64,000 nucleotides of DNA, taken from NCBI GenBank assembly GCA_019915135.1, contig JAHLMK010000045.1:1-64000 (forward strand). Reading direction: 5' to 3'. Made by a program: the position numbers and the translations under genes. This document shows positions 1 to 64,000 of this stretch, piece after piece. A model generated the notes under the pieces. The model was not told the DNA's origin. It made no database searches and saw nothing but the letters and a program-made list of their open reading frames with translations. Each line of letters starts with the position of its first letter. Position 1 is the stretch's first letter. This stretch comes from Strobilurus pachycystidiatus (Eukaryota; Basidiomycota; Agaricomycetes; Agaricales; Physalacriaceae).

Positions 1-603
1 TTCCCGAAACCGAATGGTTGAGGGTCTTACCGACGTCAATGTCTTCCGATCGGCATTCAAGAAGTGGTGATCGACTTCAGTTGACTGTCGAAATAGGAGT
101 CGTTTGCAGATTTGAAAACATTACCTTGCTTGGAAGGATTTGTCAGTTATTGTCGAATGAATAGGTAGCGTCATTGTATAGCTCGTCAAATGTTTGGGTA
201 TGGGTATTCGTGGGTATTCAGTAACTATTTGAAAAGGGTGCGTACTTCGGTTCTCGACAGAACTAGCTACTACTAGGTTGCGGGTGAACCTTGTGTGTCA
301 CTCAGGGTTCTCTACGTGCTGCCTCAGTAACGGTCCGTGTAGTCCGGTAAAACACACCAGCCGCAGTTTCCCGATACTGGCAATGGTATACAGACCCACT
401 TGGGACGCCGATTGGTCGTATCGGGAGTTGCCGAACGCCGGCCAAGCTGGTTCAGTTCTGTTTGAGAACTGTGCGAGAACCGCTTCAACTTGTTCTCGTT
501 GCCGTTCAAGCCGAACAAACTGTTAGGCTTGGCGCGACGACAAAATCTCTGACCTCACCCTTGGTTTCGTTCGTCGCCCTTCTCCATCCTTCTTCAATCC
601 AAT
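1..603. other. Region before the first stand-alone gene; no gene seen
   Basis: Only short overlapping frames on both strands, none with recognisable protein. The six indels that distinguish it from copy 2 all fall between 102 and 373. The CT-rich stretch just before 604 (about 550-600) would suit a fungal core promoter or 5' leader for the following gene. Confidence 0.5.
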
Positions 604-1643
604 ATGTTCGTTGTTCAGCGCGCTACTGCCAATGGTTGTCCAGTCGACGTCAGATTTGATTTCAGTCTACCGAGGACGGAGTGTCCTGCTATCATCGCGA
701 CTGCCCCGCCGCATTCTGCGAATATCGTCATCAAAGCGGATCAATTTGTCTTCCAGATCTGTTTGGGTGTATCTTTGTACTCGGAACCAGGTTCCACGCT
801 GATAGTCGGAGTGGACTGGTTACTGAAGTATTGGGAGTGGCGATGCTCTATGAATGAAAGTTCGTTCATCTGTTCTTGCACCTCGTTAAGTGTATTAACG
901 TAGAACAGATCGGTCCGCTTTCGCTGGCGTCGGATCTGTGATATCTTCTGTAGTCCCGTATCCGAGTGGGTCACCTCACCATTTCCTACACTCGTGCGAC
1001 GCGGATTTCGTTCGAACTCTAGCCGGCCACGGGCTTCTGCAGGCCATTGACTGTCGTCATTGGCCGCAGAGACGCGTAATCTTTTTACAACATCTGATAT
1101 TCGGTCTCTGCGAATCGGGAAATGGGACTGCTTGTCGGTATGCTATATACATTTGATTTCTGCATTGAACTTACACATTTTAGCACAATCACCAAGGAGT
1201 GCCACTCGTTCAACACTACGCCGCAAATGCTAGCTTGCTTGATGTGTTTACTGGCGATTTCGGGTCTTTCTCTCACTGTTGCTCATGAAATAGCCACGGC
1301 AGTTCGAGTAGACGTGGATCCTCGGGGATTGTACGCGCGTATTTCGCGATACTTTGCGGACCGTATATCTGCCCTGAGATATGCTTGTTTCAAAGGTGAA
1401 CGTTCCTACGCTTCCTCACGATTTGGTGACGCGTTTCACAAGGAGTCCGTTGTGTATCTGAAGACATTCGCCCACGCGCACGGAATTCCGAGACGCGATA
1501 GAACGAAGGATGAACTCCAGAATGAGATTATGGATCATTTCTTTACTGGGCGTTGTTTGTTGACGAGGAAATGGTTGATCGGGACTGCTCCGATCGGGTG
1601 CCACGAGGTTCTGATCGAATTTGTATACTCTGATAGAAACTGA
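604..1643 (+). CDS. Stand-alone paralogue 1 of the Helitron protein N-terminus (three exons)
   Basis: Proposed exons 604-859, 954-1137 and 1184-1643 give 299 residues; a donor at 890 instead of 860 would give 309. Intron 1 is phase 1 (acceptor CTGTAG) and intron 2 (1138-1183) phase 2, splitting an Arg codon as in its paralogues at 9960 and 36243. Module 1 ends in LIVGVDWLLKYW; module 2 contains IFLQHLIFGLC; module 3 has a SAP-like helix pair with FAHAHGI and ends near PIGCHEVLI. The same three modules open the Helitron protein that starts only 128 bases downstream. Function is unknown; a DNA-binding accessory or regulatory factor of the Helitron is an inference. Homology to the paralogues is seen directly; the exact first donor is uncertain. 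Confidence 0.75.
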
Positions 1644-1644
1644 A

Positions 1645-1729
1645 CCGAATCGATCCAATTCGGGGATTTTTGCCGAATCATATCGCCATGTGCTAGAATT
1701 GTATGGCACGCTGGTAAATCATATATATT
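1645..1729 (+). promoter_or_regulatory. Palindrome and TATA box before the Helitron gene
   Basis: An inverted repeat CCGAAT (1645-1650) / ATTCGG (1658-1663) lies directly after the upstream gene's stop codon, and a TATATATT tract at 1721-1729 lies 43 bases before the ATG at 1772. The palindrome encloses GAATCGATC, a core also present in the palindromic array at 13624. That it is an operator is inference; the TATA spacing is consistent with a normal fungal core promoter. Confidence 0.5.
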
Positions 1730-1771
1730 CGTGGTTTTGTCTTTGATGCTGGTTCCCACATTTCGATATAC

Positions 1772-4700
1772 ATGTTGCGCGTTATTAGCCTCGACGGAAT
1801 ATTCTTGAACATTGTTTCCGCATCTAACCAGGCACAGACGTTCGTCTCGTCCTCTTGGTTGGCGGTTCATTCGTATCCTTCGAATGTTCCGCAGATCTTC
1901 GCTCTCGAGTGCGATGGCCCGTCCGGTCGGCGCATCATTCACGAAACCTGTTATCCTTCGCATATGACGGGTGTAGATGTCTGCATTGGCACCGTAGCTA
2001 CCAACTTATATGGTGAGGTTCCGAATTATAGTAAATCGATCTCCCTCGCTATACATCGGACAGATACGTTGGAAGTTCAACAGATAACTGATGAAGGGGT
2101 CGTTCAAGCCCGCGATAATGAGGTATGAGCCCTTCATGCGGAATCAATGATGTCGCGGTTCACCACTTTCTAGTTACTTGCACGCTCAGGTGTTGATTCT
2201 TCGGGGTCTAGTGCTATATTGGGCACCACAAATGCGTCTGAGCACGTTACACTTACAAAGATCGACGGTCCAATAGAACGTGCCGATCCTTCGGGGGTCA
2301 GCGCTGTACCGTATGCCTCGGGCACTACACCTGCTGCCGAGCAAGTTACATATACACCAAATACCACTGTTCGTGAAAGGTTGCACGGCTCCGGAGCTCG
2401 TGTTGAAAGCGGACCGTCAAATATGTTCGATACTGTCGCAGAGCGTATACTTGTTGGCTGGTTATTCGGACGAGCCAAAGATGGTGCCAATGCGGGTATT
2501 TACGTCCAGGCCAGACAAGTCCAGAGTGTCTTGCAGAGGTTGTACAGAGAACACAGTATCGAGTGGAACTTGGAAGCTACTATGGAAGATGCTCGACGTG
2601 TATTATTATCTCATATCATGAACGGTGAATGTTGTAGATCATCAGCAATGCACGAGGAACACGGTGTAGAAGATGGAAGTGTTTGCTCCGAAGTAAGATC
2701 TGCAGTCCCGTCCGCTTTACATTTAAAGCAGATGCTACTCACCAAAGTACTCACTTACTCTGGCAAGGAAGCACATTTGAACGTGCAAAAACTGCGAGAT
2801 GTTGCGTGTAGCTTGGGAGTATCATTTGTGGGTGCACCGTCACGCGGACATTTGATCAAGTTACTTGAATCTAAATTGGTTCGTATGAAGGAGCAGGCTT
2901 CGAGTATTGAGCTTGTTCCGGACTTTCCATTGGCCATTCTGAAGAGTATGGCCAGAGCACACGGCATTGACAATAATGGTGTTGAAGATAAACATATCCT
3001 GCGTGTTGCATTGGATACACATTTCATACAGAGTCAATGTGGGATCCATCACAGTCATTCTGAAGAAAATGTTGATAGTCATGGCGATGTGTGGACTGAA
3101 AAATATCCAGATATTGACGAAGGTGAAGCTGCATTGGAACATATGCTGATTGTTATGAAAAGAGACGTACAGACATTGTCAAAGAAGTCCCTTATACGGA
3201 TTATGGCAGTTCACGGTGTCGTTGCCCGTGATAGGGAAGGCGTCACGTATCCAAAACCAACCATGAAACAGAGACGAAAGGCCATGGAAGATTATGTCCG
3301 TTCTTTGGGCAAGCGGAAGAAGTATGCTAAATTCAAGACGAGTCTAACAGAGCGCAGAGATACACGCGAGCAAGACCGAGATAAAGTGAATAGTATTCGA
3401 GCTAATTGGCCTAGGACACCTTCGGGTGCACGGAAACTGGAGCTTGTGGAAAAGTTCATTGCGGAAACTAGTAGCATTTCTTTACAGACCGCAGTGTGCG
3501 CATCGTGTGCTGGTAACTGCAGAATGAATGTGTTGTCTGTGATTCCTGTAAAAGACATCGATTTATCTTGTCTTGCGGGTGATTTTGGCGAGTATTGGCT
3601 AGGGACTCGTCAAAATGTGCCCTATAGTTCTGGACCATTGAAGGGTCTGCAAGTGTGTGAGCTGGGTATTGTGAATTCAAGTGAAGATATAAGTATAAGA
3701 CTATGCAAGATGTGCCATAACGCTATTAAGCGAAAACGGGTCCCTCGTTTGTCTCTTGCCAACGGAATGTACGTTGGACCTGTGCCTGAGGAACTGCGTG
3801 GATTGACTGTTGTAGAGGAGTCCATGATCTCTCTTTGTAGGGCCAAGAATTGGATAGTGCAGCTTAGAGAAGAGTCTAAGCAGGGAGAAAATGCAAGGGG
3901 AGACGGCTTACAGGCAGCCCAGGACTCATCCAACACATTTGTACAGAAGGGTATGCGAGGTCATGTCATAGTATACCCGTCAGAACCGACAAAGGTGGCA
4001 AGCATTTTACCACCCTCTATTGAAGACATTGTCACTCCTATTTGTGTGTTGTTTGTTGGTGCACATAAGCCGTCTCTGGAATGGTTTCAGAAGAAGGCAA
4101 AGCCTCTTGTAGTTGATGCTTCGCGTGTAAGGAGAGCCTTGAAGTGGTTGAAAGCAAACAACCCACTCTACCATCATATAGAGCTGAACAACTCTGTGTT
4201 GGATGCATTGATTGAAAAGCCCGGTCTTCCATACGCAGTCCGACACGTTGTTCCTAGTACTTCCGGAGACACCCTGACCAGTAGATATGACGCGCCTGTG
4301 GAAAATGAGTTTGAAGTTGACGATGAGATTCCTTTTGAAAATGTGGTGATTACTGATTTGAACGGGGGCGAAACGTCCACTAAATTACGTGCAGGAGCTC
4401 TTCGTCACATCAAGCGAGGTAGAGGACATCTTGAGATTCCTCATGGTCCCAAACCAGTCAATGAGTTCTATGAACCGTCGTTGTTTCCAAGAATGTACCC
4501 AACTTTGTTTCCTTACGGTATAGGGGGCTTTGAGGATCGTGCAAGAACCGTACCTGTTAGTCTGAGGGCGCATGTTAAGCATTTGTTCAATCTTAGTGAC
4601 CGTCGGTTTCAAGAGCACTACTCATTCCATTTTACTGCTTTCAATATGCTTCAGAGACGGAAAATACTTTTGAATACATATCTGAAGACCAGTAGATCGG

Positions 4701-7700
4701 CATTTGATTCCGTTGCAAAGTCGTTTGCAGATGTATCGCCTGCTACGCTTCACACAGTTACGGAACGTATGGCCTCTGGAGATTATACCACAGCAAATAC
4801 AGCAGAAGAGTTGCAGGCGGTCAACTTAATGAAGGAGGTTCGTGCGGTCACGTCAGATGTAGAAGGGTCTTCATCTAGTAAGACTGTAATGCGTAATGAG
4901 ATCCGTGGTTTGATGATGGACAAAGGCTTACCAAGTTTTTATTTGACAATAAATCCGGCAGATGTGTATAATCCTGTGGTGAAGTTTCTTGGAGGAGCCG
5001 ACATTGACGTTGACAAGCTGTTGCCAAAAGATGTTCCTGATTATCGAGAGCAATCTTATCTTATTGCAAAGAATCCGTCGGTAGCTGCTCGGTTTTTTAA
5101 TGTATATATGAAGGCCTTTATTCGAACTTTGCTGGCATATGACGGGGCAACAACATATGATGATGGGGTCCTTGGAGTGGTAAATGCATACTACGGATGT
5201 GTCGAAGCTCAAGGTCGTGGAACACTTCATTGTCATATGCTTGTTTGGTTGGAGGGAGCATTGAATCCTGATGAGATTAAGCATCGAATAGGAAACGATA
5301 ACGACACTGGTTTTCGTGATAGGCTCCTTGCTTTTTTGGATGATGCTATCAGCAACTCCGTTCCTTTGTGGGACGACACACATCCTCAGGTTGCGGCAGA
5401 TAACATACATGCGTGCAAGGTGCGGGGTCCCCAGCGGAATGATTTGAGTAGTGACTGTTTAAGGTTGGCTGAGAAACGCGACCTCCATCATGTTGTCAAG
5501 TCTTGTCAGATTCACCAACATAGTCGCACTTGTTACAAATACTGTAGACCCGGAGAGCCATTGGAATGTCGCTTTGATATGTGTGAGGAAAACTTTGAGC
5601 CCATATCGACATATGATTATGATACTGGCGAACTCAAGTTGAGATGTTTGGATGGTCTAGTAAACAATTTCAACGAAACAGTTATACGTGCCATGCGCTG
5701 TAACATGGATATCAAATTTATTGGGTCTGGAGTATCTGCAAAAGCTATACTATATTATATTACTGATTATATCACCAAGGCTCAGCTGTCAACACATGTT
5801 TCATATGCTGCTCTTGAGGAGACAGTGAAGCGTATGGGGGAATGTGATCCTAACGATGATTCTGTGACAGTTAGAGGGAAGAAGTTATTACAAAAATGCG
5901 CATATTCCATGTTATCTCATCAGGAACTATCCTCACAACAGGTTGTTTCATATCTGATGGACTATGAAGATCATTTTACAAGTCATAGTTACCGCAATCT
6001 TTTTTGGAGAAGTTACGAAAAGTACATAGATGATCAGCAACCATCTCCAGAATGCGGTCTGAAGCCCATATTCTCCGATATGGACTCTGTACTTGCATTT
6101 GAAAACAACAGTGTTCCGTTCAGAGAAACTGTACAGACGAGCCAATCTGAAAATATGAGTGAAAGTGTTGTACCGGAGACTGATACTGAGAACACGCATG
6201 AAGAATATTCCAATTCAGGAAGACTGACTCCATATGACAATGATTATGATGAGGAGTTACAAATGTTTGATGTTGACGGTGTACCTTGTGTGTCTGATGA
6301 AAATTCAGAACTGGACAACATCCACATCGAGAATGAACATCAGTCAGAAGACGCTAAAGACGATGACAATGACGAGGATGTGCTCATTGCTGTCAATGAA
6401 CGTGGTCAGCTTGTGGAAAGACCCTCATTTGTGCAAGATTATGTCAATAGAGGACATGTTTTAGCAGATATCAATGTGTGGGAGTACACTGCTCGTGTTA
6501 AAAAAGAGAGTAGTAAACGCCGTAAGGGGCCACTGGATGAAAATGACGAGGATGCCAGCATTGAAGACAACTTTGAGCTAGGGGACGATGTTGACTACGT
6601 TGATGTACTGGTTGACAATCTGACTAATCAAACTTCAAATGTAGATCAGAAATGGGGAGATCTCGATTCAATACTCTCAGAGAATACAAAAAGTAGACCT
6701 AGTTTCCCATTTTGTGCAGAATTTCTGGAAGGCAGTCGATATAAGCAGGTTGTAGTTCATCCCAATAGACGATATGTTCCTGTTCCATTGGGTGCAGCAA
6801 TCCCAAGACGAGATAGGCCAGAGGTCTACCCGCGGTATTGTAGATTGATGCTTGTGTTATTCAAGCCATGGGTATCTGTCAATGATCTGCGGATGGTTGG
6901 TGAAACATGGCCGTCTGCATTTGCTACGTTCAGTAGTGTTTGTAGTCATCGAATTCGTGCTATTATGAACAACATTCAGCTTCTTCATGAATGCAAAGAC
7001 AGTCGCGACGATCACTTTGCCAATAGACGTAGTAGAGTTCGAAGTATCACAAGATTCCGAAAGCCACAGAATGGTCTGTTCGAGGACAATTTTGACGGCG
7101 AATCCAACACAAATGAAGCTATACTGAGTCACCTTTTGGATATGGAACGTGCAACTGCGAATCAGGTAGTTAGCAGTAATCTCAATGCAGAACAGTGTGT
7201 AGCTCATGCTGAACGAGCTGGAATGTTCGAAACATCTCCGTCTTCCAGCTATGGCAGTTTGCTTGGAGACGAGTACATTGAGGAGGAGATATTGCAACCT
7301 GATCCTGACAAGGAAGCTCGATGGGAGAAGGAGTATCTTGATCTGAGGGCACGATCTCGAAGGGCTGCGTCGGACCGTGTAAAACAGACGGCAGATCCTG
7401 TACGCGATGCGCGTGTATCAGATTCTAGCGGTATTTTGAGCGACGGTTCTTCATTCCGTGAAGCAATGGACATTGCAGAGGTACTTGACACTGGTGTTCG
7501 CCAGCGTTTCAGCGTAGAGGAAGTCGAAAAGGCAGTTGACATCGAACAGGTGGTCCAAGAATGGACATTGAATCGCGATCAAGCCAAAGCATTCAGAATC
7601 ATTGCCCAACACAGTATGGACCGATCATTGCCACAGTTAAGAATGTTTCTTGATGGCCCAGGTGGCACTGGAAAATCACGTGTAATAAATGCACTCAAAA

Positions 7701-9481
7701 GCTTTTTCGAATTGAGAGGTCAAGAGAGGCGTTTTCGACTTACGTCGTATACTGGTGTTGCTGCAAACAATATTTCCGGAATGACTCTCCATTCCGCGCT
7801 CATGTTGGACCAATTTAGTAAGATGAAGAAAGACGCGACTAACCAGTCAAAATCGTCTGATGATCTTATTAGTATGTGGCGCGGTGTTGATTATTTATTC
7901 ATTGATGAAGTGTCCATGATTGGGTTAAATTTCTTGTTGAAAATCTCCGCTGCGCTGACAATTGCAAAGGAGACGGCGAGTGCTTTCGGTGGTATCAACA
8001 TCATATTTGCAGGAGATTTCGCTCAGCTGCCTCCTGTACGTGATAAAAGGTTGTACAGAGGATTCCGACCCACATCGCGCGCTGAACAAGAATGTAAGAT
8101 ATTGCAAGGCAAGCTCTTGTGGTTTAGTGTGGATACTGTCGTAACATTGACAGAGAATAAACGTCAGGCTGGGACTGGGTCTGAAGTGTTTCGTGAGCTC
8201 TTACTTAGACTCAGAAAGGGAATGTGTACTGAGGCCGATTACGCACTGCTGAGAACGCGGTTGCTAGCAAACACGCAGCTAGATTGGTCCGATCCAAAGT
8301 TGCGAGATACACCGCTCATAGTGGCAGATAACGCGTCCAAAGACGCTTTGAATGACATAGCGACTCATACATATGCTCGACGTACAAATCGGAGTGTACA
8401 TTACTACTATGCTGAAGACACGCATAGACGTGAGGTGTTTGATGGGCCGGTACGTTCTTTTCTAGAAAGTCAGACGTCGGGGAAGACGTCACAGAGACTG
8501 GGTGCACTCCCTTTAGTACTCGGAATGCCCGTGGTGGTAACATCAAACTTTGACGTTGAAGGTGGTGTCGTGAACGGAACCAAAGGTACTTTGAAGTCAA
8601 TTCGCTTCAGACAGGATCAGGAAGGGAGGCGATACGCTGTTTCAGCCGTAGTCAGTGTGCCCGGAATGATTGGAAAGTCTTTGACAAACATACCTGACAG
8701 ACATGCCGTGGTCCTTCCTGATGTCAAAGATATGCAGTTTCGACATCCGTTTACAAAACAGAACCTACAAGTCAAGCGCCATCAGATCCCCCTCATGCCC
8801 GGCTTCGCTATGACGGCTCATAAGGCACAAGGTCAGACTCTAGAAAGTGCTGTGATTGACTTGGTGAATTGTAGAGGAACCGAAGCTCCCTACGTTATGG
8901 TGTCTCGTCTTAAAAGTTTGGAAGGACTCCACATCCTGAGGGACTTCGATTTTAAGCGGATCACGTCACGTCCAGCTGAGGATTATCGAAAAGAAGTTGC
9001 GCGTATACGTGTGCTTGATCTACAAACAACAGTCAAACACGGTACTGCCGTCGACGCTGCGTATGCAGAGCAACAATTGTCACGTTATAAATTCAGAAAC
9101 GGCGTACCTAATCTGACTGTATCGCCTGAAGAGCCACCGGACGAGCGTCACTGCTCTGCTTTACAGCAGGAGATTGATCGTATCGCTATGGTTGGCGTTG
9201 ACGCGGTTCCGCATGGTCGCGGCGAGCTTGATGTGAGTGCCTCAACAAGTCCGGCTCATCGACTGTCTGAAACGAAAGGTAAACGGAGGAAAAGTACGCA
9301 ACATGCTGTTCAAACGAGTAAACATGGCACTAGTTCTAGAACAGGTCGAGCGCGTATTTCTGATCAGTCCGGATCGCAGGAGCCTGCAAAGAGACGAAAG
9401 ACGTCACATCGGACTGTGAAGCGTCCTGCCGAGGAGCCTGTAGACACACGTATGTCGGACAAGAGGCGAAGGATTATATGA
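1772..9481 (+). CDS. Helitron RepHel protein: HUH/Y2 rolling-circle relaxase plus PIF1-family helicase
   Basis: Catalyses rolling-circle transposition: the Rep part nicks and joins DNA ends, the helicase unwinds. Exon 1 is 1772-2122 and exon 2 is 2174-9481, joined over a 51-base phase-0 intron (GTATGA...TTCTAG), giving about 2,552 residues; the long frame alone has no ATG near its start, which is why an upstream exon is needed. Seen in order: N-terminal module (1-117); VLLSHIMNGEC (~260); three SAP-like stretches (~320-352, 370-402 with MARAHGI, ~454-490); CxxC pairs at ~558 and 628; Helitron-like N region from ~890; FYLTINP (~1039); HUH histidines H1136 and H1138 in LHCHMLVW; tyrosines Y1312 and Y1316 in YITDYITK; acidic linker; Walker A GPGGTGKS (1945-1952); Walker B IDEVSMIG (D2028, E2029); AGDFAQLPPV; TAHKAQGQT (~2331); basic tail with KRRK clusters (nuclear localisation likely). 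All key residues are intact, so it looks potentially active. Confidence 0.95.
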
Positions 9482-9959
9482 TAGGAGTCAATGTCGCCGT
9501 ATTGGTGACTGTACGTCATTTCACCTGCACGTGTTCGCGTTTTTGCTGAACCTTTCCACCGCCGTTCTTTCCTTCCCACCATAAAAATCTCGCTATACGC
9601 GCTACGTCGATAAACTCATGTTTTGATACCGAGGAAACGATACAACCGGTCAGTGTCCGCCATGTCTTGCCGCAGTACAGCATGTGTGCGTCCGTCGCAC
9701 ATGGACTGAATGGACCTTAGACACTATATAATCGGCGCTTGGAACTATTCCAAATTATTATTCAGATGTCATCCGATGTATTCAAAGTCTCAGATCGCTG
9801 ACACGCAGGAATAACACACTATTTAATTCGCTCTTGTCGCGAGACTTATATTGAATCCGGTTTCTCCACAATTCACTTGATCGTTCTGAATTAGTTCTCG
9901 CGAGATAAAAGGTCGCAGTCGTCGACACCATTTGACTCAAATTGTCGGATCCTCTCATC
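9482..9959. other. Intergenic, promoter of the second stand-alone gene; no other gene
   Basis: No open frame of note. A TATA-like GATAAAAG at about 9903-9910 lies 50 bases before the ATG at 9960, and GACTCAAATTG (9934-9944) resembles the CGACTCAATTG half-site of the palindromic array at 13.7 kb. The rest would serve as 3' region of the Helitron gene. Confidence 0.45.
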
Positions 9960-11088
9960 ATGTCCGGAACTTTTGTTGCCTATATTAACGGTATCGCGAT
10001 TTCTGCCATCGCTTGCTTCGCCATTCCCAAGACTTTCTGTCCGATGCAATTGGCCGGCAACTTGTCTACAGAAGGCAAGTTGCATATCGATGTTCGACAC
10101 GCAGGCCATATGTATTCGTCCGATGTGGATGTGGAAGCGTCGCCGTTGGTCGACAATCACATCCTTCTTGGTGCTAGTTGGATCGACTCGGTGTGGAAGA
10201 AGAACTCTGGCCCAGGTATATTGTCTATGACTGGTATGCACTATTCTGACACGCGCCAGTACCGTTCATATCCATGCACAAGATGTGTCGTACTTTACTC
10301 ATCGTCGACGATCACGAGCCGGAATACATTCTGAACATGGACGTATCCGATCTTGCCCTGCAACTTGCCTGTCATGGGCTCGTCGATTTCGTGCCTTCTG
10401 TACCTACCGACGATATGCCCCATCTTCTTCTGGAGCATTTGTTGTTCAACAAATGTGCGGCTGGCCTCGGTATATCGTGCAGGTAAGTACTATGCAATAT
10501 GACATCAGAGTGTATCTCACTCTAGACGTGAGCAGGGAGGTCACTGCCGAGTGCACAGTTGCTCAAGTTTCGCCAGGACAGACAGCACTTTCTTCCTTCT
10601 GGTCGTACCTTCCGCTAGCAAGTCCACAAACTCTTGCAGTCGGAGCGGCCGTATTCAAGTTGGTAGGCGATCCGGCTCAATATCGCGACCTACTCAGCCG
10701 TGTAATCGAATCCCGCATTCACGACATGCAATACACTTCGTTTAAAGGACCCAAATCCTATTGGGCCCTCCAGCTCGATCAATCATTCTTCGTCGCCGAT
10801 ACTCCTTCCATCCGCAAGTTCGCTCTTGCACACGGCATATTTGAAGCTGGAAGTACGCGGGAGAGTTTGATAGAGATGATCTTGGCGCATGCGGCAACGA
10901 GCGCCTGTAAGGTATACGAGAACACTGAACCTTTATTCGTTCCTGTTGGTTGCCACGATTGGTTGATGGCCGCTGCAGCATCGCAGAACTCTACAAACAT
11001 CTCCGGCGTTGTGCGGAGTAACAGCGTTTCGTCGGTCACGCTTTCTCGACAAACTGTTTCGCCAGAGGATATCAGTACGTCTATGTAG
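9960..11088 (+). CDS. Stand-alone paralogue 2 of the Helitron protein N-terminus (three exons)
   Basis: Exons 9960-10215, 10260-10482 and 10536-11088 give 343 residues. Intron 1 (44 nt, phase 1, GTATAT...GCCAG) and intron 2 (53 nt, phase 2, GTAAGT...GAGCAG) are supported by matching splice phase and by alignment with the gene at 36243: both read VPF after intron 1, and both have VSPG followed by ALSS after intron 2. Module 1 opens with AYINGIAIS and ends ILLGASWIDSVW; module 2 holds LLLEHLLFNKC; module 3 holds FALAHGI and ends PVGCHDWLM, followed by a 40-residue Ser/Thr-rich tail absent from the 36243 protein. The Helitron protein carries equivalents of all modules (for example VLLSHIMNGEC). 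No catalytic motif seen; a role in Helitron DNA binding or regulation is inferred from the shared modules and position. Confidence 0.8.
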
Positions 11089-11359
11089 ATACTATTATTA
11101 TGTCCGGGGTAGATACACGGTTATGACAGTCTGTATCACAATATTTCGAATGTAACTTCACTCACTTTTGTTTGTCCCTCAAATCACCATCCTCACCGCG
11201 TCGTCCGTCTATCAAACCCACGATGCGAGCGAGTCTCAGGCTTCTGAGTGGGTCGATCTTCTTCATCTCCCTGTGCTTCACTTGGTAGCGTCTTGATCGA
11301 GGTCGTCGCTATCGTGTTCGTCCCTTCCGCGACCGCCTCCTGCTTTATCCTCCGTAAGG

Positions 11360-11905
11360 ACAGTGAATTTTAGTGAACTGCTGGCCCGGCTTTGGCCTGA
11401 AGCTGCCGGCCTGGCCTGGCTTAGCATTTCGATGAGGCCGTCAGTACGGCTGGCTCTGGCCTGGCTTCGGCTTGGGCCACGGCTTGAGGCGGGATGCGGC
11501 GGGATGTGCCATATGGTACAACTTGAGCTTGAGCACTATCAATGACATTTTGAACAGGGTTGGACGTCGACGTTGGACACTTGAGCGTTGCGTAACGTGA
11601 AGTGAGCACTGAGGACTTGTCTTTCCTAATCCGGACATCACTCACCGCGCGACTGGGATGCGATCCCAGGGAAGCTACCAGTAGCAGTCAAATGACACGG
11701 TATTGGCGAAGCGGAGCTCTCTTGAAGTCCTGCAGTGTGGTTGATCCAATACCTGACACGGCGTTGAGCCACGGCTCGACGGCTGGCCTACGGCTTGCAG
11801 AATCCCAGGCTGAGGCCATGAGCTTTGCGAAGCCGTCTCCACGGCCCGGCTTGGCTTTGGCCTAATTACGGCTGGCCCACGGCTGGCGTGGCTTGAAGCC
11901 AGAGC
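11360..11905. repeat. Degenerate GGCTTGGCC-rich tract
   Basis: Many imperfect, overlapping copies of GGCTTGGCC/GGCCTGGCTT and CCACGGCTT are clustered at 11380-11510 and 11755-11900, separated by about 240 bases of ordinary sequence. A related string with GAGCTTTG.GAAGC and GGCC words recurs at 16130-16210. No reading frame resembles protein. It could be a decayed non-autonomous element or a simple-sequence expansion; I cannot define its ends. Confidence 0.55.
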
Positions 11906-12431
11906 CGGCAGATCACTAACAACAATGTGGACGCGACCTTTCCTGGACCAATGTCACTACCCATCCGGAGTCAGACAACATCCAGTTGAATCTTGTAGAA
12001 ATCTTTCAGATATCGTTGAGCAGTTCGGCATTGACGCGTATGGGACTCTACAAAAGATACCGGCCGAAACCTGGGAATCGTCGCGTCTCGACACAAAATA
12101 TCTCGTTGTAAATACTCAGGGTGATAGAGGACTAGTGTTGTGGCCATGTACGAACTCAATGCGGCTGTGAACGGGTTACTTGATACTAGGGAGGCGAGGA
12201 TATCGAGCATCGAGCATCAGCGTGCAATTTCCTCGATATTGACTTGGTCATTCTCTACACAAGCGATGTTCATGCTCCCCTCTGGAGTAGATTATAGGAC
12301 GTATCGACATTCGTAAGTATTCGCGACCGACTATTGTACAGAACCAACGACCTTATATACAAACAGAATACATATTCATCTTTATGGGCGTGTTCATACT
12401 CACTAGGTCTCAATCCAGTACCTTTCTTTTA
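11906..12431. other. Intergenic; no supported gene
   Basis: Holds a single short + frame (11925-12170) without recognisable motif, paralogue or splice context. It lies between the + gene ending at 11088 and the minus-strand gene ending at 12432, so it mostly represents the 3' side of convergent genes. Confidence 0.4.
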
Positions 12432-13518
12432 TTAGGGCCCCTCGCGCCGTTCGGTGCGAGAGTTTGCAACGCGCGAAGGTTCTGAGAGAATGTCTGAGCA
12501 TACAGGGGTATACCGTGAAATCGGGGTTCTTACGCTACCACCGCGCCGATCCACGACTGTTATAGCGTCAAGATGAATAAGGAACGTCCTCCCTCGAATT
12601 ACTCTGAACGAGAGAGATACGTCCACGACGTCTCCTGCGCTGAGTGTCGTCGGATTTATCTCATCTACGTGACTGCGTCTGGTCAGTAGACTTCCATATC
12701 CGTGTATACGCTTACCTTTGCCCGTCTATCCAGCGCCTCTCTACGATATCGACGTGGTTGTCCTCGGTGTAAGCATGTGTTCCTCCGCGATTGACGTCTC
12801 TGATAGTCCTAGTACTATCGAGGAAATCGGGGACGTTGACAACGGGGAGAGGACTCTCTTCCACTAGAGTAAAGAGACGCGCTTGGGCTCGAACGGCTGG
12901 GGTATCCCCTACAAAGAACAGAGGGAGGGGACCAAGTGTTGGAACTGCGTTCTTCATAACATGATGGATTTTGCTTATAGCAATTAGTGCCTGATTGAAA
13001 CTTTCGTCGTCGGAGTGACTGATAATCTTGATAGTTTGATACAAACTGTTTAGTTTTGGGATCCTGCAAACCATATTGTTAGCTATTCTACGTTGCACCG
13101 AGTCAACAGACCTGTGTGAAGCCGCGGTTCCTTTCAATGGTAACAGAGACGATTCGGCGAGTATTCCTTGCACATTGAGGCAAACTTCCGTCTCCGTACC
13201 GCTCCACATGTAGAATGTGAACGTCTTAGAGCCGAGTGCGGATATGTACGCTTCCGTACCGACAACTGTATCTTCTGCAAACGTAGCCAGTTGGTGTCGT
13301 ACAGCCTGGAGTGTACGTGATCTGTGCTGTACAGCAGCGTCTATAACTGATAGCATATAAGCGTTTAGGTGTAGAGGAAATGGGATTGGCATACACTGAG
13401 GCTGCGCGTTCGCCGCGGATATCAGAGCGGACGCGTCGGCTTGTATATATGTCAGGGACATGGCTGAAGGTCGTAGTTGCCTGACTACGCATGCCGATTT
13501 GGAATTTATACCGCTCAT
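12432..13518 (-). CDS. Uncharacterised two-exon protein, divergent partner of the 14012 gene
   Basis: Read on the minus strand: exon 13518-12716, intron 12715-12679 (37 nt, GTAAGC...ACCAG, phase 2), exon 12678-12432, giving 349 residues. The C-terminal part contains TLSAGDVVDVSLSFRV followed by a hydrophobic strand FLIHLDAITVVDRR. The same strand pattern (LDEGDIILVVFGV, then VSLNVQFVVLLA) ends the divergently transcribed gene at 14012, so the two are probably distant relatives. The alternating hydrophobic pattern would fit a beta-barrel such as an OB fold, and a single-strand DNA-binding role would suit a Helitron, but that is inference. N-terminal two thirds unrecognised. It shares its upstream region with the 14012 gene. 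Confidence 0.6.
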
Positions 13519-13623
13519 TCGCGTCGGATGGGAATGTATTGACCTTTTGAGGCTAATTAAATTGGTGACGTCGCTGTTGCTTTACAAGAGTCAGGAATTT
13601 CATATAGGTGACTCTAAATTCTA

Positions 13624-13853
13624 TTGAATCGATCGCGACTCAGTCGTGGTGAATTGGTATACACGGATTGAATTGAGTCGATCGCGACTCAATTGTAAGG
13701 AATTTCAGATTAACGGTTTGAATTGAGTCGTCCGTGATGAGTCGCCTCAATCGTGAAGAATTCATATACACAGATTGAATTGAGTATCGATCGCGATGAG
13801 TCGCGAAGGGGCACTGAACGTATTAAATTGAGTCGATCGCGATGAGTCGCGAA
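13624..13853. repeat. Array of palindromic GAGTCGATCGCGACTC-type units between divergent genes
   Basis: Five related units start near 13624, 13668, 13718, 13774 and 13824 (spacing about 44-56 bases). The clearest (13673-13692) has arms TTGAGTCG and CGACTCAA around ATCG. Units 3-5 carry GATGAGTCGC in the second half. Weaker half-sites continue at 13923 and 13975. Because it fills the shared upstream region of two divergently transcribed genes, a cluster of binding sites for a dimeric regulator is a reasonable inference; a mobile-element relic is the alternative. Confidence 0.75.
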
Positions 13854-13962
13854 GTGCCACTTTGTTATATAGTTCTATCAAATCAATACATGTCGGTTCG
13901 TAGTAATTCAATCACGATACACTGAGTCGCGAGCTGGTTCAAAAGCGGAGTCACATCCTTTC

Positions 13963-13969
13963 TATAAAA
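13963..13969 (+). promoter_or_regulatory. TATA box of the 14012 gene
   Basis: TATAAAA followed 43 bases later by the ATG at 14012, with a short CA-rich leader between. This spacing places transcription start near 13995 and supports 14012 as the start codon. Confidence 0.6.
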
Positions 13970-14011
13970 TAAGCTGAGCGACTCCGACTCGTAGTTCCTC
14001 ATCATCACAAT

Positions 14012-15718
14012 ATGACCGCGAACTCGCCATCTAAAACTAGTACGCCAAACGGGAAACGAAATGCTGAGGGATCTGCAGCGGACGGTGGACAATTACAGAA
14101 TAAACGCGGTAGAAAGTCGAAGGATGATGGGTAAGCGTCAAACACGGTTTGAGTGCGATGGTTCCAAGTTGACCGACTGTTATAAGGTCTGATACTGCTT
14201 CGGACGGCTCTCACGTCGATGCGCAGTATGTTTGTAGCATTGATCATATTCTACTCTCTAATTTTGCTACAGGATAGCGGAAAACGAACACCAGGGGGCC
14301 GAATCTTCGCTAGAAGCTGCTAAAGACAGCAACTCAGATCAGTGCGTCGACTGCGTTTGTATGATGTTGACCGCTGTACTCACTGCGTCTAAGTACGCCT
14401 GTTCTGTTGACAACTGTTCAAAATGCGACGTCCGGCCCAACATCTGCTACCAAGACTGTGTACGTGTATAGGCATCATCATCGTGATCGCATGTGAAAGT
14501 TAACGAGCATGATACAGACCTGTGATTGTGAAGGTCGAGAAGCCCCTCGGCGATGAAAACGATTACGAACATGATCGGTCGGTAGACTGCAGCATATATG
14601 GCCCGTGTTGATGTGTGAAGCAGGCCCGTCTTTAGGGTACCCAAGAGTATCAAACTGTTGGCTCGCCATAAGGAATTGGGAATATCATACGAAGACGGAG
14701 GAACCTTACAGTCGATTCCGTTCATGTCGATCGACAAATACCTCAGGAACAATCCGTCTTTGGCTAGGTTTGTCTTCTTGTGCGAGTATTTCTGTCGTCT
14801 GACTAGTTCAAGGCGTGTATTGAATATGGCGGCTTATTGTATCGGTAACAACATTCGGCCTATTTATGGAGAAACGCCCTCCAACTACTCGTTTGTCTTT
14901 ACCAACCCGTCGACGCAATCTAGGCGTATCATCAACGACGCCACTAAGGATGATGCATCATTCGCTGCCGTCGGTCGAGTCACACGAAGCAAACTGTTCG
15001 AAGGAGCTGAAACGCTTTATTGTCGCGAAGTGTCTGTTCAGCTCATTGGTCGATTTATTCCTCGCACTGTTGCATTCATCGGAAACGTACTCCGGTTCCC
15101 GAAGCCCGTGTTTCCAGTATCTGCGGGGGGTCTAACCTTCAGTACCTTTCGTAAGCCTAAGGACGGTCAGTTTATTCTTTTGCGTGTCATCACTTTACTG
15201 AGACCCGTTTAGGTGCCAAGAATCCTAATCCCAAGAACCGACCGCTTAACGGGATTACTCACGGGCCAGTACCTCGTCCTTACAACCAAGACGGTGAGTT
15301 TCGAGGTTTCGAGGTATTTAATCGTGCCAATTCCGCTCTGTCAAACACAGTCCCTGTCTTCGATGGACAGCGTCCTTTCGGACTTGATGAGTATAACAGT
15401 CTCCAGCGCCGGGACGTTGAACTCGACGAGGGCGACATCATTTTGGTCGTGTTCGGTGTGGGTGGATTCTATGTGGCGAACGCGAATCCGGTCGACAAGA
15501 AATCGGAGCGAGTATCTCTCAATGTTCAGTTCGTCGTTTTGTTGGCCCATGCATCTGATGACGACGCTGCTTCTCCTGACACTCCGCTGCCGAAGGATTT
15601 AGCAGACGAAACCCCGGTTGGCGTCGACGACGTATGTCCTCTCAAACCCAACGGATACAAGTTCGAGACCGTGCAACCCGCTGTCACTATTACGCCTTGC
15701 CAGAGCAGGGTTATCTAA
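14012..15718 (+). CDS. Uncharacterised six-exon protein with C-terminal beta-rich domain
   Basis: Exons 14012-14130, 14273-14341, 14394-14459, 14518-14577, 14636-15165 and 15213-15718 give 449 residues; every splice phase agrees. The donor of the last intron could instead be GTAAGC at 15151, shortening the protein by five residues. The first ~110 residues are hydrophilic and low-complexity with a basic patch (KRGRKSK), probably disordered with a nuclear signal; the rest is a compact domain including DGQRPFGLDEYNSLQRR and LDEGDIILVVFGV. The C-terminal strand pattern resembles that of the divergent gene at 13518-12432. I do not recognise a characterised family. Short introns (47-142 nt) and TATA box suggest an expressed fungal gene. 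A DNA-binding helper role for the neighbouring Helitron is only a hypothesis. Confidence 0.65.
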
Positions 15719-16712
15719 AGTGGAATACGGAGCTAAAGTGGAATACGGAGCGAAAGAAGAAATTACTGTACTCAAACGTTTTGATTCGAGCAAATGTATA
15801 CTTATGTCCAGACAGATTCTGCCTAACAATGTGATCGTACTGTCCTGTTCATTTTAGTGCTCTTGTTGGCTATGATCATGTCCGTATCAAACGCATCAAC
15901 CCAGCCGCTGGTCCGTGGCTTTTGGCAGCGTCCAGTATCGAATGACCACTCCAATACTTCACCTGATATGACGAGTACTCCTTTGCTGTGTATCATTTCC
16001 AGGTCAGTGCCTACGAAACTGCTTCATTTCGCCTCATCCCGCATGCGATCCGCTGCGTCCGACCGTGTAGTGCCTCCGACCCTCCGCATCTGTCACGTTC
16101 CGCCCAGACGCGGGCCACACACCGCCCAAAATGCTTGCCTCTCAATGAGCCCGAGCTTTGTGAAGCTAGGCCAGTCCGGGTGTGGCTGCAGGCCAAAGTC
16201 GGGCCATTAAGTCACTACGCCTAACTCCGACCGTCTACCATATGAAGCCTCGGGTAGCTCACGATCTCACCGATACGCGGTCTGTGACTGGAAGGAGTCT
16301 CGGGCAGAATGGGTAGAAACTTGCATGCTGATATTCTCTTCACATTTTGGCAGGTAAAATAGTGTTTATCTGCAGGTTACCGCACGACGAATCACATTAC
16401 ATTGCTGAATTAGCGGTAAGCTACGCTGTACTTTGACACGCGATGCGCATCTAAATCCGCGATTCACTCACTGCCTGTCAAACGTGCTCCGTCACTGTTG
16501 ACAAATTGAAAACTGATAACGTACCTTCCCGTAGTTCGTTGACCGCTGATTGTTAGTTGTCTACTTCCTTGGTAGAGGTATCATCCCGATTTTGAGCATT
16601 GATGAGGCGGCGCTGATGAGGCGGCGACGGCGCGCTGATAAGATGGGCGGCGACGGGCGCTGTCAGGCTGGCGTTGGTTGGGATGGCCGATATCGATGTC
16701 GGTGGACTTGCA
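15719..16712. other. Intergenic; no supported gene
   Basis: Begins with a 17-base direct duplication (CTAAAGTGGAATACGGA, at about 15715-15750). A frame at about 15859-15940 reads protein-like but ends after some 30 codons and connects to nothing; it may be a gene relic. GGCC-rich words at 16130-16210 resemble the tract at 11360. Nothing else recognised. Confidence 0.4.
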
Positions 16713-16745
16713 CCCAGTGTCATTGTATACACATATGACATGGGC
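16713..16745. repeat. 33-base hairpin-forming motif shared with 37735-37767
   Basis: Arms CCCA-TGTCAT and ATGACA-TGGG pair, with a one-base bulge, around the loop TGTATACACAT. The same 33 bases occur at 37735-37767 with one substitution, and sequence to the right of both copies is also related (GAGGAAG followed by purine-rich DNA and GTGTGTGA/GTATGTGA). This indicates two members of a dispersed element, perhaps a MITE-like or Helitron-end sequence; element borders are not resolved. Confidence 0.65.
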
Positions 16746-16860
16746 GCTGGCTCGTGAAGCTTAGACTGAGGAAGCGAAAGGAATGATGGTAAGAGTCAAA
16801 AAGAGTATGTGATGTTACTATAACGTGATGTCACGTCATCAACGGCTTAGCAGCTCCTTC

Positions 16861-17104
16861 CATCTTCGTCTTATTTGACCGGCAGCCCTTCGCGTGTATA
16901 CGCTGAAGCGTTGTCTCTCGCCCATCTTCGTATCTTTTGACCGGCAGCCCCTCGCGTGTATACGCTGAAGCGTTGTCTCTCGTTCGACCCGTCTCTTCTG
17001 CCCGGCAGCCCCTCGCGTGTATACGCTGAAGCGTTGTCTCTCGTTCGACCCGTCTCTTCTGCCCGGCAGCCCCCTTGCGCGTATACGCCGAAGCGTTGTC
17101 TATC
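16861..17104. repeat. Minisatellite, four units of 61-62 bases
   Basis: CCGGCAGC marks unit starts at 16879, 16941, 17002 and 17063. Each unit carries GTGTATACGCTGAAGCGTTG followed by TCTCTCG and a variable CT-rich spacer; the last is diverged (GCGTATACGCCG). The unit length is not a multiple of three throughout, so protein frames across it are not conserved. It lies about 250 bases before the 17353 gene. Confidence 0.85.
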
Positions 17105-17352
17105 GTATCGATATTTGCGATCGCCTGATCAGCGCGTTTGAACTTGCGTCGGATTTCCAACCAGCGCGACGAATTCCTTGCAGTTCTTTGCGGTCGCATC
17201 ATTGGCCCCATTTCGTATTGCCCAGGATTTAATTTTCCCGCGCGTCTGTGGATACGGTGTGTGTTTTTACTTCGTATAGTCCTCATGATTTGGCTGATAA
17301 CCATCACGCAGAAGAGAAAAAAAAACAGAAAAGAAGAGAAAGTGATATCGTC

Positions 17353-20183
17353 ATGTCGCAACGTTCACATTTTGATCGCCCGGGCAGGTAAGTTGACGCA
17401 TTATGATCGAAATGTGTCCTTGCGTTGATATTTTATCGGTCAGACTTCCGAAAGACTTGTATCCCGTCTCCAAACACGAGGATTCTACGTGGGACACCAT
17501 TCCAAATAGTGAATGTAGGGTTATCGTGACTTGCGACTCACACCTGTACTATTCTTTGGGTTGTACCATGTTGGGACCTATCCCTGATCACAATACAATG
17601 CCTTTCGATCCATACCCGAGACCCGCTCCCGACCCCACCGTATACTTGGACCGTCACTGGGCAAGCAACCATGCTCCTTGGCAGGCTTTCTTACCGCGCG
17701 ACACTGACAGCGCCTGTCAATGCCAACTGTTCGACTGTCTCGCCTTCACACGGCAGTCCATCGCTCTGACGCCATCGCCAGGAAAGGAGTGGCGTCTTGA
17801 CCAGCATCATGTAGATCAACTCCGTGAACTAGAATGGGTCTTGTGCGCCTTGCGAGAAGCGTTCGTCAAGAAGATTTCCTTTGTCAACGTCAACTATACT
17901 TCGTTTCCCATCGAGCACTATAACGAGTACGGCCGCCCTCAGCGAACTCGTATCCGTGCAATCCATCGTGTCATACGCGCTCGGTCGGCACTTCTCCTTC
18001 TTGGTGCCGAAGTGTCCTTCCTGTTCGCATACTTGCAGACTACCTCTGTATCCACTACCTTTGAGTGGCGTAACGTGATTGCTTCCTGCAGAATTCCTCC
18101 CCATCTCCTCGATTTCATCGAACTATCATGGTTATTTCACCATGGTCTTTCTCATCAGGTTCGACTGCTACCCGATGAATGGTTCATTGGCAGGACAGAA
18201 CGAATAGGTGCCTTCGTTCACATGAAACATTGTAACTGGGTTCCCTTGCTCTACGTCTTTCACAACTTCCATGTTCCGTTGTGGTTGTATTTCGGCACAA
18301 CCACCGACATCTTGTCGAACCCCATCGTTCGTCTAGACCCTGGTGCTATTGAAAAGTCTGCTCGTTGGCCGATCCTATCCCACCCCGCTCCTAAACACAT
18401 CTCTACTTCCCATGCAAGGCCGGTCATACCACGTCCTCTCCACAAGGTACCTCAACCTTCGGAAGTGGATTTTACCGTCGACTCAAAGTCTGCCGCCAGT
18501 TTTCCGGATGTAGCCGTTTATGAGCCTGTTTCTCCTGGAGAAGGGACTGCATGGCAGCTACTCGGCGAGTCGTGGCAGTCCTTCCTGCTGCGACGCGATA
18601 AGCACATAGAAGAGCTCCGCCCTAACGAGAGTTCGTCGGATCGGAGAGCTCGTGAGGAGAGGGAAGCGCGCGCTTCAGACCAGAAGATGCCGTCTGGTTA
18701 TGGATGTTCGATTGTCTATGTTTGGGAGGAAGGTCCTCGGGGTTATCTTGTTCGGACTCGCATTCTCAATATTATGATGAGCTACTACTGGGCCACCTTT
18801 CCTCCCCACCAACGTCTATATTGTTCGTGGACGGATGAGTGGGATCTGATTGACGAGCTTGGCGTCGAGTCTGACGTAGAGCCTGAAGCTGAATTCAAAG
18901 ATCTCGACGACGATTTCGATGACCCTCCTCTTACTGATTTGGTGGCCCAACGCTCCGACATCGACACATCCGAAGAGGGCGAGATTATCGATATTGCTGA
19001 AACTTCTTCCACACTCTACACCCCTCCTCCTCCTCGTTTAACAGTCACCCGTATGACCGCTGCGGATGTTGAGCCTCTGGCCGTAGCTGTCATCTCACCT
19101 TTGGAGTTCTTAGCACATCGTTACGGGCTTGTGTATCCACAAGCCGACGAGGTTGTTCCTTGCGATAACACTCGTTGGAGAACGGCTCAACACTGTAGTG
19201 GCATCTACCGATGTGAACCTAGTCAGTTGCCCGTCAATCAACTGGCTTTTGCTGAGGCGACAGAACTTCTTCGTAATCTCGATCAGCTCCCGCCACAATT
19301 CTTGCATCGTTTCAATTCATGGAGTGATATGAGTCTTGACAACCCTAAACCCATCTGTCTTCGTTCCCACGTCTTCGAGGCTCGAAAGAGTACATCGTCG
19401 GCCGGTTCCGTCTATGAACTTGTTCCATTGTCGGGAGTCGTCACATGTCGGCTCTTCTTATTTACAGCAACGGATGTCCTTCATTGTATGCGATTAGACA
19501 CGCACACCATCGAAGGACTTATTTCATATCTGGTTGGGCACGGTATCCGGTATCGGCGCTGTTTCATATGGCGCCATACATTGTCCGACCTTATTCCTCG
19601 CATCCCCCGCTACATCCCAATCCGGCCTTACGGTTATATACCCGACTCGATGGAGTTCTTCCGTTACTTCCGTCGCTGCCGGGACTTGTTGTGCGATCCA
19701 AGGGTAGCGCGCGCCGCTCTTGCACGTGGTGGTATCGTGTGGCGCATAGCATTAGAGCACGTACCCTCGTCCTGGGCGAGTAGCGTTCCTACGTCGGAAA
19801 GTGTGGCGCATTGTGGACTTATTCACCCAACGATTGATGACGATCTTGTACTGGTAGAGGAACCGCTGACGGATGAACATATCGACATTATCTGTGGCGT
19901 GTATCGTGTGGAGAGAACTACGGGCGCGAAGAGTATGAGATATACGGAAAACTTCTCTTGGTTCCCTCCACCGGACATGTGGCAACAAAGCGGGATGGAC
20001 TTGGGTGTATGGACAGCAGACGCGGAGTCTTGGTTTAGAGAACGTGTCAAGTCACACGCGAACGGTCCTGTCGCGATAAGGAATCAGTCCGATTGGCGGC
20101 AGGCTTTACGTGGTGTCCGACAGCTGGTAGAACTCAGAAAGTGTACAGAACAATGCGCGGCTGATTGTATCCTAAACATGTAA
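17353..20183 (+). CDS. Large uncharacterised basidiomycete protein (924 residues)
   Basis: A 35-base first exon (17353-17387) joins exon 17444-20183 over a 56-base phase-2 intron (GTAAGT...CGGTCAG), giving 924 residues; starting instead at the ATG at 17403 inside that intron would give 926. Near the middle (~520-550) is an acidic stretch with LDDDFDDPP. The C-terminal third is rich in aromatic and charged residues, with FFRYFRRCRDLL, ALARGGIVWRIALE, a SWFPPPDMW segment and a WFRERVK segment. From memory it resembles an uncharacterised family expanded in mushroom genomes; no enzymatic motif, signal peptide or membrane segment is evident. The gene is intact in both copies. A C-terminal cysteine cluster (CTEQCAADC) is notable but too short to classify. 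Confidence 0.75.
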
Positions 20184-20534
20184 TTTGTATGATATTTATT
20201 ATTGAATTTCGACACGTTGTGGGCTTAGAAGAAGACTTTCAAGCGACTGTTCAGTCCATTCGTTTCACCTCTCTGTCCGTGTCGTGTAGAATCCTGATGT
20301 GTCAGACGGTATCACAAATTCGGATGGGATGTATCAGTGACCTACATGTGTAGCACGTAGTAGTCTCGAGGCCAGACGTTCGCCAACAAGATACTCCACG
20401 ACAGTCGGTCGAGTACCTGGCGAAGCTCGGACCGGACGGGCGAAGTGACTGGTGTCGAGTCTAAGCACATAGATTCGCGTCGATTGAAGATGTCGTCGGT
20501 TGAAGATGTACATTTGGTAGTTACTACATTGTGT

Positions 20535-21300
20535 TCAGTGTATGTATTCATTCATCTCGTCAAATACGTTATTCAAAGTCAAGTTATCGCTTTCGTGCTC
20601 CCTGACCTTGAAACCGTACGCCAGCGTTCCTTTGGCGACGTTGGTGGGCCACAATGGCGTTTGGAACACTCCCGCTGCCATGCCCCCTTGTAAATCATGG
20701 TTCTTGAACGATTGGAATAACCTGAAGAACAATCGGTTTGAACTCGTGCATACAAGAACGCTGAACACACCAAGCAGCCTTGTTGATACAATGGAACGCA
20801 CTCTCGTTTTCGTGCTGTGTATCGACCAATATTCCGTCTACTCTTCTGAATACCATGATTGGGCCGACCCAGTACTGCGTGTCCGGCAGGAAAGTCGATA
20901 TGAATGTGTTCTTGAAGAAGGCAAACTCCTTCCTGGGTTTATTTCCTAGCGTTGTATACACGAGTTCGAAGACTTCCCCGTCTTGTTCGAACACTTGTAT
21001 CTTCGTGTTATCGAACATGCTGAGTCCAGGGAAATACCGAGATTCGCAGCGAGCAACCACATCTGTAGTACTCATATATTCATTCGAGGTGTGGACGGGT
21101 GCATGTACTGTCATCGGATCGACATTCTGGCCGACATAAACAGCCTTTATTGTCGATTCGGACAAAATCTAGACCCGCGTACATGTGGTGAGTCTGCGGT
21201 CGGAGACCGTTATAGTTTCAATGCACTTATGACTCGCCTTGCTGTCCATTTCCACCTTCTTACTCTGCAGTTCGATGAAGCTGCGATCCAAATCATACAT
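20535..21300 (-). CDS. Unrecognised three-exon protein on the minus strand
   Basis: Model: exon 21300-21256, intron 21255-21169, exon 21168-20771, intron 20770-20722 (49 nt, GTGTGT...CTTCAG, phase 2), exon 20721-20535; 209 residues. The second intron is well supported because both flanking frames join to encode a continuous Trp codon. The first exon is uncertain: an alternative donor at 21207 keeps the same frame, and an open frame extends upstream to 21651 over the divergent neighbour. The protein contains SRYFPGLSMFDNTKIQVFEQ and a conserved-looking end with FQTPLWPTNVAKGTLAYGFK. I do not recognise it. It is transcribed away from the F-box-like gene at 21551, so the two probably share a promoter around 21474-21483. 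Confidence 0.5.
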
Positions 21301-21473
21301 GGCTGGGGCACAGACGCGTAGGATGGTTGTAAAAGAGGATTTGCATGGCGTGGAAAGTTTGAATTTGTTCTTAAAGCGGAAAACCGAAGCCGATTGAATA
21401 GGCTGCCGAATGAATAGGCTGCGTCCGACCAAATCGAGTCGCTTTCGAATGAATTGACTGCGTAAATTATATT

Positions 21474-21483
21474 CATATATAAT
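21474..21483. promoter_or_regulatory. TATA tract between divergent genes
   Basis: CATATATAAT, about 70 bases before the + strand ATG at 21551 and about 175 bases before the minus-strand ATG at 21300. Suitable as a TATA box for the + gene; bidirectional use is inference. Confidence 0.4.
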
Positions 21484-21550
21484 CCGGCTCGGTTTGTGGA
21501 TCTGAGACACTCGACCGTCGCGTTCATGGTTGTAGACCACTGCCTCTGCA

Positions 21551-22892
21551 ATGTGTTCACCAACATACGCGAACGACCAACGTGAGTGCACGTCTATGAA
21601 GACGGGTATAACGACATCATGGACATTGTATAGGTCAGTTACCGACGTCAACTACGTGCCTGTAGTATTGACCGACGATGCGCCCTCTCTGCCACAAGTA
21701 GCGCTGGACTGCATAGTATCACATCTTCCCAGAGCGTCGTACGCGACACTTATTGAAGCGGGTGCCTTGTTCTATCCGAGCGTCCGCCGCTCCATTATGG
21801 GGTGCCTCGTATTCGACGATACTTTCAAGGAATCGGACGTCGCACTGTTGGAGGAAAGGCATTACATGAAACCACTAGTACGCTGCGTGCATCTGCGCCG
21901 TATGGCACACATATCCCCGACGCTACTCGCGCATCTTCTCGATTTCCTATGTGTCACCAGGTCGGTCCACCTAGTCATGGAGGAATGTTACCTGCCGTTG
22001 TTATTGCACGATTCAGTCAATCATTGCTTGTCGCGCTTTCTATCTCTACGGATTTCACACTGTTCTGGGTCGTGGAGGGAGCATGTGGAACTTATTTGTC
22101 GTGCGACATGGGCAACGTCGGTGACAGTATCGGTTGACCCCCGTCGTTTGGATGTTCCTACTTCGACTTCCCTCATACATTGCCCACCGTCACCGTCGCG
22201 TATCCTGACGCAATTCGTATTGCATGTCGACTACCAGGCCGAGCAGCAGCCTATTTTCGCCGAACGTATCCATCAGCATAGTTTGACTCCTCTTTTGGGA
22301 GCCCTTACTTCCCTCTCACTCGTACTTCGACCTGCATGGCATCGTTATGTGCAGGAGATGATCAACATGACACGATCCACTCTGGAAGAATTGGAAGTTT
22401 TGACCAGTACGTTTTTTTGGTGGTGTCGGTAATGCTTGCTGATTATCTTCAGCTTGTCATATCAAATGTTCATGTGCACCTTTTCCTGTCGAACTTGGCG
22501 GCTGCCGGCGATTGAAGACTGTGGCTCTGTCCGCATGTTCGAAATACGTGACATCGACCGTGCATACTATACGGTCCATGGACTACAACTCTCCGTTGTA
22601 TCGCATATCCGTATTTTGCAAGAACCATCCGTGCGTCTTCGACCGGATAGCATGGCGCGATCTGAATTCAGTTACATCGAACCCACGCCACTTTCCCGAG
22701 CTGCGCGTGCGCGAGATTGTAGTGTGTAATAGTGTAACGTTCGAGCGCTCTGGTGACATGCCGACCGAGCTAAATCTAGGTTGCGCAAAACTCATGGTAT
22801 CGAATTTCAGATGCTCGCCTGCGTTCTATCCTGATGTGTTGGAGTGCTCGAGGGACATTTTTCGTACTTGGCATGTCTCTAGATTATATTGA
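21551..22892 (+). CDS. F-box/LRR-like protein
   Basis: Exons 21551-21581, 21639-22406 and 22453-22892 give 412 residues. Intron 2 (46 nt, GTACGT...CTTCAG, phase 1) is required to continue the frame; intron 1 (57 nt, GTGAGT...GTCAG) is optional since reading through stays open. After a short leader, SLPQVALDCIVSHLPRASY resembles the start of the degenerate F-box seen in many mushroom proteins, followed by leucine-rich-repeat-like segments. Such proteins usually act as substrate adaptors of SCF ubiquitin ligases. Family assignment rests on pattern only; no close paralogue is recognised among the other F-box-like genes at 24268, 26073 and 34852. Confidence 0.6.
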
Positions 22893-23016
22893 TTTGATTT
22901 ATGGCTTTCCATTCAATCGATTTGAATTTGACACAATGCTTCCCATTGTAACGGTTCGTCGGTGTGCGTCTGCATATATAATGTCGTCACACGTTATGCA
23001 TGTTGGTTCGCTCGCC

Positions 23017-24103
23017 ATGGTTGCACCACCAACTCTAGTACGTTATCGTCATGATCCCTTTTTGACGCAATATCATGGATAACTAGGCTATGCGGGCCAT
23101 GATGCGGTTGGTCATGCACTACTTCAACACTCACAACGTCTCTTCCTTCCTGATGTTACTGGAGAAGACTCAGTGCCTGATATCCGGATCGTCCGCATTC
23201 CCGTTCTTCGATGCACCTGACATCAATTTCATACCGAACGACCTCGACCTTTACGTGATGCCGGACGTTAAAGACCACGTCGTCGAGTACTTGCACAACA
23301 GACAGTATCGGACATTCTCGGTATACAACTCCACCAGTATTCTCGACCGCGACGCGTCCCTCATATCCAACATGGGATCGGCTGCTATTTTTACCATGCC
23401 AGACTACGTGAATTCGGCGATTTCAGGTGTTTACACCTTCCGGAAAGGAACGAGGAGGATTCAAGTCATAGTAGCTAGGTTCCATCCGGTGCACGCTATC
23501 TTGAACTTCCACTCCAGTGAGTTTCAAATATCGACAGAACATATGGTGGCGCTCACGCTCTTCAAGCTGTGGTCATGAACTTCGTGAATCACTCGCATGC
23601 TGTTAGTCTTTATCCCAAAGCAACCTTCGTTCACCGTGTCTCGCTTGTCGCGATAATGGAGCGACACACCATCGACGCACTCCAGAAGTATGCCGAACGC
23701 GGCTGGGATCTAGTTTCTGACGCTACATTATGCTCGTCCGACATGGATTTTCGGGGAGTGACACGATATGTAGGCGATTCCATGTGCTGGGTGACGAACC
23801 TAAGGGCTGGAAACTCAGAATTGGATGCCATGTTGAAGGCGCATACGTGGCAGCTAGAGTGGGCGTACGATGGGACGAAGATCAACCTCATACACGGGCT
23901 TCTTCACTCACCTGTTCGCTTCAGCATCTTCTGTGTGTGCCCAGATCTGTTACGTCGTTTAGATTGCCCGGCTCTCAGTAGATGGTAGGAGCCTTGATGT
24001 GTTTGACCGTCCTTCATACTAACCAATCTATAGCTGCGACGAAGACTACGCTCAGGCCATCACGACTTATGTAAATAATCGTTCCATTTTCTCCGATAAG
24101 TAA
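23017..24103 (+). CDS. Nucleotidyltransferase-fold-like protein
   Basis: Exons 23017-23037, 23087-23516, 23567-23984 and 24034-24103 give 312 residues; an in-frame ATG at 22981 is possible but directly abuts a TATATA tract (22974-22980), which favours the internal start. Introns of 49, 50 and 49 nt all keep frame; the last has a perfect TACTAAC branch site before CTATAG. The pattern CLISGSSAFPFF followed by IPNDLDLYV matches the Gly-Ser ... Asp-x-Asp signature of nucleotidyltransferase-fold enzymes, with SGS near residue 45 and DLD near 65. Proteins of this look are common, uncharacterised and multicopy in mushroom genomes as far as I recall. Substrate cannot be told from sequence. Confidence 0.6.
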
Positions 24104-24267
24104 AATATCGTTATTATCTACGGTCTATTTGTCCATCCCTGCAATTTGTAGGCGAACTAGTTCGTTTAGTTTAGTGCGACTGAATTACTACGCTAAGACT
24201 CCTATCTCGTATCTGTATAAATATGCCACTTTTTCCAGTGCTGATTAGTCGCGCGGTACCTTATACT

Positions 24268-25924
24268 ATGCGCATAGGCAGACGCGTTCTATTGGATCAC
24301 GAACTCGCCGTTTACCTACGAGCGTCTCATGAAGAATATGTCGCTTCACCCTCCCTCGGCCCGACCCTTACTGGTGAAGGTGCGATTATCCTAAGCTCGA
24401 GGCGTTCATACTTGTTAACGAGTCGTTACAGAATCGAAGAGTTTCATCGACGCCTTGACGGGTGACTTCTGTCCTCCGGATCATTATGGATTGCAGGATA
24501 CGTCCGTATTGCGCAATACCAACGCGTGTATGTATACCTGTTTACAACTCTGCACGAGTCTAATCTTGCATGAAGCTTCTACGGAAACATCACACATCGT
24601 ATCGACCGCTGTCACTGGCGCAAACACAGACTCATTACAACTCGAAGCGTCGACGTCTACATTTCACGAACACGCTCATAATGGTCGTTACCCTTCGTGG
24701 CCGTTCACGATTCATGCACCCAAGTCATGCGCATCTATCGCGGGTGCTGAAGCTCGTACATTTCCTCCGGAAATCTGCGACTTGATAATGTCATTCGTAA
24801 CCGACGGAAAGACTGCGCGTCATGCCAACGAAGCTACTCCCGCGTTCTCGGCTACTCGCGCATTGTTATTCCATACGATGACAGTATGCCCCGAACGTGG
24901 TTTCCGTGCCCTCTCTCATTTCCTGACTTCGACTTGTGCGCATAATACCCCAGGAGTCGGCTCGTATGTTAGGGAGTTGGTGTTGGAGCGATTTGAGTCA
25001 GAGCTAGGCTTCGAGGACACTATGGCTCTACAGGCTGTGCTCCTTCAGCTTTCGCTTCGCAGATCGCTCAAGATAACACTTCGTGGTGTAACTATACACT
25101 GCACGGAGATACTCTTGAACACTCTGAAGGACGACAGGATCACGTCTCTCATTTTAACCGATTGCACGTACCGAGCAGATCACCTCATGAAGATCATATC
25201 CGGTCTTCCCTCTCTGATAGACCTTCGACTTGGCGCGCAACGAAACGCTTGTATCTGCACGGAAAATGATCCTACTGACATCCCAGCACCATCTGCCCGT
25301 CTCGCAAGTTTTTTGTGGCGCAGAGAAATAGGTCGCAGTCTATTGGAAGAGCCCATGGTCTTTGATTGGCTCGGAGTGTTGTTGACTGACGTGAAAGACT
25401 TACGATTGATGTACGACGAGGATGACGGTGACATAGTCGACGACCTTCTCCGCATCTGCGCTCCGTCGGTTGAAAGATTATGTCTGAATGTCCAGGGTAA
25501 GCCTGACACCTTCCCGCCACTATTCAGTGAATGACAGTCTCTAGATGTGGACTTCTCGTTCCCGCAGGTTCCATTTCCACGTATGCGACTCTTAGTAGTG
25601 AAACTCTCCGCGCGGGAGCTTCAAGACTTTGTAACATCGCTGGCAGTCGCAAAGAAATGTACCTCACTCAAACAACTCATGATCTCTATCGTCGTCGATA
25701 GCGATGCAATTCTCGCGCCAACACAGTGGGACTTGCTGGCATCCGCCTTGGAGACGACGTTTCCCAATTTGTCTACACTCGGGATCAGACTACTCGTGGA
25801 CACCTACTCGCAGTTTGGAGGCGAGGTGGAATTCAAAGATATGATGGGCGGAATTTCATTCAATTCAGATGTAAATCTATTCTTCACCCCTCCTGGACGA
25901 TGCATCTGGGGTGTCGATCTATAA
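24268..25924 (+). CDS. F-box/LRR-like protein (N-terminus uncertain)
   Basis: Model: 24268-24461, 24559-25496, 25545-25924, giving 503 residues. The last intron (48 nt, GTAAGC...CTCTAG, phase 1) is well supported. The first (97 nt) is a frame-consistent guess; the long exon is open upstream to 24455 without it. A TATAAAT at 24214-24220 lies too near the ATG at 24223, favouring 24268. F-box-like core: RTFPPEICDLIMSFVTD at about residue 160, then LRR-like segments such as ITSLILTDCTY and LPSLIDLRLG. Probable SCF ubiquitin ligase adaptor by analogy. Only seen once because copy 2 is truncated. Confidence 0.5.
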
Positions 25925-26023
25925 GAAATGTCGTCGTATTCAATTGTAGTTCAGTTCTATTTATATAGCAAGCCGTGTTGAATTCCAACTCAAGTCTCCC
26001 GATATAGTAATGCTGAGAGGGTG

Positions 26024-26030
26024 TATATAA
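26024..26030 (+). promoter_or_regulatory. TATA box of the 26073 gene
   Basis: TATATAA, 43 bases before the ATG at 26073, the same spacing as TATAAAA to ATG at 14012. Confidence 0.55.
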
Positions 26031-26072
26031 GTTGAGTGCGCGCGCGAGTATCACGCATCCATACCGAACATC

Positions 26073-27386
26073 ATGAAACCCAAGGCCAAAAAAAAGTATG
26101 TCGTGTCGCAAGAGTATTATACCATGCTGACTTATGCGTTAGAATGCGTCGCGTTACAACTCGAACTGTGGCTATATTCATTCGCAAAACAACCCCCCAA
26201 CTGCCACAGGAGATTATCGACTACATTGTCGACCTCATCGATGATGGTGCCACATCGACGTTCCAGAATCTGTTGTTGGCGAACTCTTCGTTCCACTTCT
26301 CGGCTAGCCAGCGATTGTGGGACACCGTTGTATTTTCTGGCAAGAATTTCAACAAGCGCATTGCCGAATTCATGGATAAGAAGGATGTCTTATCCTTCGT
26401 TCGGACTATTCGTCTGAGGAGACTGACTCCGTGTCGATCTCAAGCTTTGGGTACCCTCCTCGCCCATCTCACTTTCGTCGATATTCGTGTATCGTTCATC
26501 CTCGACAACTGTCATCTTGGCGTTCTATGTACAGACATTGCCAAGCGCTATCTGCACGTCGCCAAATCCGTGAAGGTGTGGAACGGTATAGGATCCGACG
26601 CCGAGACATCCTCTCTTTTGAACCATATAACTGGTGTGAGGACGCTGGAACTCAAAGGCGCACCAACAACTCCTATATCCCCGTTCCACCCTCAGCTTCC
26701 GCCGCTTTCTGCTGATCCCCCACCTATCCTGCAGGATCTTATTGTACTAAAGATTTCGGACCACGACGTCAGACCCGGATATATGGAAGGTATCGTGTGT
26801 CGAGAGAGGTTCATCCCTTCTTGCATATCGGTGGAGCAGTTAGTCCTGCGCGTCAAGAGACAATCCTGCCATAATGCGCATGCACTCGTGAGAGTCGCCG
26901 CTAGGTCGTTGGTGACGCTTCAAATTCACATAGGCGCGTGGTTACCAGATATTTGCAGATTCATCCTGATGTCTTCTAGAGCCCTTATGCGCGTTGGAAC
27001 CAGTGAACTTACGTGACGCTCATCAACTTGCGTACGTGTCTGTCGGATACTGCAGCGTCCATGCCCCGGCTCTCTTAGAAACACTCCATTCATTACCACA
27101 CCCATCGTGTCTTCGAAGTCTGAGTGTCATTCTTTCCATACGCCCTACCGCCGTCGGAGATAACTTTTGGGGGAACCTAAAGGCCTGTCTTGGCGACGTT
27201 GGACACTTTCCCAACTTTTCTGAATGCGACATTCATCTCATTCCGTCCTTCCAACGAAGAACGCCCTTCAAACGCGTACTATGGGGTAAAATTTCGCGTT
27301 TGATGGATGGAAGCACTAAAGTACGAATCAATTGTCTGGATGAATGGTACGGCTGGCGTCGTTGGAGTGATTCGGGTAAACAGTAG
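26073..27386 (+). CDS. F-box/LRR-like protein with unresolved frame change near its 3' end
   Basis: Exon 26073-26095 (MKPKAKK) joins 26143 over a 47-base phase-2 intron (GTATGT, branch CTGAC, GCGTTAG). PQLPQEIIDYIVDLIDDGA followed by LLANSSFHFSASQRLWDTVVF is a good F-box-like match. The frame stops at 27016, but LRR-like coding continues in another frame from about 26982 to 27386 (AYVSVGYCSVHAPALLETL). I tested the GT and AG sites between 26830 and 27060 and found no canonical intron that joins the two frames, apart from ones needing a poor GAG acceptor. Either a frameshift has disabled the gene, or it really ends at 27016 (298 residues). Confidence 0.5.
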
Positions 27387-27902
27387 TATATGTAGACTAT
27401 CAAACGCTTGTATTTGTTAAAACCATGTAATCTACTTTCTTTGATATGTCGGATGAAGTCGTCCAGAGCATTCTTCTTCCTTCTTCAATATTGTCTTCTC
27501 AGCGCCAGCTTTGCGTTTGTAAGCGCGCTGGTATAATAGGCATCGGGCATGCTTGCTTGTTGTCATCCCAACAATATCGATCTCATTTGACCCGAGACTC
27601 TTGTGTTGAGTTCAAGGTCAACCTCACAGCGACGATGCACTAAAAGTATGACTCAGTCAGGAACCTTGGACTCACCGAACGCGAAGACATTGCTCATCCC
27701 TTACCCTCCATGCATAACATGCTACAGTCCCCTTGCAAATGCATGCACTGTGAATTCCTCATCACGTCTGAGCACTCATATGCTAGTCCCAGTCGTGTGA
27801 AGGTCAAAAACTGCTATTGGATCGGCTAAATCCGATATGATGACTCAGTACAGCGCTTTGTCTTTAAAAGGGTCTCAGCTATTCCAAACTCTCATGTTAA
27901 CC
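27387..27902. other. Intergenic; no supported gene
   Basis: Short frame 27446-27643 begins with SDEVVQSILLPSS, vaguely like an F-box start, but it has no continuation and may be a relic. TTTAAAAG at about 27863-27870 could act as TATA for the gene at 27903. Confidence 0.35.
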
Positions 27903-28797
27903 ATGTCTTCCTCCTACGTTGTCGCCCTGCACTTCGCTGTAGACGCCCTCGAACCGGAACTCGTTGTTCTGCCTTTGGAGAAATCAGCTCGCCACTTAGT
28001 TGTTCCCTTTGACGCGACTGCTGAATTAGTGGCGGATGCACTGGATGAATTCAAACTTGGCCCTGGTCCTGCAAGCGTCGATATCACGACACCCTTTGGG
28101 ATCTCAGTCACAGTTTATTTCTGTCCTTTCCAGTGCATATCTGCTGGAGATTATGATCACAACATGCGCAATTTAGCACTCTCGTATGGGAGGCCCTACC
28201 GTCGAGATTTCTGGTCAGGGAATGTAGTTGCACATATGCATCATCATCGGACCCCACTCGACATCCGAACCGTTGATGATATTCTTTTGGTGAAAAGAGT
28301 TGTACATAAGTACGGAACCGCTAGCTTCTACGCTTATCATGCTGACGTAGTTGTGTATGCAGATGGGTCCAGAACTATATTGAACGGTGGGACGAGCATT
28401 TCGTGAGGCTTCCTTCTCCTATCGCAGCGATATAATGTTCACAGTGTTTAGAAATATGTTGCCTACGAACAATTGGACCCAGAAAAATCTGCAATATGGG
28501 ATATATTGTACTGTTGAATTGAATGTTGCCACCTTCGCGCGTCTTGCCACGCTTTCTTTTCATAACCCTGATCTCACTCCGAACTTTTTATCCTTGTTTT
28601 TGCGAACGCGCTCTCGAAGAAAGGAAGGTCGACGAGCGAAGGAGGAAGCATACGATGCTTCGGCGAGGCTGGTCAACCTTCCGGTGGACGTGGAGGTTCA
28701 GTGCTGGAAAAGTCCCGTAAAGGGAGTGTATGAATTGGATGCAATTATTAGCGCTTCTCCAATGATCTCGAAGTACAGTATCACGGGAAATGAGTAA
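27903..28797 (+). CDS. Unrecognised two-exon protein
   Basis: Exons 27903-28402 and 28452-28797 join over a 49-base phase-2 intron (GTGAGG...GTTTAG), giving 281 residues. The ATG at 27903 is the third Met of an open frame and fits the TTTAAAAG 35 bases upstream; an additional 5' exon is possible. No signal peptide, membrane segment or known motif seen; a basic cluster (RTRSRRKEGRRAKEE) lies near residue 215. It ends 46 bases before the decayed tubulin-complex fragment. Confidence 0.45.
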
Positions 28798-28843
28798 CCG
28801 TCTCAAAGGACCGGACGAGCTATAAGTCGCGATGCGCGATACG

Positions 28844-29880
28844 TTAATGACGCATCAGATACAGCGACAAAAAGCATCTGACTGGTGGGTCGGGCGTCTG
28901 GGCGGCAGCAGACGCAGGGGTGCGCGAGGAGCCGACATATGGTTTTGGCGCGAGGTTTTGGTGCTCGCCATGCATGGTAGAGACCGACTGCTCAACGTGC
29001 TGGAAGTGCAGAATAAACCGGAACAGCAGCTGGTACCGCAGGATCGTCTGGCACGGGACGACAATCGACAGCGGGAACTTGACAATGGTCAAACGCCAAA
29101 GCGTCGATGGCTATGAGGGGCTTCTTGTCAGCGTCCTTTTCCTTGTCCTTCTTGAACACGTCGACTTCGTCTCCGTTACTGGTCTGCCCACTCTCGCCGA
29201 TGACCTTCATGAGCCATTCGTACAGACCGGACGAGGCCATCGTCACTTTGACGTCTTCGCGAAAGAGGGTATCGTCTCCGTGCACATCCGTGTTCAGTGC
29301 GAGCTCCAGCAGGCTCCGAAATTTGGCATTGGACGCGAATTTGGTCGACTTGCGCAGCTCCGTATGGGCAAGGTCGAGGAAATGAGGGAGGAAGAAGGAC
29401 TGGGAGAGGAAGAGGTAGCGCTTGAGGGAACGAAGGCGGGGTATCAGCTGCTGATGTTTCAAAAGGAGCTGTAAAATTGGGCGAGCACGCATTCTCAACA
29501 AACTCGTAGTAGAATCTGAAAATGATGAGCGTACGGGTCTGGTCGGTGATGCGTGAGCGAACCTGTCGTCATCCATGTCATACAATTCATTGATAGACGA
29601 GACGCGTTGGTTTTCGAGCCCGCATTCTCGTATGACGTTAAGGTACTTCCCTGGTCTTTGGTATGTGACTTGCCTCGGCTAGTTGCACGCCCGGCGTTCT
29701 GACCATGGTGACGTACGGCTTCCCGGCTGCTCTGCGGAGCTGGCAGTGGGATCGCCGGACATATTCTGCATGCGTTTGTAGATTAGGGTGAGGACTTCTT
29801 CGCCCTTGACTGCGATGCTACTGCTGTTCGCAAGACCGATCTTGTCGACTTCACTTATGACTGCTTTGAACTTGGCGCCT
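28844..29880 (-). pseudogene. Decayed fragment of gamma-tubulin complex component 2 (GCP2/Spc97 family)
   Basis: Read on the minus strand from 29880: [13 protein letters not shown], then IYKRMQNMSGDPTA, LRRAAGKPYVTMV in a shifted frame, LLLKHQQLIPRLRSLKRYLF, THTELRK-like segments with LDLAHTELRK, FREDVKVTMASSGLYEWL, and finally PLSIVV and TILRYQLLFRF before decay. These follow the order of fungal GCP2, which nucleates microtubules at the spindle pole body. At least two frame changes (near 29735 and 29090) and missing N- and C-terminal parts make it non-functional. It starts mid-gene exactly where the oppositely oriented dynein fragment starts. Identification rests on remembered family motifs; I am confident in the family, less so in end points. 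Confidence 0.8.
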
Positions 29881-29881
29881 A

Positions 29882-32800
29882 CACGTCGGCTTCACGATGA
29901 ACCCGCCGGATAACGGACTGGCTTCAAGGGCAGCAACCTCCCCTGCCTTGTTCAATCGTTGCGTCTTGGATTGTTTTGGTGATTGGTCAGATCAAGCCTT
30001 CTACCAAGTCGGTCTGGAGTTCACCAATAACCTCGACCTGGATCCTTCTTCCTACTACGTCCCGCCGATTTAATTTCCCATTGCGTATCGTGGACTTTCC
30101 ATGCCACCTATTCACCGAACGGCCGTTGTCAACGCTCTTGTCCACGTTCATTCCTCTTTGCATCAGATCAACAAGCGTCTTAGTCGATGCCAAGGTCGAT
30201 ACAACTATGTCACGCCGCGCCATTACTTGTCTTTGTGAGTTGGCATATTACAGTGACACGCAACTGAGATAACAGAACTATGTCAGCATCAATCATTACG
30301 TTCGCCTTTACACCGGAAAACGCGTCGAACTGGAACTTGAAGAGCAGCAGCGACGTTGGTTCAGACAAACTTCGTGGCACCGTGACGCAGGTGGAAGAAC
30401 TTCGGAAGAGTCTTGCTATCAAACGGACACAGCTGGAGGCAAAGGATGCCGAATCGAACGAAAAGTTGAAGCGCATGGTGTCCGACCAGCAACAGGCGGA
30501 GCAGAAGAAGACCGCATCCAACGAAATGCAAGCTGCCTTGGTCGAGCAAGATAAGCACATCGAGCAGAGAAAGGCCATTGCCGCAGCAGACCTCGCCAAC
30601 GCAGAACCCGCCGTTCTTGAAGCCCGAGCCGCCGTCTCCAATATCAGACGGCAGCACTTGCAAGAAGACCGAGCCATGGCCAATCCTCCGGAAGCAGTCA
30701 AATTGGTGATGGAATCCGTTTGTACTGTCCTTGGCCACATAGTTGACAGCTGGCGCACGGTTCAGGGTATCATGGGTCGTGAAGATTTCATCCAGAATAT
30801 TGTCAACTTCGACACTGCTGCCCAGATGACCAAGCATCTCCGCGACGTCATGAAAAAGGACTTTCTCAGTAGGCCCACCTACAAACTTCGAAACCGTACA
30901 GCGTGCCAGTAGGGCTTGTGAATCGTTGGTGAAGTGGGTTTTGGTCCAAGTACAGTTCTCCGACATCTTGGATCGCGTGGAGCCCCTTCGAAACGAAGCC
31001 CAATCTCTGGAAACCCAGGCGGAGACGACCAAGAAGCAGGCGACTGCGATCATTGATATGATTGCTGAACTCGAGTCGAAGATTGCGCGCACAAAGAAGA
31101 GTACGCTCTTCTGATCAGGGAAACCCAGGCCATCAAGGTGGAGATGGAGCGGGTGCAAAGCAAAGTCGATCGCCGTATGAAGCTCTTGGAAAGTCTGTCC
31201 TCCTAATGGAATGTCTACCATCGTTGGGGACGTCTTGTTATCCGCAGCATTCCTAGCGTATGGAGGCTTCTTCGACCAACACTATCGTGAAGTGATGTGG
31301 CAAGATTGTCTAATCATCTCATCGACGCAGCAATCACCTTCAAACCCGAGCACTCCTCAACGGAGTATCTATCCACCGCGGACGATCGTTTGAGCTGGCA
31401 ATCAAAGTCACTTCCAGCGGACAACTTGATCACAGATAATGCCATCATGCTCAAGCGATTCAACCGCTACCCGCGCTACCCGTTAATTATCGACCCGACA
31501 GGCCAAGCCACTTCTTTCCTCCTGAATGAATACAAGGAGCGATCGCGAAAGATCACTGTCACCAGTTTCTTGGATGAGGCGTTCCTGAAAGTGCTCGAGA
31601 GCGCCCTTCGCTTTGGCAATCCGTTGTTGATCCAAGACGTGGAGCATCTAGACCCCATCGTACTCAACAAAGAGATACGACGAACAGGTGGTCGGGTGCT
31701 CATTCGTCTCGGCAGTCAGTACATCGACTTCTCACCATCCTTCATCATGTTCCTTTCGACCCGTGATATATCGGTCGAGTTTTCTCCATATATCTGCAGT
31801 CGAGTTACGTTCGTTAACTTCACCATGACCCGAAGCAGTTTCCAAAGCCAATCTCTCGACCAAGTACTCAAAGTCGAACGTCCCGGCACGGAACGCAAGC
31901 GAAGGGATCTCATGAAGATTCAGGGTGAATTCCGCCTTCGCATCCGCACTTTGGAGAAGCTGCTTCTTCAGGCCCTCGACGAATCATCCGGAAACATTTT
32001 GGACGATGATAAGGTTATCGATACTCTGGAGACCTTGAAGCGCGAGGCTGCGGAGATCACATCTAAGGTCGAAGAGACTGATGTCGTGATGAAAGAAGTT
32101 GAACAGGTTAACGCTGAGTACCTTCCCCTTGCACAGGCCTGCACTGCGGTGTTCTTCGTCTTGGAACAGATGAACCTCGTCAATCACTTCTTCTAGTTCT
32201 CGCTGCGCTTCTTCTTGGACATCTTCTACTATATTCTGCACCACGACCCTCATCTCAAGTGTGTTTCAGATTATAGCATTCGTCGGGATATCCTCTTGAA
32301 CGACTTATTCCTGGTTGTTTACCGCAGGACGTCTCGGGCATTGCTTTATCGATATCACGTCATGCTTGCCGTATTGTTGGCACTGGTGAAACTGCGAGGA
32401 ATCGAGGACTTCACTGATGAGCTCGATTTCTTGCTAGACAGTGCAGACAACGTCGTCGCTACCGTCGGCGGCGCTACATCCTCGTATATCGCGTTCTACT
32501 CCCCCGACTAAATGTTACGCCTACATGATTACGCGAAGCAGCCCATTTTCATGTCGGTTCAGACGAGCATCGTCGAACAAGAAGATCAGTGGATTCTTTC
32601 ATCCAGTCTGCCAACCCGGAGGGATCTGTACCCAGCCCGTGGGAGCCAAGCACTCGTAAGTTTCCTGGGAGAAGGCGAACGATCGATGCATGCTAATCTT
32701 TCTATTAGCTGCTGTTGAGGCGATTCGAGCCATGTTGATCGTCAAACTTTGCTCGTGCCCTGACCGCCTACTGCAATCTATTGCCCAGTTTGTCCGCGTC

Positions 32801-34205
32801 GTGTTCAACACAGACCTTTCCCTCGAATCTGCATACGAGCTTGGTGCAGTGGTGTTAGATGAAGTACCAGCTGCCACGCCCCTCGCGCTGATTTCCGTAC
32901 CGGGACATGATGCCAGTTATCGTATCGAAAATCTCATCAAGATCAGCGGGATGAGGTTGTCTTCCGGTGCTATGGGTTCCGAAGAAGCGTTCGCGTTAGC
33001 CGATTCGGCCATTGCTGCTGCCGCCCGCTCAGGAACCTGGGTACTTCTCAAGAACGTCCATTTGGCACCACAATGGCTTTGGCAACTCGAGAAGAAGCTA
33101 CATACATTGAATCTCACTCGCAACTTCCGTCTATTCTGACGATGGAAGCCAATCCTTCGATACCTGTCAATATCCTACGACAGTCGAGGCTGATCATGAA
33201 CAAACCTCCCCCGGGTGTCAAAGCTAACTTCCTTGACTCGCACCACAGTATCCCTCCAGCGAGGCTGTCGGAAGGTTCAGCAGAGAAAATTCGCTTGTAT
33301 TTCCTTCTTGCCTTGTTCCATCCCGTTGTTTAAGAGCGTCTCCGTTACGTTCCCCTCGGCTGGAGCAAGTCCTATGACCTAAATGGTTCCGATATGGCTT
33401 CAGCATTCATCGCTATCGATACTTGGCTTTCCACTGTTTCCAATGGTCGTGCCAACATTGATCCTGTGACGATTCTTTGGGACGCTCTCCGTACACTGGT
33501 CGAGCAATCGGTGTATGGAGGACGAGTGGACAGTGATTTCGATCAAAGGATCCTTGACTCCTTCGTTGATGCCTTGTTCACCCCGTCGGCGTACAACGTA
33601 GATTTGGATCTCGTACCGTCCTTGCATGATGGTCATGTTCTCACAGCACCGGACGGCACGAAGATGGATCAATTCCTGAGCTGAATATAGAACCTGCCTG
33701 ATCGTGAACCGCCTTCATGGTTGAGCTTGCCGCCTAGTGCTGAACGGGCTATTGCTATTGCTCAAGGTCGGTACCCCTCCGGACTGCCTTAGATGTCCTA
33801 ACGTATTCTTCTAGGCAACGAACTGCTCAACAATTTGCGGAAGATGAGGCTGCTTTCAGACGACGATGACGCCAACCGCTTCGGCTGAAAACAGCGACAC
33901 GCAACCCGCATGGAGGCGCAGCTTGCATGACCGCTGCAAGAAATGGCTACAGCGGCTGCCAGAGGTCGGTGCATAGATTGTGTTGAAGCTTTCTCCGTCT
34001 GATTTGCTTGTGGAAATTCAACGTTCTGCCCCAGGCCAACGACAACCAAGACCCACTGTACCGACTGTTCTCTAGGGAAGGCGAAACTGGCCGTCGCCTC
34101 ATCGGCACGGTTCGTAGTGACCTGTCAGAACTTGTTAAAGTCTGCCGAGGGGAACTGAAGCAGACTAACCATCTACGCAGCCTCATGAGTGATTTGACAA
34201 AAAGT
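29882..34205 (+). pseudogene. Decayed fragment of cytoplasmic dynein heavy chain (AAA4 to C-terminal region)
   Basis: Dynein heavy chain is the motor of minus-end-directed transport. Starts inside AAA4 at [24 protein letters not shown], then GRYNYVTPRHYL, the coiled-coil stalk (VEELRKSLAIKRTQLEAKD), FDTAAQMTKHLRDVMKKDF, STIVGDVLLSAAFLAYGGF (AAA5), [52 protein letters not shown] and the C-terminal region to LKQTNHLRSLMSDLTK. Damage: in-frame stops (for example after NHFF at 32194, CAG to TAG; also near 30073, 32509 and 33682), many frameshifts, a deletion of about 14 codons near 31204 and a 9-base duplication near 31472. At least two introns remain in place: 32657-32709 (GTAAGT...TATTAG) and 33767-33814 (branch CTAAC), so the copy came from genomic DNA. 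Confidence 0.92.
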
Positions 34206-34851
34206 GACATCTTGTCCGGCCGAATCATTAGTTTGAAATCATTAGTTTGCTCAAAGGCGCATCGACGGAGGTGAACACCATGGTGTGGCACTCGGAGGGA
34301 GCACAGGTGTCATGGTTGACATGCCACGGTGGATAGATGCGCATCTAGGTAATCGTCCCTGTCCAGGTGACGAAAGACTGGAGATTTGCATAAAACTTCA
34401 AGAGGCGGTGCTCCAAATCCAGCGGGAGAATGAAGCCCTTCTCGATTCCGAGGGAAGTTGATACTTACCGGAGGGATCATAAAGGAACCAGCCAATGGAT
34501 GTGGTGCTGACGTATGTGGTCCAGGACGCAGACGTTAAACTAGATTTCGCATTGTCTAAATCATAGCTTCCGGTGTCTTCCCGGGAATGTGGGCATAAGA
34601 CAACACTTGGTCATCGCTGCCCAGAGCACTCGAGTGGGAACCAATTGTAAATCGCCGGTGTTCTCGGCAATCAAAGATAAGATGGCCGGGCGAACCAATG
34701 CGAACCGAACCGATCCGCATGCACATACTCCGAAATGTATTCAGGCCATCTTCATCCGCGCTTATATTACCTGCCACCATGTCTCATAACGATTGTATTC
34801 AAAGCTAATCCCTTTTGACTGTGGTCTGTGTTCTCTCTTCTTCTCGCCTCA
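34206..34851. other. Unassigned, possibly further gene scraps
   Basis: Short protein-like stretches such as EIISLLKGASTEVNTMVW (about 34235) and a coiled-coil-like LQEAVLQIQRENEALLDSE (about 34395-34450) occur in different frames. They could be pieces of other genes captured with the dynein fragment, but I could not assign them. Confidence 0.35.
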
Positions 34852-36041
34852 ATGGACAACCAAGGTTACTATATCTTCGAAGATGTTGGAAGGCTCAAAT
34901 ACCCATACCCAGACTTCTTCGGTCTGAGTGACGACGTGATCCATGGGATCTTCACGAGCGAGGTGTTGAGCGTCTTCGATCTCAATTCCGCGGCGCTCTG
35001 CAATCATGAACTCTACGACATAGTCAGGGACGTTCAATGGCGCCGCATCGATTTCCGCTGTCTAGAAAGTACAAGATCAACTTTCTATCTGGAAGACGAA
35101 GGCTCCATTTCTAGGCATGTCCGCGTTCTACGTTTCATCGACCTCCCCCCGCCCAATGCGTTTATATCAAGGAAATCGTAGACCACACATGTGCCAACAT
35201 CGCCTCCGCGCAACGCGTCGAGTCCCATTTTGTCTGGACGACGCTTCCAGACCACTCTGTTCCTATCCCTCTCGAACACGCTACAAACTGCTATCGCGGT
35301 TTATATGCCATTCTATCTACCCTACTCCAATGGACGCCCATCGAATCGCGTAAATGTGACTCTTTAATCATATCCTACCAAACCGACGCGCGCATCGACG
35401 AGGACCCTGTTGTCAACCACATCCCCACTCCTCTGATTGCCATGTGCGAAAAAAAAACCAGAGCACCTCTCAGTCCCCTTGTTTGGCCGTTATGGGCATC
35501 GTGGGCTTTGCACCAGATCGATACAGTCCAACATATCAGCCTGACCGTCCCAGTCTCTCACATGCATTGCGCGCAAGTGTTCTACGACGTGGCTTCGGCA
35601 AATATTCGCGCCTTCTCCCTATCGTTTTCGGCTAGTAACGGTATGTAATTCGACGCGTGCAAGTCAAAACCTCACATCCGCACAGACGAAGCTTGTAAAC
35701 CGTTCGAACTTCACGGTAGTTCCGCACTGAGAGAGTTGTATCTGCGAACATCCGGCGCGAACCTACAATTCGCGTATCAAACAATCCACACGAAATCCTT
35801 CGCTCACACACTCGACAAAGTCACCTTCTGTGTTCAGATGCGCGACGTTCCTCTGAACGCCACCCATTGGCATGATCTCATGACGGCCCTGGTTGACACT
35901 AGTTTCGAGCCGAACCTTGTCCTTGAGGTCAAGGGTTCATACGCCACCATGATGCTACTTGAACGGCAGGTCGACATCATCCAATCGTGGGCAAGAACCA
36001 AGTTTGGCGAACGCCTTTCTTGTTCGGTGGAGCGTGTCTGA
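34852..36041 (+). CDS. F-box-like protein with a probable one-base frameshift
   Basis: Starts at ATG 34852; FGLSDDVIHGIFTSEVLSVFDLNSA (shown in part: FGLSDDVIHGIF) followed by a conserved Trp-Arg pair is F-box-like. The frame stops at 35179, but coding clearly continues in another frame from about 35160 to 35640 (IVDHTCANIASAQRVESHF). A missing base in the C6 run at about 35143-35150 would join them; a 53-base intron 35119-35171 is the alternative but would discard good coding sequence. A normal 45-base intron (35641-35685, GTATGT...GCACAG, phase 1) leads to the last exon 35686-36041. Either a recent pseudogene or a homopolymer sequencing error. Confidence 0.5.
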
Positions 36042-36133
36042 ATTTCGAGGTCAGTCTCAGAATCCGTCGTTCGGAGGTCACTAAATGGAAATAAATTGAC
36101 AGATATTCAGTTTTGTTCAATTTTTTTTGTACT

Positions 36134-36186
36134 CGACTCAATTGAATGCCATTCATATTCAAATATCCATGTACACATATATATGT
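36134..36186 (+). promoter_or_regulatory. Half-site and TATA box before the third stand-alone gene
   Basis: CGACTCAATTG (36134-36144) is identical to one half of the palindromic unit at 13685-13695, and CATATATATGT (36176-36186) is a TATA tract about 60 bases before the ATG at 36243. Regulatory meaning of the half-site is inference. Confidence 0.4.
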
Positions 36187-36242
36187 ACGCCAGAATACAT
36201 GACGGCTTATTCTTCACCGTTCCCCCTTGCAGTTGTTGAATC

Positions 36243-37266
36243 ATGTCGACTTTCCGTGCCATTATCAACGGCGTTACTGTTTCTGGCTCACCATGCTTTG
36301 CTCACCATCATACGATGTGTCCTCTCAGTATGGCTACTAAATTGTCTGTCGACAACACATCGCACGTCGTTGTTTTCATTGGTCAAAAACGATACTCGTG
36401 CGAGATTCCGGTCGTGCCGACATCGTCTCTCACAGACAGAATTTTGTTGGGTACAAGTTGGCTCGACTCGATGTGGCGAAATGGGAACATTCTAGGTAGG
36501 ATTTACTCGTTTTCATACCACCGAACTCTGACATGTGTAGTGCCGTTCGATGCCATCTACAATCTCTGCAATTCATTGATGGCTGTTAAAGACCACGAGG
36601 AAGAGTTTATCATGAACATGACCGAAAAGAAATTGTCATGTTCTCTGTCGTCCCACGGCTTGCTGGGTCGTATCACGGGTACCTATACGTCTTTGGAGGA
36701 TAAGCGAAAGATGTTACTGGACCATCTTCTCTTCGATCACTGTCGCAGAGGTGCGGGTCCAGTTTGCCGGTGCGTGAACTGTCTATGTACATCGCATGGT
36801 CTCATAAGTCCAAAGCGAGCTATCCATCCAATGTTTCAGTGGTCATGTCTCTCCGGGCTATTGCGCGCTTTCCTCACTCTTGGCGTTCATACCCCATGTC
36901 GATTCGTCTTGTCTAGCAACAATCGCTGCAGTATTCTGCACTACGCCGACGGATATCGATCTCTTCCATGCCGTCGACTCAGCTATACGGAGTCGTTTGA
37001 CCTCTATGCATTACGGTCCGGTCGTTGGATCGCGCCCTTATTGGGCCGCTCACCTCTGTCGGCAGTTCTTTGAGAACGATGCTCGGTTCATTCAACGCTT
37101 CGCAGACGCTCATCGCATCGATACGAGAAACAAAGATCGCGATGCTTTGATTGGGGATGTTCTACGCCATGCGAGGGAAGGGCAATGTGCCGACTATCGC
37201 GGTGTTGCGTCGACGTTCGTACCCATTGGCTGCCACGATTGGTTGATGTCAGAAGACAGGGAGTGA
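36243..37266 (+). CDS. Stand-alone paralogue 3 of the Helitron protein N-terminus (three exons)
   Basis: Exons 36243-36495, 36541-36769 and 36840-37266 give 302 residues. Intron 1 (45 nt, GTAGGA...GTGTAG, phase 1) is a multiple of three and open, so it could be mistaken for coding; alignment with the 9960 gene shows where it is removed. Intron 2 (70 nt, GTGCGT...TTTCAG) is phase 2 and splits an Arg codon as in the paralogues. Module 1: AIINGVTVS to ILLGTSWLDSMW; module 2: KDHEEEFIMNM and MLLDHLLFDHC; module 3: VSPG...ALSS, FADAHRI, ending PIGCHDWLM. It lies about 25 kb from the Helitron gene and next to the captured-fragment region. It lacks the Ser/Thr-rich tail of the 9960 protein. Same inferred role. 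Confidence 0.8.
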
Positions 37267-39707
37267 AGGAGTCGCTGTCATACATCATTCTTCCTTATTT
37301 CCATCCTAAGAACAGTCAAATTTTGATACCTCGAAAAGAAGTGTCGGTGTACAATAGTTGTTCATGTCGAATAAAAAAGTGACCCATTTCTTCACGATGT
37401 TCATCACACGTTACGGCGGTTCTGTAGACAGGGTGGAGCGACACTGAAACAATATATTGCAGGCCTTATAGACAGATTCATGGATTGTAAAGCGCGGCAT
37501 GGATTAAAGATGTGTCTTGACATCTTCTTTTTCGGACAACGGTGGCACCTACCGCGTCAATTCAGTAACATGATGTATGTTATTGATGTATTCGCGTACC
37601 TTTCCATCCACTCCTCATCTCCACATGTATCCTCGGTCGATACAGTCCTTGTACGGGCTAGGGTAAATCGGCGGAGCAGCGTCCTTGTTCGGTGGTATTG
37701 GATGTGATTGACAGAACAGTTTGTTTGTCTTGGACCCACTGTCATTGTATACACATATGACATGGGCCCAGCCGTCGAGACGAATGATGCGGTGAGGAAG
37801 ATAAAAGAGAAGAAGAAGAGTGTGTGACATCACGCCAGTGCCTGTGATACCGTGATACCGTTGCCGAAGTGTTGCCGAAATACCGATGACAATGCCAAGG
37901 GACTGAAACGTGCTCGATCGTGGTTTGGTTTTCAATCAGTGACGTTGCACATCGCACTCATCCACTCTCGCTCGAGCTACGTGTGTTGACGACTCTGATC
38001 TCTGTCTAACTTTCTAGCAGCGAACAATGTCTTGCAGTAACTCAAGACAATATTTTGCGCCAAACAACTATCCCTCGCGACGAAACTAACTATGGGCGCG
38101 TATACACGCTTGTACGTTCCGACCATGAATCTTTCTTGTCCCTTGACTGTCTCATCATGAGCCTGCTCCGCCGTACGAGCCTCCTCTTCGTAATATCTCC
38201 GCGTACCTGGACGGCCACCAGTATTACCCATACTGAGTATCACTCGAGATGGAAGTATGACCTGAGGATACCAGAAGTCTCGCATCGGCCATCCAAAACT
38301 TAAAATCACACCGGTTGGTACTATTTTCATCTATCCTTCCTCAAAATTAACGCCTGAATAGAAGAATAACTCAACATCCCTACCTATCCTCGTTTTCACT
38401 GCGTCAGGCGCTAGCAGCAACATACTGGATGGTCTAGAAAACTTTTTCAACGGGGTATTTCAGCATGGCATCATTAATTTGCATCCGGCGTGCATGTATT
38501 TGTGAACACGTACGTCCGAGCCGCTACTTTTATTCACGGTTTTCACGTCAACTAACGATATTCAGTTTCGTCCTGTATTGACTTGACATATCGGAATTTA
38601 TGTGCATCATTCAATCCATTGATCTGCATATGCCCAGAACTTAAAGCACAACTACTACGAAATGCATCGCGATATCTACCAGGCGAACTCACAGTTCCGA
38701 TATCGTCTTCAGGACATGCCCGCCCGGACTCCTTTTTTTGGACTGCGTCGAAACTGAATTGCGGACGATACGAATGACTCAAGACAACGCAGACGCCAGG
38801 CGCGCTTCTCGATCGTTCCCATACCGAGATGGGGGCATTTTCTCAGTGGTACTGGGATATCATACGTGAGATACATCTAACCTTGTCACCACGCCCACCC
38901 TGTGGTAACCCGACTCCCCCTCCACGTCCTACCCCCCTGCACTTTCCCCTATACCCCTACAGTCACCTCTTTTGTCACCGAATCCGTACCATGGCTCTCC
39001 AACCCACCTCGTCCCCGTCCTATTCGCACGCGGAGCCACAATCACACGTGCAGGTGACGATTATCGTGTCAACTGTGCGCATGTCGGACCGACTAGGGGA
39101 TATATATAGAGGGAAGTAGGGGGGGTGAGATGAGATAGGGTGTGGTTGTTATATGTGGAAGTTGTGAGGGAGAAGGGGATCAAGTTGGGGAGAAGGGGGG
39201 GAAGGGGGGGGAGGTGGGAAGAACGCGGGAGGTATCTCCCAAGTCGAACTCTCGTCCATCCATCTCCTGGCTGGGCGGCGCTACGGACGTCCAGGAGCAC
39301 CGACGCTCGCAGAGGAGCGCATCAGGTCATCTGCCGACGCCGAACCATCAGACGAAAACGACGGAGCAGGTGATGAGGACGCGCTGCGCTGCAACGGGAA
39401 GACAGCCGAATACTTGCTTGCCATCTCTGTTGGACTCAGGCGGAGTACTCGGCGCATCACAAACCCGAAGACACTACCGAAACTGTTGCTGTAGGGAGCC
39501 GCCGCAGATGCAGTATTGATGGGAGGTGGAGGGGGCAAGAGTTTGACAGGGTCCGGTGTTCCCCCACTGCTCTGCCGAAAAGAGAAAGATGGCTTGGCGT
39601 TTATTCCTTGGCATCGAGAGTCAGAAGAAAACTGGGGCCGAATGCGAGGGGTCTCGGTGCATGACTAGTGGTCGACGATGAAGAACCATCAAACGCGATC
39701 ATAGGCT
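37267..39707. other. Long region without a supported gene
   Basis: Contains the shared hairpin motif (37735-37767), short imperfect repeats of TGATACCG/TTGCCGAA at 37845-37885, a minus frame of 117 codons (38330-37977) that reads protein-like but has no recognisable family or partner exon, and a G-rich stretch at 39110-39230. An ATG at 38991 (MALQPTSSPSYSH) before a GTGACG donor may be an exon of an unresolved gene. Minus-strand Ser/Pro/Ala-rich frames at 39281-39538 and about 39600-39700 may be 3' parts of a decayed gene related to the one at 40010. Confidence 0.4.
37735..37767. repeat. Second copy of the 33-base hairpin motif
   Basis: Differs from 16713-16745 by a single base (CCCAC for CCCAG). 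The right flank (TGAGGAAGATAAAAGAGAAG...GTGTGTGACATCAC) is recognisably related to the right flank of the other copy, so homology extends beyond the motif. Confidence 0.65.
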
Positions 39708-40010
39708 TCAGCGTTGTGTTTTTATTGGGCGTCGTTGCCTGTGAAGCAGACAAGGATTGGAAAGGGCGCTAGCATCTGCTGGCTCCCGCTGGTCGAAGCT
39801 GAACGACGAGCAGGGGTGGACGTGGAAGCTGGCGCAGATGCTGGTTGTCCTGAACCAAAAGGAGAACCCGAACGCCCACACGATGGCAATGAGTGCCACA
39901 TACATATACGCGGCCAATACCACGCAAACGATAAGTCTTTGCTTGTTAAGGAAAGCAAAAAATGACAAGTACGTCCCTCACCTGCGAACCATATCCTTGC
40001 CTTTCTTCAT
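39708..40010 (-). CDS. Small protein with one predicted membrane segment
   Basis: Minus-strand model: exon 40010-39982, intron 39981-39937 (45 nt, GTGAGG...GCAAAG, phase 2), exon 39936-39708, 85 residues. The basic start MKKGKDMVRR is followed by LIVCVVLAAYMYVALIAIVW, a strong hydrophobic segment, then a polar tail. An alternative intron ending at TTGGTTCAG would replace much of the hydrophobic segment and lead into a Ser/Ala/Pro-rich frame (SAPASTSTPARRSASTSG). Not recognised. Confidence 0.35.
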
Positions 40011-40327
40011 CAAGATTGTCAGTCGCCGCCCTGTGTACGTCCCACCCACGATGGCATATTAAGCGTACGCGTCCCCGCCACGAACGTTGACCGCGCCCGT
40101 ACCATCCTACTCGTCGCCGTCCTGTACGGTAAATTTGTATCCATCAAATTCGATTCGTTTGGAGACGCGCGTCGAACCCACGGAGAGTTGATCGGCGCAA
40201 CATGAGTACGACGTGGCGAGAGAGAACGCGGGGACGATGTCATCGCTCTGTAAGCGATGGGATTGCTAACAGCCATTGATCATATCTTAGCTTTCACTCT
40301 CACCACCACCTCAAAGCACACCTCAAG

Positions 40328-40962
40328 ATGAAGATCTTCCAGTAAGTCTTCTCCTCATTCCTCAGTGGTCTGCTGTGCTGAATTTTGGACAGAAAAATTC
40401 ACAATTTCATCATGGGCATGTGTATGCCTAGGTAAGTTTTGTATTTTTTACTTGCTTCCAAATTCGTCGTGCTCACGGCTCCAAGCGCCGCCGATCAGCA
40501 AGATACCGACGCTGGTTACGAATTGGACCCCATCGACATCCCGGGGATCGAGGAACGGGTGAGCGGGAGCATGTCTGCTCGTCCATCGGATTCCGTTCCG
40601 GATTTGAACGCCGATGGTTTAGAGCATTCGTGACGCCGCCGTACTTGCTGGCGCCGTGTGCGCTGACGATTACGGATTGGGAAACAAGGTGCGTTATAGT
40701 TTGTATCTTGCGTGGCGCAGGCTAAATGGCCGCGTCCAGAATTCTGCGCATCATCCCTATCCCGGAACTTCCGTGGCCAACAACGCCGACGCGAATCTTG
40801 GAGACGGACGCACGTCTGGGTACACCTCCGCGGCGAACATCGAGGACGATGGAAATGATACCGTTGCGGGACCCAGTGATCAACAGGTAAGTTTTTCATT
40901 CGTCTACATTTCTTCCACGTCATTCAACTAACTGCGACACCATATGTATTCAGTCACCTTGA
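40328..40962 (+). CDS. Small acidic six-exon protein, possibly secreted
   Basis: Exons 40328-40341, 40393-40431, 40486-40558, 40623-40688, 40740-40886 and 40954-40962; phases agree throughout and sum to 115 residues. Introns are 51, 54, 64, 51 and 67 nt with GTAAGT, GTAAGT, GTGAGC, GTGCGT and GTAAGT donors. The start MKIFQKIHNFIMGMCMP followed by SAADQQ could be a weak signal peptide; the rest is acidic and rich in Asp, Asn and Ser (ANIEDDGNDTVAGPSDQQ). The leader before 40328 is CT-rich. After the predicted stop another frame remains protein-like (HLEAPTPHESTTNDTYRGY to 41038), so the last acceptor may be different. Not recognised. Confidence 0.5.
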
Positions 40963-41224
40963 GGCGCCAACGCCTCACGAATCGACGACGAATGACACCT
41001 ATCGAGGATACACGGAGGATGATGGCGATGTGGCGTAGATTTTCTTGAGCACGTTTGCATGACGCAGAAAAATTTGTATATACATATCTCCAATAACGCA
41101 CTCGTATTCATCTTGTATCCTGTATGCCGTATCAATCGTAAACTTCGTAAATTTTGAATAGTGCGGGCGTGCACTGCTTTGGGCCGGTCGGTTTCGGGTT
41201 CCGCCGCGCGCCGGCCCTTCCAGT
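40963..41224. other. Unit end and junction with copy 2
   Basis: Immediately before the repeat boundary is a GC-rich inverted repeat: GGGCCGG (41181-41187) and CCGGCCC (41211-41217) around a 23-base loop, then TTCCAGT and copy 2 from 41225. Helitron 3' ends carry a short hairpin about ten bases before the terminus, usually ending CTRR; here the hairpin position fits loosely but the terminal CTRR does not. CGGTTTCGGG at 41190 is the reverse complement of the first bases of the window, which may be chance. Confidence 0.45.
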
Positions 41225-41821
41225 AATGGTTGAGGGTCTTACCGACGTCAATGTCTTCCGATCGGCATTCAAGAAGTGGTGATCGACTTCAGTTGACTGT
41301 CGAAATAGGAGTCGTTTTGCAGATTTGAAAAACATTACCTTGCTTGGAAGGATTTGTCAGTTATTGTCGAATGAATAGGTAGCGTCATTGTATAGCTCGT
41401 CAAATGTTTGGGTATGGGGTATTCGTGGGGTATTCAGTAACTATTTGAAAAGGGTGCGTACTTCGGTTCTCGACAGAACTAGCTACTACTAGGTTGCGGG
41501 TGAACCTTGTGTGTCACTCAGGGTTCTCTACGTGCTGCCTCAGTAACGGTCCGTGTAGTCCGGTAAAAACACACCAGCCGCAGTTTCCCGGATACTGGCA
41601 ATGGTATACAGACCCACTTGGGACGCCGATTGGTCGTATCGGGAGTTGCCGAACGCCGGCCAAGCTGGTTCAGTTCTGTTTGAGAACTGTGCGAGAACCG
41701 CTTCAACTTGTTCTCGTTGCCGTTCAAGCCGAACAAACTGTTAGGCTTGGCGCGACGACAAAATCTCTGACCTCACCCTTGGTTTCGTTCGTCGCCCTTC
41801 TCCATCCTTCTTCAATCCAAT

Positions 41822-42861
41822 ATGTTCGTTGTTCAGCGCGCTACTGCCAATGGTTGTCCAGTCGACGTCAGATTTGATTTCAGTCTACCGAGGACGGAGT
41901 GTCCTGCTATCATCGCGACTGCCCCGCCGCATTCTGCGAATATCGTCATCAAAGCGGATCAATTTGTCTTCCAGATCTGTTTGGGTGTATCTTTGTACTC
42001 GGAACCAGGTTCCACGCTGATAGTCGGAGTGGACTGGTTACTGAAGTATTGGGAGTGGCGATGCTCTATGAATGAAAGTTCGTTCATCTGTTCTTGCACC
42101 TCGTTAAGTGTATTAACGTAGAACAGATCGGTCCGCTTTCGCTGGCGTCGGATCTGTGATATCTTCTGTAGTCCCGTATCCGAGTGGGTCACCTCACCAT
42201 TTCCTACACTCGTGCGACGCGGATTTCGTTCGAACTCTAGCCGGCCACGGGCTTCTGCAGGCCATTGACTGTCGTCATTGGCCGCAGAGACGCGTAATCT
42301 TTTTACAACATCTGATATTCGGTCTCTGCGAATCGGGAAATGGGACTGCTTGTCGGTATGCTATATACATTTGATTTCTGCATTGAACTTACACATTTTA
42401 GCACAATCACCAAGGAGTGCCACTCGTTCAACACTACGCCGCAAATGCTAGCTTGCTTGATGTGTTTACTGGCGATTTCGGGTCTTTCTCTCACTGTTGC
42501 TCATGAAATAGCCACGGCAGTTCGAGTAGACGTGGATCCTCGGGGATTGTACGCGCGTATTTCGCGATACTTTGCGGACCGTATATCTGCCCTGAGATAT
42601 GCTTGTTTCAAAGGTGAACGTTCCTACGCTTCCTCACGATTTGGTGACGCGTTTCACAAGGAGTCCGTTGTGTATCTGAAGACATTCGCCCACGCGCACG
42701 GAATTCCGAGACGCGATAGAACGAAGGATGAACTCCAGAATGAGATTATGGATCATTTCTTTACTGGGCGTTGTTTGTTGACGAGGAAATGGTTGATCGG
42801 GACTGCTCCGATCGGGTGCCACGAGGTTCTGATCGAATTTGTATACTCTGATAGAAACTGA
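41822..42861 (+). CDS. Stand-alone Helitron N-terminus paralogue 1, second copy
   Basis: Exons 41822-42077, 42172-42355 and 42402-42861. The protein is identical to that of the 604-1643 gene, introns included, so the same models and uncertainty about the first donor (42078 or 42108) apply. Confidence 0.75.
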
Positions 42862-42989
42862 ACCGAATCGATCCAATTCGGGGATTTTTGCCGAATCATA
42901 TCGCCATGTGCTAGAATTGTATGGCACGCTGGTAAATCATATATATTCGTGGTTTTGTCTTTGATGCTGGTTCCCACATTTCGATATAC

Positions 42990-45900
42990 ATGTTGCGCGT
43001 TATTAGCCTCGACGGAATATTCTTGAACATTGTTTCCGCATCTAACCAGGCACAGACGTTCGTCTCGTCCTCTTGGTTGGCGGTTCATTCGTATCCTTCG
43101 AATGTTCCGCAGATCTTCGCTCTCGAGTGCGATGGCCCGTCCGGTCGGCGCATCATTCACGAAACCTGTTATCCTTCGCATATGACGGGTGTAGATGTCT
43201 GCATTGGCACCGTAGCTACCAACTTATATGGTGAGGTTCCGAATTATAGTAAATCGATCTCCCTCGCTATACATCGGACAGATACGTTGGAAGTTCAACA
43301 GATAACTGATGAAGGGGTCGTTCAAGCCCGCGATAATGAGGTATGAGCCCTTCATGCGGAATCAATGATGTCGCGGTTCACCACTTTCTAGTTACTTGCA
43401 CGCTCAGGTGTTGATTCTTCGGGGTCTAGTGCTATATTGGGCACCACAAATGCGTCTGAGCACGTTACACTTACAAAGATCGACGGTCCAATAGAACGTG
43501 CCGATCCTTCGGGGGTCAGCGCTGTACCGTATGCCTCGGGCACTACACCTGCTGCCGAGCAAGTTACATATACACCAAATACCACTGTTCGTGAAAGGTT
43601 GCACGGCTCCGGAGCTCGTGTTGAAAGCGGACCGTCAAATATGTTCGATACTGTCGCAGAGCGTATACTTGTTGGCTGGTTATTCGGACGAGCCAAAGAT
43701 GGTGCCAATGCGGGTATTTACGTCCAGGCCAGACAAGTCCAGAGTGTCTTGCAGAGGTTGTACAGAGAACACAGTATCGAGTGGAACTTGGAAGCTACTA
43801 TGGAAGATGCTCGACGTGTATTATTATCTCATATCATGAACGGTGAATGTTGTAGATCATCAGCAATGCACGAGGAACACGGTGTAGAAGATGGAAGTGT
43901 TTGCTCCGAAGTAAGATCTGCAGTCCCGTCCGCTTTACATTTAAAGCAGATGCTACTCACCAAAGTACTCACTTACTCTGGCAAGGAAGCACATTTGAAC
44001 GTGCAAAAACTGCGAGATGTTGCGTGTAGCTTGGGAGTATCATTTGTGGGTGCACCGTCACGCGGACATTTGATCAAGTTACTTGAATCTAAATTGGTTC
44101 GTATGAAGGAGCAGGCTTCGAGTATTGAGCTTGTTCCGGACTTTCCATTGGCCATTCTGAAGAGTATGGCCAGAGCACACGGCATTGACAATAATGGTGT
44201 TGAAGATAAACATATCCTGCGTGTTGCATTGGATACACATTTCATACAGAGTCAATGTGGGATCCATCACAGTCATTCTGAAGAAAATGTTGATAGTCAT
44301 GGCGATGTGTGGACTGAAAAATATCCAGATATTGACGAAGGTGAAGCTGCATTGGAACATATGCTGATTGTTATGAAAAGAGACGTACAGACATTGTCAA
44401 AGAAGTCCCTTATACGGATTATGGCAGTTCACGGTGTCGTTGCCCGTGATAGGGAAGGCGTCACGTATCCAAAACCAACCATGAAACAGAGACGAAAGGC
44501 CATGGAAGATTATGTCCGTTCTTTGGGCAAGCGGAAGAAGTATGCTAAATTCAAGACGAGTCTAACAGAGCGCAGAGATACACGCGAGCAAGACCGAGAT
44601 AAAGTGAATAGTATTCGAGCTAATTGGCCTAGGACACCTTCGGGTGCACGGAAACTGGAGCTTGTGGAAAAGTTCATTGCGGAAACTAGTAGCATTTCTT
44701 TACAGACCGCAGTGTGCGCATCGTGTGCTGGTAACTGCAGAATGAATGTGTTGTCTGTGATTCCTGTAAAAGACATCGATTTATCTTGTCTTGCGGGTGA
44801 TTTTGGCGAGTATTGGCTAGGGACTCGTCAAAATGTGCCCTATAGTTCTGGACCATTGAAGGGTCTGCAAGTGTGTGAGCTGGGTATTGTGAATTCAAGT
44901 GAAGATATAAGTATAAGACTATGCAAGATGTGCCATAACGCTATTAAGCGAAAACGGGTCCCTCGTTTGTCTCTTGCCAACGGAATGTACGTTGGACCTG
45001 TGCCTGAGGAACTGCGTGGATTGACTGTTGTAGAGGAGTCCATGATCTCTCTTTGTAGGGCCAAGAATTGGATAGTGCAGCTTAGAGAAGAGTCTAAGCA
45101 GGGAGAAAATGCAAGGGGAGACGGCTTACAGGCAGCCCAGGACTCATCCAACACATTTGTACAGAAGGGTATGCGAGGTCATGTCATAGTATACCCGTCA
45201 GAACCGACAAAGGTGGCAAGCATTTTACCACCCTCTATTGAAGACATTGTCACTCCTATTTGTGTGTTGTTTGTTGGTGCACATAAGCCGTCTCTGGAAT
45301 GGTTTCAGAAGAAGGCAAAGCCTCTTGTAGTTGATGCTTCGCGTGTAAGGAGAGCCTTGAAGTGGTTGAAAGCAAACAACCCACTCTACCATCATATAGA
45401 GCTGAACAACTCTGTGTTGGATGCATTGATTGAAAAGCCCGGTCTTCCATACGCAGTCCGACACGTTGTTCCTAGTACTTCCGGAGACACCCTGACCAGT
45501 AGATATGACGCGCCTGTGGAAAATGAGTTTGAAGTTGACGATGAGATTCCTTTTGAAAATGTGGTGATTACTGATTTGAACGGGGGCGAAACGTCCACTA
45601 AATTACGTGCAGGAGCTCTTCGTCACATCAAGCGAGGTAGAGGACATCTTGAGATTCCTCATGGTCCCAAACCAGTCAATGAGTTCTATGAACCGTCGTT
45701 GTTTCCAAGAATGTACCCAACTTTGTTTCCTTACGGTATAGGGGGCTTTGAGGATCGTGCAAGAACCGTACCTGTTAGTCTGAGGGCGCATGTTAAGCAT
45801 TTGTTCAATCTTAGTGACCGTCGGTTTCAAGAGCACTACTCATTCCATTTTACTGCTTTCAATATGCTTCAGAGACGGAAAATACTTTTGAATACATATC

Positions 45901-48900
45901 TGAAGACCAGTAGATCGGCATTTGATTCCGTTGCAAAGTCGTTTGCAGATGTATCGCCTGCTACGCTTCACACAGTTACGGAACGTATGGCCTCTGGAGA
46001 TTATACCACAGCAAATACAGCAGAAGAGTTGCAGGCGGTCAACTTAATGAAGGAGGTTCGTGCGGTCACGTCAGATGTAGAAGGGTCTTCATCTAGTAAG
46101 ACTGTAATGCGTAATGAGATCCGTGGTTTGATGATGGACAAAGGCTTACCAAGTTTTTATTTGACAATAAATCCGGCAGATGTGTATAATCCTGTGGTGA
46201 AGTTTCTTGGAGGAGCCGACATTGACGTTGACAAGCTGTTGCCAAAAGATGTTCCTGATTATCGAGAGCAATCTTATCTTATTGCAAAGAATCCGTCGGT
46301 AGCTGCTCGGTTTTTTAATGTATATATGAAGGCCTTTATTCGAACTTTGCTGGCATATGACGGGGCAACAACATATGATGATGGGGTCCTTGGAGTGGTA
46401 AATGCATACTACGGATGTGTCGAAGCTCAAGGTCGTGGAACACTTCATTGTCATATGCTTGTTTGGTTGGAGGGAGCATTGAATCCTGATGAGATTAAGC
46501 ATCGAATAGGAAACGATAACGACACTGGTTTTCGTGATAGGCTCCTTGCTTTTTTGGATGATGCTATCAGCAACTCCGTTCCTTTGTGGGACGACACACA
46601 TCCTCAGGTTGCGGCAGATAACATACATGCGTGCAAGGTGCGGGGTCCCCAGCGGAATGATTTGAGTAGTGACTGTTTAAGGTTGGCTGAGAAACGCGAC
46701 CTCCATCATGTTGTCAAGTCTTGTCAGATTCACCAACATAGTCGCACTTGTTACAAATACTGTAGACCCGGAGAGCCATTGGAATGTCGCTTTGATATGT
46801 GTGAGGAAAACTTTGAGCCCATATCGACATATGATTATGATACTGGCGAACTCAAGTTGAGATGTTTGGATGGTCTAGTAAACAATTTCAACGAAACAGT
46901 TATACGTGCCATGCGCTGTAACATGGATATCAAATTTATTGGGTCTGGAGTATCTGCAAAAGCTATACTATATTATATTACTGATTATATCACCAAGGCT
47001 CAGCTGTCAACACATGTTTCATATGCTGCTCTTGAGGAGACAGTGAAGCGTATGGGGGAATGTGATCCTAACGATGATTCTGTGACAGTTAGAGGGAAGA
47101 AGTTATTACAAAAATGCGCATATTCCATGTTATCTCATCAGGAACTATCCTCACAACAGGTTGTTTCATATCTGATGGACTATGAAGATCATTTTACAAG
47201 TCATAGTTACCGCAATCTTTTTTGGAGAAGTTACGAAAAGTACATAGATGATCAGCAACCATCTCCAGAATGCGGTCTGAAGCCCATATTCTCCGATATG
47301 GACTCTGTACTTGCATTTGAAAACAACAGTGTTCCGTTCAGAGAAACTGTACAGACGAGCCAATCTGAAAATATGAGTGAAAGTGTTGTACCGGAGACTG
47401 ATACTGAGAACACGCATGAAGAATATTCCAATTCAGGAAGACTGACTCCATATGACAATGATTATGATGAGGAGTTACAAATGTTTGATGTTGACGGTGT
47501 ACCTTGTGTGTCTGATGAAAATTCAGAACTGGACAACATCCACATCGAGAATGAACATCAGTCAGAAGACGCTAAAGACGATGACAATGACGAGGATGTG
47601 CTCATTGCTGTCAATGAACGTGGTCAGCTTGTGGAAAGACCCTCATTTGTGCAAGATTATGTCAATAGAGGACATGTTTTAGCAGATATCAATGTGTGGG
47701 AGTACACTGCTCGTGTTAAAAAAGAGAGTAGTAAACGCCGTAAGGGGCCACTGGATGAAAATGACGAGGATGCCAGCATTGAAGACAACTTTGAGCTAGG
47801 GGACGATGTTGACTACGTTGATGTACTGGTTGACAATCTGACTAATCAAACTTCAAATGTAGATCAGAAATGGGGAGATCTCGATTCAATACTCTCAGAG
47901 AATACAAAAAGTAGACCTAGTTTCCCATTTTGTGCAGAATTTCTGGAAGGCAGTCGATATAAGCAGGTTGTAGTTCATCCCAATAGACGATATGTTCCTG
48001 TTCCATTGGGTGCAGCAATCCCAAGACGAGATAGGCCAGAGGTCTACCCGCGGTATTGTAGATTGATGCTTGTGTTATTCAAGCCATGGGTATCTGTCAA
48101 TGATCTGCGGATGGTTGGTGAAACATGGCCGTCTGCATTTGCTACGTTCAGTAGTGTTTGTAGTCATCGAATTCGTGCTATTATGAACAACATTCAGCTT
48201 CTTCATGAATGCAAAGACAGTCGCGACGATCACTTTGCCAATAGACGTAGTAGAGTTCGAAGTATCACAAGATTCCGAAAGCCACAGAATGGTCTGTTCG
48301 AGGACAATTTTGACGGCGAATCCAACACAAATGAAGCTATACTGAGTCACCTTTTGGATATGGAACGTGCAACTGCGAATCAGGTAGTTAGCAGTAATCT
48401 CAATGCAGAACAGTGTGTAGCTCATGCTGAACGAGCTGGAATGTTCGAAACATCTCCGTCTTCCAGCTATGGCAGTTTGCTTGGAGACGAGTACATTGAG
48501 GAGGAGATATTGCAACCTGATCCTGACAAGGAAGCTCGATGGGAGAAGGAGTATCTTGATCTGAGGGCACGATCTCGAAGGGCTGCGTCGGACCGTGTAA
48601 AACAGACGGCAGATCCTGTACGCGATGCGCGTGTATCAGATTCTAGCGGTATTTTGAGCGACGGTTCTTCATTCCGTGAAGCAATGGACATTGCAGAGGT
48701 ACTTGACACTGGTGTTCGCCAGCGTTTCAGCGTAGAGGAAGTCGAAAAGGCAGTTGACATCGAACAGGTGGTCCAAGAATGGACATTGAATCGCGATCAA
48801 GCCAAAGCATTCAGAATCATTGCCCAACACAGTATGGACCGATCATTGCCACAGTTAAGAATGTTTCTTGATGGCCCAGGTGGCACTGGAAAATCACGTG

Positions 48901-50699
48901 TAATAAATGCACTCAAAAGCTTTTTCGAATTGAGAGGTCAAGAGAGGCGTTTTCGACTTACGTCGTATACTGGTGTTGCTGCAAACAATATTTCCGGAAT
49001 GACTCTCCATTCCGCGCTCATGTTGGACCAATTTAGTAAGATGAAGAAAGACGCGACTAACCAGTCAAAATCGTCTGATGATCTTATTAGTATGTGGCGC
49101 GGTGTTGATTATTTATTCATTGATGAAGTGTCCATGATTGGGTTAAATTTCTTGTTGAAAATCTCCGCTGCGCTGACAATTGCAAAGGAGACGGCGAGTG
49201 CTTTCGGTGGTATCAACATCATATTTGCAGGAGATTTCGCTCAGCTGCCTCCTGTACGTGATAAAAGGTTGTACAGAGGATTCCGACCCACATCGCGCGC
49301 TGAACAAGAATGTAAGATATTGCAAGGCAAGCTCTTGTGGTTTAGTGTGGATACTGTCGTAACATTGACAGAGAATAAACGTCAGGCTGGGACTGGGTCT
49401 GAAGTGTTTCGTGAGCTCTTACTTAGACTCAGAAAGGGAATGTGTACTGAGGCCGATTACGCACTGCTGAGAACGCGGTTGCTAGCAAACACGCAGCTAG
49501 ATTGGTCCGATCCAAAGTTGCGAGATACACCGCTCATAGTGGCAGATAACGCGTCCAAAGACGCTTTGAATGACATAGCGACTCATACATATGCTCGACG
49601 TACAAATCGGAGTGTACATTACTACTATGCTGAAGACACGCATAGACGTGAGGTGTTTGATGGGCCGGTACGTTCTTTTCTAGAAAGTCAGACGTCGGGG
49701 AAGACGTCACAGAGACTGGGTGCACTCCCTTTAGTACTCGGAATGCCCGTGGTGGTAACATCAAACTTTGACGTTGAAGGTGGTGTCGTGAACGGAACCA
49801 AAGGTACTTTGAAGTCAATTCGCTTCAGACAGGATCAGGAAGGGAGGCGATACGCTGTTTCAGCCGTAGTCAGTGTGCCCGGAATGATTGGAAAGTCTTT
49901 GACAAACATACCTGACAGACATGCCGTGGTCCTTCCTGATGTCAAAGATATGCAGTTTCGACATCCGTTTACAAAACAGAACCTACAAGTCAAGCGCCAT
50001 CAGATCCCCCTCATGCCCGGCTTCGCTATGACGGCTCATAAGGCACAAGGTCAGACTCTAGAAAGTGCTGTGATTGACTTGGTGAATTGTAGAGGAACCG
50101 AAGCTCCCTACGTTATGGTGTCTCGTCTTAAAAGTTTGGAAGGACTCCACATCCTGAGGGACTTCGATTTTAAGCGGATCACGTCACGTCCAGCTGAGGA
50201 TTATCGAAAAGAAGTTGCGCGTATACGTGTGCTTGATCTACAAACAACAGTCAAACACGGTACTGCCGTCGACGCTGCGTATGCAGAGCAACAATTGTCA
50301 CGTTATAAATTCAGAAACGGCGTACCTAATCTGACTGTATCGCCTGAAGAGCCACCGGACGAGCGTCACTGCTCTGCTTTACAGCAGGAGATTGATCGTA
50401 TCGCTATGGTTGGCGTTGACGCGGTTCCGCATGGTCGCGGCGAGCTTGATGTGAGTGCCTCAACAAGTCCGGCTCATCGACTGTCTGAAACGAAAGGTAA
50501 ACGGAGGAAAAGTACGCAACATGCTGTTCAAACGAGTAAACATGGCACTAGTTCTAGAACAGGTCGAGCGCGTATTTCTGATCAGTCCGGATCGCAGGAG
50601 CCTGCAAAGAGACGAAAGACGTCACATCGGACTGTGAAGCGTCCTGCCGAGGAGCCTGTAGACACACGTATGTCGGACAAGAGGCGAAGGATTATATGA
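42990..50699 (+). CDS. Helitron RepHel protein, second copy
   Basis: Exons 42990-43340 and 43392-50699 with the same 51-base intron. The reading frame is identical to the 1772-9481 gene, with all relaxase (HUH, YxxxY) and helicase motifs intact. Two identical autonomous Helitron genes 41 kb apart is part of the evidence for a very young duplication or an assembly duplicate. Confidence 0.95.
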
Positions 50700-51177
50700 T
50701 AGGAGTCAATGTCGCCGTATTGGTGACTGTACGTCATTTCACCTGCACGTGTTCGCGTTTTTGCTGAACCTTTCCACCGCCGTTCTTTCCTTCCCACCAT
50801 AAAAATCTCGCTATACGCGCTACGTCGATAAACTCATGTTTTGATACCGAGGAAACGATACAACCGGTCAGTGTCCGCCATGTCTTGCCGCAGTACAGCA
50901 TGTGTGCGTCCGTCGCACATGGACTGAATGGACCTTAGACACTATATAATCGGCGCTTGGAACTATTCCAAATTATTATTCAGATGTCATCCGATGTATT
51001 CAAAGTCTCAGATCGCTGACACGCAGGAATAACACACTATTTAATTCGCTCTTGTCGCGAGACTTATATTGAATCCGGTTTCTCCACAATTCACTTGATC
51101 GTTCTGAATTAGTTCTCGCGAGATAAAAGGTCGCAGTCGTCGACACCATTTGACTCAAATTGTCGGATCCTCTCATC

Positions 51178-52306
51178 ATGTCCGGAACTTTTGTTGCCTA
51201 TATTAACGGTATCGCGATTTCTGCCATCGCTTGCTTCGCCATTCCCAAGACTTTCTGTCCGATGCAATTGGCCGGCAACTTGTCTACAGAAGGCAAGTTG
51301 CATATCGATGTTCGACACGCAGGCCATATGTATTCGTCCGATGTGGATGTGGAAGCGTCGCCGTTGGTCGACAATCACATCCTTCTTGGTGCTAGTTGGA
51401 TCGACTCGGTGTGGAAGAAGAACTCTGGCCCAGGTATATTGTCTATGACTGGTATGCACTATTCTGACACGCGCCAGTACCGTTCATATCCATGCACAAG
51501 ATGTGTCGTACTTTACTCATCGTCGACGATCACGAGCCGGAATACATTCTGAACATGGACGTATCCGATCTTGCCCTGCAACTTGCCTGTCATGGGCTCG
51601 TCGATTTCGTGCCTTCTGTACCTACCGACGATATGCCCCATCTTCTTCTGGAGCATTTGTTGTTCAACAAATGTGCGGCTGGCCTCGGTATATCGTGCAG
51701 GTAAGTACTATGCAATATGACATCAGAGTGTATCTCACTCTAGACGTGAGCAGGGAGGTCACTGCCGAGTGCACAGTTGCTCAAGTTTCGCCAGGACAGA
51801 CAGCACTTTCTTCCTTCTGGTCGTACCTTCCGCTAGCAAGTCCACAAACTCTTGCAGTCGGAGCGGCCGTATTCAAGTTGGTAGGCGATCCGGCTCAATA
51901 TCGCGACCTACTCAGCCGTGTAATCGAATCCCGCATTCACGACATGCAATACACTTCGTTTAAAGGACCCAAATCCTATTGGGCCCTCCAGCTCGATCAA
52001 TCATTCTTCGTCGCCGATACTCCTTCCATCCGCAAGTTCGCTCTTGCACACGGCATATTTGAAGCTGGAAGTACGCGGGAGAGTTTGATAGAGATGATCT
52101 TGGCGCATGCGGCAACGAGCGCCTGTAAGGTATACGAGAACACTGAACCTTTATTCGTTCCTGTTGGTTGCCACGATTGGTTGATGGCCGCTGCAGCATC
52201 GCAGAACTCTACAAACATCTCCGGCGTTGTGCGGAGTAACAGCGTTTCGTCGGTCACGCTTTCTCGACAAACTGTTTCGCCAGAGGATATCAGTACGTCT
52301 ATGTAG
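51178..52306 (+). CDS. Stand-alone Helitron N-terminus paralogue 2, second copy
   Basis: Exons 51178-51433, 51478-51700 and 51754-52306; identical to the 9960-11088 gene, 343 residues. Confidence 0.8.
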
Positions 52307-52577
52307 ATACTATTATTATGTCCGGGGTAGATACACGGTTATGACAGTCTGTATCACAATATTTCGAATGTAACTTCACTCACTTTTGTTTGTCCCTCAA
52401 ATCACCATCCTCACCGCGTCGTCCGTCTATCAAACCCACGATGCGAGCGAGTCTCAGGCTTCTGAGTGGGTCGATCTTCTTCATCTCCCTGTGCTTCACT
52501 TGGTAGCGTCTTGATCGAGGTCGTCGCTATCGTGTTCGTCCCTTCCGCGACCGCCTCCTGCTTTATCCTCCGTAAGG

Positions 52578-53123
52578 ACAGTGAATTTTAGTGAACTGCT
52601 GGCCCGGCTTTGGCCTGAAGCTGCCGGCCTGGCCTGGCTTAGCATTTCGATGAGGCCGTCAGTACGGCTGGCTCTGGCCTGGCTTCGGCTTGGGCCACGG
52701 CTTGAGGCGGGATGCGGCGGGATGTGCCATATGGTACAACTTGAGCTTGAGCACTATCAATGACATTTTGAACAGGGTTGGACGTCGACGTTGGACACTT
52801 GAGCGTTGCGTAACGTGAAGTGAGCACTGAGGACTTGTCTTTCCTAATCCGGACATCACTCACCGCGCGACTGGGATGCGATCCCAGGGAAGCTACCAGT
52901 AGCAGTCAAATGACACGGTATTGGCGAAGCGGAGCTCTCTTGAAGTCCTGCAGTGTGGTTGATCCAATACCTGACACGGCGTTGAGCCACGGCTCGACGG
53001 CTGGCCTACGGCTTGCAGAATCCCAGGCTGAGGCCATGAGCTTTGCGAAGCCGTCTCCACGGCCCGGCTTGGCTTTGGCCTAATTACGGCTGGCCCACGG
53101 CTGGCGTGGCTTGAAGCCAGAGC
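52578..53123. repeat. GGCTTGGCC-rich tract, second copy
   Basis: Same sequence as 11360-11905. Confidence 0.55.
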
Positions 53124-53649
53124 CGGCAGATCACTAACAACAATGTGGACGCGACCTTTCCTGGACCAATGTCACTACCCATCCGGAGTCAGACAACATC
53201 CAGTTGAATCTTGTAGAAATCTTTCAGATATCGTTGAGCAGTTCGGCATTGACGCGTATGGGACTCTACAAAAGATACCGGCCGAAACCTGGGAATCGTC
53301 GCGTCTCGACACAAAATATCTCGTTGTAAATACTCAGGGTGATAGAGGACTAGTGTTGTGGCCATGTACGAACTCAATGCGGCTGTGAACGGGTTACTTG
53401 ATACTAGGGAGGCGAGGATATCGAGCATCGAGCATCAGCGTGCAATTTCCTCGATATTGACTTGGTCATTCTCTACACAAGCGATGTTCATGCTCCCCTC
53501 TGGAGTAGATTATAGGACGTATCGACATTCGTAAGTATTCGCGACCGACTATTGTACAGAACCAACGACCTTATATACAAACAGAATACATATTCATCTT
53601 TATGGGCGTGTTCATACTCACTAGGTCTCAATCCAGTACCTTTCTTTTA

Positions 53650-54736
53650 TTAGGGCCCCTCGCGCCGTTCGGTGCGAGAGTTTGCAACGCGCGAAGGTTC
53701 TGAGAGAATGTCTGAGCATACAGGGGTATACCGTGAAATCGGGGTTCTTACGCTACCACCGCGCCGATCCACGACTGTTATAGCGTCAAGATGAATAAGG
53801 AACGTCCTCCCTCGAATTACTCTGAACGAGAGAGATACGTCCACGACGTCTCCTGCGCTGAGTGTCGTCGGATTTATCTCATCTACGTGACTGCGTCTGG
53901 TCAGTAGACTTCCATATCCGTGTATACGCTTACCTTTGCCCGTCTATCCAGCGCCTCTCTACGATATCGACGTGGTTGTCCTCGGTGTAAGCATGTGTTC
54001 CTCCGCGATTGACGTCTCTGATAGTCCTAGTACTATCGAGGAAATCGGGGACGTTGACAACGGGGAGAGGACTCTCTTCCACTAGAGTAAAGAGACGCGC
54101 TTGGGCTCGAACGGCTGGGGTATCCCCTACAAAGAACAGAGGGAGGGGACCAAGTGTTGGAACTGCGTTCTTCATAACATGATGGATTTTGCTTATAGCA
54201 ATTAGTGCCTGATTGAAACTTTCGTCGTCGGAGTGACTGATAATCTTGATAGTTTGATACAAACTGTTTAGTTTTGGGATCCTGCAAACCATATTGTTAG
54301 CTATTCTACGTTGCACCGAGTCAACAGACCTGTGTGAAGCCGCGGTTCCTTTCAATGGTAACAGAGACGATTCGGCGAGTATTCCTTGCACATTGAGGCA
54401 AACTTCCGTCTCCGTACCGCTCCACATGTAGAATGTGAACGTCTTAGAGCCGAGTGCGGATATGTACGCTTCCGTACCGACAACTGTATCTTCTGCAAAC
54501 GTAGCCAGTTGGTGTCGTACAGCCTGGAGTGTACGTGATCTGTGCTGTACAGCAGCGTCTATAACTGATAGCATATAAGCGTTTAGGTGTAGAGGAAATG
54601 GGATTGGCATACACTGAGGCTGCGCGTTCGCCGCGGATATCAGAGCGGACGCGTCGGCTTGTATATATGTCAGGGACATGGCTGAAGGTCGTAGTTGCCT
54701 GACTACGCATGCCGATTTGGAATTTATACCGCTCAT
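53650..54736 (-). CDS. Uncharacterised two-exon protein, second copy
   Basis: Exons 54736-53934 and 53896-53650; identical to the 12432-13518 gene, with its shared upstream palindromic array at 54842-55071. Confidence 0.6.
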
Positions 54737-54841
54737 TCGCGTCGGATGGGAATGTATTGACCTTTTGAGGCTAATTAAATTGGTGACGTCGCTGTTGCTT
54801 TACAAGAGTCAGGAATTTCATATAGGTGACTCTAAATTCTA

Positions 54842-55071
54842 TTGAATCGATCGCGACTCAGTCGTGGTGAATTGGTATACACGGATTGAATTGAGTCGAT
54901 CGCGACTCAATTGTAAGGAATTTCAGATTAACGGTTTGAATTGAGTCGTCCGTGATGAGTCGCCTCAATCGTGAAGAATTCATATACACAGATTGAATTG
55001 AGTATCGATCGCGATGAGTCGCGAAGGGGCACTGAACGTATTAAATTGAGTCGATCGCGATGAGTCGCGAA
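54842..55071. repeat. Palindromic array, second copy
   Basis: Same five-unit array as 13624-13853, between the divergent genes at 54736 and 55230. The TATA box is at 55181-55187. Confidence 0.75.
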
Positions 55072-55229
55072 GTGCCACTTTGTTATATAGTTCTATCAAA
55101 TCAATACATGTCGGTTCGTAGTAATTCAATCACGATACACTGAGTCGCGAGCTGGTTCAAAAGCGGAGTCACATCCTTTCTATAAAATAAGCTGAGCGAC
55201 TCCGACTCGTAGTTCCTCATCATCACAAT

Positions 55230-56936
55230 ATGACCGCGAACTCGCCATCTAAAACTAGTACGCCAAACGGGAAACGAAATGCTGAGGGATCTGCAGCGGA
55301 CGGTGGACAATTACAGAATAAACGCGGTAGAAAGTCGAAGGATGATGGGTAAGCGTCAAACACGGTTTGAGTGCGATGGTTCCAAGTTGACCGACTGTTA
55401 TAAGGTCTGATACTGCTTCGGACGGCTCTCACGTCGATGCGCAGTATGTTTGTAGCATTGATCATATTCTACTCTCTAATTTTGCTACAGGATAGCGGAA
55501 AACGAACACCAGGGGGCCGAATCTTCGCTAGAAGCTGCTAAAGACAGCAACTCAGATCAGTGCGTCGACTGCGTTTGTATGATGTTGACCGCTGTACTCA
55601 CTGCGTCTAAGTACGCCTGTTCTGTTGACAACTGTTCAAAATGCGACGTCCGGCCCAACATCTGCTACCAAGACTGTGTACGTGTATAGGCATCATCATC
55701 GTGATCGCATGTGAAAGTTAACGAGCATGATACAGACCTGTGATTGTGAAGGTCGAGAAGCCCCTCGGCGATGAAAACGATTACGAACATGATCGGTCGG
55801 TAGACTGCAGCATATATGGCCCGTGTTGATGTGTGAAGCAGGCCCGTCTTTAGGGTACCCAAGAGTATCAAACTGTTGGCTCGCCATAAGGAATTGGGAA
55901 TATCATACGAAGACGGAGGAACCTTACAGTCGATTCCGTTCATGTCGATCGACAAATACCTCAGGAACAATCCGTCTTTGGCTAGGTTTGTCTTCTTGTG
56001 CGAGTATTTCTGTCGTCTGACTAGTTCAAGGCGTGTATTGAATATGGCGGCTTATTGTATCGGTAACAACATTCGGCCTATTTATGGAGAAACGCCCTCC
56101 AACTACTCGTTTGTCTTTACCAACCCGTCGACGCAATCTAGGCGTATCATCAACGACGCCACTAAGGATGATGCATCATTCGCTGCCGTCGGTCGAGTCA
56201 CACGAAGCAAACTGTTCGAAGGAGCTGAAACGCTTTATTGTCGCGAAGTGTCTGTTCAGCTCATTGGTCGATTTATTCCTCGCACTGTTGCATTCATCGG
56301 AAACGTACTCCGGTTCCCGAAGCCCGTGTTTCCAGTATCTGCGGGGGGTCTAACCTTCAGTACCTTTCGTAAGCCTAAGGACGGTCAGTTTATTCTTTTG
56401 CGTGTCATCACTTTACTGAGACCCGTTTAGGTGCCAAGAATCCTAATCCCAAGAACCGACCGCTTAACGGGATTACTCACGGGCCAGTACCTCGTCCTTA
56501 CAACCAAGACGGTGAGTTTCGAGGTTTCGAGGTATTTAATCGTGCCAATTCCGCTCTGTCAAACACAGTCCCTGTCTTCGATGGACAGCGTCCTTTCGGA
56601 CTTGATGAGTATAACAGTCTCCAGCGCCGGGACGTTGAACTCGACGAGGGCGACATCATTTTGGTCGTGTTCGGTGTGGGTGGATTCTATGTGGCGAACG
56701 CGAATCCGGTCGACAAGAAATCGGAGCGAGTATCTCTCAATGTTCAGTTCGTCGTTTTGTTGGCCCATGCATCTGATGACGACGCTGCTTCTCCTGACAC
56801 TCCGCTGCCGAAGGATTTAGCAGACGAAACCCCGGTTGGCGTCGACGACGTATGTCCTCTCAAACCCAACGGATACAAGTTCGAGACCGTGCAACCCGCT
56901 GTCACTATTACGCCTTGCCAGAGCAGGGTTATCTAA
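55230..56936 (+). CDS. Uncharacterised six-exon protein, second copy
   Basis: Exons 55230-55348, 55491-55559, 55612-55677, 55736-55795, 55854-56383 and 56431-56936; identical to the 14012-15718 gene, 449 residues. Confidence 0.65.
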
Positions 56937-57930
56937 AGTGGAATACGGAGCTAAAGTGGAATACGGAGCGAAAGAAGAAATTACTGTACTCAAACGTTTT
57001 GATTCGAGCAAATGTATACTTATGTCCAGACAGATTCTGCCTAACAATGTGATCGTACTGTCCTGTTCATTTTAGTGCTCTTGTTGGCTATGATCATGTC
57101 CGTATCAAACGCATCAACCCAGCCGCTGGTCCGTGGCTTTTGGCAGCGTCCAGTATCGAATGACCACTCCAATACTTCACCTGATATGACGAGTACTCCT
57201 TTGCTGTGTATCATTTCCAGGTCAGTGCCTACGAAACTGCTTCATTTCGCCTCATCCCGCATGCGATCCGCTGCGTCCGACCGTGTAGTGCCTCCGACCC
57301 TCCGCATCTGTCACGTTCCGCCCAGACGCGGGCCACACACCGCCCAAAATGCTTGCCTCTCAATGAGCCCGAGCTTTGTGAAGCTAGGCCAGTCCGGGTG
57401 TGGCTGCAGGCCAAAGTCGGGCCATTAAGTCACTACGCCTAACTCCGACCGTCTACCATATGAAGCCTCGGGTAGCTCACGATCTCACCGATACGCGGTC
57501 TGTGACTGGAAGGAGTCTCGGGCAGAATGGGTAGAAACTTGCATGCTGATATTCTCTTCACATTTTGGCAGGTAAAATAGTGTTTATCTGCAGGTTACCG
57601 CACGACGAATCACATTACATTGCTGAATTAGCGGTAAGCTACGCTGTACTTTGACACGCGATGCGCATCTAAATCCGCGATTCACTCACTGCCTGTCAAA
57701 CGTGCTCCGTCACTGTTGACAAATTGAAAACTGATAACGTACCTTCCCGTAGTTCGTTGACCGCTGATTGTTAGTTGTCTACTTCCTTGGTAGAGGTATC
57801 ATCCCGATTTTGAGCATTGATGAGGCGGCGCTGATGAGGCGGCGACGGCGCGCTGATAAGATGGGCGGCGACGGGCGCTGTCAGGCTGGCGTTGGTTGGG
57901 ATGGCCGATATCGATGTCGGTGGACTTGCA

Positions 57931-57963
57931 CCCAGTGTCATTGTATACACATATGACATGGGC
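57931..57963. repeat. 33-base hairpin motif, copy in second unit
   Basis: Same as 16713-16745; third occurrence of this motif in the window. Confidence 0.65.
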
Positions 57964-58078
57964 GCTGGCTCGTGAAGCTTAGACTGAGGAAGCGAAAGGA
58001 ATGATGGTAAGAGTCAAAAAGAGTATGTGATGTTACTATAACGTGATGTCACGTCATCAACGGCTTAGCAGCTCCTTC

Positions 58079-58322
58079 CATCTTCGTCTTATTTGACCGG
58101 CAGCCCTTCGCGTGTATACGCTGAAGCGTTGTCTCTCGCCCATCTTCGTATCTTTTGACCGGCAGCCCCTCGCGTGTATACGCTGAAGCGTTGTCTCTCG
58201 TTCGACCCGTCTCTTCTGCCCGGCAGCCCCTCGCGTGTATACGCTGAAGCGTTGTCTCTCGTTCGACCCGTCTCTTCTGCCCGGCAGCCCCCTTGCGCGT
58301 ATACGCCGAAGCGTTGTCTATC
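58079..58322. repeat. 61-62 base minisatellite, second copy
   Basis: Four units as at 16861-17104. The unit number is the same in both copies, which is notable because tandem arrays usually change length quickly. Confidence 0.85.
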
Positions 58323-58570
58323 GTATCGATATTTGCGATCGCCTGATCAGCGCGTTTGAACTTGCGTCGGATTTCCAACCAGCGCGACGAATTCCTTGCA
58401 GTTCTTTGCGGTCGCATCATTGGCCCCATTTCGTATTGCCCAGGATTTAATTTTCCCGCGCGTCTGTGGATACGGTGTGTGTTTTTACTTCGTATAGTCC
58501 TCATGATTTGGCTGATAACCATCACGCAGAAGAGAAAAAAAAACAGAAAAGAAGAGAAAGTGATATCGTC

Positions 58571-61401
58571 ATGTCGCAACGTTCACATTTTGATCGCCCG
58601 GGCAGGTAAGTTGACGCATTATGATCGAAATGTGTCCTTGCGTTGATATTTTATCGGTCAGACTTCCGAAAGACTTGTATCCCGTCTCCAAACACGAGGA
58701 TTCTACGTGGGACACCATTCCAAATAGTGAATGTAGGGTTATCGTGACTTGCGACTCACACCTGTACTATTCTTTGGGTTGTACCATGTTGGGACCTATC
58801 CCTGATCACAATACAATGCCTTTCGATCCATACCCGAGACCCGCTCCCGACCCCACCGTATACTTGGACCGTCACTGGGCAAGCAACCATGCTCCTTGGC
58901 AGGCTTTCTTACCGCGCGACACTGACAGCGCCTGTCAATGCCAACTGTTCGACTGTCTCGCCTTCACACGGCAGTCCATCGCTCTGACGCCATCGCCAGG
59001 AAAGGAGTGGCGTCTTGACCAGCATCATGTAGATCAACTCCGTGAACTAGAATGGGTCTTGTGCGCCTTGCGAGAAGCGTTCGTCAAGAAGATTTCCTTT
59101 GTCAACGTCAACTATACTTCGTTTCCCATCGAGCACTATAACGAGTACGGCCGCCCTCAGCGAACTCGTATCCGTGCAATCCATCGTGTCATACGCGCTC
59201 GGTCGGCACTTCTCCTTCTTGGTGCCGAAGTGTCCTTCCTGTTCGCATACTTGCAGACTACCTCTGTATCCACTACCTTTGAGTGGCGTAACGTGATTGC
59301 TTCCTGCAGAATTCCTCCCCATCTCCTCGATTTCATCGAACTATCATGGTTATTTCACCATGGTCTTTCTCATCAGGTTCGACTGCTACCCGATGAATGG
59401 TTCATTGGCAGGACAGAACGAATAGGTGCCTTCGTTCACATGAAACATTGTAACTGGGTTCCCTTGCTCTACGTCTTTCACAACTTCCATGTTCCGTTGT
59501 GGTTGTATTTCGGCACAACCACCGACATCTTGTCGAACCCCATCGTTCGTCTAGACCCTGGTGCTATTGAAAAGTCTGCTCGTTGGCCGATCCTATCCCA
59601 CCCCGCTCCTAAACACATCTCTACTTCCCATGCAAGGCCGGTCATACCACGTCCTCTCCACAAGGTACCTCAACCTTCGGAAGTGGATTTTACCGTCGAC
59701 TCAAAGTCTGCCGCCAGTTTTCCGGATGTAGCCGTTTATGAGCCTGTTTCTCCTGGAGAAGGGACTGCATGGCAGCTACTCGGCGAGTCGTGGCAGTCCT
59801 TCCTGCTGCGACGCGATAAGCACATAGAAGAGCTCCGCCCTAACGAGAGTTCGTCGGATCGGAGAGCTCGTGAGGAGAGGGAAGCGCGCGCTTCAGACCA
59901 GAAGATGCCGTCTGGTTATGGATGTTCGATTGTCTATGTTTGGGAGGAAGGTCCTCGGGGTTATCTTGTTCGGACTCGCATTCTCAATATTATGATGAGC
60001 TACTACTGGGCCACCTTTCCTCCCCACCAACGTCTATATTGTTCGTGGACGGATGAGTGGGATCTGATTGACGAGCTTGGCGTCGAGTCTGACGTAGAGC
60101 CTGAAGCTGAATTCAAAGATCTCGACGACGATTTCGATGACCCTCCTCTTACTGATTTGGTGGCCCAACGCTCCGACATCGACACATCCGAAGAGGGCGA
60201 GATTATCGATATTGCTGAAACTTCTTCCACACTCTACACCCCTCCTCCTCCTCGTTTAACAGTCACCCGTATGACCGCTGCGGATGTTGAGCCTCTGGCC
60301 GTAGCTGTCATCTCACCTTTGGAGTTCTTAGCACATCGTTACGGGCTTGTGTATCCACAAGCCGACGAGGTTGTTCCTTGCGATAACACTCGTTGGAGAA
60401 CGGCTCAACACTGTAGTGGCATCTACCGATGTGAACCTAGTCAGTTGCCCGTCAATCAACTGGCTTTTGCTGAGGCGACAGAACTTCTTCGTAATCTCGA
60501 TCAGCTCCCGCCACAATTCTTGCATCGTTTCAATTCATGGAGTGATATGAGTCTTGACAACCCTAAACCCATCTGTCTTCGTTCCCACGTCTTCGAGGCT
60601 CGAAAGAGTACATCGTCGGCCGGTTCCGTCTATGAACTTGTTCCATTGTCGGGAGTCGTCACATGTCGGCTCTTCTTATTTACAGCAACGGATGTCCTTC
60701 ATTGTATGCGATTAGACACGCACACCATCGAAGGACTTATTTCATATCTGGTTGGGCACGGTATCCGGTATCGGCGCTGTTTCATATGGCGCCATACATT
60801 GTCCGACCTTATTCCTCGCATCCCCCGCTACATCCCAATCCGGCCTTACGGTTATATACCCGACTCGATGGAGTTCTTCCGTTACTTCCGTCGCTGCCGG
60901 GACTTGTTGTGCGATCCAAGGGTAGCGCGCGCCGCTCTTGCACGTGGTGGTATCGTGTGGCGCATAGCATTAGAGCACGTACCCTCGTCCTGGGCGAGTA
61001 GCGTTCCTACGTCGGAAAGTGTGGCGCATTGTGGACTTATTCACCCAACGATTGATGACGATCTTGTACTGGTAGAGGAACCGCTGACGGATGAACATAT
61101 CGACATTATCTGTGGCGTGTATCGTGTGGAGAGAACTACGGGCGCGAAGAGTATGAGATATACGGAAAACTTCTCTTGGTTCCCTCCACCGGACATGTGG
61201 CAACAAAGCGGGATGGACTTGGGTGTATGGACAGCAGACGCGGAGTCTTGGTTTAGAGAACGTGTCAAGTCACACGCGAACGGTCCTGTCGCGATAAGGA
61301 ATCAGTCCGATTGGCGGCAGGCTTTACGTGGTGTCCGACAGCTGGTAGAACTCAGAAAGTGTACAGAACAATGCGCGGCTGATTGTATCCTAAACATGTA
61401 A
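58571..61401 (+). CDS. Large uncharacterised protein, second copy
   Basis: Exons 58571-58605 and 58662-61401; identical to the 17353-20183 gene, 924 residues. Confidence 0.75.
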
Positions 61402-61752
61402 TTTGTATGATATTTATTATTGAATTTCGACACGTTGTGGGCTTAGAAGAAGACTTTCAAGCGACTGTTCAGTCCATTCGTTTCACCTCTCTGTCCGTGT
61501 CGTGTAGAATCCTGATGTGTCAGACGGTATCACAAATTCGGATGGGATGTATCAGTGACCTACATGTGTAGCACGTAGTAGTCTCGAGGCCAGACGTTCG
61601 CCAACAAGATACTCCACGACAGTCGGTCGAGTACCTGGCGAAGCTCGGACCGGACGGGCGAAGTGACTGGTGTCGAGTCTAAGCACATAGATTCGCGTCG
61701 ATTGAAGATGTCGTCGGTTGAAGATGTACATTTGGTAGTTACTACATTGTGT

Positions 61753-62518
61753 TCAGTGTATGTATTCATTCATCTCGTCAAATACGTTATTCAAAGTCAA
61801 GTTATCGCTTTCGTGCTCCCTGACCTTGAAACCGTACGCCAGCGTTCCTTTGGCGACGTTGGTGGGCCACAATGGCGTTTGGAACACTCCCGCTGCCATG
61901 CCCCCTTGTAAATCATGGTTCTTGAACGATTGGAATAACCTGAAGAACAATCGGTTTGAACTCGTGCATACAAGAACGCTGAACACACCAAGCAGCCTTG
62001 TTGATACAATGGAACGCACTCTCGTTTTCGTGCTGTGTATCGACCAATATTCCGTCTACTCTTCTGAATACCATGATTGGGCCGACCCAGTACTGCGTGT
62101 CCGGCAGGAAAGTCGATATGAATGTGTTCTTGAAGAAGGCAAACTCCTTCCTGGGTTTATTTCCTAGCGTTGTATACACGAGTTCGAAGACTTCCCCGTC
62201 TTGTTCGAACACTTGTATCTTCGTGTTATCGAACATGCTGAGTCCAGGGAAATACCGAGATTCGCAGCGAGCAACCACATCTGTAGTACTCATATATTCA
62301 TTCGAGGTGTGGACGGGTGCATGTACTGTCATCGGATCGACATTCTGGCCGACATAAACAGCCTTTATTGTCGATTCGGACAAAATCTAGACCCGCGTAC
62401 ATGTGGTGAGTCTGCGGTCGGAGACCGTTATAGTTTCAATGCACTTATGACTCGCCTTGCTGTCCATTTCCACCTTCTTACTCTGCAGTTCGATGAAGCT
62501 GCGATCCAAATCATACAT
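61753..62518 (-). CDS. Unrecognised minus-strand protein, second copy
   Basis: Exons 62518-62474, 62386-61989 and 61939-61753; identical to the 20535-21300 gene with the same uncertainty about its first exon. Confidence 0.5.
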
Positions 62519-62768
62519 GGCTGGGGCACAGACGCGTAGGATGGTTGTAAAAGAGGATTTGCATGGCGTGGAAAGTTTGAATTTGTTCTTAAAGCGGAAA
62601 ACCGAAGCCGATTGAATAGGCTGCCGAATGAATAGGCTGCGTCCGACCAAATCGAGTCGCTTTCGAATGAATTGACTGCGTAAATTATATTCATATATAA
62701 TCCGGCTCGGTTTGTGGATCTGAGACACTCGACCGTCGCGTTCATGGTTGTAGACCACTGCCTCTGCA

Positions 62769-64000
62769 ATGTGTTCACCAACATACGCGAACGACCAACG
62801 TGAGTGCACGTCTATGAAGACGGGTATAACGACATCATGGACATTGTATAGGTCAGTTACCGACGTCAACTACGTGCCTGTAGTATTGACCGACGATGCG
62901 CCCTCTCTGCCACAAGTAGCGCTGGACTGCATAGTATCACATCTTCCCAGAGCGTCGTACGCGACACTTATTGAAGCGGGTGCCTTGTTCTATCCGAGCG
63001 TCCGCCGCTCCATTATGGGGTGCCTCGTATTCGACGATACTTTCAAGGAATCGGACGTCGCACTGTTGGAGGAAAGGCATTACATGAAACCACTAGTACG
63101 CTGCGTGCATCTGCGCCGTATGGCACACATATCCCCGACGCTACTCGCGCATCTTCTCGATTTCCTATGTGTCACCAGGTCGGTCCACCTAGTCATGGAG
63201 GAATGTTACCTGCCGTTGTTATTGCACGATTCAGTCAATCATTGCTTGTCGCGCTTTCTATCTCTACGGATTTCACACTGTTCTGGGTCGTGGAGGGAGC
63301 ATGTGGAACTTATTTGTCGTGCGACATGGGCAACGTCGGTGACAGTATCGGTTGACCCCCGTCGTTTGGATGTTCCTACTTCGACTTCCCTCATACATTG
63401 CCCACCGTCACCGTCGCGTATCCTGACGCAATTCGTATTGCATGTCGACTACCAGGCCGAGCAGCAGCCTATTTTCGCCGAACGTATCCATCAGCATAGT
63501 TTGACTCCTCTTTTGGGAGCCCTTACTTCCCTCTCACTCGTACTTCGACCTGCATGGCATCGTTATGTGCAGGAGATGATCAACATGACACGATCCACTC
63601 TGGAAGAATTGGAAGTTTTGACCAGTACGTTTTTTTGGTGGTGTCGGTAATGCTTGCTGATTATCTTCAGCTTGTCATATCAAATGTTCATGTGCACCTT
63701 TTCCTGTCGAACTTGGCGGCTGCCGGCGATTGAAGACTGTGGCTCTGTCCGCATGTTCGAAATACGTGACATCGACCGTGCATACTATACGGTCCATGGA
63801 CTACAACTCTCCGTTGTATCGCATATCCGTATTTTGCAAGAACCATCCGTGCGTCTTCGACCGGATAGCATGGCGCGATCTGAATTCAGTTACATCGAAC
63901 CCACGCCACTTTCCCGAGCTGCGCGTGCGCGAGATTGTAGTGTGTAATAGTGTAACGTTCGAGCGCTCTGGTGACATGCCGACCGAGCTAAATCTAGGTT
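62769..64000 (+). CDS. F-box/LRR-like protein, second copy, cut by the window end
   Basis: Exons 62769-62799, 62857-63624 and 63671 onward. The window ends inside the last exon, about 110 bases before the stop expected from the 21551-22892 gene. Confidence 0.6.

What the first reader, a model, noticed from the sequence alone, without database searches (positions are those of the whole stretch)
604..37266. A satellite gene family made of the Helitron protein's N-terminal modules
Three stand-alone genes (604, 9960, 36243) share three modules and two intron positions with matching phases. The same modules open the Helitron protein: compare LLLEHLLFNKC, MLLDHLLFDHC and IFLQHLIFGLC with VLLSHIMNGEC, and FALAHGI or FAHAHGI with MARAHGI. 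Two of them flank the Helitron gene on the same strand, one only 128 bases away. Truncated transposase relatives are known to act as repressors or accessory factors for other transposons, so this may be a self-encoded regulator or an end-recognition partner. I know of no description in Helitrons.
Basis: partly seen in the sequence, partly recalled or inferred. Interest (0 to 1): 0.88.

Follow-up and report, generated by a model that had tools for sequence, protein, structure and literature searches.

The report
Helitron-borne relatives of its N-terminus
A very large rolling-circle transposon in a fungus carries three extra small genes that are an old, separate branch of the presumed DNA-binding front part of its own transposase, which suggests that it brings along its own helper or brake proteins.

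Summary
Genes A (604-1643), B (9960-11088) and C (36243-37266) share a three-exon plan with intron phases 1 and 2. A profile of 102 database Helitron N-termini, run on 987 ORFs of one unit and five related loci, hits RepHel N-termini, exons 2 and 3 of A, B and C, and their relatives on C20 and (E=0.21) C28; the first unrelated ORF is at E=0.42. In reverse, the stand-alone profile hits 95 of 109 database N-termini at E<=0.01; three controls give 0 of 109 at E<=0.1. Exon 1 matches a retropepsin-like domain opening other Helitrons, but not securely the resident RepHel. In the tree the stand-alones form one clade (100/100) apart from RepHel N-termini: an old lineage, not recent truncations. In this genome they were found only beside RepHel sequence: in the 41.2-kb tandem unit and in two diverged remnants that keep its gene order. 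A role as DNA-binding partner or self-limiting regulator is inferred, not shown. Pleurotus HELPO1 'captured genes' capA, capA2 and capB look analogous in position, so side genes in Helitrons are not new; an origin from the RepHel N-terminus seems to be.

The parts
604..1643 (+). Stand-alone gene A: exons 604-859, 909-1137, 1184-1643 (314 aa)
   Evidence: exon 3 hit by the database Helitron N-terminus HMM at E=2.9e-10, exon 2 at 0.0028
9960..11088 (+). Stand-alone gene B: exons 9960-10215, 10260-10482, 10536-11088 (343 aa)
   Evidence: exon 3 E=4.3e-4, exon 2 E=0.0076
36243..37266 (+). Stand-alone gene C: exons 36243-36495, 36541-36769, 36816-37266 (310 aa)
   Evidence: exon 3 E=6.3e-5, exon 2 E=0.0012
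1772..9481 (+). RepHel gene: ATG 1772, intron 2123-2173 (a second, phase-1 intron 2013-2063 is possible), main ORF 2174-9481
   Evidence: Helitron_like_N, PIF1, DUF6570; HCHM 5228-5239, YYITDYI 5753-5773, Walker A 7661-7678
2531..2632 (+). RepHel N-terminal module matching exon 2 of the stand-alones (..LLSHIMNGEC)
2939..3040 (+). RepHel N-terminal module matching exon 3 of the stand-alones (MARAHGI..)
3..13 (+). Left copy of an 11-bp terminal inverted repeat CCCGAAACCGA (at the contig start)
   Evidence: only two exact matches in the window, 0.01 expected
41188..41198 (-). Right copy of the 11-bp inverted repeat, in the loop of the terminal hairpin
41181..41224 (+). Right end of the unit: stem GGGCCGG/CCGGCCC (41181-41187, 41211-41217), then TTCCAGT
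   Evidence: an 89% identical stretch on C1 ends at the same base; fold energy no better than shuffles
17397..20183 (+). ORF928, unknown gene that follows B also in the C28 remnant
41822..42861 (+). Second copy of gene A (second unit)
43392..50699 (+). Second copy of the RepHel main ORF
51178..52306 (+). Second copy of gene B

Best explanation
A, B and C are a Helitron-resident gene family whose proteins are stand-alone versions of the N-terminal region of fungal RepHel: a degenerate retropepsin-like domain (exon 1) and two short modules with a conserved His and Cys (exons 2 and 3), perhaps of helix-loop-helix SAP/HeH type. Shown by sequence: the homology, its collinearity, the shared gene plan, and the linkage to RepHel in diverged remnants. 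Inferred: like the N-terminus of RepHel they bind the element's DNA (ends or single strand), and they act in trans as partners of RepHel in end recognition or strand handling. Because divergent paralogs are kept in one element with signs of coding constraint, I rank a helper role above a repressor or a by-product.
For: HMM of 102 database Helitron N-termini against 987 ORFs: the hits at E<0.1 are RepHel N-termini and stand-alone exons only; the first unrelated ORF is at E=0.42. Stand-alone HMM: 95 of 109 database N-termini at E<=0.01, while reversed, shuffled and C-terminal controls give 0 of 109 each at E<=0.1. Exon-1 module against exon 1 of 11 other Helitrons: hhalign probability 96%; one of those, Trametes P0106, cut out alone, matches Asp_protease_2 at E=4e-5, just over the Pfam cut-off. 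The hits of two genome searches lie in unit copies or beside RepHel remnants: C20 stand-alone then RepHel, C28 RepHel tail then B-like gene then ORF928. Differences by codon position between A and the C20 gene (exon 3) 0.55/0.39/0.66, between B and the C28 gene (exon 1) 0.46/0.35/0.68. The N-terminal 489 aa of Helraiser are needed for ssDNA binding and cleavage (PMC4778049, passages).
Against: No binding, expression or interaction data. Five other RepHel loci here with a recognisable N-terminus (C14 twice, C13, C5, C16) gave no stand-alone hit, so the genes are not needed by all Helitrons. SAP/HeH assignment is weak: SAP_new25 E=0.068 for A only; HeH in 1 of 20 database Helitrons at E=0.012, at a position not shown. 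AlphaFold models are poor (mean pLDDT 43 and 37). The C28 gene is broken after exon 2 and the start of the C20 gene is not recognisable. Between A and B, exon 3, the second codon position changes as often as the first (0.57/0.58/0.69). The link to RepHel on C28 rests on a 46-aa match (E=1.4e-8). The exon-1 link to the resident RepHel is unproven.
Confidence: 0.5

Rival explanations
1. Self-limiting regulators: A, B and C occupy the same DNA or interface as the RepHel N-terminus and damp transposition, as truncated transposases do in other DNA transposons.
For: They hold modules homologous to the N-terminal region whose counterpart in Helraiser binds ssDNA (PMC4778049), and no nuclease or helicase domain was found in them.
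Against: They are an old separate clade with long branches, not recent truncations; the unit exists in several near-identical copies, which suggests recent multiplication with these genes present.
Confidence: 0.25
2. Cargo for another task, for example countering host silencing, with modules that share ancestry with RepHel but are no longer linked to transposition.
For: Fungal transposons carry such cargo (TET/JBP dioxygenases in Helitrons, PMC12730594, passages); the modules are diverged.
Against: No known enzyme domain was found in A, B or C by Pfam.
Confidence: 0.15
3. Passive remnants: pieces of an ancient RepHel gene kept only by the recency of the unit.
For: Helitrons capture fragments freely; this unit holds a dynein heavy-chain piece. 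The C28 relative is broken.
Against: Three intact genes with matching introns, open exons 2 and 3 in the C20 relative at 36% identity to A (exon 3 open in 0.15% of base shuffles), and codon-position bias in most comparisons.
Confidence: 0.1

Closest known systems
capA, capA2, capB of Pleurotus ostreatus HELPO1 Helitrons (PMC4289320, section 7 and passages read)
   Same: Stand-alone genes inside a Helitron, downstream of RepHel, without conserved domains, about 45% similar to each other; cap genes are said to have no copies outside Helitrons (the sentence follows the account of capC to capF); capB relatives in other basidiomycetes, one at a scaffold end excepted, are reported with RepHel in the same orientation
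   Different: Described as captured genes of unknown origin; no link to the RepHel N-terminus in what I read.
N-terminal domain of Helraiser RepHel (PMC4778049, passages read)
   Same: N-terminal region before Rep, DNA-binding, required for cleavage
   Different: Part of RepHel, with a zinc-finger-like motif; no stand-alone copies mentioned in the passages read; similarity to the fungal N-terminus not tested
FoHeli / Helitron2 elements of Fusarium (PMC5148889, abstract, section 10 and passages read)
   Same: Asymmetric terminal inverted repeats, right copy 20-40 bp before the end; repeated 5' termini; joined ends and tandem copies reported
   Different: About 5-11 kb long; no stand-alone N-terminal genes in what I read
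Truncated transposase repressors of DNA transposons (recalled, no call)
   Same: Binding part without the catalytic part
   Different: Usually recent deletion products of the resident transposase; here an old separate lineage

Membership tests
Helitron (element that carries the genes) | RepHel protein with HUH/Y2 Rep and PIF1-type helicase | tested here: met
   Pfam Helitron_like_N 1.8e-31, PIF1 1.4e-23; HCHM, YYITDYI and Walker A present
Helitron (canonical) | 5' TC and 3' CTRR ends | tested here: not met
   Right end is CTTCCAGT, shared with a C1 copy; left contig ends carry TTCCCGAAACCGAA
Helitron2-like | Asymmetric terminal inverted repeats, right copy 20-40 bp inside | tested here: met
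   CCCGAAACCGA at 3-13 and in reverse at 41188-41198, 0.01 expected; but the left copy is absent from the internal unit junction
Helitron2-like | Phylogenetic placement of RepHel | not tested
   No Helitron2 reference set was at hand
Family of RepHel N-terminal modules (exons 2 and 3) | Significant profile similarity both ways, collinear | tested here: met
Retropepsin-like domain (exon 1) | Similarity to Helitron exon-1 domains, one of which matches Pfam aspartyl protease | tested here: met
   indirect: A, B and C do not hit Pfam aspartyl protease themselves, and of five Helitron exon-1 pieces one did
Retropepsin-like domain (exon 1) | Catalytic DTG/DSG motif | tested here: not met
   Absent from exon 1 of A, B, C and the resident RepHel as printed; present as DSG in P0106
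SAP / HeH domain | Match above a curated Pfam cut-off | tested here: not met
   Best SAP_new25 13.3 bits against a cut-off of 26.3; low-confidence helix-loop-helix in the model of B exon 3
Pleurotus cap genes | Sequence similarity to capA, capA2 or capB | not testable with these tools
   Sequences not held; no supplement look-ups allowed
Transposition repressor or helper | Effect on transposition in trans | not testable with these tools
   Needs experiment

The most novel reading that the evidence does not exclude
Some Agaricomycete Helitrons are multi-protein systems: beside RepHel they encode a conserved family of N-terminus-only proteins (pseudo-retropepsin plus two DNA-binding modules) that work with RepHel at the element's ends, and the 'captured genes of unknown origin' of Pleurotus HELPO1 are members of it.
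Probability: 0.35. Interest if true: 0.8.

Novelty: new variant of a known kind. Interest (0 to 1): 0.62.

Why it matters
Helitrons are usually described as one-protein elements that pick up host fragments. A lasting side-gene family related to the front of RepHel would mean that they can carry dedicated trans-acting partners or brakes. It offers a testable origin for the capA, capA2 and capB genes of Pleurotus and for capB relatives in other basidiomycetes, and a ready set of proteins for testing how the poorly understood N-terminus of RepHel recognises DNA. The retropepsin-like opening domain seen in such Helitrons is itself unexpected.

Tried and rejected
Chance similarity was rejected by reciprocal profile searches with controls. 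Recent truncation of the resident RepHel was rejected by the tree, with cautions: branches are long (window RepHel 2.39), the program flags some joins of long branches as unsafe, only 40 of 92 eligible database N-termini were used, and within the clade the C20 gene, A-like by place and best tblastn score, groups with B and C (98/92), not with A.

Searches that led nowhere. Protein database search with the three stand-alones: no hit at E<=0.01. By the tool's description it needs shared exact 5-residue words and lengths of 0.55 to 1.75 times the query, so it is weak for relatives at 36-38% identity and blind to single exons. RepHel ORF residues 1-440: no hit, while residues 560-1040 gave 288, so the database does hold fungal Helitrons and the blank is one of sensitivity. 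Viral contigs: none. Stand-alone modules beyond residue 1200 of the 120 listed Helitron proteins: none at E<1, so no fused neighbour was seen. Structure prediction of B exon 3 (3 rows) and of the RepHel N-terminus (single sequence) was too poor for a fold search, which I did not run. The right-end hairpin does not fold better than shuffles. The 14-mer seen at the left contig ends was not found as a doubled pattern; that search also missed the doubled copy at the very start of C53, which lacks its first base.

Literature: searches are the searches behind 'not described'. No paper holding 'Helitron', 'SAP domain' and 'fungi' was found. Among the 12 listed of 39 papers I saw none on a retropepsin domain of Helitrons. 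A later Pleurotus paper (PMC4905642, passages) showed nothing on the origin of the cap genes in the passages seen. Only open PMC papers are held.

Full report
What was checked. The window is the first 64 kb of an 84-kb contig (C45) of a 51.8-Mb genome; several of its contigs begin with CCCTAA-type telomere repeats. C45 consists of head-to-tail copies of a 41.2-kb unit: 99.88% identity over 43 kb, 2 mismatches and 39 gap openings; a third copy, cut off by the contig end after 1.9 kb, is 99.0% identical to the first. Contigs C53, C55 and C56 (20,000 of its 26,120 bases fetched) are further copies at 99.8-99.99%. A full unit holds RepHel, genes A, B and C, ORF928 and DNA resembling other places in the genome.

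The genes. A, B and C have three exons with phase-1 and phase-2 introns at the same places; the models are my choice among 5, 19 and 4 stop-free ones. C is 38% identical to B and 24% to A. Pfam gives nothing for B and C and a sub-threshold SAP match for A. The C20 relative keeps the phase-2 intron and the C28 relative the phase-1 intron, as I read the sequence printed. In the RepHel genes on C14 and C16 the splice sites that fit after the exon-1 module are also phase 1 (my reading; on C5 the donor is ambiguous). The resident RepHel can be read with such an intron but does not need it.

Homology to RepHel. Pairwise BLAST is weak (E=0.008). Profiles are decisive. Stand-alone exons 2+3 against the N-termini of window and C20 RepHel: score 44.0, 200 shuffles at most 22.2; against C14/C5/C16: 29.7, at most 22.7; against all five together: 30.6, at most 19.7. 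Single sequences: window 39.0, C14 29.5, C20 27.4, C16 only 22.1, against at most 16.6 for 26 pieces of the rest of RepHel and of ORF928. One search returned 288 RepHel relatives, 120 of them listed; the names given are Hypsizygus, Ephemerocybe, Collybiopsis, Phlebia and Trametes (Agaricomycetes, recalled). Of the 120, 109 have more than 150 aa before the place of RepHel ORF residue 520; 11 were dropped. None of the 109 is close to the five N-termini of this genome used here: at most 37.5% identity over 60 aa or more. The stand-alone HMM hits 37 of 109 at E<=1e-6, 77 at 1e-3 and 95 at 0.01; reversed, shuffled and C-terminal controls give 0 of 109 each at 0.1 (reversed best 0.17, 28 of 109 at E<=10). 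In reverse, an HMM of 102 database N-termini of at least 300 aa, not seeded with the stand-alones, was run on 987 ORFs of at least 40 aa from one unit and the fetched C20, C28, C14, C5 and C16 stretches. Hits: RepHel N-termini (5.3e-58 to 4.9e-11), exon 3 of the C20 gene (4.8e-11), of A (2.9e-10), C (6.3e-5) and B (4.3e-4), exon 2 of C (0.0012), A (0.0028), B (0.0076), of the C20 gene (0.091) and of the C28 gene (0.21); the first unrelated ORFs are at 0.42 and 0.97.

Exon 1. Against exon 1 of the window and C20 RepHel the test failed (13.0; 14 of 100 shuffles as high); against C14/C5/C16 it was marginal (18.1; 1 of 100); against all five together 18.6, with 200 shuffles at most 17.6. As an HMM it finds 2 of 109 database N-termini at E<=0.01 (P0026 2.4e-4, P0085 0.0019); reversed and shuffled controls reach 0.94 and 0.76. 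With eight database exon-1 domains joined to C14/C5/C16 the match is clear: 49.8 over 73 columns; of 200 shuffles one reached 131 through an 8-column gap artefact, the next 21.2. The window and C20 exon 1 against that same profile gave 21.3 (probability 14%; 1 of 200 shuffles as high, not looked into), which is suggestive at best. The database domains share a VVLGxDW-like motif; 10 of 109 N-termini show it in their first 220 aa, 0 of 109 reversed. Many database ORFs probably lack exon 1, being single-frame predictions (inference). Trametes P0106, cut to residues 1-103, matches Asp_protease_2 (4e-5) and RVP_2 just above their cut-offs and keeps a DSG motif; the other four pieces tested gave no Pfam hit, and the precomputed domains of the full P0106 list no protease. 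A, B, C and the resident RepHel exon 1 lack DSG/DTG, so I read exon 1 as a degenerate retropepsin-like domain.

Origin. In a 48-row tree (4 stand-alones, 4 RepHel N-termini of this genome, 40 of 92 eligible database ones) the stand-alones are one side of a branch with 100/100 support; B and C are sisters (100/99), and the C20 gene joins them (98/92) rather than A. The window RepHel falls elsewhere, on a long branch. So the family looks old. Differences by codon position: A and C20 gene, exon 3, 0.55/0.39/0.66; B and C 0.51/0.45/0.65; B and C28 gene 0.46/0.35/0.68 (exon 1) and 0.62/0.49/0.81 (exon 2, 37 codons); but A and B 0.57/0.58/0.69. Most fit constraint on the protein.

Linkage. Searches of the genome with C (23 hits) and with A (33 hits), exon by exon and lower bounds, found the family only in unit copies, C20 and C28. 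On C20 the stand-alone gene lies upstream of a frame-broken RepHel on the same strand, whose pieces are 39-73% identical to the window's; no B follows within about 1.3 kb. On C28 a RepHel C-terminal remnant (46 aa, 48% identical) is followed by a B-like gene and then by an ORF928 relative (66% identical), on the same strand and in the order of the window. So both loci outside the unit are beside RepHel sequence. Against a general role: five other RepHel loci with a recognisable N-terminus gave no stand-alone hit.

Mechanism. In Helraiser the N-terminal 489 residues are needed for ssDNA binding and cleavage (PMC4778049, passages). Proteins made only of the fungal counterpart may therefore bind DNA without cutting it. 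I rank helper or partner (0.5) over self-limiting regulator (0.25), other cargo (0.15) and by-product (0.1), because divergent paralogs are kept together in an element that seems to have multiplied recently. This step is inference.

Known relatives. Castanera 2014 (PMC4289320, section 7 and passages) reports capA, capA2 and capB in HELPO1 Helitrons: downstream of RepHel, expressed, no conserved domains, about 45% similar; capB relatives in other basidiomycetes are reported with RepHel in the same orientation. They were called captured genes, of unknown origin. Position matches gene B, but I could not obtain their sequences. The element itself resembles Helitron2/FoHeli (PMC5148889), with inverted repeats, a non-canonical 3' end and tandem copies. 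It is much larger than the 6-14 kb given for fungal Helitrons in a 2019 review, and near the 39 kb given for maize (PMC6431247, passage).

Noticed in passing
window 1-64000; contigs C45, C53, C55, C56: The whole window is a 41.2-kb unit in head-to-tail repeats; two contigs begin at the unit's left end (with 14-bp repeats TTCCCGAAACCGAA absent from the internal junction) and two end at its right end. A tandem array, circle or linear extrachromosomal form of a giant Helitron, or assembly breaks at unit ends, are all possible.
   Followed up: partly
window 29878-34227: 91% identical to C8:1552500-1556893 and coding for part of dynein heavy chain, probably captured; the adjacent 28954-29879 is 84-88% identical to C16.
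   Followed up: partly
window 37849-41224: With one gap, 87-90% identical to C1:4636302-4639480, which ends at exactly the same hairpin plus CTTCCAGT: an older copy, or the donor of a new 3' end.
   Followed up: partly
window 17397-20183: ORF928, no Pfam or PDB match, has relatives at seven further places; on C28 one follows a B-like gene, and on C1 and C19 (the latter a 0.6-kb piece) one lies about 4-6 kb upstream of the Rep domain of a RepHel on the same strand.
   Followed up: partly
P0106 residues 1-103 (Trametes sanguinea Helitron protein): A RepHel protein that opens with a retropepsin-like domain with DSG motif, just above Pfam cut-offs when cut out alone.
   Followed up: partly
window 16714-16743 and 37736-37765; L053 4-33: A 30-bp, roughly palindromic sequence around TGTATACACATATGACA occurs twice in the unit, beside the C28 remnant and at two more places on C28.
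   Followed up: no
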